DNA of 64,000 bases from Hexactinellida sp. DTS-2022 (taxonomy: Eukaryota; Porifera; Hexactinellida): NCBI GenBank assembly GCA_028753945.1, contig JAPNXP010000012.1, positions 5,416,501 to 5,480,500 of the forward strand, in the 5' to 3' direction. This document shows positions 1-64,000 of the stretch, in pieces. The notes beneath the pieces were generated by a model that saw nothing but the letters and a program-made list of their open reading frames with translations, was not told the DNA's origin and did not search any database. The first letter of the stretch is position 1, and every line of letters starts with the position of its first letter. The position numbers and the translations under genes were made by a program.

Positions 1-1
1 A

Positions 2-250
2 TTTATAGAAGACCCTCTCGACAGTAAGAAGGTTGTCACTCGCGGCGCGTTCCACTTCCCAATAATCCGACACGCGTTCGAACACGCATTCCTATTGCTC
101 TGTTCTGCTGTCCTGGGAAACGGGATTCCGAACGGGTATCAGTCCACCCTGGGATTAATTATTTTCTTAGAAAGGGACTGGGTGGACCGACGGGAGGATT
201 GGGAGAAAAGCTGGGGTGACCTTCTTCCTGGGACAGATAGCGAACTATAA
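2..250 (+). CDS. 3' end of TENT4/TRF4-like non-canonical poly(A) polymerase (partial)
   Basis: An open frame enters from the left edge and stops at TAA 248-250 (82 codons). It reads IEDPLDSKKVV, then an aromatic/hydrophobic helix (FEHAFLLLCSAV), then a YQSTLGLII motif and a WVDRREDWEKSWG tail. These align in order with the C-terminal part of the TENT4 (PAPD5/PAPD7, yeast Trf4) catalytic core: the IEDPL...DVGRSSY segment, the helix VFDYAYIVLSHAV, ESTLGRII, and the tail YRRWIKEKWG. In that family the enzyme oligoadenylates nuclear RNAs for exosome trimming. The nucleotidyltransferase centre lies outside the window. Members often have a longer C-terminal tail; this one stops just after the core. 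The gene lies head-to-tail with the TIAM-like gene. Identification is from motif memory only. Confidence 0.7.
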   Translation, partial: FIEDPLDSKKVVTRGAFHFPIIRHAFEHAFLLLCSAVLGNGIPNGYQSTLGLIIFLERDWVDRREDWEKSWGDLLPGTDSEL

Positions 251-876
251 TTTGTAACTTCAGATGAGTGAGTGTCTTGTCTGAGTAGGTTTGAATATAT
301 TCTTTATTGTTTTATTACTCTACGCACACATATAGACTGTTATCATTATTATTAAATCACTTTACTAACACAATACTATTTGTTAGTTGCGTGTTATTAA
401 TTGTTTATAACAAATTATATGAAACTTCTTATTTTTACGGAAAATATCAAAATGCTAGCCCTAGGTGTTACTTTATTGATATAAATTATTTGTTTTTATT
501 TTACTGTATGCATGTCATATGTAGATTTGTTAGTTAGTTTCCCCGTGTCTTATGTAGAAGCTAGATTTACACTATTAGTTACTGAATTCTTATATTGTGT
601 CTCATGGGTTACAGATGCTCCTAGGGTCACGATTTTTGATGATTTTTGTACACATTAAAAAGAAAAGTTATACTAAACCCTCATTTTACCATTAGATTTA
701 TAACAAAATTCTTCTTCTGATACAAATTACGATTTTACTAATTGTGCTTAGTTTCTGCCATAATAAAGTGCTAATTTTCTTTGTTTATTTGCATGTACAG
801 TTTATCTACTGCTTTATATTTTAATAATTGAGTTTGACTATACTATTGACATGATTCCTATGGGTCACATTAGTTG
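251..876. other. AT-rich intergenic spacer upstream of the TIAM-like gene
   Basis: About 630 bases between the TENT4-like stop and the first ATG of the TIAM-like gene. A 76-codon frame at 307-537 has AT-driven composition and no recognisable motif. The segment probably holds the 3' UTR of one gene and the promoter of the next; I see no clear TATA box or other element. Confidence 0.5.
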
Positions 877-1141
877 ATGGGTGGGTTACTGGACAGAATA
901 GAGTCCCTGTCCCCTCAGGGCAAGACCTACTCGGTGGCCGGTCGGTCCCCTGACCCTCTCTCCTCCCCTGACCTCATACAGCCCACCCGACAGAGGGGGC
1001 TCTGGGGGGGCAGGGGTACACCGGATAGCGGGAGGCAGGTCCTGTGTCTCTCTGCTAGCGCCTACTGGCTGAGCGAGAATAATATCTGGGAGCCTGTGGT
1101 GGAGGGGAGGAGCAGCTTGTCGCTCTTCAAACTAACCAGCG
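877..1141 (+). CDS. TIAM-like gene, exon 1 (start of WH1-like domain)
   Basis: ATG at 877 opens a frame with QVLCLSASAYW near its end, matching the start of the still-life WH1-like domain. Donor G|GTAAAT at 1142 leaves phase 1. An AG at 872-873 could instead be an acceptor, which would make this an internal exon. Confidence 0.75.
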
Positions 1142-4100
1142 GTAAATACTCCGTATTGTATAGTATAACTCCGTTATAACGTACCCCCCAGGGAATGGAA
1201 TAAGTACGTATTATCCGAGTGTACGTACTAACCGAGTTTACCCTACATAGAAATACATACTGCGTTTTAATATTGGTTAAATTAAATTGGTACGTACTAA
1301 GGTAAATTATAACCGAGTTATACTGTAATTTTCTCTCAAGAATACTTCATTATTAACCAATAATTAATTCTTTTATTTAATGATTAATATTATCAAAACA
1401 CTCATTCCTTGTGACCTTAAATTGGCCTCGATATTATTTGTATATTTATCTAGGCCCCGAGGAGGAATATAGAGTGACGGTGCATAGTGATGACGTCACG
1501 CTAGAGCTGGGGAATATCTGGGTGCCCCGCGTGGAGGTGGTCCGGACGGACAGTTCCTCTGTCTACTGGGAGGACACCAGGGGGCGCGTGTGGGGGGTCA
1601 GGTTCCCGCTGGAGGGGGACACACTCCGGTTTATAGCTGGGTGCTCCCCCCTCAGCCTCAGACCCGGGGTCACCCGTCTCCGAGAGGGGGCCAGGTGGGT
1701 GCCCCCTATCCCCCCTGCCGAGGGGTCCAGAGGATCTCCGGATATCGAGACGGGACCATCCGACACACAGGTAACTATTGTGGTTATTTTAGAATAAAGT
1801 ATTTTCCCGAATTGTTTCGAGGGCCAAATTTACCCTCAAATTTTTGAAAATCAAGAAAATTATATTTAGGTGGATTCTAAATTATAATGGTTCTCAGCTA
1901 CAGTAAACATACGAAAATGTCTAAATTAGTTTACACTTCAGTTATCAATAGTGAGTATTATTTTGTAATACAAATGTTATGTTGTTTATTGACCCGGCGC
2001 TTATTTGGGGAAACACGTTAAGTAAAGCTCTCTGTTAAATAGATAATTTGAAATATAGATATTAACATGGATATAGGAGTTATAAATAGTGCGTAGTACT
2101 AGCTACTGCGGACAGGACTGGTAGAGTTGTACCAGCTGCGAAATGCTTTCTTCCACGAGCGCGATGTCCCTCTCCAGCTGTCCCCCTTCCCTCTGGAGTT
2201 CCTCTATCTCCCTTTCCTCGCTAGCTAGCTCCTCTAAAAGAGTCTCTATCTCTTCCAGCTCAACACTAGTCACTGTATCAAACAAGCTGCTAGTTGTGTT
2301 AACAAGTGCATTAAGCCTCTCTATAGCCTCTGATACATACGCTTCTTTATTAGTTAGGAACTCAGGCAGCTCTTCGGTCCCATTTATATACGCGTGCACC
2401 ACAGTGAATAGAGAGCCCGCTTGTCCGCAGGCTCCTATACACTGCCCTTCTGCCACTGTTGCACTCTGATAGCCCTCCTCAAACTTGTTGTTTATTCCTC
2501 CGTTAATTCTTCGCACGTCTAATCCCAGGGATATTATCCTATCGGACGTATCGATCAGCTGATCGGTTTCCTCGTAAAACTCCCCTAGCGCCTCCCCAGC
2601 TGATACCAGCGCATTCCTCGCATTCTCAATGGACACATTGGTAGTCACGGTCTGCGTAACCTGTGTGAGGTTTATGTTACTGACTACTTCTATCAACAAA
2701 TTAGAGGCGTTATTAGCAGCCGCCTGCGCGCGAACAGCGAGCTCACTCGCGAGCCTTGCCTCCGCGAGACTCTGGTTAGCCTCAGCTCGTATCCGCTCCA
2801 CGGCCCCCGCCGGGACGATAAGTCTGTTTATGTCAGCTGACAGAATGCCGGCTGTAGAGGGAGAGGGGCCTACTAGCGAGAGGGTGTCTCGAGACAGCTG
2901 ATCCGTGGGGCGCAGGGACTGCTCCAGGGAGGATACCTCCGCTAGGAGCTCTGTCTGTGCATACTGCGTACGGTTAGCCAGATCAGCTGTTCCTACTGAG
3001 TTGTTGAGAACCGCGAGAGACGCAGATAAGGCTGCAGCCGATTGGTTAGCTGTACCCTCTGTGTCGCTAAGCAGGACTCGAATGGAATGCAGGGAATCAG
3101 CTGCTCTCCCCTCCTTCTCCCCCGCGCTGCTCGCCGCCTCTCTGCTCACGTTCCCTGTCCCCGCGGCTATGGAGCCGCCCTCTGCGGTTAGAGCTCTGCT
3201 GGCATTCACCAGCTCCGCTACGCCCTCCCGCGTCTGGACGAGAGAGGAGAGCACAGCCCGGGCCCTGGCGAACTCGCTATCGAAGCTAGCTACCGTGGCG
3301 CTTATAGCAGTCAGCTGATCCGCTGTGTTCCCACTCGTGTTTGTGTACGCGGCTATTCTCTCCCCGCTGCTGGCAATCCCTGCCTGGGCGATGTGAACAT
3401 CTATGTTCTCTCTCGCTATGGCGCGAAGTGCCTCCCTCGCGGTTTCTCTCGCCCTGTCTACGCTACTCCTCACAGCTGTCAGCTCCGCCAATAGGATAGC
3501 TGCCGTTATAACCCCACCTCCCCCCAGCTGAATAGTCCCATTGAATCGCGTCGATACTCGAGTGTTGCCCTCGCTCTCCATTAGAGAGGTGCTAATCTCA
3601 CTCATCAGCTGTTCAAGACCCGTCAGGTTATAAGACAGGGCGGCTAATACTAGCTCCAGCTGGGATATCTGTGTGCGGTTAAGCGCAGAGCTCTGGGCGA
3701 GAGTCGCGGCTTCTAACAGATGTGTGTTGAGCTGGTTAATCTGTGCTGTGATGTTACTCAGCGAGAGGGGGAGGTACCCCGAGAGGAGGGCGTCCACTCT
3801 GCCCCCTAACACCTCTACAGCTGCCCCCTCCAAGGCTATCAGGGACAACCAATCGTAGAAGCACTGCGGACACTGCTCGCAAGTAGGAGGGGATCCTGTA
3901 GAGTATTCATAATACAGTGGAACCTAGGTAGTACGGATACCAACGGACGGTAAAATAGCCGCTTTATCCGGAGTTCGTATTAACCGGAGTAATACCAATT
4001 GAATAACTGTTTGTTCGTCTTATGCGGAAATTCGTACAAACGAGGTTCCACTGTAGTTAAGCTACGAATCGTATAACAACTGACCTGTGTATCCGAATGC

Positions 4101-7100
4101 GCACACATCACACTTGTCCCCCTGCACCCCTACGTCACAGCTACAGGCCCCCGTCCCCTGGTGACAGGACTCCCCCACAGCCCCCTCCCCACACCCACAC
4201 AGCTCGCACCCTCTCGCTGTAAAGTTAAACGCGTCTCCCGAGCAACCGCAGCACTTTATGTCCCTCTCCCCTCCCACGTTAGGGGAGCAGACACACACCC
4301 CTGTAAGCGCGTCACAGGAGGCAGAGAGGGACCCGTTGGAGCAGCAGCCGCACGGGATGCACCCCTCTGGGAGCCCCAGGTGCAGCCCCCAATATCCCTC
4401 CTCACAGGTGTCGCATCCGGGCCCCAGGACGTGGGGCTTGCAGGCACAGGCCCCGGTATCAATCTGACAGATGTTGTCCTCTCTCCCGAGTGTGTTGCAC
4501 TGACAGGGGAGACAGGAGTCCGAGGGGGCGTCCCCGAAGTACCCAGGGGCGCACAGCTCGCACTCAAAGCCCGCGGAGTTGTTGAGACAGAGGAGACACT
4601 CCCCTGTGGTCCGGTTGCAGTTCCCGGTCTGAGATAGGTCCGTGTTGTCCGAGCAGGAGCAGGTGGTGCAGCGGGCCCCGGGGAGGGAGGGGGTCCCGAA
4701 GTACCCGTCCCCACACACCTCGCAGTTCCGCCCCGTGTAACCGGGGGAACAGCTGTCGCAAGTGGGGAGGCTGTCCGTCCCCAGGAAGCAGGTCGGACTG
4801 AAGCTCTGCGTCTCCAGGGGACAGGGGCAGAGCCGACAGTCGGAGGGGGAGCCGGCACTGGCGTCTCCGTAGAACCCACTCAGACAGGCCTGGCAGTGGT
4901 CCCCCGTAGTGTTGTGCTGGCAGGCGAGACACGCCCCGGTTAGCGCGTCACAGGTGTCCGTGTGTCCGTTGCAGACGCAGGGGGTACAGAGGTGTGTCGG
5001 GTTCTGAGAGGGCCGGAAGTGCCCCTGGGAACAGGCCTCGCAGAAGTGGCCCGAGTAGGGGGCGGGACAGTCGCACCGCTCCACCACCTCTGCCCCTCCC
5101 GGGACCGCTACAAGGGTCTCTAGCAGGAAGTATTCCATAGACACACTCGCGATGCTAGCCTCGGAGTAGCGCGCCTTTATTCGCAGAGCGGTCAGGTTGG
5201 AGAGGACCTGGATCAGCTGAGCGTAGCTGGCGACGGGACCCTCGGGGGTGCCCACTCGCCAGCTGGTTTCGATAAGAGGGATAGAGAACGGGTTGCCGGG
5301 GCCGCTGGGGACCTCGCTAGGGAACGAGCTGATCAGCTGATCACCAAGGAAGCTGCCCTCTAGTATGACATCAGGCTCCGGACCTATGTACCGGGTCTCG
5401 TCTTGCAGGTCCTCTGAGAACACGCTCAGGACCAGGTTCTGTCCGTAGGAGAGACCCCTGTTTCCGAGGAAGGGACGGGGGGCCAGCCAGTAGACCTGCG
5501 CGGGACTCGTTATCAGGAATGTGACGTAGCTGTTGACGAGCAGCTGGAGATAGAAGGCGTCCTCTACTAGCCAGCCCATGGTGCAGGTTGTCCCGGTGGG
5601 GTCTAGGAATGTCTGGCAGCTGGAGAAGTTAGAGGAGAGCTGCGAGAGAGAGTACTCTTGTGTTAGGTTGGAACAGCTGTTCGCTTGTGTGTAGCATTTG
5701 CAGTCCTTGCATACCGGGGCTCCGTCCTCTGGCGCTACGTAGCTCCCGTCAGAACACACGCGGCACTTCTCGCCTGAGAACCCGTTGATACAGAGGCAGG
5801 TGCCCCCCTCCGAGCAGTCTAGGGAGGCGCTGGTGTCCTCGCGGCACTGGCAGGGGGAGCAGCCTGCTGCAGAGAGGGCGAAGTGGCCCGGGGAACAGCT
5901 GATACACTTGTCGCCTGTCACACCGGACAGACAGACGCAGCGGCCCGAGCCATCGCAGTCGCCGCCAGCTGAGAAGGCACTGCAGCCACACAGAGTACAG
6001 CCCGATACAGAGAGTCCGTAGAACCCCGACATACAGGTGTCGCAGGTAACAGCTGTTACGCCGGGCTTGCAGTCGCACTGCCCGCTAGTCGCGTTACAAG
6101 GGGTGTTAGTGGCCCCTGTGGGGTCGCAGGCACACGGCTCACAGCCTGATACAGACAGAGAGTGGTACCCAGGGGTGCAGAGGGTGCAATCGCGGTTTGT
6201 GACACCTCCTCTGCAGGGACACTGTCCCCCGAATGCGGCACAAACACCAGAAGAGGCCCCCAGAGGGTCGCAAGCACAGGGGAGAGCGGTCTCATAGAAA
6301 CTAGCCAGCAGAGAGAAGAGAGTGTCCTCACAGCTGTTAAGTGCTGTGTTGAGTGAGTAGTAGCTGTATACACATTCCATCAGCCCCTGTTGTTGCTGGG
6401 TAGCTAGGTCCGAGAAGAGAGGGGATAGCGAGTAGTCCGGTACCAGCAGGAGAGAGTCCAGCCAGAGCCCTGTGTCCGTAGGCGTGAGGGATACCGAGTA
6501 GAGGCCGGGGGTCCCCTGTAGACAGGTGGATAGCAGGGGGGCAGAGGAGTAGGAACTGTTGAGGAGCACTGTTTGTATTCTGTTTATATTGTCGCATGTG
6601 TCTGAGGTATCCTCGAGTCGTATCTCCATATTAACGCTCCCGCTCTGAAGTGTGAAGTACCGCAGAACCGGTATGTAGTTGAACCCCCGCGGGACGCTCA
6701 CACTCAGCTCCAGGGTCTCCCCCCTCTCGACCCTGGCCAGCCCCGCCCCCGTGTAGGGGAACAGCGAAAACAGACCCTCGTACCCCGGTACGTTCCTCCT
6801 CGGAATATTCCCCCCCTCCCCCTCGAACAGCAGGTAGTCCGGGCCGGGCAAGAAGTGTCCGGTCTCTACTCTCTCGCATCTGTCCCCCGCGAAGTTCGGT
6901 CGGCACTGACACTCCCCTGTCCCCTTGTCGCAGACAGGGGTAGCGGCCCCGCCCGCGTCACACCCACACGGGACACAGGCCCCGCCCCCGGAAATACCGT
7001 ATAGTCCGTCCTTACAGACATCGCACTGTCGCCCCTCTACGTTATCCCTACAGCTGCACTGTCCCGTGTCCGTATGGCAAGTTATAGAGAGACTTCCTAT

Positions 7101-10100
7101 CTCGTTACAGGCACAGCTCTCACACCCCCCGGGCTGGGACGAGAGGTTGAAGAACCCTAGCTTACACTCACTGCAGTCGCGTCCGAACACGTTAGTCTCG
7201 CAGAGGCACTCTCCCGAGGACACGAGACACACCCCCGCGTCAGCTGTTCCCTCCGGGTGGCAGCCGCAGGGGCGACATATGGAGGCGTCCGTGAGGAGCA
7301 GGAGAGGGTCCCTGTAGAAGAAGGGGAGACAGGACGCACATCTGTCCCCCGTGGTGTTGTGTAGGCAGTCCCGACAGACCCCGGACCCCAGGGTGCTATC
7401 GAACTCGCAAGCGGCAGCGTGTGAGTAGCACTGACAGAGCTGACAAGTGTTGCTGTCCGCGGGGGTCCCGGGGAGGTAGGCCCTGTTGTTGTGGAGCGGG
7501 AGACACCGCTCACAGCTGTTCCCCTCCGTGTTGTGTCCGCAGAGACAGCGGGCCGGCTGGCTGGGGTCGCAGGCGTCCGCGTGTCCGTTACAGAAACAGC
7601 TGGCCGACACGACCCACTCGGACACCGCGTGGTAGTACCCCTCGTCTATGAGGCCCACCGCCCGGTTGAAGGACAGGACCCGGGCCCGCAGGCCCGTAAC
7701 CAGCAGGTAGGCCAGGGCAGCGGCGCTCGCGTTGGTGACGCCCCCCGGGACCCTGCCGGCCGGGGAGAAGGCGACGGAGCCGCCGGAGAAGGGGTTTATG
7801 TCCGACTGGGAGGCGTCACAGACCGCAGCGGTCCCCAGGGCGGGGTCCGCGGGGTCTGGGGAGGGGGGCATATTGAAGTCGACCTGGCAGTCGGGAGAGA
7901 AGAACTGGTAGGGGACCCAGGTGGCCCCGAAGTCGGCGGTGTACTCGAGGAGCATGGAGCGGGGCCGGGGGCTGCGCCAGAGGAGCGAGGTCTCCGAGAG
8001 GAGGAAGCGAGCCGAGAGGTTGAGACGGAGGGTGACCCCGCTGAGGTCGGTCTCTGCCTGCCACCAAGTGGCGGCGTCTCCGTCTCCGGCGAGAGAAGCC
8101 GCGTGCTCCGAGGCGACACAATCGTAGCACTGGGTGAGGTCCCCTAGGGTGAGACTCAGAATCGGACAGGACAACTCGGGGCCCTCCGGACCGCAGGTAC
8201 TGCTGGCAGAGAGGGAGAGGGGACCGAGTTTTGGAGAAATGTTCTGAGAGGGGGGGTAGCAGCCCTGGGAGGGGGGACACACCGCGAGGCAGGGGGCCAG
8301 GAAAGAGAGGAACACGAGACACACACAGACACACTTCATCTGTAGTCTGATATGTGACGTAGCTGGGTAGTATAGATACTAACTAGGTTGAATGGAATTT
8401 CCACTAAAATATGTAAATATTTACGAAATTTGGGACAAGCTTCTTCAGGAGAATATTGTTGTAATATTCCTTGTTATTTTTCCAAATTTCCTAGTTTGGA
8501 TAAATAAATCTCATAAAGTGTATACTATACGTTTGTTTGTGTAAACAAATGGTTTTATAACATGTGTAGGAGGATCCTCTCGACTGCTCGCTACAACTCA
8601 GTTCCGGGCTGAAGGAAGGGGACCTACTCAGGGCAGTCATGGAGGGGTTCATTTCTAGAAAGTTATCTCTCGAGTTACAAGACTTGGATTCTCTATCATT
8701 CACACAACTCGATAACTCACCCATTCAGGAGCTGCCTCAAAAAGTAAGTGTATTATACAGCCATTTGTAAATACGCACCTAATCCTAGTATAATCCAATT
8801 TTAATACGCCTAAATTACAAATTAACGGTATAGGAGAGGATATCAAATTTTCGCGCTCCTAAATTCAAATTTTCACAAAATCCCGCTCCTAGTCCTTGGA
8901 TATTTCCTTGGTTCTATTTATAGCTACACTTGTTGCTTATAAACTGTTACCCCCAGGTGTCCCCTGTCCCCCTGGGGCCCGACAGAGACAGCAAGTTATC
9001 CGAGAAGAGCCTCTCCAGTGACGCCATCGCTCTACACCACTCCATCGACCATTTCACGCAGGCATTCGTGTCAGAAGCGGTTTTCAAAGATACGGGCCAC
9101 AGAGCGGGGATTGAGTCCCAGCGTCTGAGCGGCGTTAACTGGGTGTACCCGAAGGGACTGGATCGGATAGGGGGCGACACAGAGGAGACAGAGGGGTCCA
9201 ATTGCGACACAGAAGAGGCGTCGGAACCTCTGCTCATAGAGCTAGAGGAAGGTCTGGAAGGGGACTCCTATGCAGACATATACAGACACCACCACATAGA
9301 CTCTGGTATACGCACGCTATTCTACTATCATAAGGGCACTCTGGTTATAACAAGTCAAAGGGACACTTTCATTATTTAGCTATAAGCGGAGTAAAATCTT
9401 TACTTTTCAAGTCTGGGGGAAACTTCATTATAAGCAGTTATTTCGTTATACTGTATCCATATTATTGTTGTTATTATTCTTGTTTGTTATTATTATTGTT
9501 GTTGTTCTCTTAGAGTTGCAAGCTGACCTCTACACGCTTGACGAGGCCGTCAGGACGCTGGAGCTGAGCTCGGCCCGCCCCTCCCTCCCGGGCAGCCGGC
9601 GCTCCTCTCTGCTGGCCGAGCAGGAGAGACGCATGTCCCCCCCGGACCGGCGGGCCTCCAGACAGGGGGCGGAGGGGTCCCCCTCCCTGGCCCGCTACGC
9701 GTCCCTCCCCACGATCCCCTCGCGAGGGAGACTCGAGATAGAGACCAGCTCCGAGGTCTCTCTCAGCCACCTACAGTCCCAAACAGACAACCTAATCGGT
9801 ACACACACTTTATATATAATGTTACTAATAGCACAGTATAGTCTATAGCTTGCTCTTAAAAGCGGCAAGTGCAGGCAATGAATGCCCTCCCTGCGTCAGC
9901 TTGTGTCCCCCGTCCACAACCAGTACCTCTCCGGTTATATTGTCCGCCAGGCCGGAGCAGAGGAACACGCATGTCTCCGCCACCTCTGTCCGAGTGGCCA
10001 TCCTCTGGAGGGGGATGGAATCGGTGATCCGCTCCCTCGGGACCCCCGCCCCCAGTCTCCGCATCCCCTCTGTGTCCTCCACCGGCCCCGGGGCCACCGC

Positions 10101-13100
10101 GTTGACCCTCACCCCCTCTGGGCCCCACTCCACAGCCAGGTGCTTAGTCAACGCGTCCACTGCGGCCTTAGCGGAGCCCGCGTGTGCTTGTAGTGCGTTC
10201 CCCTGGTAGTATAGGGTGGCGGATATGTTCAGGATAACCCCGCTTCTGTCCGGACGGGAGAAGGAGTTCAGGTAGACTGATCTGGACAGATTGAAGGTCC
10301 CCAGGGTGTCGATCTCTAGAACTGTTCTGAACGCGTTTGATGACATTGCGCTCACGGGACATAGGAAGTTACCAGCGGCGTTATTAACGAGAATATCTAT
10401 ATCCCCGAACTCTCGTATCGCCTGTTTAACCGCCCTGTCCACCTCTTCGTACCTACGCACGTCCATCTGAATAGGCAGACACTTCCTGCCCGTGGCGGCT
10501 CTCAGCCTAATGGCGGCCTCCTGGAGGCGAGACAGACTCCTGCTGGCTATCACGCAGTCGCACCCGTGGCGCATTAGCAGCTCCGCTATTCGGAACCCGA
10601 TCCCTGACCCGCCCCCCGACACCAGCGCCACGCGCCCCCCCAGCAGCTCCGGCACGAATCGGTGCGTGTAGGACTCCAAACAGGCGTCCGGCGTGTCCAT
10701 CTGTCTAATCTGTGTTAACTGTTAATGTTATATAGAGAGACGGTTATAACGTCTCCCTCGGGAATGGGATAAGTGCGTATTAACCGAGTTTATCCTACAT
10801 CGAAATTCCTTATATGTAGAGTTGTAGACGGTCTATAAAAGCCCATACAAACTAAGCCAAAAATTTGTAGACCGTCTATAAATTTTGTAGACCAAAAGCC
10901 CCTACGTCTATTGGTAATACTATTTTATATGTAAAGAAAACCTGGTTTAGAAATAGACGGTCTAATAGTATATATGTTATTTCAAATACATACTGCTTTA
11001 GAAACTTGGTTACACACTCAGTACATACGGTCGTTATACCCGAGTTATACTATAGCTAGATAGATACCCTATACTATATACATAATATAATGAGTGCCAT
11101 GGTGTAGTATCCTGCAAGAGTGGCTGGCTGGTGGTCAGCAGACTGCTCCGCCACAAGAAGCGACGCCTGCATCTCTCCTCGCGCGGAAAGTGGCGGCGCC
11201 ACTGGTGCAGCGTTAAGGGCGCCTCTCTGGTGCTACACGGCAGAGAGGACACCTCCCCCCTGGAGGGAACCAGCGAGCCGCTCCTCTGTCTGGACCTGGA
11301 GGGGTGTCTCGTGCAGACGGCTTGCGAGTGCGTTAAGCGGAACCACGTGTTCTCCATCAGTCTACCCAGCGGACACGCGTACTACATGCAGGTACTAACA
11401 GCTGTTATTATAGCAGTGTTAACGTATGGGAGGGGTTACTTTAGGTTAACAGGGAAAGGGAAATCTTATTGTGAGGGAGTGGAAACAGTGAATTATACAG
11501 CTGTTTGTAAATACGCTCCTAATCCTGGTCTGATCCAATTTCCATACTCCTAAATCACAAATTAATGTTACGGTATAAGAGAGGATTCAAAATTTTCGCG
11601 TCCTAAATTCACGTTTTCCAAAAATCATGCTCCAAAAGGAGCGTCTCGCTCTCCTGGATAATTCCTTGAGTGGATCTCACTTCACAGGTTTAGTTGTATG
11701 TGTTTTCTATTACTGAACAAAATATTGGGGGTTGGCGAGAAGAGGCTTTTGTCTCCCTAACTTGAGATGGGGGTCTACTGTAACCATATTGTGCTATGCC
11801 TGACAGTGTAATGTCATTGTGCTGTGTGTAGGCCATAACGCAGGGAGAGGTGGTGAAGTGGATCCAGCAGCTGCACTGCTCGGCCGCCATAGCCTGCACG
11901 CGGCAGCTGAACAGAGGGCTGGCTGTCGAGAAGCTGCGACTGAGGAGCGCACAGCTGGAGACGGAGATACAGGGGGACCTCAGTGTTAAGGGGAGAGCGG
12001 AGGCCAAGCTCCTGTCCTCTCGGGACCTCTCTCTGAAGGAGCGGGTGCGAACTGAGCTCAGCTCGCTAGACCTCTCCGTAGACCTCCTGCAGGCAGAGAT
12101 ATACAGGTATGATAGTACCGTCTCGTTAGTAGGGACACCAGGGGACCGTATCAATTGTATTATCTGTAAGTTCGTATTAGCCGGAGTTACTTACATGCAT
12201 TTGTATAGGCTATGGGAATTAATAAGTACGGTCTCGTTAGTAGGAACACCAGGGGACCATAGAAATTGTATTATCCGTAAAGTCGTATTAAGCGGAGTAA
12301 TTAGCATGCATTTGTATAAGCTAGGGGAATTAAACCTGGCCTTGTATTCCTTTATAACCGTGTTTAACTTTGTACATATTAACTAGAGTCTACTGTATTT
12401 ATTGAATTAATCATATAATAAGTGAGCTAGCGCTAAGTCTTCTTGCCCTTCCCCTGTCCCTGCTTGCCCACCATCTTGTCTATGTATAGCTCCTGCTGCA
12501 TCTTAAGGGACATGTCCGAGAGGAGGTGTTTGTGAGCCTCCTTGTGTTTCTTCAGCTGAGCGGTCAGCTCGCGTATCTTCTGGTCGCGACTCTCCAGCTC
12601 CTGTTCCTTGCGGGTCAGCATTGCTTCCAGCGCCGCGCAGCGGGTCGAGAGATCTTCGTTTTTAGAGTTTTCCTGCAAGGCGCGTGTCCTCATGAGTCCG
12701 AATGCGTTCTCGAAGGTTTCCTTCTCTCTCTCCAGCTGTTTCGCTAGAATCTCAGACTCCGCCACTGACATCTCGGCTCGCTCGGTCTCGCTATCGAGTC
12801 TCTCCCCCAGGATGCCATTCTCCTGCTTGAGGCACTCCAGCTGCGTCTCCAGGTTCTGCAGCTCTAGGAATCCCTCCGTGACAGACGCCTGTACCCCTAC
12901 CTCGGGGCCGGGGGGGCAGGGGGCGGGGGGGACCCGCTTGTTCCTGCTGAGGAGGTCCTGTGACAGCTGTTCCTGCAGGAGGATGCAGTCCACTATCTGC
13001 TTCGATACGGTGTAGTGGCTGGGGAACTGCTGTTCCGACATATCACTTATATGCTACTGTTGCCAAATTATACTAAGTCAAATGTTAATAGAAATACGTA

Positions 13101-16100
13101 CAGTATATCCTCGTTAATAGGAACACCAGGGGACCGTCAAAATGCGTTCGCCTTATCCAGAATTTGTATTAACCAATATCATTTGTATTGAAAGGCTTTG
13201 AAGGGGACTAAAATAGTGTTTGTATTAACTGAAATTCGTATTAAGTTATTAACCATTAACATTTGTATTGAAAAGGATTTTGTGCTCGTACTAACGACGG
13301 TTCCAAACTGATTATAACAAGCCGTGTGTCCATAGTTATATAATTTATATTTTCTAGAACAAAGTGCTACATCGCTTCTCTGAACAACTTAGATATTCCG
13401 AATCCGGACACCTTTATAACGAGCATATCTGCCAGCAGCAAGCAGAGCATCAGAAAGCTAGGTCTGTTCACTGCTTGCACCGCCTACGCGTTTATATGCG
13501 ATAAGAACACCAATTCAAGTCAGCAGTTTGTACTCAAGAATTCTATCCTCACTACAATAAGGGTTAGTTGAATGTAATCCAATCCATTCGTAATTTGTGT
13601 ACCTTTATCAATGGGATATCTTGTGCATAATGAAAGGGTCATGATTAGTATAATGTGACAGATTTACCAATGCCCTTATAACTTGAGTCAATCCATATTA
13701 CTCTTGCATCAATGCTTGAATTTGTTAGAACTTTCTCTCTTTGGAAACATGGCAGTTGGGAAGTTCTTTTCGCCACTCTCGTTGCTAACGTGAGTACCTT
13801 CAAGTTAGGATTCGGACTCGGGTTCCCGTCCCCTACCTCCCTGGAGCTGCTGCGCTCCGGAATCCTGTCGCAATACACGTTTCCTGTTTTCTCCTCGATA
13901 TTTGCGCTCGGCGTCGCAGCTGGCTGTATGTGTGTTGTTCCGCTTCTGAAAATATTCGGCAGAAAGTTTGTGCTAATCCTCTCCTCTCTTCTCTCTGCCT
14001 CCTGCTATATACTTATTTCCGGGAGCTCTTGTTCTGCGCTGCTTATAGTGGGCAGGGCCCTGGCCGGGGTGGCAGCCGGGCTCTGCTTCACTACCGTCCC
14101 GGTGTATGTGGGGGAGGTTGCACACTTCAAAGTTAAAGGGTTATTTGCAGGGGTTTTCGGGCTCTCTCTCCGGTTTGGAACCTTGGGTGCCTACATACTC
14201 GGAATGTTTCTGTCTTTCAGATGGCTCGCCCTCTTCCCCGTGTTTCTAGATACGCTCTGCGTTCCCCTGCTGGTCTCTCTCTGCTACAGCCCCTCCTGGC
14301 TGCTGGGCCGCGGCCTGGACAGGAGAGCGGCCTCTCTGCTCGTCCGACTCGGTCGGACAGAAGAGGAGGCACTAACCGAGTGCGAACAGGTAAGGAGAGT
14401 GCTGTCAGAAAAAGAACATTCTGGAATAAAAACAAAATTCAAGTTAACTTTCACAAGGTACAACTTAAAAGCTCTCCTTATCGGCTTGACTTATATGTTG
14501 CTTGAACCCATGACTGGAACAGATGTTATAGACGCTTATTCATCTCGCATATTATCTGAGAACAAATTCATTCTTAGTGACCCAAATACCGCTTCTCTTG
14601 CATTCCCTTTGTTCGCTATCGTTGCTAACCTACTGCTACTTGCATTGGTGGATAGAGTGGGTAGGAAGTCCCTAACAATAATTTCCGGGTTTGGTATTAT
14701 TGTCTGTTTATTTTCCATGTCCATTTACGTGTATGCTACCAATAGCATTGAATTCACAGCTAATACGACAGAGTATGCATTCCTTGGGATCTGTCCGGTT
14801 GCTAGTCTAGCCGGGATCAGGTTCCTGCACGGATTGGGGTGGGGGTCGGTGGGGTTCATTCTTTTGGGAGAATTGTTCCCCTTAAGGGTGCGGTCTCTTC
14901 TCGCCGGGATTTCCAGCTGTTGCTCTTGGTTAGTTATATTTGTAGTCCTGCTAGTGTTTCCATTGTTGAGTGAGTGGGTTGGGTACGGAGTAACGTTCGG
15001 TATTCTAGGCGCTGTTAATATATTTTCAATGCTGTTTGTTGTGTTCTTTCTTCCTGAAACGAAGCGGAAAACTGTTGAAGAAATTGAAGAACTTTTCAAA
15101 GAGAGGACTGTCTTTTGTTTATGTTGTGACAGCAGAAGTAAACAAACAAATCGAGATGATCAACATGCTTTAGTCGAACTCTTCAATTAGCTATTTAACT
15201 CACTCAACAGATATTCCCTAGGCACCATTATTTATGCTAACGATTTAATCTCAGTATTAAATGCTACATTACTTTACTAATCAGTTTTTATAAAAATATT
15301 TGTCCAACTGAGGGTATTCACCAACCACCTGACTTAAATTAATTATATCAATGAAATAATTTTATTGTAGTTAATTACACTTACTGTACACCGGATAACA
15401 AAGATAAAACCCAGTAACCAACCTGTCCAACACGTGATACTTATTCCAATAAAACTGCAAATTATGTTATAAAATGCTCTTTAATGTGTTGTAAATTTAT
15501 TAATTTGTATTCACACTTTCCAGACTTGGTTAGATAACAAGGATAACAGATACAATTTGGCGTGCTAATTGATTACATAACTACAAGTAGTTATTCCTTA
15601 TAACTAATTTGGTTAATTCTACTTAATATTACCTCTAAATAAGTTTGAGGGTGTTTTTAAAAGCCAAGCTGTTATTAACGCTAATTAATTAATACAATGC
15701 AATTAAGTTACTGCTATTCTCAACTGCGGTTATTTAATGTAGGAGCAGACACACAGGCTGTCACAGATCCAGACACCAGCTAAAAGAAAGAAACTCAAAC
15801 AGATTTTAGAGCTCCTCCCCTCTACGCCCTCCGACCTGTGTCTCATAGCCCCTGACAACGCAACTGGGCCCGTGGAATGCGTGTCTCCTGTTAAGCTAGT
15901 TAGAATTGATAGAAAGTATAAAACAGCTGTTCGGGAATCCACCCCGCCTCGCTCTGTGGAGATTAAGTATCCAGACGGAGAGTTGTCCCTTATAGTGATA
16001 ACTCACTCTAGCTTGGTTATAGACGTTCTGCTATATTCATGCATTAACAAGAATCTAGACCCTCAGGCAAGATTAGTTATGTAGTCAATTTAATAAGTAA

Positions 16101-19100
16101 TTAATAAGAAATAAGTGCTTCGAACCCCGGCATGTATTGTTTCCGTGGGCCATTTTTGGAAAAATTTTAAAATGATTTTTATTTGGGTTCTAATGGTATT
16201 TGGGTTCTAACCGTAGTTGCCAAAATCAATGAAATTACACTCCAGTTATAAACTAATGTGTTTTAATTTTACCATACCAATCCAAGCGTTTATTGGAAGC
16301 AATACGGTAGTTATTTATTTATTTAATACGTAACTTGAATACTGTTCAGCATGATCTGAGGTATTTAAGAACTCAGTTGCTGTCCCTTTCAAAGCTTGTT
16401 TAATACTAAGAAATGAAACGCCTATTAATTAATACAAATATCGGATGAGGTCCACTGTGTTATTACAAACGAGAGTTAATTGATACTGTCCCGATATTAG
16501 CTAGATATGATATTTCCCAGAAACATTGTAATTATACAAAATAATTAACAACAATTTGCTAACGATAACCATACATAGTAAGAGGCATATAAAAAGTCAT
16601 CAAAAATTTGAGTAAATGATATATCAATACTTTATCATAGTACTTTGCAAAAAACTTGTTATTTATGCAAATTTTACTCCAACTCGTGAGATTAATGCAA
16701 ATTATTAATTAAATTTTTTATATACGTAAGATCAAAATTGTTTATATTTTAATAAGCATACTTAATTTTAGTTTCAGTTTCAAGAATTCCTTTTAAATCC
16801 CTCAGTTTGCTAAGTCATACTCTAATAGGCTATGACTCATCGATTCCCAACCTTTTCAACCGTATACCCCCTACCTATAGCAAATATTAGACATTATGTG
16901 GACCCCTTCCATTGACCGTAATACAAAATTTTAGATCTTGTGGACCCCAGGTTGGGAACCACTTGGCTATGTAATAAACCCTTCAGTGCCTAAGGCAGTG
17001 GTTCTCAAACTTGGGACCGCGAACCTGCACTGAAAAGGTGAATTTGTGGTTAAATATCTTCCCAGTGACTGCAAATGCATTAGAAAGGGTGTTGGCCGTT
17101 ATATAAATAATCCTTAAAAACAGGCATAGCCAAATATATGTGTCTCTAAACCCCTAAAGTTAAATACCAAGTAACCCTTGACGTTTCTATAGGATTACTA
17201 TATCCAACTTAAGCATGAACACTCAGATCATCTCACAGAATACAATTCTCCTTCGGAACACGATTATTTCAGAGACCATTTGTTTTCTTCCCTTGAGCTG
17301 TGTTGTAAGGCCACTCACGTGATTGACCTATACCCCGTGGATGAGGTGCCATTGGGATTTTCTGTAGATGTAGTAGAGAGGAATATCTATGGAAAATTCA
17401 CGCCAAGTTTCGTTGTTTCGCAAGTTATAAGAGGTTAGTCATCATATTTTCTACACTTTGCAAATTTTATTTGTTTCAGTTTAGTAATCTTAATTAATAG
17501 ATATTCTTAATGTAGAATGTAGTGATTATTATTGATTTTTTAACTATACTAGTGCTCTGTTGAGGGCCAAAAATTGAAAAATTCACCAGGAATTCCATTT
17601 TAATCAGGAATCAATTAATCAATACAACTTGTGATTCTTTAATTGCCGTGTATAAAAAATGTTAATTCTCAATTGGATTCGGGTGATTTCCTCCCATGCA
17701 TTTTGGTATATAAATATGGTCGATCCATTCAAATTATAACTTAAATTGAAAACAAAAAATATTTTAAAAAAATGGAAAACACAATGGAAAATGATGCTTT
17801 ATTGAAAGAGCAGTTATCTCAATATCTGTACAAACCCAATACGAATATCCAAATAACGGATATGGATATTCTGAACATGGACCTAGTCGAACTCAGGAAA
17901 AAGCTCAGTGAGATTGGTTGCACTGAGCTCGTTAAAGCTAAGATCGCGGCGAAAAGACGAATGCTTAAATCTCGGGGATATGCTCAAGGGGCAAGAGACA
18001 GGCATCGCGAGCAAATGGACGGTCTTTTGCTGGAAAAACAGCAACTGGAAGCAGAGAGGGAAATCCTTATGCAAGAAGTCGAGTATTATAGGAAGGAATT
18101 GTAAACGCATCAATTTGTTGTTGTGTTTTGTTTCAATGTAGAATAAATATCATTTCTACATTTATTTTTCTAGTTTTTACCAAAGAATTTCTTATGGATT
18201 AGATTTGTAGTTATTTAACCAGTGTTCCCCCTTGATTCCATAATTATTGTATTAGGATATATTCAAATAGAGTTGTTCAGTTAGGTTGCTTAAACGCTTT
18301 GTTTTAATTCCCTATGTCAGAAATATAATCTGTTGCGAACAAATTCGGGAAAATTAAAAATTGTATTCAACTGAACCGTTAAAGAGGCTTTTATTTTGAA
18401 ATTTTAAATCAAAATTTTATTTCCCAGTTTGTCTGTTTAATAGAGTGTATACAGTGAATACAAACACCGTATCCACTCTATATTTTTTAAAAATTACTAA
18501 TTTATTTATTTATTAATACTGTGGAATCTCGATTGACGATTATCCGAACTCGTTGGGCCCCATCAAACATGTTCGGATAATCGAGGTTGCACTGTACTTA
18601 TAAATAGAACCGTTTCTATGAATATGTTCTTATAACTGACATGTAACAGGTATCCAACTCTAAATTATATGACAGTTCAGTTACCAGTTCCATACAATGG
18701 CACTTCTATAAACCAGCGGATTTAATCACACCTTAAGTGAGGTGTGATTTGTAGAAAGTAGTTTTTTATCAATTTCCTTCTTGGAATATTAATTAATTTA
18801 AATATTCGACTGTCTACACAAACAATATTTGTAATATAAAAGTCAAGAATAATTTAAAATCAGACAAACAAATATATTCACACAAGAGTACCAAATTTTC
18901 ATATTAAAATTTATAATATATCAATGTACAGTATACTTACTCGGTTAATACGTACCAGTTTGAGCCTCTTCAATTCGACGGTCCCCTGGTACAGATGTTC
19001 ATACTAACGAGACCGAGAGTCTACTTTACATTATTTCTGTTGCTGTTGATGTTGCTGTTGTTGTTGTTGTTATCGACTTAAAATTGACAGAATGTGATTA

Positions 19101-22100
19101 ATTAATTGAACCAGAATAAATAATTAAATACCAAATAATGCAAACCTCTCTTCTCAATTTTAATATTCTAGTAGCTAAAATTGAAAATCTGTTTATGTAA
19201 TTTTTCTCTCCATCTATAACTGACCTTTTGTATGGAATTCCGTATTTTTATTAAAACTCGTCGATATAAATTAGCCGACCGGAATTAGATTATTTGTTAT
19301 TAATATTTACAAACAAGATAGCATTTATTTTATAATTATTACAGGCATAAAAAGCATATATAAATCTCTTGCTTAGAAGTTTAGGTTTTCAGTTTGTTTG
19401 TTAAAATATAGAGCATGCAGGTATGCAATATAATAATTATTGTCTCATCATGGAAATCATCATATCGATTTCTTTCTCGAGTTGTTTCTTTTCCAGAATT
19501 AAGTTTTCCTTTTCCTTCAGAAGCAGTTTAATTTTAAGTCTGTAGGCCCGTGCATATCCTCTGCTTTTTATCTTCCTGCGAAAAGCGCGAATTATTTTTA
19601 TAGTTTCCTCGTTTGCTCCTATTTCTTGTAGCATGAATCGTAGAGGAATTATGCGCATTTTGACCAGTTCCTCTCTTGTTAACTTTTCCTTTCGATCCAT
19701 TTGTTATTTTATATTTAATTGTCATGATCTACTTTTATACTTTTATAAATCAAAATATACAATTGAGCTTTATTTTGGGATTTTTATTGAATATTTATTT
19801 CTTAATATTATTATGTATTTTACTGATTCTACTGAAGTAATTTGTCACAACAGCTGTTTTGACTTAAAGGTATTCTATACGAAAGCGACAATTCAATATT
19901 ATAGGACAACAATACTAATTTGAAGGATAAGATTACGTAATGAGAGTTAAATTTTTTGGGTATTTTTTACTGCATAATGAAAATATTGTAAAATATACAA
20001 AATGATTACCAGACTAATCTCTTATTTGAGAATCCACTAAATATATCTGATTTGTAGAATTACCCATTAGGCCACATTATATACATTGTTATCAAATAGA
20101 GATCATTTTCAAAATGTATTACATCTTAAACAAAGTATAATCCTGGGCCAAGCAACAAGGGGCATTATCGACTCAGTTAATTGGGGCGAGTTGACTGGTC
20201 CCGTAAATATAATAATTTGTATCTTAAAGGAAATCTCGGTTTATCGAGAGAAAACGTTGACTCCCGGGCTGTCTTGATCAAGCTGTACCTTTTGTATTGT
20301 ATTGGTCGACTCCGCTTAATTTTCTTCGAGGATAGTTTGTCCAATTAAGCAGAAAACCCACTCTAACTAGTGGCTCTATTAAGCGGAGTATAATGTACAT
20401 TGTACATATACTAGAGTCCATCTATAACCTGTATAAATAAAGACAGTAATATCAATACTGTCCTTACATAGTAGTTGGCACGTAAAATACCAATTCATCA
20501 CTGAATTGAAAATAAGTACAGTAGATTCCGAAAATACTAAGCACACTGCACGGGCACCGGTTATAAGAACACATCGGATATAAGAACACTATGTTGGAAA
20601 ACGGTTGCCATATACCCTATATAATTTATGTCGGTTATAAGAACATGCCGGTTATAAGCACATTAAGTGCAGTTCCCGACGATGTGCTTATAACCGGCAT
20701 CCACTGTATTCACATTCCTGACCTGTTCTATGACAACTTCCCAACCATTATCAATTTACAAATTTCTCAATATTATTTACATAGACTACTTTCTCTAATA
20801 TTCTGATTATATTTTTGTTAATTCATTGCATTTGAATAAGTTATTAATGCAATGTATCATTAGTAAGTTTAATGTTAATAAACTACTGAGTAACATTATT
20901 AATACTAATTGATTGACCGAACTTTTATCCTTAGTGTGGTAGGCTCTGGAAATTTCCCGCTTAACGATATCACAATTTTTGATAAAGCTGATTAAAAATA
21001 TTAATTTTTAATTTTTAATTCCCCGTCCCAAAAGGGGTGCTTGTTTAATCTTAATTTGTAAACGAGTATACGTATGTAATAAATTGCTAGCTAATCTTTT
21101 AATATTTTCAGTATGCAGCAGAATAGTTAGCTATTTACAGCTTGGCAAATTAATTTAAGCCCTTATGGTTACTAAGAAGAACGCATGAAATGTAGTATGT
21201 GTATTGCTAACTGGCTTATGTGAGAGAAAGCTTTTGTTTGTATTTTATAACTTCATCTTTGAGCTCGCTTTTCTCTTTGAGGAGAGATTCTTTTTCTTCG
21301 TTTAAAGCTGCGATCACCTCTCTTGCCTTGGCCCGACTCTTAATTGTGTGGAGTCTCGATTGTAGGAGTCTCCTTCGAGATTTAATCTTTGTTATTTGTA
21401 CTGGAGATGCCTTTAGCGCTGTGAAAAGTTTGTTCAAATTCTGTACGCTAAGTTTTAGGATAATGTCGTCGGGTAAGCTGTTGACTAGGGAACTATAGAC
21501 AAGCGACTCTGAATTTGAGGAGGTACTTTTGTTCCCTGAGGACATTGTTAATTTCGTATTGCTTTGTTTGTTATTTGTATTTACATTTTGGGAGGTTGGT
21601 ATTTATATGTGAGTTCTCTTAGAATTGATAACAATTTTAACACTAAGGCGGACCTCTCTTTTCTGTATTCATTTTTGATATTTCTATTTTGAGATTGTAT
21701 TCAATTTTGGTATCAAACTTAACTTCCTAATTTTGATAACGAAACAGTAGATTTACACTTGTGTCTTTATCCCATGAGTTTTTATTTGAATAATTATCGA
21801 AATTATTTCCTGAGTGTGTTAGTAACGGGACTTATCTAAAATACATTTTGCAAGTTTTATAAATAAGTTAGCAATACCATTGGTTGTTAGCAAATTGCAT
21901 TTAGATTAGTAAGAAATAAATATAACGCAATTATTGAGATATTTATATTTGTGATAGGAATAGTTCATTTTTCCCCAAACAGAAACTTTAAAATAGCTTA
22001 GAAACAGTATTTAAATTAGTTTAACTAATTGAACTGTAATATTATACTTACTTTCAGTTCCATCTATCTCTAATTAGCGAGTTATATTCTGTATATTAAT

Positions 22101-25100
22101 TGTTTAATAGAATAGCAAGGCGAATTATCGGTTAAGGAGTACAAGGTTTATTTCCCCTAGCCCAATCAAATGCATGTCAGTGACACGAATTTCGGATAAT
22201 ACGAACAAATTTGGACGGTCCCCTGGTGTTCCTATTAAGGACTAACATGAACAGAGTTTAATCGCCTAAGTAAATGCAAAATGTATAAATCAACTATTTT
22301 CCCTATAATAATCGTCAAATTCCCCCATTTGGGCCCTTGGTGGGATATAGAAAAGAGATTGTTAGATATATTCCACTATATATATAATACTGTTGTTTAT
22401 CTAGGTGGACAGGCTGATATATTTGGTTTAACACTGGGCGACGAGTTGATATCAATAAACAGCACGAATACCCACACACTCTCTCTTGAGGGGGTGCATG
22501 CTCTGCTAAGCCAGGAGTCCGTAAGGATTCAGTTCCGAACAAAACGAAGGAAACTTCCCTACTCCGTCGAAGAGATAGAACTTATAAACACGCTTATCTG
22601 CCCTGCCCCTCCCATGAGCACCTCGCGACTCTCCACTCAGGAAATCGGACCCCTGGTTATCCCCAACCCGAAGCACTTGTCCTTCATGAGTATCCGCGAC
22701 CTCGCGGACAGAGACGAGCCTCTGGAGGAGTGGAGCGACCAAGACCTGCTACAGACTCTGGTAACGGAGTCACAAGCGTTAAACTATAGTGTTAGGTTTA
22801 GTGAGTTCTGCTCTCCTCCCGAGGAGGGAGGTATACGGCCTGCCTTGCAGTCAAAGGCCAGTAGACTAATTCAGTGCTGCAATGAACTAGTCGGTACAGA
22901 GAAGGAATTCATATCAGCTCTGGGACTGCTCATACAAAGGTAATACTGTAGAACCTCGTTAGTAGGAAGTTAAGAACACCAGGGGACCGTTAATATGCGC
23001 CTTATTCGGAATTCGTATTACCCAATCTCATTTGTATTGAAAGGCTTTAGGGGACAGAAATAGAGTTCGTATTATTAATTTATTAATTAACCGGAATTTC
23101 GTATTAACCGTTTTCGTACTAACGAGGTTATACTGTAATTACTAATTATAAAACAGTATAATTGTCCCTGATTACACGAAATATTAGTGTTACAGTTATC
23201 ATTATTGGGACAGTTATACCAATATATTGTCTGTCCTAATCAATCGAAATCGGCTGTATTTTATTGCATTTCTGAGCTATTGCGATATCTACAATGTAAT
23301 TCTAATTGGTGCGAAAGTTATTCAATACGATCTATGTATTATTGTTGATGTAATATTATTTTGTATAACTACTATGTATCATACAATATGATGTAAAAAT
23401 AACTGGTAATTTCCCAACGGAATTTATTTTATATTTGAATTTCACATGTCTAATTATAAACCAAATTCATTAATTTTCAATTTAGAGATATTTATTTTTA
23501 TCGAAGTTTTAATTATAGATTTTATCTAACATACTTGCGAAATAGAAAGTATTTTACTCGGTTATTACTAATAGGTTAATTAATTAATCAAGGTACTTTC
23601 ACTGGTTGATTAGTAAGATAATTCTACATTAATTAATTTATTAATCCATACGTGAATCACGGATAAGTCTTTGCCATTTCACGGAGAATTACTCAACTAG
23701 TGTGTTAATTAAGTTCGCAACTTATAATTCATAAATCCGACATTAACATTTGCACTTATTTATTGTAATTAAATATATTTTGATTTAAACTACTTTGTGA
23801 TTCCTGAGGAATAAATACAGTCGACTCCGCTTAATAGGGTCAGTTTTTTCCAGGGTAGTTTAATTCGATTAAGCAGAGAAATATAATAACCGAAAATATT
23901 TTGAGTCAAACTGTAATTCCGTCCTATAAATCCTGTAAACTTTTGCACCCATTAAGCGGAGAAATATATTAACCGGTGGCTCTATTAAATAATTAAGCGG
24001 AGCATACTGTATGGACATAATTGTCGGTTGTATGAACTTACACCCATTTGTATGGAAAATAATATTATAGCAGGGTTTTTTATGAAGCCGATCTTGGTGT
24101 AAATTTTGCACCAATATTTTTGGGAGTTACACCACGATTCGGGTCGGCCGCGGCCGCTGCAGTGTTGAGTTACACCAAGGTCTCAACATTAAAAAAAACC
24201 CTGTACTATACTATAGTATTTCCAATTGGTTTCTCCACACAGATACCTGAAGCCTCTTCAACAGGAATCCTTCGTGTGTCAGGCAGAAATAGCGTCTCTC
24301 TGTGAGAATACAAAGCAAGTTCTAACCCAACAGAACGAATTCTTCTCGCAGCTCAAATTAGCATTGAATGTTCCATCCGAAGAGAATACTACTTCCTCAC
24401 TAATACTCAACTTCTCAAATATATTCATCCAACATTCCCATAACTTCAGACTATTCAGTACTTTCTGCACCAGCTATAGGAACGCCCAGGAACTAATTAA
24501 CAGCAACAGCGATGACGTCAACGCGTTTCTAGAGGCCAGAAACCCACACAACAAACACGAAGTGAGGTTCGACTCTCTCCTTGCCCTCCCCATTCAGAGG
24601 ATTCTACGGTATCCGCTGTTCCTACGTAACATGCGTGATAGTGTTGGAAAGGGGAGTGAGGAGTATAAATGCATTTCCAATGCTATTCAGATAATGGATC
24701 GGGTAGCAGGGTACATTGACGAGGTTCAGTACATGAGTGAGAAGTTTGCGAGTCTGTTTAATGGCATTGTTACTGAATCTAGACTTAGGAACGTAGGCGT
24801 ATACATAGACATCGCAGAGCTGAGACACAAGTTCGATGTTGTGTGGCTGAATCCGACAGAGGAAACTGGAAAATGGAAGAAGAAAGGAGAGGGACCTGAA
24901 ATGACTCTATTTCTATTTCCGCGTTTGTTAATTGTGATTTCCTACGACAGTAAGTTCAGAATGAAACTCTCAAAACACGGTACAGTTGAGTACAGAGAGT
25001 TGGAAGAATTGGTTCACTACAAATTGGCTCTTCTCCTATTTTATTGCACTTTTAAGGACTTTCCAGATAGCGATGGTGTGAGTAATATGGTGTCGATAAG

Positions 25101-25215
25101 TAGTCAGGGGATAGAACATAAAGTTAACTTGATTATTAAGTGTAAGTCTCGACCTGAAAAAGCTAAACTTATCCGAGAGTTTAAAACCTCAATTGAAAAT
25201 GTGAAAAGCAGTTAG
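877..25215 (+). CDS. TIAM/still-life type Rac guanine nucleotide exchange factor, 12 exons
   Basis: Multi-domain Rac GEF expected at membranes and cell contacts. Exons: 877-1141, 1454-1770, 8570-8743, 8957-9305, 9514-9798, 11108-11391, 11832-12106, 13358-13562, 15743-16066, 17193-17433, 22405-22939, 24243-25215. Their lengths sum to 4227 nt (1408 aa plus stop) and every junction keeps frame. Domains in order: WH1-like N-terminus as in Drosophila still life (about 45-165; SVYWEDTRGRVWGVRF, then CSP), PHn with coiled-coil extension (464-718; CKSGWLVVSRLL, KWRRHWCSVKG, then RTKCYIASLNNLDIPNP), Ras-binding domain (about 780-860), PDZ (about 875-945), DH (about 1050-1250; RYLKPLQQESF, LPIQRILRYPLFLR) and C-terminal PH. 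Human TIAM1 is 1591 aa. Introns 2, 5, 7, 8 and 10 contain other genes. The intron after exon 9 appears to be GC-AG. The start ATG 877 (MGG) is the least certain part; a further 5' exon is possible. Confidence 0.9.
1454..1770 (+). CDS. TIAM-like gene, exon 2 (WH1-like domain)
   Basis: Acceptor TATCTAG|GC at 1452-1453; donor CAG|GTAACT at 1771, phase 0. It encodes the YRVTVHSDD strand and the SVYWEDTRGRVWGVRF core followed by CSPLSLR, close to still-life VYWKDPMTNDTWGLNF and CSPSFKF. Confidence 0.85.
2103..8339 (-). CDS. Laminin-like chain, two exons, nested antisense in TIAM intron 2
   Basis: Basement-membrane type secreted glycoprotein of 2015 aa. Exon 1 is 4085-8339 (start ATG 8339) and exon 2 is 2103-3895; donor G|GTCAGT and acceptor CTACAG|GA join in phase. 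A signal peptide (MKCVCVCLVFLSFLAPCLA) is followed by an LN domain (to about 270), five LE modules, an LF-type domain IV (about 490-690, starting near GHFLPGPDYLLFEGEGG), more LE modules, an L4 domain (about 900-1090, YWLAPRPFLGNRGLSYG), a further set of about seven LE modules, then CEQCPQCFYDW and a coiled coil of about 570 residues ending QSCPQ. Carrying both LF and L4 is alpha-chain-like. The absence of LG domains, a Cys pair in the coil (CIGAC) and a C-terminal Cys are beta/gamma-like. A 6.2-kb gene with one intron is unusual for laminin. Confidence 0.88.
3914..4053. mobile_element. Pogo/Tigger-like MITE filling most of the laminin intron
   Basis: CAGTGGAACCT at the left and AGGTTCCACTG at the right form terminal inverted repeats, each flanked by TA. 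The element is 140 bp inside a 189-bp intron (3896-4084). The interior shares TTCGTATTAACCGGAG with other copies in the window. Confidence 0.75.
8570..8743 (+). CDS. TIAM-like gene, exon 3
   Basis: Phase-0 exon between acceptor TGTGTAG (ending 8569) and donor AAA|GTAAGT at 8744. The 58 codons begin EDPLDCSLQLSSGLKEGDLL. No ATG-initiated ORF of useful length marks it; it was found by splice sites and phase. It follows the 6.8-kb intron that contains the laminin-like gene. Confidence 0.75.
8757..8910 (+). repeat. Dispersed repeat D, copy 1 (TIAM intron 3)
   Basis: Begins ACAGCCATTTGTAAATACG and continues through GGTATAGGAGAGGAT and TTTTCGCGCTCCTAAATTC. The same order of blocks recurs near 11497, 26994 and 63151. 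It begins about 13 bases after the exon-3 donor. This copy lacks the clean terminal hairpin seen in the others. Confidence 0.7.
8957..9305 (+). CDS. TIAM-like gene, exon 4 (linker)
   Basis: Acceptor CCCCCAG|GTG, phase 0; donor TCTG|GTATAC at 9306, phase 1. It encodes a Ser/Glu-rich linker between the WH1-like and PHn domains. The donor is the weaker of the two sites. Confidence 0.75.
9514..9798 (+). CDS. TIAM-like gene, exon 5 (linker)
   Basis: Acceptor is a pyrimidine/TTG-rich tract ending CTCTTAG at 9513; donor ATCG|GTACAC at 9799. It begins ELQADLYTLDEAVRTLEL and continues as a Ser/Arg/Pro-rich, probably phosphorylatable linker. Confidence 0.75.
9843..10700 (-). CDS. DECR2: Peroxisomal 2,4-dienoyl-CoA reductase, nested antisense in TIAM intron 5
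   Basis: Single-exon SDR-family enzyme, 285 aa, close to human DECR2 (292). It reduces 2,4-dienoyl-CoA esters with NADPH during beta-oxidation of polyunsaturated acyl chains. Visible motifs: SGGGSGIG cofactor-binding loop near 30, NNAAGNF, and [26 protein letters not shown], where the usual SDR Tyr is absent but Lys is kept, as is typical of DECR enzymes. [15 protein letters not shown] also matches DECR2. The protein ends SKL, a canonical type-1 peroxisomal targeting signal. The stop lies only 45 bases from TIAM exon 5. The gene is fully inside the intron, so it needs its own promoter on the opposite strand. Confidence 0.93.
   Translation of the reverse strand: [285 protein letters not shown]
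11108..11391 (+). CDS. TIAM-like gene, exon 6 (PHn domain)
   Basis: Acceptor GGTGTAG ends at 11107; donor ATGCAG|GTACTA at 11392. It encodes CKSGWLVVSRLLRHKKRR and KWRRHWCSVKGASLVLH, the start and core of the N-terminal PH domain that targets TIAM proteins to membranes. Confidence 0.85.
11497..11670 (+). repeat. Dispersed repeat D, copy 2 (TIAM intron 6)
   Basis: Runs from ACAGCTGTTTGTAAATACG to GGAGCGTCTCGCTCTCCTGG. It shares an ordered block structure with copies 1, 3 and 4. The 3' end carries a hairpin-like GGAGCG/CGCTCC arrangement. Confidence 0.75.
11832..12106 (+). CDS. TIAM-like gene, exon 7 (PHn C-terminal helix and coiled-coil extension)
   Basis: Acceptor TGTGTAG ends at 11831; donor ACAG|GTATGA at 12107, phase 2. 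It encodes the PH terminal helix (VVKWIQQLHCSAAIACTRQL) and a heptad-rich coil, matching the CC part of the TIAM PHn-CC-Ex module. Confidence 0.85.
12113..12330 (+). repeat. Two tandem pogo-like MITE fragments (TIAM intron 7)
   Basis: The block CTCGTTAGTAGGGACACCAG...GGGGACC...TTCGTATTAGCCGGAGT at about 12120-12215 is repeated at about 12229-12330 with few differences. It begins about ten bases after the exon-7 donor. Confidence 0.7.
12433..13041 (-). CDS. Coiled-coil protein of unknown function, nested antisense in TIAM intron 7
   Basis: Single exon, 202 aa, start ATG 13041. I do not recognise the family. Residues 1-35 carry SKQIVDCILLQEQL, then a Pro-rich loop (PPAPCPPGPE), then a nearly continuous charged coiled coil from about 55 to 185 (LETQLECLKQENGILGERLD and similar heptads), and a Lys/Gly-rich tail ending QGQGKGKKT. 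GC content and codon use match the surrounding TIAM exons rather than the AT-rich intron, which supports a real gene. There is no signal peptide or membrane segment. It could be a cytoskeletal or ciliary adaptor, but nothing in the sequence decides that. Confidence 0.75.
   Translation of the reverse strand: MSEQQFPSHYTVSKQIVDCILLQEQLSQDLLSRNKRVPPAPCPPGPEVGVQASVTEGFLELQNLETQLECLKQENGILGERLDSETERAEMSVAESEILAKQLEREKETFENAFGLMRTRALQENSKNEDLSTRCAALEAMLTRKEQELESRDQKIRELTAQLKKHKEAHKHLLSDMSLKMQQELYIDKMVGKQGQGKGKKT
13101..13308. mobile_element. Pogo-like MITE, family A (TIAM intron 7)
   Basis: Starts near TACAGTATATCCTCGTTAATAG and ends in TTCGTACTAACGACGGTTCC, a degenerate inverted repeat. The interior GGGGACCGTCAAAATGCG and TTTGTATTGAAAGGCTTT is shared with copies at 22945 and 49050. 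Confidence 0.65.
13358..13562 (+). CDS. TIAM-like gene, exon 8 (Ex part of PHn-CC-Ex)
   Basis: Acceptor TTTTCTAG ends at 13357; donor ATAAGG|GTTAGT at 13563. The reading RTKCYIASLNNLDIPNP followed by RKLGLFTACTAYAF matches TIAM1 RFRCYLASLQGGELPNP and GRLGIFSVSSFHAL. Confidence 0.85.
13712..15190 (+). CDS. SLC2/GLUT-type MFS sugar transporter, nested in sense in TIAM intron 8
   Basis: Single exon, 492 aa, about 12 membrane segments. Family marks in order: a first helix with FKLGFGLGFPSP, FGRK after helix 2, GRALAGVAAGLCFTTVPVYVGE (the GR...PVY.GE signature of helices 4-5), GRKSLTIISG after helix 8, HGLGWGSVGFILLGELFP, and PETKRKTVEEIEELF after helix 12. The overall pattern is nearest to the GLUT6/GLUT8 or insect trehalose/hexose transporter branch, but substrate is not predictable by eye. 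It lies on the same strand as the host gene between exons 8 and 9, so it must be transcribed from its own promoter and polyadenylated without ending the host transcript. The start ATG 13712 is the first in frame. Confidence 0.88.
   Translation: MLEFVRTFSLWKHGSWEVLFATLVANVSTFKLGFGLGFPSPTSLELLRSGILSQYTFPVFSSIFALGVAAGCMCVVPLLKIFGRKFVLILSSLLSASCYILISGSSCSALLIVGRALAGVAAGLCFTTVPVYVGEVAHFKVKGLFAGVFGLSLRFGTLGAYILGMFLSFRWLALFPVFLDTLCVPLLVSLCYSPSWLLGRGLDRRAASLLVRLGRTEEEALTECEQVRRVLSEKEHSGIKTKFKLTFTRYNLKALLIGLTYMLLEPMTGTDVIDAYSSRILSENKFILSDPNTASLAFPLFAIVANLLLLALVDRVGRKSLTIISGFGIIVCLFSMSIYVYATNSIEFTANTTEYAFLGICPVASLAGIRFLHGLGWGSVGFILLGELFPLRVRSLLAGISSCCSWLVIFVVLLVFPLLSEWVGYGVTFGILGAVNIFSMLFVVFFLPETKRKTVEEIEELFKERTVFCLCCDSRSKQTNRDDQHALVELFN
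15743..16066 (+). CDS. TIAM-like gene, exon 9 (Ras-binding domain, N-terminal part)
   Basis: Acceptor TTAATGTAG ends at 15742. It ends at CCTCAG followed by GCAAGA, read as a GC donor, because LYSCINKNLDPQ then joins the next exon's DYYIQLK without a gap against TIAM1 LICKTHQLDHSAHYLRLK. A GT donor nine bases later (16076) would insert three extra residues. Confidence 0.75.
16836..16964. mobile_element. hAT-like MITE (TIAM intron 9)
   Basis: Ends resemble GATTCCCAACC and GGTTGGGAACCACTT in inverted orientation. Flanking direct repeats GGCTATGA (16828-16835) and GGCTATGT (from 16965) fit an 8-bp target-site duplication, typical of hAT. A second hAT-like end (CAGTGGTTCTCAAACTTGGG) follows at about 16997. 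Confidence 0.7.
17193..17433 (+). CDS. TIAM-like gene, exon 10 (end of RBD, start of PDZ)
   Basis: Acceptor TTTCTATAG ends at 17192; donor AGAG|GTTAGT at 17434. DYYIQLKHEH completes the RBD; VIDLYPVDEVPLGFSVDVV begins the PDZ domain, with PLGF as the carboxylate-binding loop. Confidence 0.8.
17772..18104 (+). CDS. Small Maf-like bZIP protein 1, nested in TIAM intron 10
   Basis: Single exon, 110 aa. Residues 28-50 (ITDMDILNMDLVELRKKLSE) align without gaps to the Maf extended homology region (SDDELVSMSVRELNQHLRG). The basic region KRRMLKSRGYAQGARDRHRE follows the Maf pattern RRRTLKNRGYAASCRIKR, and then a short leucine zipper (LLLEKQQLEAEREILMQEV). Small Mafs are nuclear dimerising bZIPs that bind MARE sites. 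The signature Asn of the bZIP basic region is Ser here and the Cys is Ala, so DNA preference may differ. It lies on the host strand; an AATAAA at 18142 could be its polyadenylation signal. It could act as a dominant partner lacking an activation domain. Confidence 0.82.
   Translation: MENTMENDALLKEQLSQYLYKPNTNIQITDMDILNMDLVELRKKLSEIGCTELVKAKIAAKRRMLKSRGYAQGARDRHREQMDGLLLEKQQLEAEREILMQEVEYYRKEL
18518..18596. mobile_element. Tigger-like MITE (TIAM intron 10)
   Basis: The left end CTGTGGAATCTCGATT and the right end AATCGAGGTTGCACTGTA are inverted repeats; both contain ATTATCCGAAC, characteristic of pogo/Tigger ends. Total length is about 80 bp. Confidence 0.7.
19437..19700 (-). CDS. Small Maf-like bZIP protein 2, nested antisense in TIAM intron 10
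   Basis: Single exon, 87 aa, start ATG 19700. LTREELVKMRIIPLRFMLQE matches the Maf extended homology region, and AFRRKIKSRGYARAYRLKIK matches the Maf basic region, including RGYA. A short zipper follows (LLLKEKENLILEKKQLEKEI). The bZIP Asn is replaced by Ser and the Cys by Tyr. Composition is AT-rich and Lys/Ile-rich, unlike copy 1, suggesting a different age or relaxed constraint. There is no other domain. It is likely a nuclear dimerisation partner; function is inferred from family only. Confidence 0.78.
   Translation of the reverse strand: MDRKEKLTREELVKMRIIPLRFMLQEIGANEETIKIIRAFRRKIKSRGYARAYRLKIKLLLKEKENLILEKKQLEKEIDMMISMMRQ
20303..20398. mobile_element. Pogo-like MITE, family B fragment (TIAM intron 10)
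   Basis: GGTCGACTCCGCTTAATT at the left and TAGTGGCTCTATTAAGCGGAGTA at the right are inverted versions of the family B ends seen complete at 23818-24009. Confidence 0.65.
20519..20706. mobile_element. Pogo-like MITE, family C (TIAM intron 10)
   Basis: CAGTAGATTCCG at the left and GGCATCCACTG at the right, both flanked by TA. Inside are GGTTATAAGAACA and CGGATATAAGAACA units and the diagnostic AACGGTTGCCATATACCCT. It is nearly full length compared with 45039-45212. Confidence 0.8.
21216..21545 (-). CDS. Divergent Maf-like bZIP protein 3, nested antisense in TIAM intron 10
   Basis: Single exon, 109 aa, start ATG 21545. A Ser-rich N-terminus precedes LPDDIILKLSVQNLNKLFTA, which fits the Maf extended homology region (SDDELV.MSVRELN). 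The basic region (IKSRRRLLQSRLHTIKSRAKAR) is much altered: RGYA has become RLHT and the signature Asn is Ser. A zipper-like stretch follows (LNEEKESLLKEKSELKDEV). It is the least conserved of the three and may bind different DNA or only dimerise. A plain coiled-coil protein is the alternative reading. Confidence 0.65.
   Translation of the reverse strand: MSSGNKSTSSNSESLVYSSLVNSLPDDIILKLSVQNLNKLFTALKASPVQITKIKSRRRLLQSRLHTIKSRAKAREVIAALNEEKESLLKEKSELKDEVIKYKQKLSLT
22405..22939 (+). CDS. TIAM-like gene, exon 11 (rest of PDZ, start of DH)
   Basis: Acceptor TTTATCTAG ends at 22404; donor AAAG|GTAATA at 22940, phase 2. It encodes GLTLGDELISINSTNTHTLS of the PDZ domain, a linker, and the first DH helix (CCNELVGTEKEFISALGLL). 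Confidence 0.88.
22945..23136. mobile_element. Pogo-like MITE, family A (TIAM intron 11)
   Basis: Left end ACTGTAGAACCTCGTTAGTAGG, right end CGTACTAACGAGGTTATACTG, inverted. It starts only about six bases after the exon-11 splice donor. Interior GGGGACCGTTAATATGCG is shared with other copies. Confidence 0.7.
23818..24009. mobile_element. Pogo-like MITE, family B (TIAM intron 11)
   Basis: CAGTCGACTCCGCTTAATAG at the left, AATTAAGCGGAGCATACTG at the right, each flanked by TA. Inner repeats of TTAAGCGGAGAAATAT are present. It is the best-preserved family B copy here. Confidence 0.8.
24071..24203. mobile_element. Short MITE with GC-rich core (TIAM intron 11)
   Basis: CAGGGTTTTTTATG at the left and CATTAAAAAAAACCCTG at the right are inverted ends. 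Inner inverted copies of TTGGTGTAA/TTACACCAAGG follow. Flanks TATTATAG and TACTATAC may be an imperfect 8-bp duplication. The centre has GTCGGCCGCGGCCGCTGCAG, strikingly GC-rich for this intron. Confidence 0.65.
24243..25215 (+). CDS. TIAM-like gene, exon 12 (DH and C-terminal PH)
   Basis: Acceptor TCTCCACACAG ends at 24242; stop TAG at 25213-25215. RYLKPLQQESF matches TIAM1 RYLKPLQKETF. The DH signature ALPIQRILRYPLFLR is intact, followed by VWLNPTEETGKWKKKG at the start of the PH domain as in TIAM. The protein ends about 30 residues past the PH core, without the long tail of vertebrate TIAM1. Confidence 0.92.
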
Positions 25216-25968
25216 AACAGTTAACTATATAGATTATTTGTATTTTCGTTATAGCATTTATTATAATATATTTATTTTATCTGGTTTTAAAGAGAATTTA
25301 AATCCTCAGTGACTTAATCATTTTTTCGTACTTTTATTTTTTGTTGTTTACTGATACAAGTAATATTTATATAATTAACACCTTTCCCTAACACTTTACC
25401 ACCATACTTTATACAGGAAAATATTGAGTTTACTTATCCATCGATCATCGGCGTTTGTTTCCAAAAACCTCGCTACTTTCTACCGATTGTTTTTTTATGT
25501 TTATAAAAACATCATCGGTAGAAAGTGGCGAGGTTATTTAATACAAACGCCGATGATCGGTGGATAAGTAAATTCGCAAATATTTACCCTTTGCCCTGCA
25601 TTTTGACCAAAGACTAGTCTAACAAAATTCGTGAATCTCTGCACTTTAAAATTAATTCTGTGAACTTCTTGCACTTTAAAATTAACTCAGTTAATTTCTG
25701 CACTTTAAAATTAAAATTAACTTAGTTGGACTTGTCAGACTAGTCAGTCAAATTATTAATTCCAGGTTAAATTCCTGTCTCCCAACTACAATGACATTGG
25801 CAATAAACAGAGAAATAATATCGGCAAAAGTTGATTAAAGGAATAATATATGAACAAAATGAAAGTAGACTACAATTCCAATTATGTCCAATACAGTTAA
25901 ATTCGGTAAGCAATTTCTTATATTATTAACTGAGCTGTTAATATTGTCATTAGCAATTAGTCATACAA
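25216..25968. other. Intergenic spacer between the TIAM-like gene and NCBP3
   Basis: AT-rich. It holds the hairpin element at 25428-25572 and three direct copies of a unit containing TTTCTGCACTTTAAAATTAA or close variants between about 25631 and 25712. No coding signal was seen. Confidence 0.5.
25428..25572. repeat. Hairpin-forming inverted repeat
   Basis: The left arm (TTTACTTATCCATCGATCATCG, CGTTTGT, AACCTCGCTACTTTCTACCGAT) is the near-perfect inverse of the right arm (ATCGGTAGAAAGTGGCGAGGTT, ACAAACG, CGATGATCGGTGGATAAGTAAA). Arms are about 57 bp around a roughly 30-base loop. It could be a foldback MITE; there is no clear target duplication. Confidence 0.8.
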
Positions 25969-26895
25969 ATGTCGGATAGTCCTACTGATCAGGGGCCTGT
26001 CTCCTCTCCCCCGTCCCCCCCTAGTCCCGGGGAGCTCCCAGAGGAGAGGGACAGCCCCCAGCAATTCGGGCCCTGTAGTCCCCCCTTGTCAAACTCTACC
26101 GAGACACACACTCCCTACTTCACAGACAGAATATGTGCGGAAAATGGAGAGATTGAGTTCGATAAGTTCGACAATCCGCGAATCCGATTGGACACACTAC
26201 ACATGAAGGGAACAGACGAAATGGCAACCATGGATATCAGCCATTATTTTCTAGCATTCGGTAAAGTCAGTGTTGAGTGGGTTGACGACAACAGCTGTAA
26301 CGTTCGATTCAAAGACAAACACACCGCAACCGGAGCGCTATTCAGTGTCGGTTATAAACCACTTGACACCTCTCATGTGACACAACATACGGACAATGGA
26401 GTGGGCTCCAGCGAGGACAAATCTGAGATTTTAGTTGAAGTAAACCCGTGGCGAGTGGCACTGCCACATTTCAAGAACATGAACATACGACTTCGCTACG
26501 CGACCACAGCTGATAGGAAACAGCCAGGGGCGGCGCATCGCAGTCACTACTACGCAAAGTATGGGAACCCTCACAGAGGGGAGATGAGACCGGACCACCT
26601 CCTCTCGAAGGAGAGCAAGAATCGGAAGCGACAGGTCAAGAAGCGCCTCGGGTCACAGATTAACGTTATCAGCATACAAATGGATCCCAACTTAGAGGGG
26701 TACATAGCGGACATAGAGTCCTCTGAACTAGCACCTTCTAAATTCATGAAACTGTATTCTGACCTCGAGAGGGGGCGAGGGGACAGTTCGGATGATAGCG
26801 GTGATAATTTTATTTGCGTGGCTAAAGCGAGTGTTGATTTACGCACCAAACTTAATGCAAAGAAATATACGAATTCTCTTGTTAATAATTGCTGA
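25969..26895 (+). CDS. NCBP3: Nuclear cap-binding protein subunit 3
   Basis: Single exon, 308 aa, about half the length of human NCBP3 (620). NCBP3 associates with NCBP1 on capped mRNA and supports mRNA export. The Ser/Pro-rich N-terminus is followed by the RRM-like core (RLDTLHMKGTDEMATMDISH, then VEWVDDNSCNVRF, the WLDD-type cap-binding motif, and HTATGAL). Next comes NMNIRLRYATTADRKQPGAA with HYYAKYGNPHRG, matching the human LLLRFAT..D.K..GA..RS.YY.KYGNP segment. The C-terminus is basic then acidic and lacks the long repetitive tail of vertebrate NCBP3. It lies 753 bases downstream of the TIAM-like gene on the same strand. Confidence 0.9.
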   Translation: MSDSPTDQGPVSSPPSPPSPGELPEERDSPQQFGPCSPPLSNSTETHTPYFTDRICAENGEIEFDKFDNPRIRLDTLHMKGTDEMATMDISHYFLAFGKVSVEWVDDNSCNVRFKDKHTATGALFSVGYKPLDTSHVTQHTDNGVGSSEDKSEILVEVNPWRVALPHFKNMNIRLRYATTADRKQPGAAHRSHYYAKYGNPHRGEMRPDHLLSKESKNRKRQVKKRLGSQINVISIQMDPNLEGYIADIESSELAPSKFMKLYSDLERGRGDSSDDSGDNFICVAKASVDLRTKLNAKKYTNSLVNNC

Positions 26896-26993
26896 AGTTT
26901 AGTGTTAAGCTAGTGTATTAATTCAATATCAAATGTGTTGCAGAGAAGTATAGTAATTTTTGTTAAACACAAGGAAATTAATCAGTGTATTAT

Positions 26994-27154
26994 ACAGCTT
27001 TTGTAAAATGCTCCTAATCTGGTCTGATCTAATTCCATACGCTTAAATCACAAATTAATGTTACGGTATAGGAGAAGAATTCAAATTTCGCGCTCCTAAT
27101 TACTATTTTCCAAAAACCATACTCCTAAAGGAGCGTCTCGCGCTCCTGGATAAT
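26994..27154 (+). repeat. Dispersed repeat D, copy 3
   Basis: Starts ACAGCTTTTGTAAAATGC and ends AAAGGAGCGTCTCGCGCTCCTGG. A terminal hairpin AGGAGCG/CGCTCCT with a 5-base loop is intact. It lies between NCBP3 and VPS37A. The rest of 26896-27592 is AT-rich with no convincing gene; a frame at 27192-27512 is treated as noise. Confidence 0.75.
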
Positions 27155-27592
27155 ATATATTCTCCCACGGGCCCTGGGCCAATTTATTCTCGTGTTGTCG
27201 GTTGAAACAGAGTATGGCATCTATAAATTGACATACACTATAAATTGCATCAGATGTTGCTTTTTCGTGAAACATGTTACATTAAAATATAACACTTCTC
27301 TATTTCCATTCAACAAGTTAATTTCAACAAAGTGCATGAAAATTCAACATGCACTATACAAGATATGTTGGGTTTATACCAAATACTATGGAAAGTTGGA
27401 AACAAATAGTCCTGCAGTGTATATAACAAATGTTAACAAATATAAATTCACCGAAATTAACGTCTGCTCTGTGGTGAAAAACATAAGAATTATTACAGTT
27501 CCGTCAAATTAATTTCACAGCTTAGGTAACAAAAACCGATTTTCTACTGTTTGTATTTATAATTCAATTGACACTAATACTGTAGAGTCAGC

Positions 27593-28660
27593 ATGACTCA
27601 CAGTCTCTTCAAGAACGCCCGGAATTCTCCCAAAATCCCGCAAACCACTGCGATGCAGAAACAGCGCATGAGACAGGTCTCTTCCGTTCGGAACCATTTC
27701 CCCAGTCTAGTGGAGGTGGAGAAGGACTCGGAGTACCAGCTACGCTTTACGAGCCCCCTGGGGACAGAACACACGTTGTACTTACAGCTTACACCAAGTT
27801 TCCCAAACGAGCGTCCCGCGGTTATAGTGTACCCCCCCTTGGATCATCCCTGCTTCGATAAGGACAGCTTTGTGGTTGGGTATAAACCTCTGAATGACTT
27901 CACTATGCACCAAGACTTGGGTAAAGTAATAGAGAACTTGGTAAGGGAGCTTTCTTCCCATCAGCCCATCCCGAAACATAAAGAGACAGACAACACGAAT
28001 TCCTTTTCACCACTCCCGTCGTTCAGTTACCCACCTAACTCAACCAGCCCTTATAACACACCCATAACATTAACTCTCCATAATCTCAGTCCGGTTGTCA
28101 GTCCGAAAGTCAGCTGTGAGGTGGAGCGGGGGCGCTGGATTAACTACGAGGCCATAGAGGGTTTGTCGATCGATCAGCTGACAGAATTGGACTCCGCGAC
28201 AGATGACGGCCAGCTGCTGGGGTTCGTGGACTTTGAGGGGTTCCAAGCGGAGCGGGAGGGGGAGAGGGTGCGACTTATTCAGGAGAACCTCGAGCTGGCT
28301 CAGGGCAATCTGGAACTTAAACCGGAACTAAGTGGGGAGAGAGAGTCGCTCCGACAGAAGCAGAGCAGACTGTCCGTCCTTCTAACCGAGTTCCGGAGTA
28401 GGGAGGAGGAGCAGAACAAGCTGAGCGAGTTCTCTGAGTTCCGAGTTATGAACACCCTGGGTCAGCTCGCGGCAGCGGACAGCACGCAGGCTGACACCCT
28501 CGCTGGGGACCTGCTAGCCGGGAAAATAGGACTCCAACCGTTCCTGAGCGAATTCCTAGAGACGAGAGGGCGATCCTCGCTTCGTAGCGCAAAGCAATTC
28601 AAGCTGCAGCGAATAATGAGCGACTATAGGAACATACAAGTGTTCTCTGCACTGAAATAA
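27593..28660 (+). CDS. VPS37A: ESCRT-I subunit VPS37A
   Basis: Single exon, 355 aa (human 397). VPS37A is the VPS37 isoform with an N-terminal UEV-like domain, part of the ESCRT-I complex that sorts ubiquitinated cargo into multivesicular bodies and takes part in phagophore closure. The UEV-like region spans about 15-125: VEKDSEYQLRFTSPLG, LTPSFPNERPAVIVYPPLDH and NDFTMHQDLGKVIENLV match human EIQKDVEYRLPFTV, QFPQEKPVISVYPPIRH and NNFTMHSDLGKIIQSLL. A Ser/Pro linker precedes the C-terminal Mod(r) helices (about 195-350), with LSIDQLTELDS, AQGNLELKPEL and DDFLSSF-like LQPFLSEFLETR. The gene is complete. Confidence 0.92.
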   Translation: MTHSLFKNARNSPKIPQTTAMQKQRMRQVSSVRNHFPSLVEVEKDSEYQLRFTSPLGTEHTLYLQLTPSFPNERPAVIVYPPLDHPCFDKDSFVVGYKPLNDFTMHQDLGKVIENLVRELSSHQPIPKHKETDNTNSFSPLPSFSYPPNSTSPYNTPITLTLHNLSPVVSPKVSCEVERGRWINYEAIEGLSIDQLTELDSATDDGQLLGFVDFEGFQAEREGERVRLIQENLELAQGNLELKPELSGERESLRQKQSRLSVLLTEFRSREEEQNKLSEFSEFRVMNTLGQLAAADSTQADTLAGDLLAGKIGLQPFLSEFLETRGRSSLRSAKQFKLQRIMSDYRNIQVFSALK

Positions 28661-29181
28661 CTACTTAACTAACACACCCCCTCTAGCTGTAATATATTGA
28701 ACATTATGAATTCAGTCCATTTGAATGCGATACAATAACAATAATAATTAATTAATATATACAGTATACTCCGCTTAATAGAGCCACCGGTTAATTAGGT
28801 TACATCAGACCATATACGTATACTTACTTTTATCATTGTAGTAACATTGGATTTAACACAACACTCGTTTGTTTGGGCAGGCCAAAAGCTAAAAGGTCAC
28901 TATATCCGATATCGCGATATGTCACTAATCCGAAGTAGCTTCAAAATTACTGCTACGGATCTCTGGGCAAAAGAAAATAGTCCTTTTTATCGATTTGCTA
29001 AAACCGATGTCGTTAAATTGTAGTTGATATGATGGTCAGTTTATTCGTTTATATTACTCTTTGTTTCGTAAACTTATTTGGGCCCTTAGGTCTAGAAATA
29101 CTCATTAATAACTACCACAATTATAACCTCGTTAGTGTAACTAACAGATTATCTATTAGTTCCAGTTCCAATTAATACCAG
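28661..29181. other. Intergenic spacer between VPS37A and the ZDHHC gene
   Basis: AT-rich. It contains a family B MITE end at about 28762-28800 (ACAGTATACTCCGCTTAATAGAG written in two parts: ACAGTATACTCCGC, then TTAATAGAGCCACCGG). No gene or clear promoter element was seen. Confidence 0.5.
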
Positions 29182-30012
29182 ATGCCAGTGTGTCGACGGG
29201 ACCTGGAGGGGATCTTGTGTCTAATTATAGCCTACGCCGTGTACGGGCTGGGGTATTACAGTCTCATGTCTCACGTGGTGCGCCCTAATTGGGCAGGGGG
29301 GGTATGGTCGTACGTAAACCTGACAATCCTACACTCGGGTCTGCTGCTCAGTTTATACTCGTTCCTAAGAGCCACATTCTCTAACCCGGGCACGGTTGCC
29401 CTGTCCAATGTTAAGATCGATTTTTCAAACTTCCCCTCTAGGGGTAAGGGGGCCAATTCGTACCCCTCTCAATCCTCTGGAGAGGAGAGCCACGAAAGTC
29501 AGGAAAACTGGGTTATGTGTAAATCCTGTGAGACGTATAAACCGCCTCATGCCGTTCACTGTAGGAAATGCAAACGGTGTATTAAGAGGAGAGACCACCA
29601 TTGTGTATGGATAAACAACTGTGTTGGAGAACGTAACAAGAAATTCTTTGTTTTATTCTGTCTCTATACAACTCTCCTGTGTTTCTACTCATTCGTGTTC
29701 TCTCTAATCAGCTGGTTTATAAACAGACATGCAATGCAAACAGTAGACACGGTATTCGTTATAATTGGGGTTCTGCTATTCCTAATATTCGGTCTATTCA
29801 CAGCTGGGACGCTAGGGGATCAGTTCCTTGGGTCTATTTGGGACAATTATTATTCGGCCAGATGGATATTCATTAACGGAAAGCGAGTAAAGAAAGTAAA
29901 GAAGCCGATAAAGATTATTTTACAAGAAGTGTTCGGACACAAGTGGATGTGTTTGTGGTTGTTACCTTGTATTTCCCCTTCCGCTGCCATTACGGACACA
30001 CACATGATTTGA
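29182..30012 (+). CDS. DHHC palmitoyltransferase, ZDHHC3/7-like
   Basis: Single exon, 276 aa, four predicted membrane segments (about 10-30, 48-68, 155-178, 188-212). It transfers palmitate to cytoplasmic cysteines of membrane-associated proteins, typically at the Golgi for the ZDHHC3/7 branch. The Cys-rich core (about 112-160) reads CKSCETYKPPHAVHC, CKRCIKRRDHHCVW and NNCVGERNKKFF. The catalytic DHHC is intact. The usual DHHCPW has Val in place of Pro. After the last helix, VFGHKWMCLWLLP resembles the ZDHHC3 C-terminal VFGHPFSLGWASPF. The protein ends ITDTHMI, which might be a PDZ ligand (weak). Confidence 0.88.
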   Translation: MPVCRRDLEGILCLIIAYAVYGLGYYSLMSHVVRPNWAGGVWSYVNLTILHSGLLLSLYSFLRATFSNPGTVALSNVKIDFSNFPSRGKGANSYPSQSSGEESHESQENWVMCKSCETYKPPHAVHCRKCKRCIKRRDHHCVWINNCVGERNKKFFVLFCLYTTLLCFYSFVFSLISWFINRHAMQTVDTVFVIIGVLLFLIFGLFTAGTLGDQFLGSIWDNYYSARWIFINGKRVKKVKKPIKIILQEVFGHKWMCLWLLPCISPSAAITDTHMI

Positions 30013-30404
30013 TCAGAATATATAGACTGTATATTTCATATATTATATTATTTTATTAATCTAGTTAGATGTAAGTTAATATTGTTTGTTTGTTTGTTTT
30101 GGGTAATTACTTATATTAGTCACACCTTTTCTATGCAATTTCAGGAACTTGGCAAGGGTATTTTTAACATCAAAAATTCACCTTTGCTAAACCGGGTTTT
30201 ATATTTCATTAAGGTGTTGGCCGATATATAAGTAAGTAAGCCGTTTTGGGATTTGGGCATTACAGTACCGAAAAAGTGACGTATTAACCGAACTACAAAC
30301 GAATGTATTTAATAATTATTCCATAAAATATGTTACCTCAGTCCTATTCAAATTCCGATATAAATGCACAACTCATATAACCATTAATTAAAAATTGAAT
30401 TTAC
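30013..30404. other. Intergenic spacer with repeat E
   Basis: Includes a TTTG microsatellite near 30085-30100, the inverted-repeat element at 30109-30233, and a Tigger-like end near 30264 (ACAGTACCGAAAAAGTGACG). The ZDHHC and tomosyn genes converge here. Confidence 0.5.
30109..30233. mobile_element. Inverted-repeat element, family E, copy 1
   Basis: Ends ACTTATATTAGTCACACC and GGTGTTGGCCGATATATAAGT are inverted. A related copy lies at 60593-60715 and a partial one near 17088 (GGTGTTGGCCGTTATATAA). Confidence 0.6.
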
Positions 30405-33400
30405 TCATTTGTATTTCTCCGCGAGGGCACGTGAGTTCTTCAGATATTCCTCTGCCATTATACTCATATCGGCGGCTCTGTCGGCTACTACATTGAGTTT
30501 CTCTCCCCTCTCGTCGAGACCCTCCATCGCCTTCCCCATTGCGTCCTTTCCCCTCGCGGCCCGCTTCTCTGCTCTCCCTTTCTGCTGCTGTCTGTGTTTG
30601 TACCGCTCCGACTGCGCGGAGATAATCTCATTAGCCTCGACACGCGTGACCCCGAGGGTCTTCCCGCGACTGAAGAACGAACTGTTTGTGTGTAGTTCCG
30701 GGGTTTCCCTCTCGGTATAGAGACTCACACTCGAGCTAATCTCTTCTCTGCCTACGTATATCCTCTGTATAGAACTTGGGGTGGGCAGGAACACACCGTG
30801 ACCGCTCTCCTTAAGACAGAGAGTGTCCGTGTTTATCCAGCCACTGAAGGCCTTGTGTTCCTCTGAAACTGTTGCCAGACTCGGTACCTCCATAACTACG
30901 AAGGTTCCGCTCTCTAGGACACAGGCTATAAGCGGGGAGGCGTCTAGCGTTAGGAGATACGAGGCTCGGATTCTGTCCTTTGCGAAGTGTCTGGCTGTCG
31001 GACAGTTCTTCATCTTCTTCCTGTCGAGCCCCGAGACCCGGCTTACCCTCACCAGGTGCGGACACACCACCACCACGTGCTCCTCTCCCCCAGTGGCCTG
31101 TGCCAGCTGTGCCACTATAGGGTGGATACAGAGGACAGGGCCCGAGTCGAACTTCCGCTTGCCCGCGTCCCAGAAGTCGAATGCTATGAGCTCCGGATTG
31201 GAGAGGGAGGGCGAGAGGTTTAGCGTCGCGTCTAGCACAGCTGGGACGCATACCAAGTGCCCACTTCTGGTGCCAAGGAAGAACCGATATCCGTTGGACA
31301 CGTGGCTCTTTTGGTGACAGGAATAAGTAAGCTTGTCGCTAGAGAGAGTCTCCACGAACAAACCGAGTCCGTCCTTCATTTCCGCAAGTGTTTTTAAGAG
31401 TCCCTTTCTTTTGTTCCTGTCCTCGAAAAAGGACCGTTTGGCCTCACTCACCTGCCCCAGGCTCAATTCGGCGTACAGACAGTTTGTTTCCAGAGATAGG
31501 AAGTGCTGTGACGTCATAAGCTGCAGGGATAGCATATGGCACTCGGGTTCGAAGGCGACCTGTGTGGGGTATTCCCTGCAGTGCACCACTATGTGCGGGT
31601 TGAACCCGGGCCGGACTTGGAACCCTGCGTCGAACAGCAGCGCGGGGGGCTCCCCCTCCCCGACGCTTATTCGCACCAGGGGCTGGCCCTGCTCCACTAC
31701 GCTAAGCAGTCTATGCAGCAGTATATAGCAACTGCGGTTAGCGACACACAGCACGCGGGTGTGCGGACATAAGCGCAGATAGCTCACAGCCAGCTCGCGG
31801 TCCCGCTCCCCCTCGCGGTTCTCTAGGACCAGAAAGGAGCCCCAGGTCTGGGAGCAGATGTTACGCGCTACCGAGGTGGAGGCGTCGCACTTCCGGTCCG
31901 GGGAGGTGGGGGGACAGGGGGGCTTGGGGGCCCGCGGCTGCTCTGGGGGGGAGGGGGGGAAGGGGGGCGGGGGCCTGGAGATGGGGGCAGATTTGGGGGC
32001 GTTGGTAGCCTCAGGGGACTGCTCTGTGGGGGCGGTAGGGACTGAGGTCCTCTTAGGGGGCGGGGGCTTGGGAGGAGGGGTCTTGGAGAGGGGGGCTGAC
32101 TTCGTGACTTCACACTTCCGGTTTGGGGAGCCCTTAGGTCGCTCCTCTGTGGGGGAAGTGGGGGTGGGAGGGGCCGGCTTAGGGGGAGGGAGGGCCTTAG
32201 GGGAGGTGGGCGCGGGAGAAAGGGACTTTGAGAGGGGCGCAGGTTTGGGGACTTGGTGTTTCTGGCCCGGAGACTCCTTGGGTATCTCCTCCTTAGGGGA
32301 GATCGGATCGGGGGGAGGGGGAGGGGGCTTGAAAAGGTGTGAAGACCGGATGTAGTATATCAGCTCCATTCTGTTACAGCTGGAGTTCCAGAAGCGGACA
32401 TCCCCGTTCTCGTGTCCGGTTATGAGCAGCGAGCAGTCACTCGCGGGCTCCCTGGCGCCCCCATTTAGCGGCCAGTTGTGAGTCCCCTCCAGTCTCTGCT
32501 GAGATGAGCTCTGTCCCAACACACGCAGGGTGTCTATGAGCTCAAGGGGACACTCCTGTATGAAGTCAACAGCAGTGACCAGGGATGTGGCCAGGTTGTT
32601 AGCGGTCGGAATAGGCACTTCTTGCCAGGCGAAATAATCCATGATTTGGTACAGCATTAGCTCTTCCCTGCAGAGGATGGCCACTGCGTGAGGGTACTGG
32701 GCCTTGTCGCGGTGCGGGTGGAATGAAATGGGGGCGAAGTCCGTTATAACGGAGGGGGCGACTAGAGAGGAGCTGTGCATCTTATGCGAGTGCGAGTATA
32801 CGACCGTGAGCAGGGATTCCGATCCCACTGTCCCCCCGGAGAAGAGGATAAGACCGTCCTTAGAGTTCGGGTTAGCCAGCCAGAATATGCGCGTTACGGT
32901 AGCACCAGAGGTTACCCCGTACAGGTCGCTGGGAGAGAAGGTGCGGACGGGTTTATGCGGAGTGTCCAGCTGCCATATAGCTATAAACCCGTCGGAATAG
33001 CCAGCGACCAGCTGCTTACCACTGTAGTGCCAAGATGCGCCTATTGTAATAGCGTCGGTAGAGACGGGGAAGTATTGGGCGTCGCAGCTGTTAGAACGGA
33101 CGTTCCATAGGTTTATCCACCCGCCAGACACGAGTATTAGGAGGAGAGAAGCGTCGACTGGGCTCTCCTCCAATCCGATTATAAACCCGGGGGACTCCCA
33201 TTTGCCCCTCGCCCTGCTGCTGATCTTCTCGTAGGTTATGCTGTACTCGGAGAGCTGGAAACTGTCTTTGTCCAGTAGGAACACGTTACCCCCCTCTGTG
33301 CCTATATATATCCACCTGCCCCCTACAGGGAGGTGACAGAGGATCATTCGGTCCCCCGGCTTAGAGGCTGACACCATTGTTACCTCCTCCTCCGTTAGTA

Positions 33401-33725
33401 GGAACCTGGCCGCTTGTTCGGGGGGGAATACCCTGTAGTCCCATTTAGTTATAGAGTTGTCCGACTCACAAAGGGACAGCAGTACCCCTTCGTTAGAAGA
33501 GAATAGCACCTGTGAGACCGGGAGCGATCCCGGCTGTAGAAGGGTCGCCTCCACGCCCACCTTACCCATGATCTGTATCTCCCCCTCCCCCCCCGCCAGG
33601 GCCATGAGCCCCTGGACCGGGTCGTGGGCCACTGAGCAGGGCTTGTGGGGAATCCCGTGTCTCTTCAGGAACTTAAGTCGCAGGTCTCGATTGGGGGGCG
33701 CCTCTTGTGACACCTCCTCTGCCAT
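30405..33725 (-). CDS. Tomosyn (syntaxin-binding protein 5 family)
   Basis: Single exon, 1106 aa (human STXBP5 1151). Tomosyns bind syntaxin/SNAP-25 and limit SNARE-driven exocytosis. The N-terminal 1-470 is the WD40 double-propeller part shared with Lgl: LKFLKRHGIPHKPCSVAHDPVQ, WDYRVFPP, GFIIGLEESPVDASLLLILV and ISFHPHRD. A Pro/Lys-rich low-complexity insert at about 475-625 (PPPPKP and TSPTEERPKGSP-type repeats) is a lineage-specific loop. The second propeller resumes with ICSQTWGSFLVLENREGE. The C-terminal R-SNARE motif (about 1045-1105) has LDERGEKLNVVADRAADM with the zero-layer Arg. The protein ends ALAEKYK with no membrane anchor, as in tomosyn. Confidence 0.92.
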   Translation of the reverse strand: MAEEVSQEAPPNRDLRLKFLKRHGIPHKPCSVAHDPVQGLMALAGGEGEIQIMGKVGVEATLLQPGSLPVSQVLFSSNEGVLLSLCESDNSITKWDYRVFPPEQAARFLLTEEEVTMVSASKPGDRMILCHLPVGGRWIYIGTEGGNVFLLDKDSFQLSEYSITYEKISSRARGKWESPGFIIGLEESPVDASLLLILVSGGWINLWNVRSNSCDAQYFPVSTDAITIGASWHYSGKQLVAGYSDGFIAIWQLDTPHKPVRTFSPSDLYGVTSGATVTRIFWLANPNSKDGLILFSGGTVGSESLLTVVYSHSHKMHSSSLVAPSVITDFAPISFHPHRDKAQYPHAVAILCREELMLYQIMDYFAWQEVPIPTANNLATSLVTAVDFIQECPLELIDTLRVLGQSSSQQRLEGTHNWPLNGGAREPASDCSLLITGHENGDVRFWNSSCNRMELIYYIRSSHLFKPPPPPPDPISPKEEIPKESPGQKHQVPKPAPLSKSLSPAPTSPKALPPPKPAPPTPTSPTEERPKGSPNRKCEVTKSAPLSKTPPPKPPPPKRTSVPTAPTEQSPEATNAPKSAPISRPPPPFPPSPPEQPRAPKPPCPPTSPDRKCDASTSVARNICSQTWGSFLVLENREGERDRELAVSYLRLCPHTRVLCVANRSCYILLHRLLSVVEQGQPLVRISVGEGEPPALLFDAGFQVRPGFNPHIVVHCREYPTQVAFEPECHMLSLQLMTSQHFLSLETNCLYAELSLGQVSEAKRSFFEDRNKRKGLLKTLAEMKDGLGLFVETLSSDKLTYSCHQKSHVSNGYRFFLGTRSGHLVCVPAVLDATLNLSPSLSNPELIAFDFWDAGKRKFDSGPVLCIHPIVAQLAQATGGEEHVVVVCPHLVRVSRVSGLDRKKMKNCPTARHFAKDRIRASYLLTLDASPLIACVLESGTFVVMEVPSLATVSEEHKAFSGWINTDTLCLKESGHGVFLPTPSSIQRIYVGREEISSSVSLYTERETPELHTNSSFFSRGKTLGVTRVEANEIISAQSERYKHRQQQKGRAEKRAARGKDAMGKAMEGLDERGEKLNVVADRAADMSIMAEEYLKNSRALAEKYK

Positions 33726-34456
33726 TGTGTGTGTGCTGCAGAATTCTATTTTACCAGAGACTCCCTTATAATAAGCTTATGACCATAGCCTACACGTATA
33801 ATGACGTATTATCATAATGTTTGCTTTCAGAAGTACGATTTTAACCTCCTTATAACTAGCTTACTGTATTATCTTAATCTAGTTAGTCCCACTAACACAT
33901 GATACTTAGTGAATAGTACAGTAAATGCTGTTATTTGAGACACCGGATAATTGGGTCAAACTACCCTCAGAACAAAGTGACCAAATTAACTACTGTATTT
34001 CTATTTTGCCTTGTATTCCTTTGGGAAACTTGGGAAACTTAGTTATAGCAAATTGATCCGATTAACCGAAATAACCTTAATGTAAACAAAATATGAGGAT
34101 AATTGTCCCTTCATAAACGCATTTTGACGGTCCCCTGGTGTTCGTACTAACGAGGTTCTACTATCTGGGTACAGTTCACATTATATTCTGTTGTCTATCA
34201 ATTTATAATCGAAATTTAGTTAGAATGGCTATGGGCATATTTATATATATTGTGGCAACCAAATAATGCCATTTAGGCACAGCTGTGATTCTAATTGTTT
34301 GTGAAGACAAACAAATATAGATTCAGTCTGGAAAATCAATAAATCAATATTAATTGTATAAATTGGGATCTAAAGTAAATAAAAATGAATATATAAATAA
34401 ATAAATAAATATCTAAAAAGTAGAAATATATAAGTGAGTGGGAGCTAAGATTGTTT
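33726..34456. other. Intergenic spacer between tomosyn and the RGS/GEF gene
   Basis: AT-rich. It contains MITE remnants near 33955-34060 and 34120-34170 (GACGGTCCCCTGGTG, then TCGTACTAACGAGGTTCTACT) and an AAAT microsatellite near 34390-34411. No gene was seen. Confidence 0.5.
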
Positions 34457-37093
34457 TCATATTTCAGAAGGTAGGACGATGTCACAAATATCCGAATTCG
34501 TGAATCGGATATAAATATCAGCTTTTATCAGATCGTACACAATCGCTTGTGCATTCACAAACACGCTTCGCGTCGGTATTCGCATATTACGATTCAGTTC
34601 GGTCAGAATATGTTCGTCTAAGTTAACAAGATTAAGCGCCCCCGTCTTAATATACCGATCGTATATTTGCTCCGCGCGGGCTATGAGGGCCCCCTCAGGC
34701 AGCAGATAATAGTTGCGACATTCGATGTAGAATCGGAGATTCTCATCACTGAACTCTTTCTGCATGAACTTCTTGAGATAGAACACCCCCAGGGGGTCAG
34801 ACAGAAGGGAGTCGAGTCCCTCTCTCCACTTATCGATCTCCTCCCCTGTCACAGGGTGCAGTTCCATTAGTTCCTGTAGAGATTCGACCGGTCGGGGGAC
34901 CGGACTAGCTTTCCTCTGTTTAGACCTCAGCTGATCCTTTGGCAAGAGGTTGCTCTTGAATGTGAGCTCAGATATTTCTCGTCCGGAGGGGGTGCTTATT
35001 TTCCTGTTTCCCTCCCAGTTCCAAGGGTCCCCCTCGCCAGGGCCGGGGGTCGCGTAGCTCCGCTTGGCCTGTACCCTGTTCCTTAGGGTGCTGGTCCCCT
35101 GAGCTCGCTCGCTGATGAGCTTCTTAGCTCTCTCCTTTGCCTTTACGTCAGTGGTTCGGAATTGTACGGTCTCCTTGTCCACTACTGTAAGCTGGAAGTC
35201 TCGCTCGTCCACGCAGTTTACGTCGTGCACCATTACGTGCTTAAGAGGGATAGGGGAACATTTGAGGAGCAGAGAAGACCCGTCCCGCCCACAAACGAGG
35301 ATAATGTCGGACAGCAGCACCATGGTGACATTTTCTCTTTTCTTCCCGACCGTCTCGAGCTCAAGTTCTGCCACGTAGCGCCTCTCCGGCTCGTCGCAAA
35401 GGTCAAACTCCTCAACTTTCTTATCAAAGGTGAGTTTGTTCTTCACCTCTCTCAGTGCCTCTAGGCTCTTTATTTCCAGATTCCGCTCCTCCTCTTGAGT
35501 CTTCTCCAACTTATCCAGTTGGTACATGACGTCATGCAGGGGCTTAAAGTCCACGTGTTTGGGAGGAGTGTTCATAACCACCTCTTTAAGCGTAGCCAGC
35601 AGATCTGTCTTATAGGAGCCTGGGAACTTTATAAACTCCTCGATACTCAGGCCACTGCTCAGCTCAGCCGAATCCAGGAATTTCCGGAAGCTCTCATCCC
35701 CTCTCCGTCTCTTAACGTCCTGTAGCGATTTATCCATAGTCTCGTTGTAGCGTTTGTAGAACTTTATGATGGCTTCTAGGTCGTATGTGAATATTGCGCC
35801 CACCACGTTCAGGTAGACAACAGGGGACCGTTCCTTCGTGAGGTAGTCCCGCCCCTTCACGTCTATGTTGGACTGAATCGCTTCTGATATCTTCAGAAAG
35901 TCCCTAACAGGGAGGAACAGCTGATCGTGCTCGTACCCCGTGAGGTGTGCGGTCTTGAGGGGGTCGAAATAGGCCCCGTGGGCCCGGCGACAGAAGTCCA
36001 CTGTGTTCCTCTGGAGGTTAATAACCGCGCGCACCGCCTGCTGTCGGTCCAGTTCGATCGGATTCCGCATTTGAGTCTCCAGCTGAGAGGTCGCGAAGAA
36101 GGGTTTGTGCGACCCTAGGTTAGCCGTGTTTACCTCTGGCATTCTGCTCATGATCAGGTCCTTGTCGGACATTTTCCTGAGTTTCTTCTTGCTGATAGGA
36201 GCGTGGCTGTACCCCCCGTACCCCGGCTCCTGGGGGGGCTGCGGCAGACGGGCGGACACAGCCTGGCTCCTGCTCACCTCGGTCCCCTCGAGTCGCTGCA
36301 CCATAAGCTTAACCTGCTGGCAGGCTCGCAGCACGGTGGTTATGTGGTTAGCGGTAGACTTAGAAGTGTCAGTCTCCTGTACCTTAAGGATAAAGTCCCC
36401 CTTCTTGAGACCCTCCTGGAAAGCGGAGCTGTTCTTGCTGACGTCACTGATGACGGGAGGGGACTGTCCGGACAGGGTGAGACCGAATCCGGTCTTGTGC
36501 CCCCGCTTGAGGATGACTGTTCGTGTCTGCATCTTCTCTACCGCGGACCCGGGCCTAGGGAACTCCGTGGAGATGCTCTTACGGACCCCCTTCGGGACCT
36601 GAGACACGGAGGAGTGACGGGGGTTTGAGTCAACAGGGAAGTTCCTTTCGTCCCCGTACCCCGGCTCCAGCAGGTAGAACCAACCGGATATCTCTCCGTT
36701 CTCGGAAAGTGACACCTCTTCCACCTGGAAGGACATACAGCCGATCTGTGCGCGCTTCAATTCGCGCTGCCAGACGGAAATGTGCAGTCGCTTCCGCCGG
36801 TCCTCAGTGGACAGCTGGAACGAGAAGTTCTGTCTGAAGTTGGGGTTCCGGGTGCCCCGTATGACTCCGCTCTTGGACTTGCTCCTTTTGCCGGGGTCCG
36901 GAAGTAGATACAGCTTGACGTAGGTGTTAAGTTGGTTGGACCTCTGGGCGGGGCGGACCGGGAGGTCCCGAGCCTCCGAGACGAACACGATTAGGTTCCC
37001 CTGCTCCTCGTGAATGGACAGGTTCAGCTGGCCCCTGGTAGAGTTTATCTCCTGGAAAGTTCCAAACCCGCTAATATTCGCACCCCGGAACAT
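34457..37093 (-). CDS. C2-PDZ-DH-PH-RGS protein (RGS3-like with an inserted RhoGEF module)
   Basis: Single exon, 878 aa. C2 (about 20-145: LIVFVSEARDLP, NTYVKLYLLPDPGKRSKSKS, TRNPNFRQNFSFQL), PDZ (about 190-270: HKTGFGLTLSGQSPPVISDV, FQEGLKKGDFILKV), DH (about 345-560: RAVINLQRNTVDFCRRA...LTGYEHDQLFLPV...AIIKFYKRYNETM), PH (about 565-690: RYVAELELETVGKKRENVTM, LLSDIILVCGRDGSSLLLK) and a canonical RGS box (about 745-870: SDPLGVFYLKKFMQKEFSDENLRFYIECRNYY). C2-PDZ-RGS is the RGS3 plan; a DH-PH between PDZ and RGS is unusual, and the order differs from PDZ-RhoGEF (PDZ, RGS-like, DH, PH). It would couple G-alpha GTPase activation to Rho-family exchange. The DH lacks an obvious classic CR3 motif, so exchange activity is unproven. 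Confidence 0.85.
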   Translation of the reverse strand: MFRGANISGFGTFQEINSTRGQLNLSIHEEQGNLIVFVSEARDLPVRPAQRSNQLNTYVKLYLLPDPGKRSKSKSGVIRGTRNPNFRQNFSFQLSTEDRRKRLHISVWQRELKRAQIGCMSFQVEEVSLSENGEISGWFYLLEPGYGDERNFPVDSNPRHSSVSQVPKGVRKSISTEFPRPGSAVEKMQTRTVILKRGHKTGFGLTLSGQSPPVISDVSKNSSAFQEGLKKGDFILKVQETDTSKSTANHITTVLRACQQVKLMVQRLEGTEVSRSQAVSARLPQPPQEPGYGGYSHAPISKKKLRKMSDKDLIMSRMPEVNTANLGSHKPFFATSQLETQMRNPIELDRQQAVRAVINLQRNTVDFCRRAHGAYFDPLKTAHLTGYEHDQLFLPVRDFLKISEAIQSNIDVKGRDYLTKERSPVVYLNVVGAIFTYDLEAIIKFYKRYNETMDKSLQDVKRRRGDESFRKFLDSAELSSGLSIEEFIKFPGSYKTDLLATLKEVVMNTPPKHVDFKPLHDVMYQLDKLEKTQEEERNLEIKSLEALREVKNKLTFDKKVEEFDLCDEPERRYVAELELETVGKKRENVTMVLLSDIILVCGRDGSSLLLKCSPIPLKHVMVHDVNCVDERDFQLTVVDKETVQFRTTDVKAKERAKKLISERAQGTSTLRNRVQAKRSYATPGPGEGDPWNWEGNRKISTPSGREISELTFKSNLLPKDQLRSKQRKASPVPRPVESLQELMELHPVTGEEIDKWREGLDSLLSDPLGVFYLKKFMQKEFSDENLRFYIECRNYYLLPEGALIARAEQIYDRYIKTGALNLVNLDEHILTELNRNMRIPTRSVFVNAQAIVYDLIKADIYIRFTNSDICDIVLPSEI

Positions 37094-37163
37094 CTTGGTA
37101 CCCTAGCTACTTTATAAGCACAGTCGAGTCGATAAATAGGAACCCCCCCCCCCGAGTAATTGT

Positions 37164-38210
37164 ATATGTTACGGAAGATGTTGGCGATTGGAAGATGTTG
37201 GCTAAACGCCAACATCTTCCGCGGAAGATGTTGGCTCGGTTATTTTGTATGGCTTTTCTTCAGCATAATGAGGTTTCAGTTAACCGCAGCACTTATCAGG
37301 TTTCCAGTTATGTAGCATTGATAAGGTTTCTGGTAACATTTGCAGTAATAAGGCTTCCACAAATAAAATTTTGTAAACGCCAACATCTTCCGTATTAGAA
37401 GATGTTGGCTCGGGAATTACAAATATAATTACTGTAAATCCCTTCGTTATATCCGGATATAACGAAGGAATTTCCAGTTCCTAAGCACTTCGTTACAGTG
37501 GCGGCGCGAGACCAAAATGAGCGATGGGGCTGGCCGGGGCAAGGGACATTTGAGATGGGGCAAAATGTTTAACTATAAAAACACTATCAAAAAATATAGG
37601 TAGACACACAATAGTGGGATGGTGAAATTTCATGGTAAGACTAACAGTAACAACAAGGTTTAAAACATGAAAACCAATTCAAACGTAATCCATGCTACAA
37701 AATTGGGTTCAAAAAGCGTCCTATTAAGAAGACGAGCGAAAAAAACTTCAAAAGCGCCCAAATAAATTCTAAGCTATTGATAAGGCTTGCCCCACCAGTG
37801 GTGGGGCAAGCCGAAGGCCAGGTGGGGCATTTTGCCCCACCTTGCCCCAGCGTGGCGCCGCCTCTGCTTCGTTATAACGAGAGTTCACTTTATATTCATG
37901 TTTACTTCTAGTATTTACATATTATCTATATTTCAGATCAATAATTATATTTGTAATTCCCGAGCCAACATCTTCCAATACGGAAGATGTTGGCGTTTAC
38001 AAAATTTTATTTGTGGAAGCCTTATTACTGCAAATGTTACCAGAAACCTTATCAATGCTACATAACTGGAAACCTGATAAGTGCTGCGGTTAACTGAAAC
38101 CTCATTAGTGCTGAAGAAAAGCCATACAAATTAACCGAGCCAACATCTTCCGCGGAAGATGTTGGCGTTTAGCCAACATCTTCCAATCGCCAACATCTTC
38201 CGTAACATAT
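37164..38210. mobile_element. Foldback element with about 268-bp terminal inverted repeats
   Basis: The left arm 37164-37431 and right arm 37942-38210 are near-perfect inverse copies. Each arm contains several copies, in both directions, of the 13-mer GGAAGATGTTGGC. The 510-bp centre holds a 370-bp hAT MITE and a perfect palindrome (CTTCGTTATATCC then GGATATAACGAAG). No coding capacity was seen. It sits between the divergent RGS/GEF and BLOC1S6 genes. Confidence 0.85.
37497..37866. mobile_element. hAT-type MITE inserted in the foldback element
   Basis: Begins CAGTGGCGGCGCGAG and ends GGCGCCGCCTCTG, with inverted ends. It is flanked on both sides by the 8-bp direct repeat CTTCGTTA (37489-37496 and 37867-37874), as expected for hAT insertion. 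Confidence 0.85.
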
Positions 38211-38216
38211 ATACTA

Positions 38217-38371
38217 CAGTAGACTCGCTTAATTGGGTCAACTAAGTATACTCTTTTCAAAGATTTAGTGAAATACAGTAGACTCTGGTTTGGGTCAACA
38301 TTACATTGGATTTACGTTACGGAATTACAGTTTGGCTTGCAATTAAGCGGGCCATTAAGCGTAATAGTATA
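38217..38371. mobile_element. Pogo-like MITE, family B, just upstream of BLOC1S6
   Basis: CAGTAGACTCGCTTAATTGG at the left; AATTAAGCGGGCCATTAAGC at the right. A second CAGTAGACTC end at 38277 suggests two overlapping copies. It ends about 18 bases before the BLOC1S6 ATG, so it probably lies in the promoter or 5' UTR. Confidence 0.65.
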
Positions 38372-38388
38372 ATATTATAGCTTAGCTA

Positions 38389-38880
38389 ATGGCAGACAGC
38401 AGCAGTGCGGACGGAGAGTTCTTCGACACGAAAGACGAGGGGGCAGATCCGGAGTCCCCTGTCCCCCTCTCGCCCCCTGGGAGGGACACAGGTGCCTGTG
38501 TGGAACAGCTGACCGACGGACTAGTGGACCTGTACGTGCCGCAACTGCACCTACTGGAGTACACGCTTAACGAGCTGGTGTCGGACCAACAGGGCCTTAT
38601 CACAGCCCTGGAGAGAGAGCTCAGCTCGACAACTTGTGAGACCTTAAGGGAACAGCTGGGACAGACACTAAGCAAGGTGCCTGTGTACCAACAGAAGATG
38701 TCTGGCCTCGAGAGGGACATGAGAGGGATAGAGGGGAGATGTGGGAAACTGGGGAGGCGGGCACAGCGACTCAGGGAACAGCGGGAGAAGAAAGAAACGG
38801 ACAGATTGGAACAGAAACGGAAAGAGTTGGAGAGGGAGAGACAGCTGGAGGCAAAGAGGGTCACTCCTCAACACAAATAG
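38389..38880 (+). CDS. BLOC1S6: Pallidin, BLOC-1 subunit 6
   Basis: Single exon, 163 aa (human 172). Pallidin is a coiled-coil subunit of BLOC-1, which directs cargo to lysosome-related organelles. A Ser/Asp/Pro-rich N-terminus precedes CVEQLTDGLVDLYVPQLHLL, matching human AVEQLAEGLLSHYLPDLQRS. Then LVSDQQGLITALERELS matches LTQNQVVLLDTLEQEIS. The C-terminal basic coil (LGRRAQRLREQREKKETDR, then ERERQLEAKR) matches human LKKRALKLQQKRQKEELER and EREKQLTARP. It converges with EXT2, with only about 98 bases between stop codons. Confidence 0.88.
   Translation: MADSSSADGEFFDTKDEGADPESPVPLSPPGRDTGACVEQLTDGLVDLYVPQLHLLEYTLNELVSDQQGLITALERELSSTTCETLREQLGQTLSKVPVYQQKMSGLERDMRGIEGRCGKLGRRAQRLREQREKKETDRLEQKRKELERERQLEAKRVTPQHK

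Positions 38881-38913
<33 letters not shown>
38881..38913 (+). repeat. (TTG)11 microsatellite directly after the BLOC1S6 stop
   Basis: Eleven uninterrupted TTG units start at the base after the TAG stop (38878-38880), within the 98-bp spacer shared by two convergent genes. A stop-codon loss would append a homopolymeric Leu tract. Confidence 0.95.
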
Positions 38914-38918
<5 letters not shown>

Positions 38919-38978
38919 TGCATTGTAAATAATATAAGTTGAATATGGAATTAATAAATATACACAACAAAATATAAT

Positions 38979-41027
38979 TTACAACTCTCCTATCTGTATC
39001 TCATGTTTGGAAAATGGTTCTACGCGAAATTTTGTAGATTTTAAAGTCATTTGACCGAAATATTCAACGAAAATATTCAAACACTCACTTTTCTCATCAG
39101 AAACAGCTGATTTCTCTTCGCATTTGTCGCAAATCGGATTTCTGTTTAGTTTAATCGGCGGTTTGTTTGTCAGACTGCTCACCATCATGTTCATAGCGAC
39201 GTCTTCGCACCTCTGGAATGTATCCACCCATTCTATAACAGCTGACGGGATCTGGCTATAAAATATATTTTGATAATACAAGTGATAGAAAACAGCTGTA
39301 GTATCTATTATAGAGATCTCATCTTTCCCTAGAGATACGTACTCCCAATTGGAATGTGCTGCATTCCATTCATGAGACCCTCCTTCGTAACCAACCAATC
39401 TATCTGGGAATTCTCTCCAAGCGTTGTATCCGAACTCTATCTCATCAGCTGTTAACATGACGTCATAGCCTATGGACAGTATGCAGTCTGTTTGTATCTG
39501 GGGCAGGGGGAGGAAGCGGTTGGTTAGTTTGGTGTCAACAGGTCTCACGGTCTCCAGGGGGGTCTGAATTATACCGGACAAATCTGGAGGGTCCTTATCC
39601 GCATAGTTCCATATTACAACAACTTTCTTAACACTCCTAACAGACCCCAGGATACCGATCAGCTGTTCCAGAGAGCTGTGGCTGTATATAACAGCTGTTA
39701 CCCCTGTGTCCCCTGTAGGTATAGGGAGCATTAATAGGGGGTTAATGCGTCTGGGATCTGTTTGTAGGAGGTTCCACTCTTCGTAAGAAGCGGAGTGTGT
39801 TGGGAACACCCGCTCGTTGAGTATAAGCAGGGCGGATAGCACTATTCTACCGAGAGAGCTGAAATAGCGGGAGTACACTTTAGCCCCCTGGTCCCGTCTC
39901 GTGTCCCCCTCGGGGATCCCATCCAGGATAGACAGGACCTGGGGCAGGAAGGCGGGGCGAAGGGGCACCCCTATCCGTCTCCAGTCCAACACCTCTTCGA
40001 AGGGGAGCATGTGGTTCCCGTGTGTGTACACGGGAACACACCCCTGCATGAGGGTGTCTAACAGATCAGGGGTCGCATACCTGTACCCCGGCAACAGTAG
40101 GCAGTAGCTAGCTCGCGAAAGGACAGCGGGATACTCTGTCTCCTCCTCCTCCAAACAGCGAGCCTCCGACTGACAGAAGTCTAGAAGGGACACGCGGCCG
40201 GGGGCGAGCTCCTGGAGCCGCTGGAGGACGGGGGCTAACGAGGTGTCGAACTCCAGGGGAATGAGTACCAACAGGAATATGTCCCTCTCCCCTCGAGGGG
40301 GCGGGACTGCCCTCTCGGGATAGTTGTAGAGGGGGAGGGACAGGTCCAAACCTGTCCGGTACTCGGAGTATAGGAGCCCGGGGGCGGCCAGGAGCGCCCG
40401 GTCCGTGGAGAGGGAGGGGGGCGAGTTGGGACGGGAGGGGAGGAAGGAGAGTATCAAGTGGTTAACACCTCTGTTCCAGAAGGGGAGCGCCTGGAGGGCT
40501 AGAGAGGTGTGAAGTGGATTGTTGGCAGAGTCCACGAGTGTGTCTATAGACGGTATAAATACACAGGCTTTGCTAGCATCGTTTGTGTAAAAAGGACTGT
40601 TTTTGAGCGAATAAATTATTGCGTTATACGCGAGTGAAGAATTGAATTTTATTTCTTGTTTATTTCCATTGGAAGTGAGATAGAATCTAACTTCTGGGTA
40701 AATGTATATTCGTATAAGCGAATCTTTGTTGAATTCACACCTGTTTATATCGAAGCAACTGTCAAACCGACAGTTTTTATTTTGAACGGGTTTAAACTCG
40801 TGGCTTGCGTCCGGTATTTCGATGTTAATTTCAGAAGGGAAGTTATCCGTATCCATGGTTTGTCTGTACACATTGTACCAAACCAGAGATATTATCAGAA
40901 ATAGGAAGAAGAGAGGAATAGCAAAAGTAGAAACTGGAAGTGTGTTGTTGTTGTTTATCTTCATTTTGTAAACTAACAAATGAAAATGCAAATTTATAAA
41001 TAGAACACGAACAACTATAAGTGTCAT
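38979..41027 (-). CDS. EXT2: Exostosin-2 heparan sulfate polymerase subunit
   Basis: Single exon, 682 aa (human 718). EXT2 pairs with EXT1 in the Golgi to polymerise heparan sulfate. It is a type II membrane protein: a hydrophobic anchor at about 35-52 (TFAIPLFFLFLIISLVWY). ATG at 40964 (residue 22, MKINNNN) is an alternative start. The GT47 exostosin domain is clear: CFDINRCEFNKDSLIRIYIYP, ASKACVFIPSIDTLVDSA, WNRGVNHLIL, FEEVLDWRRIGVPL. The GT64 domain is clear: TAVIYSHSSLEQL, KLTNRFLPL, DEIEFGYNAWREFPDRLVGY, CEDVAMNMMVSSLTNKPP. The DDD metal-binding motif of human EXT2 (LAIDDDIIMLT) reads LSIGYDVMLT here, with one residue fewer. It may be a structural rather than catalytic GT64. Confidence 0.93.
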   Translation of the reverse strand: MTLIVVRVLFINLHFHLLVYKMKINNNNTLPVSTFAIPLFFLFLIISLVWYNVYRQTMDTDNFPSEINIEIPDASHEFKPVQNKNCRFDSCFDINRCEFNKDSLIRIYIYPEVRFYLTSNGNKQEIKFNSSLAYNAIIYSLKNSPFYTNDASKACVFIPSIDTLVDSANNPLHTSLALQALPFWNRGVNHLILSFLPSRPNSPPSLSTDRALLAAPGLLYSEYRTGLDLSLPLYNYPERAVPPPRGERDIFLLVLIPLEFDTSLAPVLQRLQELAPGRVSLLDFCQSEARCLEEEETEYPAVLSRASYCLLLPGYRYATPDLLDTLMQGCVPVYTHGNHMLPFEEVLDWRRIGVPLRPAFLPQVLSILDGIPEGDTRRDQGAKVYSRYFSSLGRIVLSALLILNERVFPTHSASYEEWNLLQTDPRRINPLLMLPIPTGDTGVTAVIYSHSSLEQLIGILGSVRSVKKVVVIWNYADKDPPDLSGIIQTPLETVRPVDTKLTNRFLPLPQIQTDCILSIGYDVMLTADEIEFGYNAWREFPDRLVGYEGGSHEWNAAHSNWEYVSLGKDEISIIDTTAVFYHLYYQNIFYSQIPSAVIEWVDTFQRCEDVAMNMMVSSLTNKPPIKLNRNPICDKCEEKSAVSDEKSECLNIFVEYFGQMTLKSTKFRVEPFSKHEIQIGEL

Positions 41028-41040
41028 AAAAAAATATTTA

Positions 41041-41215
41041 CAGGGATGCCGGTTGTCTTAACGAAAAATTGTAGGGGACCATTTTCGTCAAAACACGGTT
41101 ATAAGAACATCATCTAGATTGCATATAACGTTTCTTATAAACGGCATAAATAATTATCTTAATATATGGTATATGGCAACCGTTTTTCCAGTAGAATGTT
41201 CTTATATCCGATATA
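41041..41215. mobile_element. Pogo-like MITE, family C, degenerate
   Basis: Contains CGGTTATAAGAACATCATC, ATATGGCAACCGTTTTTCC and ATGTTCTTATATCCGATA in the family C order. It lies in the 342-bp spacer between the divergent EXT2 and PGK genes, so it occupies much of their shared promoter region. Confidence 0.65.
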
Positions 41216-41369
41216 ATTATTGGATCAGCTAGGGGCAAAAGGTTTGTCCACATAGCAACGAGTGCTCAGATGAACTATGTCTTTTCGCATCATATCCACC
41301 AATCACCTCCTATTTATAAACTAAATACACATAATTAAGACTAACCAAATGGGTGTATTAGAATAGCAG

Positions 41370-42629
41370 ATGTCTCTAGGCAACAAGCTTACGCTAGAAA
41401 ACGTGGACCTGAATGGAAAGCGAGTTCTAATGCGCGTGGACTTTAACGTCCCTCTCGACAAGAACGGTGGAATAGCCAGTAACCAGAGGATCACAGCAGC
41501 TGTTCCTACCATCAAACACTGCTTGGACAAGGGTGCCATATCCCTGGTCCTGATGTCACACCTCGGGCGGCCCGACGGGAGGGTGCTCCCCGAACTGACC
41601 CTCTCGCCGGTGGCAAAGGAGCTCAGCTCGCTCCTGGACAGACAGGTGCAGTTCCTGGCCGACTGCGTGGGGGCAGAGGTCGAGGGGAGGTGTCGGGACC
41701 CGCCCCCCGGGACCGTGTTCCTGCTGGAGAACCTCCGGTTCCATCCAGAGGAGGAGGGCAAGGGCAAGGGGCCTGGGGGCGAGAAGGTCGTACCCTCTCA
41801 GGAGGAGATTAAGGTGTTCAGAGAGAGCCTGTCTAAGCTGGGAGATGTGTATATTAACGACGCATTCGGGACTGCGCACCGAGCTCACTCATCCATGGTT
41901 GGAGTTAGCTTACCGGTCCGCGCGGCCGGGTTTCTAATGGGACAGGAACTGAGGTTCCTATCTGGTACCGTGTCCGACCCGAAGCGGCCCTTTCTGGCCG
42001 TGCTAGGGGGCGCGAAAGTGGCGGACAAGATCCAGCTTATCCGGAGTCTGCTCTACCGGGTGGACGAGATGGCCATAGGCGGGGGCATGGCCTACACATT
42101 CCTTAAGGTTGCGAGGGGAATGCAGATCGGGAATAGTCTCTTCGACGCGGAGGGCGCATCCATAGTCCCCGAGTTGCTAAAGCTGGCCGAGCAGAGACAG
42201 GTGCGGCTACACCTCCCGACGGACTTCCTGTCTGGGGACCGAATAGCTGAGGATGCGGAGACCGCGGGGGGGCCCTGCGACGGGGAGGGGGTACGCGAGG
42301 GGTGGATGGGATTGGACATCGGACCCAAGAGTGTCCTCCTCTTCTCGGAGGCCGTGGCACGCGCAAGGACGGTCGTATGGAACGGACCCATGGGCGTGTT
42401 TGAAGTGAGCAAGTTCGCGAATGGGACCCGGGGCCTGTTGGAAGCTGTTGCCATCGCAACCAGCAATGGCGCGGTGACAATAATCGGCGGAGGCGAAACA
42501 GCGACGGCCGCCGAGAAGTTTGGATTCGCGGATAAACTGAGTCACGTGAGTACGGGCGGCGGGGCGAGTCTCGAGCTGTTGGAGGGGAAGGTACTGCCCG
42601 GGGTAGCGGCGCTAAGCGACAGAGCATAG
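41370..42629 (+). CDS. PGK: Phosphoglycerate kinase
   Basis: Single exon, 419 aa (human PGK1 417), complete. It catalyses 1,3-bisphosphoglycerate + ADP to 3-phosphoglycerate + ATP in cytosolic glycolysis. Motifs in order: [13 protein letters not shown] near 18 with the substrate-binding Arg/Asp/Asn, SHLGRPDG near 62, [47 protein letters not shown] near 210, WNGPMGVFE near 340, and [15 protein letters not shown] with [18 protein letters not shown] at the C-terminus. All substrate and nucleotide loops are present. It runs convergent to GCC1 with about 72 bases between stop codons. Confidence 0.97.
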
Positions 42630-42701
42630 CGACCGTATAGTGACATTGTTATGTTATTATATACACAATAGATAGAACAGAATTGATTGATTGTTAACTT
42701 G

Positions 42702-44543
42702 TTAATGAATGTATTTGGCTAGCACCCGTGACTCATCAGCTGACAGCTTGAGTACAGTGGAGAGGGGAACGAACAGTTCCCGTTTCTTGCCCCCTGTCCC
42801 CGTCACGAACTGTATAACCACATTCTTTAGATATTCCAGGTTAGTGCCCTGTCTAGCCAGGTTGTTGTCGAGTCTGTTTATTTCGTTCTGAAGGAAGGAC
42901 AGCTGCTCCAGGTGTTTAATCTCCCGCGTCTCCGACTCCCGAACAGCTGTTTCCAGCTCCTCCCCCCTGGCCAGGGCCCCCCTCAGCTTCTCGCGCTCGC
43001 GGCCCCGCCCCTGCGAGAGGTGCAGAGAGCCGCTGCTGTCGCTGTAATATCCGGACACAGATATGAACTGGCTGACCGCACTGCCCACTGGCTGCTGGTC
43101 TCGAGAGGAGAGAGTCGCCTGTCGGCCCTTGAGTCTCCCAATCTCCGCGTCTTTGTCCGTCAGGAGAGACACCGTGTGCTCTCTCAATATAATCAGCTGT
43201 TCCTCCAGCTGTCCCACTCGAGACCTGGTTTCTAATTCCCGCCTCTCGGTCTCCCTCTCTCTCTCCTGTCCCCTCTCCCTCTCAAGGGACAGCTGTTCCT
43301 CTCTCTCCCCCAGGCTCCGTCTCAGCTCCTCGCAGACCTTATCGCTGTCTGCCTCAGGAGGGGGGGTCTCAGGAGGAGGGGTCGGGGGGCTGACCGCTGG
43401 CCCCCTCCCCAGGAGCGCGAGGAGCTCCGAGGTGTTGAGACCGCAGGCCTCCTCCACGCCGACCCTCTCGCCGCCCGCCAGTCGCAGCACGGTCTGCAGG
43501 GTCCCCCGTAGCACCGCGCCCCGCTCCCGGAGCTCTATAAGGGTGTCCAGGTGGTTAGGGGTAGGGGTACAAGTGTCCCCTGTCTGAGGGGGCGAGGGGA
43601 CAGGCTGTCTCAGCTCGGATATCTCCCGCTCCTGTCCCATGACCTGCTCCTGGTACCGCCCCACTATTCCGGACAGCTCCGCTACCCTGCCCTCTAGGTC
43701 CGCCGCTGTGTCGTCCCTCCGCTTGTTGGCCTGTCTCAGCTCGCTCTCCAGTCGACTCAGTTTCAGTTCCTGTTCCCCTAGGGTCCCCCGCTGCTGGCGC
43801 AGCACCCTCTCGGTCTCCTCTCCCTTGAGCTCGTCTGTCCGGCCGGCCTCTGCCCACTCCTCCACCTGTCTCTGCAGAGATAGGATCTGCTGCAGATACC
43901 GGGTCTCGTCCCGTGAGGACAGTCGCCGCTCCAGATCAGCTGCTCGCTCCCGGAGCTGTGCGGCCTCCTGGGTCAGCTGACTGCTCTCGCCTCTCAGTCG
44001 GACAACGGTCTCCTTCAGGCCCTGTCGCTCCCTCAGCAGTTCCCCTAGGTCCCTCTCGGCATGCTCCAGGTTGTCCGTCAGGGTCCGTCTGTGGCTCTTC
44101 TGCTCCTGTAGAGTCTGTCTCTTGTCCTCTTGGTACTGAGCCTCGATGCGGCCCTTATCCGATGTGAGGGAGGCCACCGCTCGCGTGAGGACGGACACTT
44201 CGTCCGACAGCCCCCCCTCCTCCCCGGCGCCAGAGGGGGGGTGGGGGGACCGCTGGGCCAGACTGGCCTTCAGACTGGTCTCGAGGGTGTCCCTCTCTGT
44301 CTGGAGGTGTTTGTAGGCGCGGACCATGTCCTTAAACCGGCGCTCGTAAGTCCCGGACTGACTCGAGAGAGCCTCCACGTACCGGACTAGCTCCGCCCGA
44401 GACGCGGTGCTTATACTGAGGCTGTCCTCCGTCTGTCCGGACTCAGGGGGCCGCCTGCCGCCGCCGGTGGACTCGTCGCTGTCGCTCTGAGTCGTGTTCG
44501 GACTCCCCGACCGGAACGGGGACATGCTGTCCAACCTCTTCAT
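42702..44543 (-). CDS. GCC1: GRIP-domain golgin, GCC1-like
   Basis: Single exon, 613 aa (human GCC1/GCC88 775). A trans-Golgi coiled-coil tether recruited by Arl1 through its GRIP domain. The N-terminal segment ERRFKDMVRAYKHLQTERDTL aligns with GCC1 RLKDVVRAYKSLLKEKEAL. A long Glu/Arg/Gln-rich coiled coil fills about 60-560. KGRIEAQYQEDKRQTLQEQK matches GCC1 KSRMEASYQADKKKMKQDLE. The C-terminal GRIP (about 565-613) is GTNLEYLKNVVIQFVTG then LFVPLSTVLKLSADESRVL, including the key Tyr. A Pro-rich loop (SPPTPPPETPPPE) is lineage-specific. Confidence 0.9.
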   Translation of the reverse strand: MKRLDSMSPFRSGSPNTTQSDSDESTGGGRRPPESGQTEDSLSISTASRAELVRYVEALSSQSGTYERRFKDMVRAYKHLQTERDTLETSLKASLAQRSPHPPSGAGEEGGLSDEVSVLTRAVASLTSDKGRIEAQYQEDKRQTLQEQKSHRRTLTDNLEHAERDLGELLRERQGLKETVVRLRGESSQLTQEAAQLRERAADLERRLSSRDETRYLQQILSLQRQVEEWAEAGRTDELKGEETERVLRQQRGTLGEQELKLSRLESELRQANKRRDDTAADLEGRVAELSGIVGRYQEQVMGQEREISELRQPVPSPPQTGDTCTPTPNHLDTLIELRERGAVLRGTLQTVLRLAGGERVGVEEACGLNTSELLALLGRGPAVSPPTPPPETPPPEADSDKVCEELRRSLGEREEQLSLERERGQERERETERRELETRSRVGQLEEQLIILREHTVSLLTDKDAEIGRLKGRQATLSSRDQQPVGSAVSQFISVSGYYSDSSGSLHLSQGRGREREKLRGALARGEELETAVRESETREIKHLEQLSFLQNEINRLDNNLARQGTNLEYLKNVVIQFVTGTGGKKRELFVPLSTVLKLSADESRVLAKYIH

Positions 44544-44555
44544 TGCTATGCTGTA

Positions 44556-44730
44556 CAGTGGACGCAGGTTATAAGAACAGCCTCGGGAACTGCAAAAAAT
44601 GTTCTTATTACCGACATGTTCTTATAACCGGCATAAATTAGATAGGATATATGGCAACCGTTTTCCATTAGAATGTTCTTATATCTGTTGTTCTTATAAC
44701 TCTTATAATATAGTGTTATATCCGATACTG
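44556..44730. mobile_element. Pogo-like MITE, family C
   Basis: CAGTGGACGCAGGTTATAAG at the left and CCGATACTG at the right, flanked by TA. It begins 13 bases upstream of the GCC1 start codon, so it must contribute the 5' UTR and possibly the promoter. Confidence 0.75.
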
Positions 44731-45038
44731 TACAGTTGTTATATTGCAAATCGTTATATTGCAGTATACAGTAGTCGTGATACGAAATTTGCTTGCTAAG
44801 AGGCGAACTTGCTTTTAGAGGAACAAAATTAACATTAGTTAATTAACAACTTAATTAACTGTTTCCCTAAACTGTTGCTGATATCTTGACAGACTGTAAA
44901 ATGCTATAAAAGAAACGCTGTCTAATAAGTGTTGTTTGTAATTACTAAATAAATAGTTTAGCGTTACTAGAATACAGTCGAATCTCGTTCGTACACCAAA
45001 GGGACCATCGAATTTATTCGCATTTTCCGAAATCAGTA

Positions 45039-45212
45039 CAGTAGATGTCGGATATAAGCACACCGGTTATAAGAACATATCGGATATAAGCACACTATGT
45101 TGGAAAACGGTTGCCATATACCCTGTATAATTTATGTCGGTTATAAGAACATGCCGGTTATAAGCACCTTGAGTGCAGTTCCCGACGATGTGCTTATAAC
45201 GGGGATCCACTG
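45039..45212. mobile_element. Pogo-like MITE, family C, full length
   Basis: CAGTAGATGTCGGATATAAG at the left, TTATAACGGGGATCCACTG at the right, both flanked by TA. Two subterminal repeats (GGTTATAAGAACATATCGGA) and the ACGGTTGCCATATACCC core are present. It is the reference copy for the minisatellite below. Confidence 0.85.
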
Positions 45213-46199
45213 TATTACAAATGTCACAAGTATTATAAAGTCTTTGAAGCGTGTAGGTTATTAACTGGAAGTTCGTATTAACCGTAGTATACTAAATGAA
45301 GTCCTGATATTTTGCAATTTTAAGCTTCTTTTGCTTAGTAAGCTTTACTACTATTCTATAATTCTAACTAATTTTTATACAGAATTCTAAGCTTACAAAA
45401 TATTACACAATTCAGGTACATAAATTTTAGCGGTTGTTATTTACAGAACTATTTTATTCTAACAAAATATAAGTAAGTTTTATTATCAGTTGCCTGGTGT
45501 GTTTATTATACATGGAATGCTGAGAGAGTAAAATTATATCGAGAGTAAGTATAATTGTAATTTGTAATACCATCAACCGAGCCACAAATTACGATCTTAT
45601 GCTATTATTTAATGATTATTATAATATTATTTGCATAAAGGAATTTACGAAAGCCGACTATAAGATTATTATACACGTGCGGACAATTGACGAACTTTAT
45701 TATAGTAAATGCAAGCCTCCAAAAGATTATACCATTTAATTAATACACAGAAAATGGAACCTTATATTATTACATTGAAAATGCTAGATAATTATTTTAC
45801 TAAATTTGAGTTTACTTGTATACGTAATACTCGTTATATAAAAATGTGACATTTTACAAATAAAAGAATTGAAATACTCTCAAATAAAAATACAACACAG
45901 ATTTCTTATAACTATTGTGTAATAATAATGTAGGATTACTTTCGATTATAGTGTTATATTATTGCAAATTCAATGAACTCATTTTGAATATAAACACATC
46001 TGGCATTATTCCGTAATCCTCCTGCAAACAGCAACACAACTTAATAACGGCCCCCTTGATGCTACGTAATAACAGAAATTGCAAAATGATAACTATCAGT
46101 CATTTTCAATAACTTTGGTTATTATTATTGGGTAATATAATATCGTAAGAAAACTGCAATTACCCCCTGAATAGAAATATTTTAAGAATACACTTAAAC
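45213..46199. other. AT-rich gene-free spacer
   Basis: Nearly 1 kb without an open frame, strong repeat or RNA-like structure that I can recognise. Confidence 0.5.
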
Positions 46200-47266
46200 T
46201 AGTTTATAAGCACATCGTCGGGAACTGCACGTAATGTACTTATAACCGACATAAATTATATAGGGTATATGGCAACCGTTTTCATCATAGTGTTCTTATA
46301 TCCGATAATATGTTCTTATAACCAGTGTGCTTATATCCGACATAAATTATAAGGGTATATGGCAACCGTTTTTCATCATAGTGTTCTTATATCCGATAAT
46401 ATGTTCTTATAACCGGTGTGCTTATATCCGATATGTTCTTATAACCGGTGTGCTTATATCCGATATGTTCTTATAACCAGTGTGCTTATATCCGATATGT
46501 TCTTATAACCAGTGTGCTTATATCCGATATGTTCTTATAACGTGTGCTTATATCCGATATGTTCTTATAACCAGTGTGCTTATATCCGATATGTTCTTAT
46601 AACCAGTGTGCTTATATCCGATATGTTCTTATAACCAGTGTGCTTATATCCGATATGTTCTTATAACCAGTGTGCTTATATCCGATATGTTCTTATAACC
46701 AGTGTGCTTATATCCGATATGTTCTTATAACCAGTGTGCTTATATCCGATATGTTCTTATAACCAGTGTGCTTATATCCGATATGTTCTTATAACCAGTG
46801 TGCTTATATCCGATATGTTCTTATAACCGGTGTGCTTATATCCGATATGTTCTTATAACCGGTGTGCTTATATCCAGTGGTGTTTTGCCAAAAAAATAAG
46901 TGGGGGGGCGCTCCATTTTCAAATTTAGGATTTTCTTAGAAAACATAGGTGAAAATGGGCCCCAATAATGAATTCTATAGATAACTGATAGGAAGGAGCG
47001 CCCCCCCTGGGATATAAGCGCCCCCCCTAGCGAAATAAGTGGGGGGGCGCGCCCCCCCGAGCCCCCCCCCCAAAACATCACTGCTTATATCCGATATGTT
47101 CTTATAACCGGTGTGCTTATATCCGATATGTTCTTATAACCAGTGTGCTTATATCCGATATGTTCTTATAACCAGTGTGCTTATATCCGATAATATATTC
47201 TTATAACCGGTGCGCTTATATCCGATATGTTCTTATAACCAGTGTGCTTATATCCGACATCTACTG
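46200..47266. repeat. 32-bp minisatellite grown from the ends of a family C MITE
   Basis: More than 20 near-identical tandem units of about 32 bp, each made of two related 16-mers (TGTTCTTATAACCAGT and GTGCTTATATCCGATA). The array starts beside family C landmarks (ACATCGTCGGGAACTGC, ATGGCAACCGTTTT) and ends CCGACATCTACTG next to TA, a family C terminus. The array is interrupted at 46875-47083 by a hAT MITE. Units alternate between ACCAGT and ACCGGT variants, which suggests recent homogenisation. Confidence 0.9.
46875..47083. mobile_element. hAT-type MITE inserted in the minisatellite
   Basis: Ends CAGTGGTGTTTTG and CAAAACATCACTG are inverted with one mismatch. It is flanked by the 8-bp direct repeat CTTATATC on both sides (46867-46874, 47084-47091), which is part of the array unit. 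The interior carries long G and C runs (GTGGGGGGGCGC, GCGCCCCCCC) in inverted orientation. Confidence 0.9.
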
Positions 47267-47631
47267 TAGTAACCTGATAGCACAGAAAGCTCTATAATTA
47301 TCTATTATCCGACCCAAGCCTGGCAAGGTCAGGGATTCCCATCAATAACGCTTCTTAATTTACAACCTCAATAAAACAGCATTTGAGTTTGTTTTAAAAT
47401 AGTTTTGCTATTAGGAGGGAAATTAATAACCGTGTCCCCTGGTGTTATGAGTGAATGACCCATAATGTCAATTGTCTTATTTAGATACCTTATTGTTATT
47501 ATGGACAAGCCTGTATTACCCCTGAATACTCAAGTTTTCACATTTGTATAGCGAGTTTAATAATAATAATGCCTTTAATTAATCAAATTACATAAATGCA
47601 AGTAAATAAGCTGTGTAATTAATGTCGCATA

Positions 47632-48432
47632 TTATACAAGTGTGAATACACAGGCAGCGCTCTCGTTTGTTGAGAAGTCGAGGGAGAGATCGCTCTGTGT
47701 GACGTAGAAGGGTTTCATGCTTTGCGACAGAAAGAGGATCATTGTCCGGATGCCCCCATTGGGTAACATGGTACCGACGAAACGGGAATAAGGGGAAACA
47801 AGCTTTGGGTTGTCCGGCACTCGGGTCCGGCGGGCTATCAATGTTGGTTTGCCATCAGGCGTGTTTGTGTTAGCTTGTAGAATGTAGTTCTTGCTATTGT
47901 TGTGCAAAACGTCCTTTATATAAAGCAGAGAGAAGTGTGCATATTTCTGCGCTAGGCCTGTTACCGATGAGCTGTAGGTGTAAAGTAGAACTATGTCGTT
48001 TTGCTCTACTTCTGGCTCGAGGGTAATCATCGGCTCTTCACCCGAATAAGAGTCTTCAATTGATAAGCTGTATTTGCCATCTTCTGTGTTCAAAATTAGG
48101 TGACCGACGAAAAATTTTAAATCTGAAATTTCGCCCATTTGCTCGATGCTTCGTAGGTATCTTTGTGCTTTTTGTAAAAATCTGTTTTCTGTGACATCGT
48201 TGCAGGAATGCTCGTTGCTACTGTAGCTGTCACTGCTAGAAAATGAGGAGTGGAGTTGGAGTTTCCCCTCAAAGCCAGGTATTTGGTTGAAACTATGCGA
48301 GGTTTGTACTAATTTGGGTTTTTCGTTGTGTTTGAGTTCTGAGACTTCGTCTAGAATGTCACAGCTTTGGTGTTTTGTAATTTTCCCATTTTTGTTTATT
48401 TTGGAATCTTTGGAACTGAAGTTTGCGCCCAT
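47632..48432 (-). CDS. Unrecognised, probably N-myristoylated protein, paralogue 1
   Basis: Single exon, 266 aa, start ATG 48432. I do not recognise the family. It starts MGANFSS, a good N-myristoylation signal (Gly2, Ser6). A Ser/Lys-rich disordered region runs to about 80. A conserved core follows: NRFLQKAQRYLRSIEQMGEI, then LKFFVGHLIL, LYTYSSSVTGLAQKYAHFSL, RVPDNPKLVSPYSRF and KPFYVTQSDLSLDFS. The same blocks in the same order occur in the gene at 51859-52680. There is no signal peptide or membrane segment. The core looks like a folded beta-rich domain of about 180 residues. Confidence 0.85.
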   Translation of the reverse strand: MGANFSSKDSKINKNGKITKHQSCDILDEVSELKHNEKPKLVQTSHSFNQIPGFEGKLQLHSSFSSSDSYSSNEHSCNDVTENRFLQKAQRYLRSIEQMGEISDLKFFVGHLILNTEDGKYSLSIEDSYSGEEPMITLEPEVEQNDIVLLYTYSSSVTGLAQKYAHFSLLYIKDVLHNNSKNYILQANTNTPDGKPTLIARRTRVPDNPKLVSPYSRFVGTMLPNGGIRTMILFLSQSMKPFYVTQSDLSLDFSTNESAACVFTLV

Positions 48433-48877
48433 TTTGTTTGTTAGTAGAGTAGTGAAATGATGTTTTATGTCGAAGATGCATCTAGTACCAATTGTCTCCT
48501 ATTTATACGAACCTTATAACTGAGTTGTACTACAAAATAAGAACTCTATTGAAACTGCAACATGCTTTATCTGGCATTACAATTGGGTAATTTTAAGCTC
48601 TCACGTTTGTAATGTTTAAATTGAAATTATCAGTCATTGCTAGCATAATCATGTGCATGATGTGATAGTCAAAACGTGAATATATTCCAGTTCTTATTCT
48701 GTGTGGAAGCCGTCATTTTAGAACTAAAGTAATAGTTCTAAATAGAATCAATGTTGGTCAGAGCTCACATGTCAATAGACGCTCATATAATGATATAACA
48801 CTTTGTTTATTGAACAACTAACATATTGGGTACTTTAATTAATTAAAATACGTATTTGCAATATTTAGTTATAAATC

Positions 48878-48912
48878 AATCAATTATTGGTCATTTTTAC
48901 CAATAATTGATT
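48878..48912. repeat. Perfect short hairpin
   Basis: AATCAATTATTGGT, a 7-base spacer, then ACCAATAATTGATT: 14-bp perfect arms. A further AATCAATTATTGGT follows within about 20 bases. Confidence 0.85.
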
Positions 48913-49913
48913 ACAAAATCAATTATTGGTAAAAATAAGTCGAGAAATACCAACTGACAAAACACGAATCACTTAGCCAGGAAGCGTTATGTAACTTATG
49001 TAACCCCCTTACTAATCGTACGTATAGTATATCGAGTTAAATACAAGTAGACACCAAGGGACCGTCAAATTGTGTTCGCCTTTTCCGGAATTCGTATTAA
49101 ACAATAACATTTGTATTGAAAAGGATTTGAAGGGGGCTAAAATACTGTTCGGATTAACCGTGTTCGTACTATTTTCAATTTATTTTAATTTAAGTGATTA
49201 CTTGTGTGTTCCTGTAGTCTTGGTGTTAATTAATTTAATTAAACAATATTTAATGAATTATTTTTGCATAAAAGACTGCAGAATTGGGTTTGCCACATTA
49301 ATTAACTGAAAGAGGGTCAAAATACAGTTCCAGTTCAAAATGGAGTTTCAAACAACATTCCTCTTATCTCACACCGTATCTAGGTCTAATCAAGGTTCAC
49401 AGGCAGTTAGGAAATATTTTCATATTCAAATGATGTTGCCTCCGGTTTATAAATCTTACACTGACACATTCTACGATATTTAATAATACAATTATAAATA
49501 CAAATCATCTTAATTTTACAGGTAAGGGAGTGGTACTAATAATAATTGCTTATTGTATTCTTAAATACATACTGAACTCCTGTAAAGGGAAATTAGGGAT
49601 AGTCCATAGAAAGTACAAGTTTTGAACTGTAACTAATTGGAATAATACAGTGCACCTGTACACGATATAGTAGCTACAAAAATCATCATTATTTTCATAG
49701 AAATAGGAATAATTTTTCTGATTTTTAGATTATGAAATGATTTGAAACAACATGTTATTTCTCAGAAATTTGATTTGAGCCCTTCAATCCATTTCTCCGG
49801 AATATTCATTTTATATAACTCCCAATTACAATTTACAACTATATAACAAGAACTCTTAGGGGAACATTTAAATATTTCCCTCAATCTACAAACAAATCAT
49901 GTGTTTAATAATA

Positions 49914-50380
49914 CAGTAGACCCTAGCTAATCCGAACAGTCCTATATCATATCACTGACAATAACAATTGTTAGTGAATATAATACAGCCGAAACCGGTT
50001 TTTCTAACAAATTGTTTGCATGGAAATAAAGTAAGAAAAATCCTATACGTTGTAGTTAGAATAAACTGATTGAAAATATAACAAAATTGGAATTCTTACA
50101 CATTTAGTAGTTTAAAAAACAGATTAGTTAGAAAAACCGGTCTCGACTGTATTAACTTATGACCCAAATTTCTACTACGTACCAAGAATTCGGATTAACG
50201 AATGTTTTTCATCATAATATGTACGTACTGACATTAGATTGGTATACTTAATAATGCAAACTAAAAGCCAAATATTCTCAGTCATACTAGAGTACGTAAT
50301 ATGGCACATTTCATAATGTGATACATGTTCAGATTAGCTAGGAACAAATTAAAGTGTTCGGATTAGCGAGGGTGTACTGT
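49914..50380. mobile_element. Pogo/Tigger-like MITE, interrupted
   Basis: CAGTAGACCCTAGCTAATCC at the left, GGATTAGCGAGGGTGTACTG at the right, both flanked by TA. A different MITE lies inside it (49986-50149). Confidence 0.85.
49986..50149. mobile_element. MITE inserted within another MITE
   Basis: CAGCCGAAACCGGTTTTTCT and AGAAAAACCGGTCTCGACTG are inverted ends, with TA on each side. It is about 164 bp and has different ends from the host element, hence a separate family. Confidence 0.85.
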
Positions 50381-51858
50381 ATAATAAGATTTCTCAATAC
50401 AATGCAAGATTACCTAAGTTTTGAAAAGAAATACTACGGCCTTTGTTTATCAATAAAAATACTAAATTAAGTGACAGGAGTGGGCAATCTTGTTCTAAAT
50501 ATAGTTAGATACTTTTTTAGAATCAATAGAGGTATTGAAATCATAAAATTAATTGCCTATTAAATAATTCCAAACAAAAAATTACATCGACCCGCAGTTA
50601 TAGTATCAAATGACTTTTATTGTCTTTTATTGTTATAATTTTGTTAAGTATTACATGGCTCTTTATAATACAATAATATCGTACCTCTCAACTTTACGAA
50701 ACCCAACATTAGCCGAAAGTTAGACACCACCCTTCGATTTATTACACTTTACTATTTTATAATAGAAAAGGTCTGTCATACATTGGGTAACACCGCGCTT
50801 GGAACATATAAAGTTTGTGGGAAATTCAAGTAAGTCCAGCAATGTTCCAAATTAAAGAACATCGCTAAATTAAGGGTACTCTGTACTGATATTTTGACAC
50901 CCGACGACCTAATGTTTTTATTGCGTTTTTGGATAGTACTAATATATCTAAGATATCCCTGAAAATATTAGAGTTCTACTATGTATATATCCTTAGTTAT
51001 GAACTAGACAATGTCAATATAGGCCTAATCCATACTAGCCAAGGAATTACATAAAATTTTTATTTTAGTTTTTAGCCCGAAACATGTCAATTATAAATTA
51101 TACCTGAGTCAATACTCAATGTTTTCAATCAGACCTAAATGTGCTTTTTCTTTCATCTACTCTATGTTATTGTCATTTTTGTGAAATTGGTCAAAAAAAC
51201 CCCACATTTTTGCATTAAAAGTTTACTAATTCAATTTTTTTGTATTATAATGCCCTTACAACCGCGATTGAAAACATGCGCCTACATATACTGAGCATTT
51301 TAAAAAAAGGTTTGACTTTCTAGGATAAAAATTGAATTTTTTAGATTTTTCTGCCCAAAGTGTCTTTTTGGAAAAAATTTCGAATTTAGAAATGACGTAA
51401 TAGGATCGTTTCTTCTGCAAAATAATTAAAATAAAGACTATTACTGTGAAGAAATAGTCTTCTAATAATATGTTGAAAATTTCAAAAAGATTCAACAATT
51501 TTGAAAAATTTTCATATTGGGAGATTACGTCATATTTTATTAAAAAACACCATCATTTACTGAAAATTAAGAAAAAAAAAATCATAGAAGTCAATCTCTA
51601 CATCATCTAGAGTATTCCTAGTAGTAAATTATGCAATTCTGATTTTCACCATATTTGCCCAAATAGCAATACAGGAATACCTTAAAACACTTTCAATTGA
51701 AGAACAAAGGATGATACAATTACATTACGTAGTGTGGACAAGACTTGGTGTTCGTGTAAGATAGTTTGCAACTATGACTTTAACTTTGCAAACTAAGGAA
51801 GGTATAGTATAAATACAACAAATGATTTGAATCCTCAAACACTGAATTGACAAATAAA

Positions 51859-52680
51859 ATGGGTTCATCACTAAGTTTGAAAAGGCGACCTGCGCTCACA
51901 AAAAGCTCTACTATTCTGAGGGCAAATAGCTTCGATGTTCTAAGCGACAATTTTCAAAAGAATAACTTTCAGCAACATGAGACTAGGAACCACAGTGTTG
52001 ATGACATCCTAACTTTCAGACGGAATGGGGCCACTACTTTCCCCCTGTCCCGAGGGCTAATTAGCCTCGATAGGGAAGAAAGCTTGTCCTATAACGTCAC
52101 AAATAATCGTTTCATACAAAAGGTACAATCTTATCTTCGCAGTATAGAAACGATGGGAGAAATTTCAAAACTGAAATTCTACTACGGGAATCTGCTAGTG
52201 AAGTCTGAAGCCGATGAGTTTACCGTTGAAGTCAAAGATCAGGAGTTCGATCTAGGAGAGCCGCTCATAACCCTGGAACCCAAGACAAACGAGGACAACT
52301 TGTTTCTAATTTACACCTACTCCATAGCAGGCAAAGGCCTTAATTCTCGCTACACGCATCTATCATTGCTCTATATAACCGATGTGTTTAAGTCAAAAAG
52401 CAGTTGTCACATTCTCCAAGCCGTTACTAACTCGCATGGACAGCCTTCGTTTATCCCTCGCAAAATACGGGTACCCGACAACCCAAAGTTAATATCCCCT
52501 TCCTCCCGCTTTATAACCACCCTCAAGCCCAGCGAACTGAGCACGATGCTACTGTTCGTTAACAGAAACCTAGAACCGTTTTATCTCTCGCAGAGCGACC
52601 TTTCCCTCGACTTCAGTTCGGATGATAGCAGAGCAATAATACTGCATTTAAAACAGCAGTATTATGTATTCAATTCTTAA
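51859..52680 (+). CDS. Unrecognised, probably N-myristoylated protein, paralogue 2
   Basis: Single exon, 273 aa. The first ATG is 51859 and gives MGSSLSLKRR, a good N-myristoylation signal (Gly2, Ser6) followed by basic residues that could aid membrane binding. The core matches the gene at 47632-48432: NRFIQKVQSYLRSIETMGEI, LKFYYGNLLV, EPLITLEP, RYTHLSLLYITDVF, RVPDNPKLISPSSRF and EPFYLSQSDLSLDFSSD. N-terminal 80 residues are Ser/Arg-rich and poorly conserved between the pair. The family is unknown to me; it may act at the inner face of a membrane. Confidence 0.85.
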   Translation: MGSSLSLKRRPALTKSSTILRANSFDVLSDNFQKNNFQQHETRNHSVDDILTFRRNGATTFPLSRGLISLDREESLSYNVTNNRFIQKVQSYLRSIETMGEISKLKFYYGNLLVKSEADEFTVEVKDQEFDLGEPLITLEPKTNEDNLFLIYTYSIAGKGLNSRYTHLSLLYITDVFKSKSSCHILQAVTNSHGQPSFIPRKIRVPDNPKLISPSSRFITTLKPSELSTMLLFVNRNLEPFYLSQSDLSLDFSSDDSRAIILHLKQQYYVFNS

Positions 52681-55360
52681 GCTAACCATTAAATGCCTGT
52701 ATGTTAAGATAATCATAGTTGCATTTATCGCATTCTGTCACGATCCTATATATTAAATATCTGCATATTTACTATTCAGTTTGTTAGTGGGGACTTAATT
52801 AAAATAGCTGAAATATTAAACCTCAATATTTTGAGTAAATTTGAGAATCTAAGAGACCCTGGAGATCAGATGTGTGATTAGTTATGTAACTCAATATTCC
52901 ACACACCAATCATTAGCATAATGCTTGTCTTAGCATGGATGTATTCTCTGTTAAGACATACAAGGGAGATCCCCGAATGTATTTAATTGAGGTCGTATCA
53001 TGTTATTATGTTACCACATCCTTGTTCTTGAAATACAGTAGACTCCGCTTAATCGGGTCACTTTGGTCAGAGGATAGTTTTACCCAATTTACCGAAAAGA
53101 TTGCAGTAAAACTGTATTATCGTCCAGCAAATATTGACTCAATTATATATTTATTTAACCGGTGGCTCAATTAAGCAGTATACTTTATTCCTGTAAATTC
53201 CCAAAAGAGGTTTAATTAATAATTAATGGGAGGTGATGGTGTATACTCTAGTAGTTATTATGTACGGTTTGCTTCAAAGTTTGTATAATATTACGTAGTG
53301 AACACGAGAGTCATTTCACAAGATTAATACTGTATTATATTTAGTAACGAGTAATTACGTAGTTGCTGAATTTTAAATATAATCACAAATTGATTTTAGT
53401 ATCGAAAATGGATACAAATACAACTGTCAATGACGTTTTTGTAGGAAATAAAAAGCTGCAAGCAAATTTTTTTAAATAAAGAGTTTGCATGTAACTGCTT
53501 TATTCAGTCAACGCTTTAATGTTTTACATAAATTGGCCCCCTCTATAGTTGTCCGGGGGGAAACATAAATCGATCCCCAACCGACTTATTGGGGACCAAT
53601 TTATGCAAATAAGTTAACCCATTAAATTTGTATACAAAAGCTCTGACTTGACAGTATTACATATTCTATAATTACTAGCACTCGTAATTATATAAAACGA
53701 CAGTAGTAAGTTTAATACAACTCACACAAATATAATTAATTTACTCTTTTATAAACTAAATTGCGCCGTGATAATGGTACTTACTTAATATGAAAATTTG
53801 CTTAGTGGCGAGGCGGTGGAATAGTTTTAATTTAAAAATCAAATTGAGTGGGAACTGAGAAGTATCAAATTCCTATTTCTACTTACGTCGTTATGAACTC
53901 ACATCGGAGAGAGGTTAATTAATTCAAAGTATGAATTTGTGAATTAAATTATCTGTAGTTAGGCAATATATGATTGGGTTTCCTTTCCTGATGGCACTAC
54001 GTATTATCCGTCAAAAGTGTAGTAAATCCCAAATTTTAACATTTTAAAAGTAGACACAAATTTTCTACTGCAGGTGATTTAATCTTGTTAAAATAAAATA
54101 ATTTAGCTAATTGCACAAATGCTTTGTAAGCAAAAAAGTTATTAAACTTTCAATTTCTGGGTTTTACAAATATACATCTTTGTAACATAATATAATTAGT
54201 TGAGTTGTATTTGCTGTTATATATAATGTTATTAAATAAATAAACTGAAAGACACAACATCATAACAAAGGGCGTGAGAGTAATTTCACAAGAGTTGAGA
54301 TATACTTTCTAAAAGGATATAGCATTATATGATAGAAAATAAAAAACTTTACAAATGAATATATTATCTACCAATCAATACAGAACCAATCCATTGGAAT
54401 AATAATATAAACACATCCACCATTTTACACACTTCCGAACCGTGTATAGGTGGAACAAAATTCAGGTTTTTAGTGATTCCTTGAAGATAAGTTATTGTTA
54501 GAGTCACTTAAAACCGAACACAATGACTTTTGTTATTATTTTTACTCGAATAAGTTAGTTTTTGTTACTATGTATAAGGAACTGAACACATTAAATTTAT
54601 TGGGATTTTGTCACTTGCTAATACTGCTACAAAACTCATAAACTTCTTATCCAAAGAAATAAATTAAGTTTATTGTCCCGGAGTTCGTAATACGACACAA
54701 ATTCACACACAGTTAATAACATCCCTTTTTAATGCCAGGAGTGAATTAGGGAGGTTCCTACAAACATATTGTAACAAATAACATAAAGTATATTGCTAGC
54801 AGGTTACGTCAGAACTGATAGAAAGAGAAAAATAAATTCGACGAAGCATAATTTCTAAAGTTCAAAAGAATTGATTATTCAAGTTGTATAATTAAATTAC
54901 TTTTGCAACTACTGAGTAGTACACTGATCAGATTAATGATAACATAAATATTGAGGGTGAGTTATTACTATATAGGTCATAAAATAGGAGGAGAGACGCA
55001 TAAATCGCTTACTGTAAAAAGGTGGGATAGAATTATACGTAGTGGTTGATATGATCAATAGGAATTAAGTAAACTTTCAACTTTACAACGGTATAGTTGA
55101 ATGGAATTTATAGTTAATGATGTTATAATATTAAAATAATGAAAAGTGTTTAATTGGGCATGTAAAAATATTGGATATATAATACATATTACTAAAAAAG
55201 TTCGTTTAATATCGAATTCAGGTTAAGTGATTTCCTTGAGCAACAAATCGAGAGACTGTTTGAATTCCAACTGTAATTTGTAGTATAGGTATTATGTATT
55301 CGAGATAAAACAAATAACAAATGACACTAGAAGAGAAATACTAAATAGCACACGATATGG
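52681..55360. other. Gene-free AT-rich spacer
   Basis: 2.7 kb. It contains a family B MITE at 53036-53184, a small inverted repeat at about 53526-53606 (ends CATAAATTGGCCCC and GGGGACCAATTTATG) and, from about 55087, the duplicated 3' flank of the NHL-like genes. No other feature was seen. Confidence 0.5.
53036..53184. mobile_element. Pogo-like MITE, family B
   Basis: CAGTAGACTCCGCTTAATCG at the left; CCGGTGGCTCAATTAAGCAG at the right in inverted orientation. A 79-codon frame runs through it and is not a gene. Confidence 0.7.
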
Positions 55361-56672
55361 TTAGTACATCTTAATGTGGAATCCGTCATCATCTCGACAA
55401 GCTACAATAACACTGTCTTTATAAACAGCTATATCAGAGCAGCATGATATGCTGTCACTCCCCACTGTACTCTCCCCTATAGTGTGGATAAGGTCTCCCT
55501 CTGGAGAGAGGAACTTTATAGAGCTGGTACCAGCGTCTGCGACTATAACATTACCAGCTGAGTCGATACAGAAAGCAGAGGGATCCGTAACATAAGGTAT
55601 CTTACCTAAAGGGAATAGATAAATAAATGGTGTTTGATAATAATACAAGTACGTATATATGAATATTAGTTTTAATAATACCTTTTTGCTTCTTGAAATA
55701 ACAGGTAATATTATTCCAGTCTCCAAAGGGTACAAATAAGAGTATTTTGCTAGTTAATAAGATAAAAATGTTATTTTCTCTCATCACCATACTCAGGCAA
55801 TAAATAGGATTCGACTCTTTAAACCTTTTCAAATCCAACTTTATCTTTTCCTTGAAGATAAGTGCTTCGTCATATAAGTTAATAGTGCCACAGTTATCCA
55901 TTACCAATAATTGATTATCCTCACTAACCGCTATGCCAATGTAACTAGCGAATATTTGGAAAAACGATGATTCCACCTTCCTTACTAATGAGAGATCTGA
56001 AGATTCGTATTTATATAAACTATTACCAATTGATAGAAAATAAACGAATTCTTTGCTCGCAGTGATACATCTAGCATCAAAATTATTTTCATCAAAGTTT
56101 CCTACAAAGTTAAAGTAATTTGCGTTGTATACCCTGACTTCGTTTATACCAGCACAAGTTACATAGAGCAGCTCCTTATAGGGGTCTACATGCAATTTGA
56201 TTGAACCTCCAAACCCCTCTAAAACTCGATCAGTTGATTGCTTTCTAGAATATTTAGAATTAGCTAGAATTCGAGTGCTTGCTTTATCAATAATTTCTTC
56301 AAACTTCTTGACCTGTTGGATCAGCTGATCGAGAGAACAGCTGTATTTCAGTTGTGTATTCCTGTTTGCATCTGTCCTCAATGCAACAATTTCAGAGTCG
56401 ATACTAGCTAGAGACTCCTGTTGTCTTTTCATAGCTACATTTTGTTTCACGGACATTATCTCCAAATGAATTCTCATATCTTCCAACTCTCTCACGCTTT
56501 CAAACATAGCTGAATTCTTCAATTCGAACTCTCTTCTCCTATCCTCAATCTCCGATAACAGCTGATCTCTACGGGACCTAACTTCTGTAATTATTCTATC
56601 GAACGCAACCCTTATCTGTTCTGCAGTAACATCGAATATTGACTCAACAGTTGGTGGAAATGCTGTTGCCAT
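55361..56672 (-). CDS. Coiled-coil/NHL-like propeller protein, tandem paralogue 1
   Basis: Two exons: 55682-56672 (ATG 56672, MATAFPP) and 55361-55605, joined across a 76-bp phase-1 intron (KKQK|GKIPYV); 411 aa. N-terminal 1-150 is a coiled coil (RSRRDQLLSEIEDRRREFEL, LASIDSEIVALR, SCSLDQLIQQVKKFEEIID). The C-terminal part has NHL/propeller-like repeats: LHVDPYKELLYVTCAGINEV and, in exon 2, FCIDSAGNVIVADAGTSSIK. This is the layout of TRIM2/3/71-type proteins without RING, B-box or filamin domains. It may be a lineage-expanded adaptor family; no enzymatic function can be assigned. Confidence 0.85.
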
Positions 56673-56819
56673 TTTATAGTTTTCTTGTAGGAAGATAATA
56701 CACAAATAAACTAAATAAAGAATTGTTTGATTTCGGATAAAAACGGTCTCTCCTATAGTTTGAAAGAGTCACTTTATCGAAATAGGATCAAATGTAGATG
56801 TAAATGCTATTAAACATAA

Positions 56820-56981
56820 GGAACAAATTAATCGCGCGTAAATACGGACTTTGGAAGTACAGCATGAGTCCCATTGTTTTCAGAGCATACCCGAAGTAAG
56901 ATGGGTGTATAAGGTACTCATACGGGCCTGTTGTAACCAAACGGTGTCCCTCCCTTATACCAATATCGTAGGTGAAGATTT
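56820..56981 (-). pseudogene. Duplicated fragment of the ICMT-like gene
   Basis: Near-identical to 60908-61068, inside the ICMT-like gene at 60788-61345 (shared starts GAACAAATTAATCGCG, shared ends ACCAATATCGTA). It covers roughly the middle third of that gene, including the GPYEYLIHPSYFGYALK segment, and has no start or full domain. It marks the upstream edge of a segmental duplication carrying paralogue 1. Confidence 0.88.
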
Positions 56982-57186
56982 AATTGATGAAGTAAAATAA
57001 TTTTTTGTGAAATCAATAGTAAAGTTAGTTCAAATATTAGTAGTTACAACTAATTCTGGGTTCATTAACTAGTTGAGCAACATAAATTTAATTCCAACTG
57101 TCATTAGTTAAATATAACCAAATACAAAAAATATAAGCAATCAAGATTAAATTAATGAGATGAATACTAAATAGCACACGATATGG

Positions 57187-58495
57187 TTAGTATATCTTAA
57201 TGTGGAACCCGTCCTTATCTCGACAAGCTACAATAACACTGTTCTTATAAACAGCTATATCAGAGCAGCATGATATGCTGTCACTCCCCACTGTACTCTC
57301 CCCTATAGTGTGGATAAGGTTTCCCTCTGGAGAGAGGAACTTTATAGAGCTGGTACCAGCGTCTGCGACTATAACATTACCAGCTGAGTCGATACAGAAT
57401 GCAGAGGGACTCGTAACATAAGGCATCTTACCTAAAGGGGAATTGTAGTAAATTGTGCGTTGTTTATAACAATAAGACTATTATATTACCTTCTTCCTTC
57501 TTGAAGTAAAAGTTCACATTTTTCCAGTCTCCCAAGGATAAAAATATAATTTTTTTGTTAGTCGATAAAATATATAATTTATCTTCTATCATTACCATCC
57601 TCGAGAATTCATCACTAATCGGCTTTTTCAACATTTCCAAATCTAACTTTACATTTTCCTTGAGGTTAAGAGCTCTATCATATACCCTAATAGAGCCACA
57701 GTTATCCAACACAAAAACTTGATTTTCGTCACAAACTCCGATGCCAATATAATAATCGCCCCAATGGGATAATGGTGCACCTTTAGCCGCAACAAATGAG
57801 AAGTCTGAAGATTTGTATCGCAAAATGTTTTCATTAGTTGAGATAACGTAAATGAACTCTTTGCTACTAGCGACATATTCAGGTGGATATCTAGGATCTC
57901 CAAACTCTTGAACAAACTTAAAATCATTCGCATTGTATATCAGAACTGTCTTACTACCTGAATGGGTTACGTAGAGCAATTCCTTATACGGGTCTATATG
58001 GAGTCTCATTGAAGAAGGAGAGTAGCTATATTCAGATATTTTTATATTTTTAACAGCTTTTAGTTTTCTAGAATATTTAGCTTCAGCTAGAGTTCGAGTG
58101 TTTGCTTTATCAGTAATTTCTCCAAACTTCTTGATCTGTTTAATCAGCTGATCGAGAGAACAGCTGTATTTCAGTTTTGTACTCCTGTTTATATTTGTCC
58201 TCAATTTATGAATTTCAGAGTCGATACTAGCTAGAGACTCCTGTTGCTTCTTCATAACTAGATTCTGTTTGACGGACATTTTCTTGAAATGAATTCTCAT
58301 CTCTTCCAACTCTCTCACGCTTTCAAACATAGCAGAATTCTTCAACTCGAACTCTCTCCTCCTATCCTCAATCTCCGATAACAGCTGATCTCTACGGGAC
58401 TTAACTTCTGTAATTATTCTATCGAACGCAGTTATGATATCTTTTGAAATAGCATCGAATATACACTCGTCAGGGGGCGGAGCAGCTGTTGCCAT
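57187..58495 (-). CDS. Coiled-coil/NHL-like propeller protein, tandem paralogue 2
   Basis: Two exons: 57490-58495 (ATG 58495, MATAAPPP) and 57187-57431, with a 58-bp phase-1 intron (KKEE|GKMPYV); 416 aa. The coiled coil is the same as in paralogues 1 and 3 (EVKSRRDQLLSEIEDRRREF, SLDQLIKQIKKFGEI), then propeller blades (MRLHIDPYKELLYVTHSGSK, YIGIGVCDENQVFVLDNCGS). Exon 2 is almost identical among all three copies, whereas exon 1 has diverged, which suggests gene conversion or stronger constraint at the 3' end. Confidence 0.85.
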
Positions 58496-59082
58496 TTGGC
58501 TAACTGCCGTTTCGAATAAATAGAAAGGAGGCAAAGGGAGAGTCTAGAAATTCCAATTATCTAAAAATAATTAGAACCAACAACCAAACCGTACAATAAA
58601 CAGAAACAAATGAGAAAAACAATAGTTTTATTTAACTCATATAAACGGGAAAGGAATACGAATAGAAATTATAATAAATAAAACAATTAATTATAAAGAA
58701 TATATAAGCAAGGTTTCGATTGAACTAGTGCTGTTAGATTAACTGATTAACTGTCATTTAATAGATTCTTATGTCATTCCCCCTTCCAAAATAAACAGTA
58801 ACCTTTAATAACCAACGGATAGTTGAATGTAATTTAAAGTAATGATGATATATTACAAATAGAAATGAAAAGTGTTTAATTGGTCATATAAAAATATTGT
58901 ATATATTATCACTAGAAAAGTTCGTTTATTATCGATTCAGGTTAAGTGATTTCCTTGATCAGCTGATCGAGTGACCATTTGAATTCCAACTGTAATTTGT
59001 AGTATAGGTATTATTATGTATTCGAGATAAAACAAATAACAAATGACACTAGAAGAGAAATACTAAATAGCACACGATATGG

Positions 59083-60438
59083 TTAGTACATCTTTATGTG
59101 GAACCAGTTGCTATCCCTACAAGCTACAATAACACTGTCCTTATAAACAGCTATATCAGTGCACTCTGATATGCTGTCACTCCCCACTATACTCTCCCCT
59201 ATAGTGTGGATAAGGTCTCCCTCTGGAGAGAGGAACTTTATAGAGCTGGTACCAGCGTCTGCGACTATAACATTACCAGCTGAGTCGATACAGAAAGTAG
59301 AGGGATCCGTAACATAAGGTATCTTACCTAAAGGGGATAGATAAATAAATGGTGTTTGATAATAATACAAGTATGATAAGACTATTAGAATGCGTTGTTT
59401 ATAATAACAGTAAGACTATTATGTACCTTCCTCCTCCTTGAAGTAAAAGTTCACATTTTTCCAGTTTCCCAAGGATAAAAATATAATTTTTTTGTTAGTC
59501 GATAAAATAAATAATTTATCTTCCATCATTACCATCCTCGAGAAAATCGATACTGCCATATCACTTTTCAGCTTTTTTAACATTTCCGAATCTAACTTTA
59601 TATCTTCCTTGAGGTTAAGCGCTCTATCAAATATCTTAATATAGCCCCAGTTATCCAACACAAAAACTTGATTTTCGTCACTAACTCCGATGCCAATATA
59701 AAAATTGCCCCACTGGGATGATGGTGCATATATAGCCGCAACTAATGATAGATCTGAAGATTTGTATTGCAATATGTTTTCATCAGTTGAGGTAACGTAA
59801 ATGAACTTTTTGCTACTAGTGACACATTCAGGTGGATGTCTAGTGTCTCCAAACTCTTGAACAAACTTAAAATCATTCGCATTGTATATCCGCACTGTAT
59901 TTCTACTTGAATGGGTTATATAGAGCAATTCCTTAGAGGGGTCTATATGGAGTCTCATTGAAGAGTAGTTACATTCAGATATCTTTATACTTCTAACAGC
60001 TTTTAGTTTTTTAGAATATTTAGCTTTAGCTAGAGATAGATTGCTAGTTGCATCAATAATTTCTCCAAATTGTCTAACTCGTTTAATCAGCTGATCGAGA
60101 GAACAGCTGTATTTCAGTCGTGTATTCCTGTTTATATTTGTCCTCAATGCAACAATTTCAGAGTCGATACTAGCTAGAGACTCCTGTTGTTTCTTCATTG
60201 CTACATTTTGTTTGACGGACATTTTCTCGAAATGAATTCTCATATCTTTCAACTCTCTCACGCTTTCAAACATAGCAGAATTCTTCACATCGAACTCTCT
60301 TCTCCTATCCTCAATCTCCGATAACAGCTGATCTCTACGGGACCTAACTTCTGCTATTATTCTATCGAACGCAACCCTTATTTGTTCTGCTGTAACATCG
60401 AATATTGACTCAACAGTTGAGGGAAATGCTGTTGCCAT
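59083..60438 (-). CDS. Coiled-coil/NHL-like propeller protein, tandem paralogue 3
   Basis: Two exons: 59427-60438 (ATG 60438, MATAFPS) and 59083-59327, with a 99-bp phase-1 intron (KEEE|GKIPYV); 418 aa. The N-terminus is nearly identical to paralogue 1 (TVESIFDVTAEQIRVAFDRI), while the propeller (MRLHIDPSKELLYITHSSRN, IGVSDENQVFVLDNWG) is closer to paralogue 2. The 5' flank (CTCTCCTATAGTTTGAAAGA) is shared with paralogue 1. This mosaic pattern points to conversion or recombination among copies. Confidence 0.85.
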
Positions 60439-60592
60439 TTGATAGTTGTCTTGTAGGAAGATAATACACAAATATACTAAATAACAATTGTTTGAATTCG
60501 GATAAAAACTGTCTCTCCTATAGTTTGAAAGAGTCACTTTATCGAAATAGGATCAAATGTAAATGCTATTAAACATAATATAAATAGGGCTC

Positions 60593-60715
60593 ACTTATAT
60601 CGGCCAACACTTTATATTACAAAAACCCGGCTTCGAAAAGATTAATTTTTTTGATTTAATAAAACCACCTTGCAAGTGCCTGAAATTAATTTAGAATGTT
60701 GTTTGCCGATATACG
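60593..60715. mobile_element. Inverted-repeat element, family E, copy 2
   Basis: Starts ACTTATATCGGCCAACAC and ends GTTGTTTGCCGATATACGTA, inverted. It interrupts the flank shared by paralogues 1 and 3, and is absent from the paralogue 1 copy. Confidence 0.65.
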
Positions 60716-60787
60716 TATAGTTAATATCACAAATAAATACAAATTGAATAAATAATTGCTAAAATCGAGAGTATTCCCAATAACTTC

Positions 60788-61345
60788 TCAGAATATGAAC
60801 GGTACAATTCTCCACCTGCTGTTCCTATATTTCACAAATTCCTCTCCAAACTCTTTCAATAGCATTTCCTCCTCAGTCGACATTCTCGAGTAACTGAATA
60901 ATCCAAGGAACAAATTAATCGCGAGTAAATACGGACTTTGGAAGTACAACATGAGTCCCATTGTTTTCAGAGCATACCCGAAGTAAGATGGGTGTATAAG
61001 GTATTCATATGGGCCTGTTGTAACCAAACGGTGTCCCTCCCTAATACCAATATCGTAAGTGAAGAAGCGACCCAATTCGCTTTTAGATTTCAGTCGGATA
61101 ATATCCCCCAACAAGTATATAACAGCTCCTATAATGTGAAGGACGGACAAACTCGATTGTGAGTTCTTAATCTCGGAGTAGAGGAGCCATAGGAGACAGG
61201 GAATCTCGAAATACCGAGACAAGAGAAATGCAGAGTGCATATAATCAGTTGGTGGGGCCGTGTCCCCTTCTGAGAGGGAGTACGAAGGGAATTTGTCCCG
61301 TATGGTTTGTATCACCAACACAGCACTTATCAACAGTCTAATCAT
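60788..61345 (-). CDS. Isoprenylcysteine carboxyl methyltransferase-like membrane protein
   Basis: Single exon, 185 aa, start ATG 61345; human ICMT is 284 aa. ICMT enzymes methylate the C-terminal prenylcysteine of CaaX proteins in the ER. Hydrophobic segments occur at about 1-12, 40-58, 68-80 and 125-155. The family's C-terminal signature is present: LGRFFTYDIGIREGHRLVTT with GPYEYLIHPSYFGYALK, where the RHP-type motif is IHP, and EEEMLLKEFGEEFVKYRNS. The shorter length resembles compact ICMT/phospholipid-methyltransferase-like relatives, so substrate is uncertain. A partial copy lies at 56820-56981. Confidence 0.85.
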   Translation of the reverse strand: MIRLLISAVLVIQTIRDKFPSYSLSEGDTAPPTDYMHSAFLLSRYFEIPCLLWLLYSEIKNSQSSLSVLHIIGAVIYLLGDIIRLKSKSELGRFFTYDIGIREGHRLVTTGPYEYLIHPSYFGYALKTMGLMLYFQSPYLLAINLFLGLFSYSRMSTEEEMLLKEFGEEFVKYRNSRWRIVPFIF

Positions 61346-62061
61346 AAGTATAACTACAGTGCATCATTATTATTCGGACTCGCTGGGAACAGTCAAACAA
61401 GTTCGGATAACTTAAGATTTAACTAATAACTATCTTAAGCTAACAATTTGTTCAATACAGTCAGGTTCTTTTATTCTGAACGTTCAAGGGACCAAAAATT
61501 GTGTTTATAATAGAGAGACTTTATAATAAGCAAACTCAACTTAATACAAACCCTATGTAAGTTGTTAAATTGGGACCATAGGGCTTGTATATTTAAAAAA
61601 CCTTTATAAAAGCAGACGAAAAATTGTTCACAATAAGCAGACCTGACTGTAACAAGATTGCAGTTATTTTGAGTACATTGAGGGTCAAAAGTTTAATTAC
61701 ATTTCAAGAAAAAGAACATCAGTGACAATTTGCAAATGTGTCTGTAAGCAGAAATTATATGTATAACATCAACATCTTATTTAAATATATTCAGCTAGCT
61801 ATAAGTAGGATTACCATTTGTGCTATCTTAAAACTAGGGAAGGTGAGTAAGGACAAGAGGGCAAAAGTCCGGACGTTCGGTATATATGGCAAAATCATTT
61901 TTATTTATATTTAGGTCAATTTAGTCCGCCTTCACCGAAACTTAATACCCTCTGATTTTTCGTTTTTTTTCACTAAAACACCTCAAACGCTATTTGCACC
62001 ATGCATGTCAGTGCATATTATACGTAGTATTATACGTAGTGATATAGGAACAATACTAACG
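61346..62061. other. Spacer between ICMT-like and POLDIP2 genes
   Basis: AT-rich. It contains a Tigger-like relic at about 61370-61430 (CAGTGCATC, TTCGGACTCGCTGGGA, GTTCGGATAACTT) and the MITE at 61458-61652. Nothing else was recognised. Confidence 0.5.
61458..61652. mobile_element. Pogo-like MITE
   Basis: CAGTCAGGTTC at the left and GACCTGACTG at the right are inverted, each flanked by TA. The interior has paired TTATAATAGAGAGACTTTATAA and AATAAGCAGA-type repeats. Confidence 0.75.
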
Positions 62062-63075
62062 TCAATTAACTTCAGAGCTACTCGGGACTTCCAACGGAAA
62101 TGGAGGGATTATCACGTCAAACATTTTCCCATCCACTTTCTCGAACTTAAAGGTTCCAAACATGAACCCTGACCTCGACTGCAGAGAGGTGTTGCTGTTG
62201 TATTGGAACACAGGTCTCGAGGTGTCCAACACCGGTTCCTCCCCTACCACGCCCCTCCCCTTCACGGTCTCAAGAGCTCCCATGCTTGAGAGAATCTTCC
62301 AGTTCCTCTCACGAAGCTGCACATTGTACAAATTAAAGTTCTCAATCCGGATTGTGTATCGCCAGTAGTGAAACCCTTTCTGCCCCCTTGAGCTACTATC
62401 ATACCCGATGTAGAAAGGTGTTACAGTTATTCGTACACCCTGTGTCAATTGTCTGTGTACTGAACAGTTTTTGAGCCAACGTTCGTTCCTTTTCCTCCAC
62501 GCAGACAAAAGGTCCTTGCCGGAATAAATAGCGTTAGTATCGACTGAGATAAGACTCTCAAATAGGAAGTGTTTGAAGGGATCTGAATCCATATTTTCGT
62601 ACGGGATAATATCGTCATGAGACACATAATCCACACCCTCTACTGATACCAGGGGACTGTTGTTGATGTGTAGATAAGTCAGGTTTTCTGATTTCATGTC
62701 CTCACGTACGTCGAGTGGGTTAGCTAGCACTTGGTACAATAGTCGCATTTCAGGATGCGAACCCATTGAAGAGAAGCTGGTTTGTCGAGTGCTATCTTTG
62801 TCGCCTTTCTTAACCGTGTGGAGGGGTCTAAAAGCGAAGGAATTCGCCCCTTGTTTCGGTTTATCGTCCTTGGATCGATCGAAATATGGGATTTTGCAGC
62901 CGAATAGAATAACACCGCGGTAACCAAGGGTCTTGTGCAGGAATGTTTGTCCGGAGAAATATCCCTGTTGGGAACTGAGCAGCTGTTGCAGTTTCCCCAC
63001 CAGTCGAGTGTCCGTGCTTATATTGCGAACCCCCGTCTTGTTCATGCAGATCCGAGATATCATTAACCACAGCAT
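62062..63075 (-). CDS. POLDIP2: POLDIP2 (polymerase delta-interacting protein 2)
   Basis: Single exon; the first in-frame ATG is 63075 (MLWLMISRICMNK), giving 337 aa (human 368). The N-terminal basic, hydroxylated stretch fits a mitochondrial presequence. A YccV-like region (about 35-190) includes GYFSGQTFLHKTLGYRGVIL and LYQVLANPLDVREDM. The C-terminal ApaG domain (about 215-330) includes QGVRITVTPFYIGYDSS, FHYWRYTIRIENFN, VQLRERNWKI, ETVKGRGVVGEEPVL, FQYNSNTSLQSRSGFMFG and FDVIIPPFPLE, matching human VQLRERHWRI, ETVRGRGVVGREPVL and FDVRIPPFSLE. The protein is mainly mitochondrial in animals and affects lipoylation via ACSM1/ClpXP and primase-polymerase activity. Confidence 0.92.
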   Translation of the reverse strand: MLWLMISRICMNKTGVRNISTDTRLVGKLQQLLSSQQGYFSGQTFLHKTLGYRGVILFGCKIPYFDRSKDDKPKQGANSFAFRPLHTVKKGDKDSTRQTSFSSMGSHPEMRLLYQVLANPLDVREDMKSENLTYLHINNSPLVSVEGVDYVSHDDIIPYENMDSDPFKHFLFESLISVDTNAIYSGKDLLSAWRKRNERWLKNCSVHRQLTQGVRITVTPFYIGYDSSSRGQKGFHYWRYTIRIENFNLYNVQLRERNWKILSSMGALETVKGRGVVGEEPVLDTSRPVFQYNSNTSLQSRSGFMFGTFKFEKVDGKMFDVIIPPFPLEVPSSSEVN

Positions 63076-63150
63076 AGCTAAGCGGCACAACGGTAACTAT
63101 AGTATAGGGCACACTGGATAGGGGACAATGGTTAGCCTAATAACAAAGGA

Positions 63151-63320
63151 ATTATACAGGAGCGCGAGACGCTCCTTTTGGAGCATGGTTTGTGGAAAAT
63201 TTGAATTTAGGAGCGCGAAAATTTGGAATTTTCTCTTATACCGTAACATTAATTTTGGATTTAGGCGTATTAATATTGGATCAGATCAGGATTAGGAGTG
63301 TATTTACAAATGGCTGTATA
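63151..63320 (-). repeat. Dispersed repeat D, copy 4
   Basis: Inverse orientation to copies 1-3: begins AGGAGCGCGAGACGCTCCT (the hairpin) and ends near TTTACAAATGGCTGTATA. It lies in the 438-bp spacer between POLDIP2 and the right-edge gene. Confidence 0.75.
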
Positions 63321-63513
63321 TTACACTGCTAATAGCAAAGTTAGGTTGTTATTTGGAACCTAAGGAGACTTGCCATTAAAACGGGAAATTTAGTTAAAAC
63401 GATTGAATTCATATCACATAATACAGCTGTTGAATAATTCAATGAATACGAATAACTAACCAATCAGATGCCCCTGGGCCGCATGTCTTTCTCTCTCTCC
63501 AGAATGTAGGCCT

Positions 63514-63999
63514 TTAGTCAGCTGAGCTGTCCGAATGTTCGGAGTCCTGACAACAGAGACGAATGGGGAGTGTCTTCGCAAACTTATCAGCGGACTTAGT
63601 CTCTCCCAAAAGGGGCACAGGCCGAAAAGATGATTCGAATGACTTGTTCCCAGTCTCCTTTTGGAGAGCTCTCTCTCTATCGATGAGATCCAATTCTTTC
63701 TTAATCTCAGAGAAATCTATTGTGCCGCCTTTCTGGAGAGAAAACACGTTGTATGGCGGATCGTCCGTTACCTTTATCCATGGTACATACGTGACCCCGT
63801 TAATACTATCCCAGTATATGCCAGGTAGCACTTTGAACCCCGGGACCCATGTACACTGGAAATCTGACTCTTCTAATCTCAGCTTTAACAGATCAGCTGA
63901 TTTCCTGTTGGACAGTTGTATGAGGGCCGCGGTGTGTCCGTTCATTATATCGAATAGCTCTATGTCTCCCACACAGGCTGATATATACTTGCGAAGATG
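63514..63999 (-). CDS. 3' part of an unrecognised gene (runs off the right edge)
   Basis: An open frame enters from the right edge and ends at TGA 63514-63516. The visible 161 residues include ISACVGDIELFDIMNGHTAA, FQCTWVPGFKVLPGIYWDS, TYVPWIKVTDDPPYNVFSLQ and an acidic tail EHSDSSAD. An acceptor-like TATATATCAG just inside the edge means the first few codons may be intron. I do not recognise the family. Conserved-looking Trp/Pro-rich motifs (WVPGFKVLPGIYWD, PWIKV) suggest a folded domain. The coding composition is good. Confidence 0.7.
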   Translation of the reverse strand, partial: HLRKYISACVGDIELFDIMNGHTAALIQLSNRKSADLLKLRLEESDFQCTWVPGFKVLPGIYWDSINGVTYVPWIKVTDDPPYNVFSLQKGGTIDFSEIKKELDLIDRERALQKETGNKSFESSFRPVPLLGETKSADKFAKTLPIRLCCQDSEHSDSSAD

Positions 64000-64000
64000 G

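Follow-up and report, generated by a model that had tools for sequence, protein, structure and literature searches.

The stretch of DNA analysed here (the window, 64,000 nucleotides) contains at positions 877–25215 of its forward strand one modelled host gene, whose 12 coding exons give a spliced product of 1,408 amino acid residues. Seven further protein-coding frames were located inside its introns.

The host gene and its domains

Exons 1 (877–1141, with the ATG at 877) and 2 (1454–1770) encode the first part and the remainder of an EVH1-like region, respectively, and are followed by exons 3 (8570–8743), 4 (8957–9305) and 5 (9514–9798). Exon 6 (11108–11391) carries the bulk of the first PH domain, exon 7 (11832–12106) the end of PH together with the first half of the Tiam CC-Ex domain, and exon 8 (13358–13562) the second half of Tiam CC-Ex. 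Exon 9 (15743–16066) is RBD-like by eye only. The first part of a PDZ domain is found in exon 10 (17193–17433), its remainder along with the start of DH in exon 11 (22405–22939), and DH, a second PH domain and the stop codon in exon 12 (24243–25215); all exons lie on the plus strand. Phase is kept at all 11 junctions of the model. Ten introns are of the GT-AG and one of the GC-AG type, the GC donor being restricted to intron 9, directly after exon 9, and all 11 introns end in an AG acceptor. The predicted exon structure is beyond chance as judged by codon usage: in 11 of the 12 exons the modelled frame ranked first among the six frames, and in exon 10 second, in a test trained on 4,620 codons from eight long frames elsewhere in the window.

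The domain order of the predicted protein (a weak EVH1-like region, PH, Tiam CC-Ex, PDZ, RhoGEF and PH) corresponds to the Tiam/Still-life layout. Pfam models located PH at residues 467–573, Tiam CC-Ex at residues 603–698 (PF18385, 5.8e-17) and RhoGEF at residues 1064–1244 (4.1e-31). PDZ was recognized at residues 879–951 by two models, PDZ_6 with 28.3 bits (cut-off 27) and PDZ with 24.5 bits (cut-off 23.2), and the second PH domain scored 23.3 bits with PH_Tiam1, below the cut-off of 27. The best matches of the host protein among PDB chain sequences were the DH-PH chain of TIAM1 (1foe, 4e-42), which aligned with exons 11–12, and the PH-CC-Ex chain of TIAM2 (3a8p, 2.5e-31), which aligned with residues 466–705 encoded by exons 6, 7 and 8. 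For exons 1 and 2 together, the sole PDB match at E up to 10 was a weak one to the EVH1 domain of VASP (E 0.11, chain residues 4–107 of 115), and a Pfam WH1 match was absent from the host protein at E up to 1. Likewise, an RBD between CC-Ex and PDZ gave no Pfam match in the host at E up to 1; exon 9, compared with a TIAM1 sequence, resembles this domain by eye only. With TIAM1, TIAM2 and Still life the host shares a putative EVH1-like region, PH-CC-Ex, PDZ and DH-PH in identical order, but it differs in that the RBD was not recovered by Pfam and the EVH1 match is weak. As predicted from these domains, the host is a Tiam/Still-life-type putative Rac-GEF. An earlier note on this DNA had proposed a TIAM/still-life-like gene of 12 exons with consistent phases, and the 11 phase-keeping junctions and the matches to TIAM1 and TIAM2 bear this out.

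A search for the Tiam CC-Ex family across the 112.4 Mb genome (18 contigs) at E up to 1 returned one place, the half domain in host exon 8; hence the host is the only Tiam found at that sensitivity. From the exon junctions at residues 558, 650, 906 and 1085 it follows that intron 6 cuts PH, intron 7 CC-Ex, intron 10 PDZ and intron 11 DH. Whole domains are often encoded in single long frames in this genome, according to family surveys. A search for the wnt family returned no candidate, which agrees with the glass sponge Oopsacas (PMC10280926), but the controls of this search gave no signal either, so that it does not establish absence. A glass sponge is the likely source of the genome. A single frame of 881 amino acid residues with C2, PDZ, sub-threshold RhoGEF and RGS domains was observed on the minus strand at 34460–37102, 9 kb from the Tiam gene.

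Genes within the host introns

All seven nested coding frames, delimited here from the first ATG to the stop codon, are contained within single introns (2, 5, 7, 8 and 10), which for the laminin and DECR2 genes is conditional on the assignment of exons 1–5 to the host. Five guests are antisense to the host and two, the SLC2 and the first Maf-like gene, are in sense. The earlier count of seven nested genes, spread over five introns with five in antisense and two in sense orientation, was in this way recovered by frames and family matches.

The first nested gene (2103–8339, minus strand, intron 2) encodes a laminin chain in two coding exons separated by one short intron, for which two candidate junctions (183 or 189 bp) exist within about 3895–4107. 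Its Pfam domains are LamNT, laminin EGF repeats, Laminin_B and a weak Laminin_IV_B, followed by a long helical-looking tail. Chimeric beta/gamma-like laminin chains are described from Oopsacas (PMC10280926), and the nested chain likewise combines Laminin_B with a weak Laminin_IV_B. The second gene, DECR2 (9843–10700, minus strand, intron 5), encodes a peroxisomal 2,4-dienoyl-CoA reductase with an SKL end, and its frame matched the chain of the peroxisomal 2,4-dienoyl-CoA reductase 4fc6 with 6.8e-98 among PDB chain sequences. Intron 7 contains a SPATA24-like coiled-coil gene (12433–13041, minus strand; PF15175, 2.3e-26) and intron 8 an SLC2-type sugar transporter gene (13712–15190, plus strand; PF00083, 8.8e-58). 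The remaining three genes, all in intron 10, encode Maf-like short bZIP proteins of 110 (17772–18104, plus strand), 87 (19437–19700, minus strand) and 109 amino acid residues (21216–21545, minus strand); with 45.3, 25.0 and 29.8 bits, respectively, all three are above the cut-off of 22 bits of PF03131 (bZIP_Maf). Four of the seven guests sit between exons sharing one domain, namely CC-Ex across intron 7 and PDZ across intron 10. In codon usage, the own frame was the best of six for laminin (both pieces), DECR2, SPATA24 and the three Maf-like genes, the latter having the lowest scores among the guests. The SLC2 frame came second, narrowly outscored by an antisense frame that contains 22 stops; that the SLC2 frame is coding is nevertheless indicated by a Pfam match spanning 409 residues.

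The Maf-like proteins are 28–45% identical, over the aligned parts, to the five best-scoring relatives among those compared. Genome-wide, short Maf-like bZIP frames were detected at E up to 0.01 in at least 67 places, every one above the Pfam cut-off, and 65 of the 67 listed places are free of an internal stop; the number is a lower bound, since the second copy in the window (25.0 bits) is not among them. An asparagine of the basic region is near-invariant in bZIP proteins. Serine replaces it in all three copies of the window, and it is absent from 16 of the 20 copies read (17 loci from L012–L031, with L013 and L015 left out, and the three in the window). Possibly these proteins are relatives of Maf whose DNA binding is altered, or they act as inhibitors.

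Intron content in the locus and in the genome

The bulk of host intron 3 (8744–8956, 213 bp) is a dispersed repeat (8746–8910, plus strand), a second copy of which is present in intron 6 (11486–11668, plus strand); both ends are approximate, by eye. Starting at base 3 of intron 3, the repeat supplies with its first bases the larger part of the donor GTAAGT. Intron 7 contains a stretch (12107–12420, plus strand) with a second dispersed repeat family, to which pieces at 3924–4010, 13110–13199, 22185–22241 and 22955–23048 are related; these relatives extend to introns 10 and 11 and into the laminin gene, close to that gene's own intron. Repeats occurring more than once in the locus were found in introns 3, 6, 7, 10 and 11. 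Genome-wide queries with the intron 3 and intron 7 repeats yielded 1,643 and 1,336 first-look candidates, respectively, 40 of which were scored in either case, and most of the 40 scored copies of the former start at base 4 of intron 3. A BLAST search within the retrieved sequence gave 12 pieces of the intron 3 repeat, of which 11 could be cut with their flanks; seven were aligned, intron 3 included, whereas the four pieces located in L049, including a nearly full-length one, were dropped. Intron 3 was considered as an introner and rejected, as the repeat ends about 45 bases before the acceptor and six other copies have unrelated flanks. From its sequence, the element is read as a short dispersed repeat inside introns. 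The presence of repeats in the introns suggests that repeat insertion helped to make room for the guests, and nothing was seen in the locus to show that repeats carried the guests in.

An AATAAA or ATTAAA motif is present within 900 bp of the stop codon in seven of the eight genes, the host included, which in AT-rich sequence is weak evidence. The exception is DECR2, for which neither motif was found within 900 bp; its stop codon lies 45 bp from host exon 5, so that its 3′ end may overlap this exon. In the host introns, with nested coding sequence masked, the two motifs occur 23 times in sense and 56 times in antisense, where a first-order Markov model predicts 32 and 42, respectively. This bias was set aside as main evidence, being modest (P 0.012), post hoc and supplied to a large extent by intron 10 with its antisense guests (11 sense, 28 antisense). 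No strand bias was present in 24 background introns (341 versus 399, P 0.36).

Introns of other genes were surveyed through the domains of four families (RhoGEF, myosin head, kinesin and UCH). Gaps were defined by consecutive hits on one strand whose profile positions meet within −20 to +25 and which are separated by 30 to 40,000 bases; whole-domain single-frame hits and some lone partial hits were left out. The survey comprised 99 intron-like gaps with a median of 413 bp, and all 26 gaps of at least 1 kb were read. Two of these, C11:567165 and C1:9438991, appeared host-coding-like and were dropped for the rates based on 24 gaps. By eye, an apparent further host exon is also present in the Rab-bearing gap C16:257121, and not every gap is necessarily a single intron. 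Pfam was run on 13 of 49 non-overlapping frames of at least 100 amino acid residues, picked by eye. Six of them were cellular (Rab, APG12, pre-PUA/PUA, here named MCTS1, a PRK-like kinase cut at the gap edge, and two NHL proteins), five were transposon-type (one tested in part) and two had no match; as 13 of the 49 frames were tested, six nested cellular genes is a lower bound. At least one frame of this length with a non-transposon Pfam domain is held by five of the 26 gaps of at least 1 kb, which points to nesting as a general habit of this genome.

The APG12 (ATG12) and MCTS1-type genes share one 1.85 kb kinesin gap (L054, C18:963501–965900), antisense to its host. A giant RhoGEF gap of 28.7 kb was considered as a bigger nest and rejected; two of its six frames of at least 100 amino acid residues were tested and both were transposon-type. 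The nine such frames in a UCH gap of 25.9 kb did not appear protein-like by eye. Within the window, three tandem related frames of about 360–390 amino acid residues are located on the minus strand at 55605–60552; the two tested gave no Pfam match, and by eye the starts of these frames resemble the NHL proteins from two gaps on C14.

Interpretation of the nest

We consider it highly probable that the locus consists of one Tiam/Still-life host with 12 coding exons and seven independent protein-coding genes in introns 2, 5, 7, 8 and 10. Transcription of the host would start upstream of 877 and continue past 25215, and introns and guests would be spliced out together. Each guest would be transcribed separately, from a short promoter situated between host exons up to a poly(A) site that is likewise its own. 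As we propose, splicing outcompetes intronic polyadenylation, which would let the host transcript survive the poly(A) signals of its two sense guests, SLC2 and the first Maf-like gene. Among 1,651 nested genes of flies, 727 have the same direction as their host, and poly(A) signals in introns remain inactive as long as the 5′ splice site is present (PMC3890989). Such splicing-based silencing would suffice for the Tiam locus. The earlier observation that the sense guests have to acquire their poly(A) tails while the host transcript runs on names a real requirement, but in view of the fly data not a special one. As to origin, the guests may be genes that settled in introns enlarged partly by insertion of dispersed repeats. 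A functional tie between host and guests is not claimed.

The weakest link of this model is the join between exons 1–5 and exons 6–12, which decides whether the laminin and DECR2 genes count as nested in Tiam. As the frame of exon 5 stays open up to a stop at 9848, exons 1–5 might instead constitute a separate EVH1-like gene ending there, and exons 6–12 a shorter Tiam with its own first exon in 10722–11107; laminin would then lie in the upstream gene, DECR2 would be intergenic, and Tiam would host five genes in three introns. Short tiam-1 isoforms lacking the EVH1-like region are indeed made in Caenorhabditis elegans (PMC3343084). However, exons 5 and 6 join in phase across GT-AG sites, and the frame of exon 6 has no in-frame ATG between its last stop and the start of PH, which calls for an upstream coding exon. 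In addition, each of exons 1–5 ranks first of six frames in codon usage. The same paper describes an EVH1 domain together with DH-PH for Tiam1 and Sif, and reports that a cDNA united two adjacent gene predictions, one upstream and one downstream, into the single C. elegans tiam-1 gene (PMC3343084). Phase, codon usage, the missing start codon of exon 6 and the weak EVH1 match are indirect signs, and they indicate that exons 1–5 and 6–12 very probably form one host gene; two separate hosts are unlikely. Another reading concerns the two sense guests, which could be promoterless, reside on the host pre-mRNA and be freed by spliced-leader trans-splicing, as an operon inside an intron. The ATG of SLC2 follows host exon 8 by just 150 bp, leaving scant room for a promoter, and spliced leaders are reported for a glass sponge, Aphrocallistes vastus; in that species, however, a predicted leader was found on just 4% of the long reads (PMC10282587). 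Promoters of 150 bp are possible, and 339 bp are available ahead of the first Maf-like gene. Trans-splicing is a very unlikely source of these transcripts. We give hardly any credence to a combination in which the sense guests are trans-spliced off the host pre-mRNA and, at the same time, the host and its antisense guests cross-regulate each other, e.g. via a DECR2 3′ end overlapping exon 5; if true, it would amount to an operon inside introns.

The model of one host with seven independent genes is compatible with the nest being ordinary for this genome, i.e. with intron number and length explaining the seven guests, and this reading competes solely with the claim that the locus is remarkable. 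At least six nested cellular genes were present in the 26 surveyed gaps of other genes, and Tiam is simply richer in long introns, seven of its 11 reaching 1 kb versus 26 of the 99 gaps (Fisher P 0.016). Against this, guests of at least 100 amino acid residues still exceed expectation, with six in Tiam versus 1.75 expected per long intron (P 0.009) or 0.83 expected by intron length (P 2e-4), both post hoc. Occupied long introns make up five of seven in Tiam versus five of 26 (Fisher P 0.016) or five of 24 gaps (P 0.022), again post hoc. These P values flatter Tiam, as the locus was picked as an extreme and the count in the sample is a lower bound. Post hoc, Tiam is denser in guests than the surveyed sample of its genome, and we regard the ordinary reading as a serious possibility with somewhat less than an even chance. 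That the concentration is unusual, as stated in the earlier note, is supported in part: Tiam exceeds the sample, but nesting is general in this genome and known elsewhere.

From its sequence, the Tiam nest looks real and dense; sponges, flies and other animals are already known to have arrangements of this kind, and the case leaves the knowledge of nested genes as a class unchanged. It offers an example of dense nesting in a compact animal genome, with five host introns occupied in both orientations. If confirmed by RNA, the locus would make it possible to test how a host copes, within 24 kb, with antisense transcription and the poly(A) signals of several guests, and how introns grown by repeats come to house genes. 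A description of this nest was not found in a search of the nested-gene literature, a search not aimed at Tiam in sponges. A close parallel is A. vastus, which probably belongs to the same sponge class and likewise combines a compact genome (80 Mb, 186 scaffolds) with many single-exon genes and much nesting (2,432 nested genes, 12.4% of genes); the sections covered give neither guests per host nor a Tiam host (PMC10282587). The same sections call about 12% nested genes normal across several animal phyla and tabulate 83 for Oopsacas, 3,358 for Amphimedon and 5,032 for Sycon, counts that are affected by the annotation method, to which the authors relate the low value of Oopsacas (PMC10282587). 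In Drosophila melanogaster, eight genes are placed in the introns of one host, dunce, four of them small new-glue genes in a run; dunce extends over 167 kb, of which 94.8% is intron, whereas the Tiam locus holds its seven genes within 24 kb (PMC7230524, PMC10835880). For the ctenophore Hormiphora californensis (110 Mb), 2,357 nested genes in 1,654 hosts are reported (PMC8527503). As in the Tiam locus, sense-strand guests occur there, and transposable elements flank 1,109 guests on at least one side; in contrast, the mean is 1.4 guests per host (computed here), and the example in a figure legend has four (PMC8527503).
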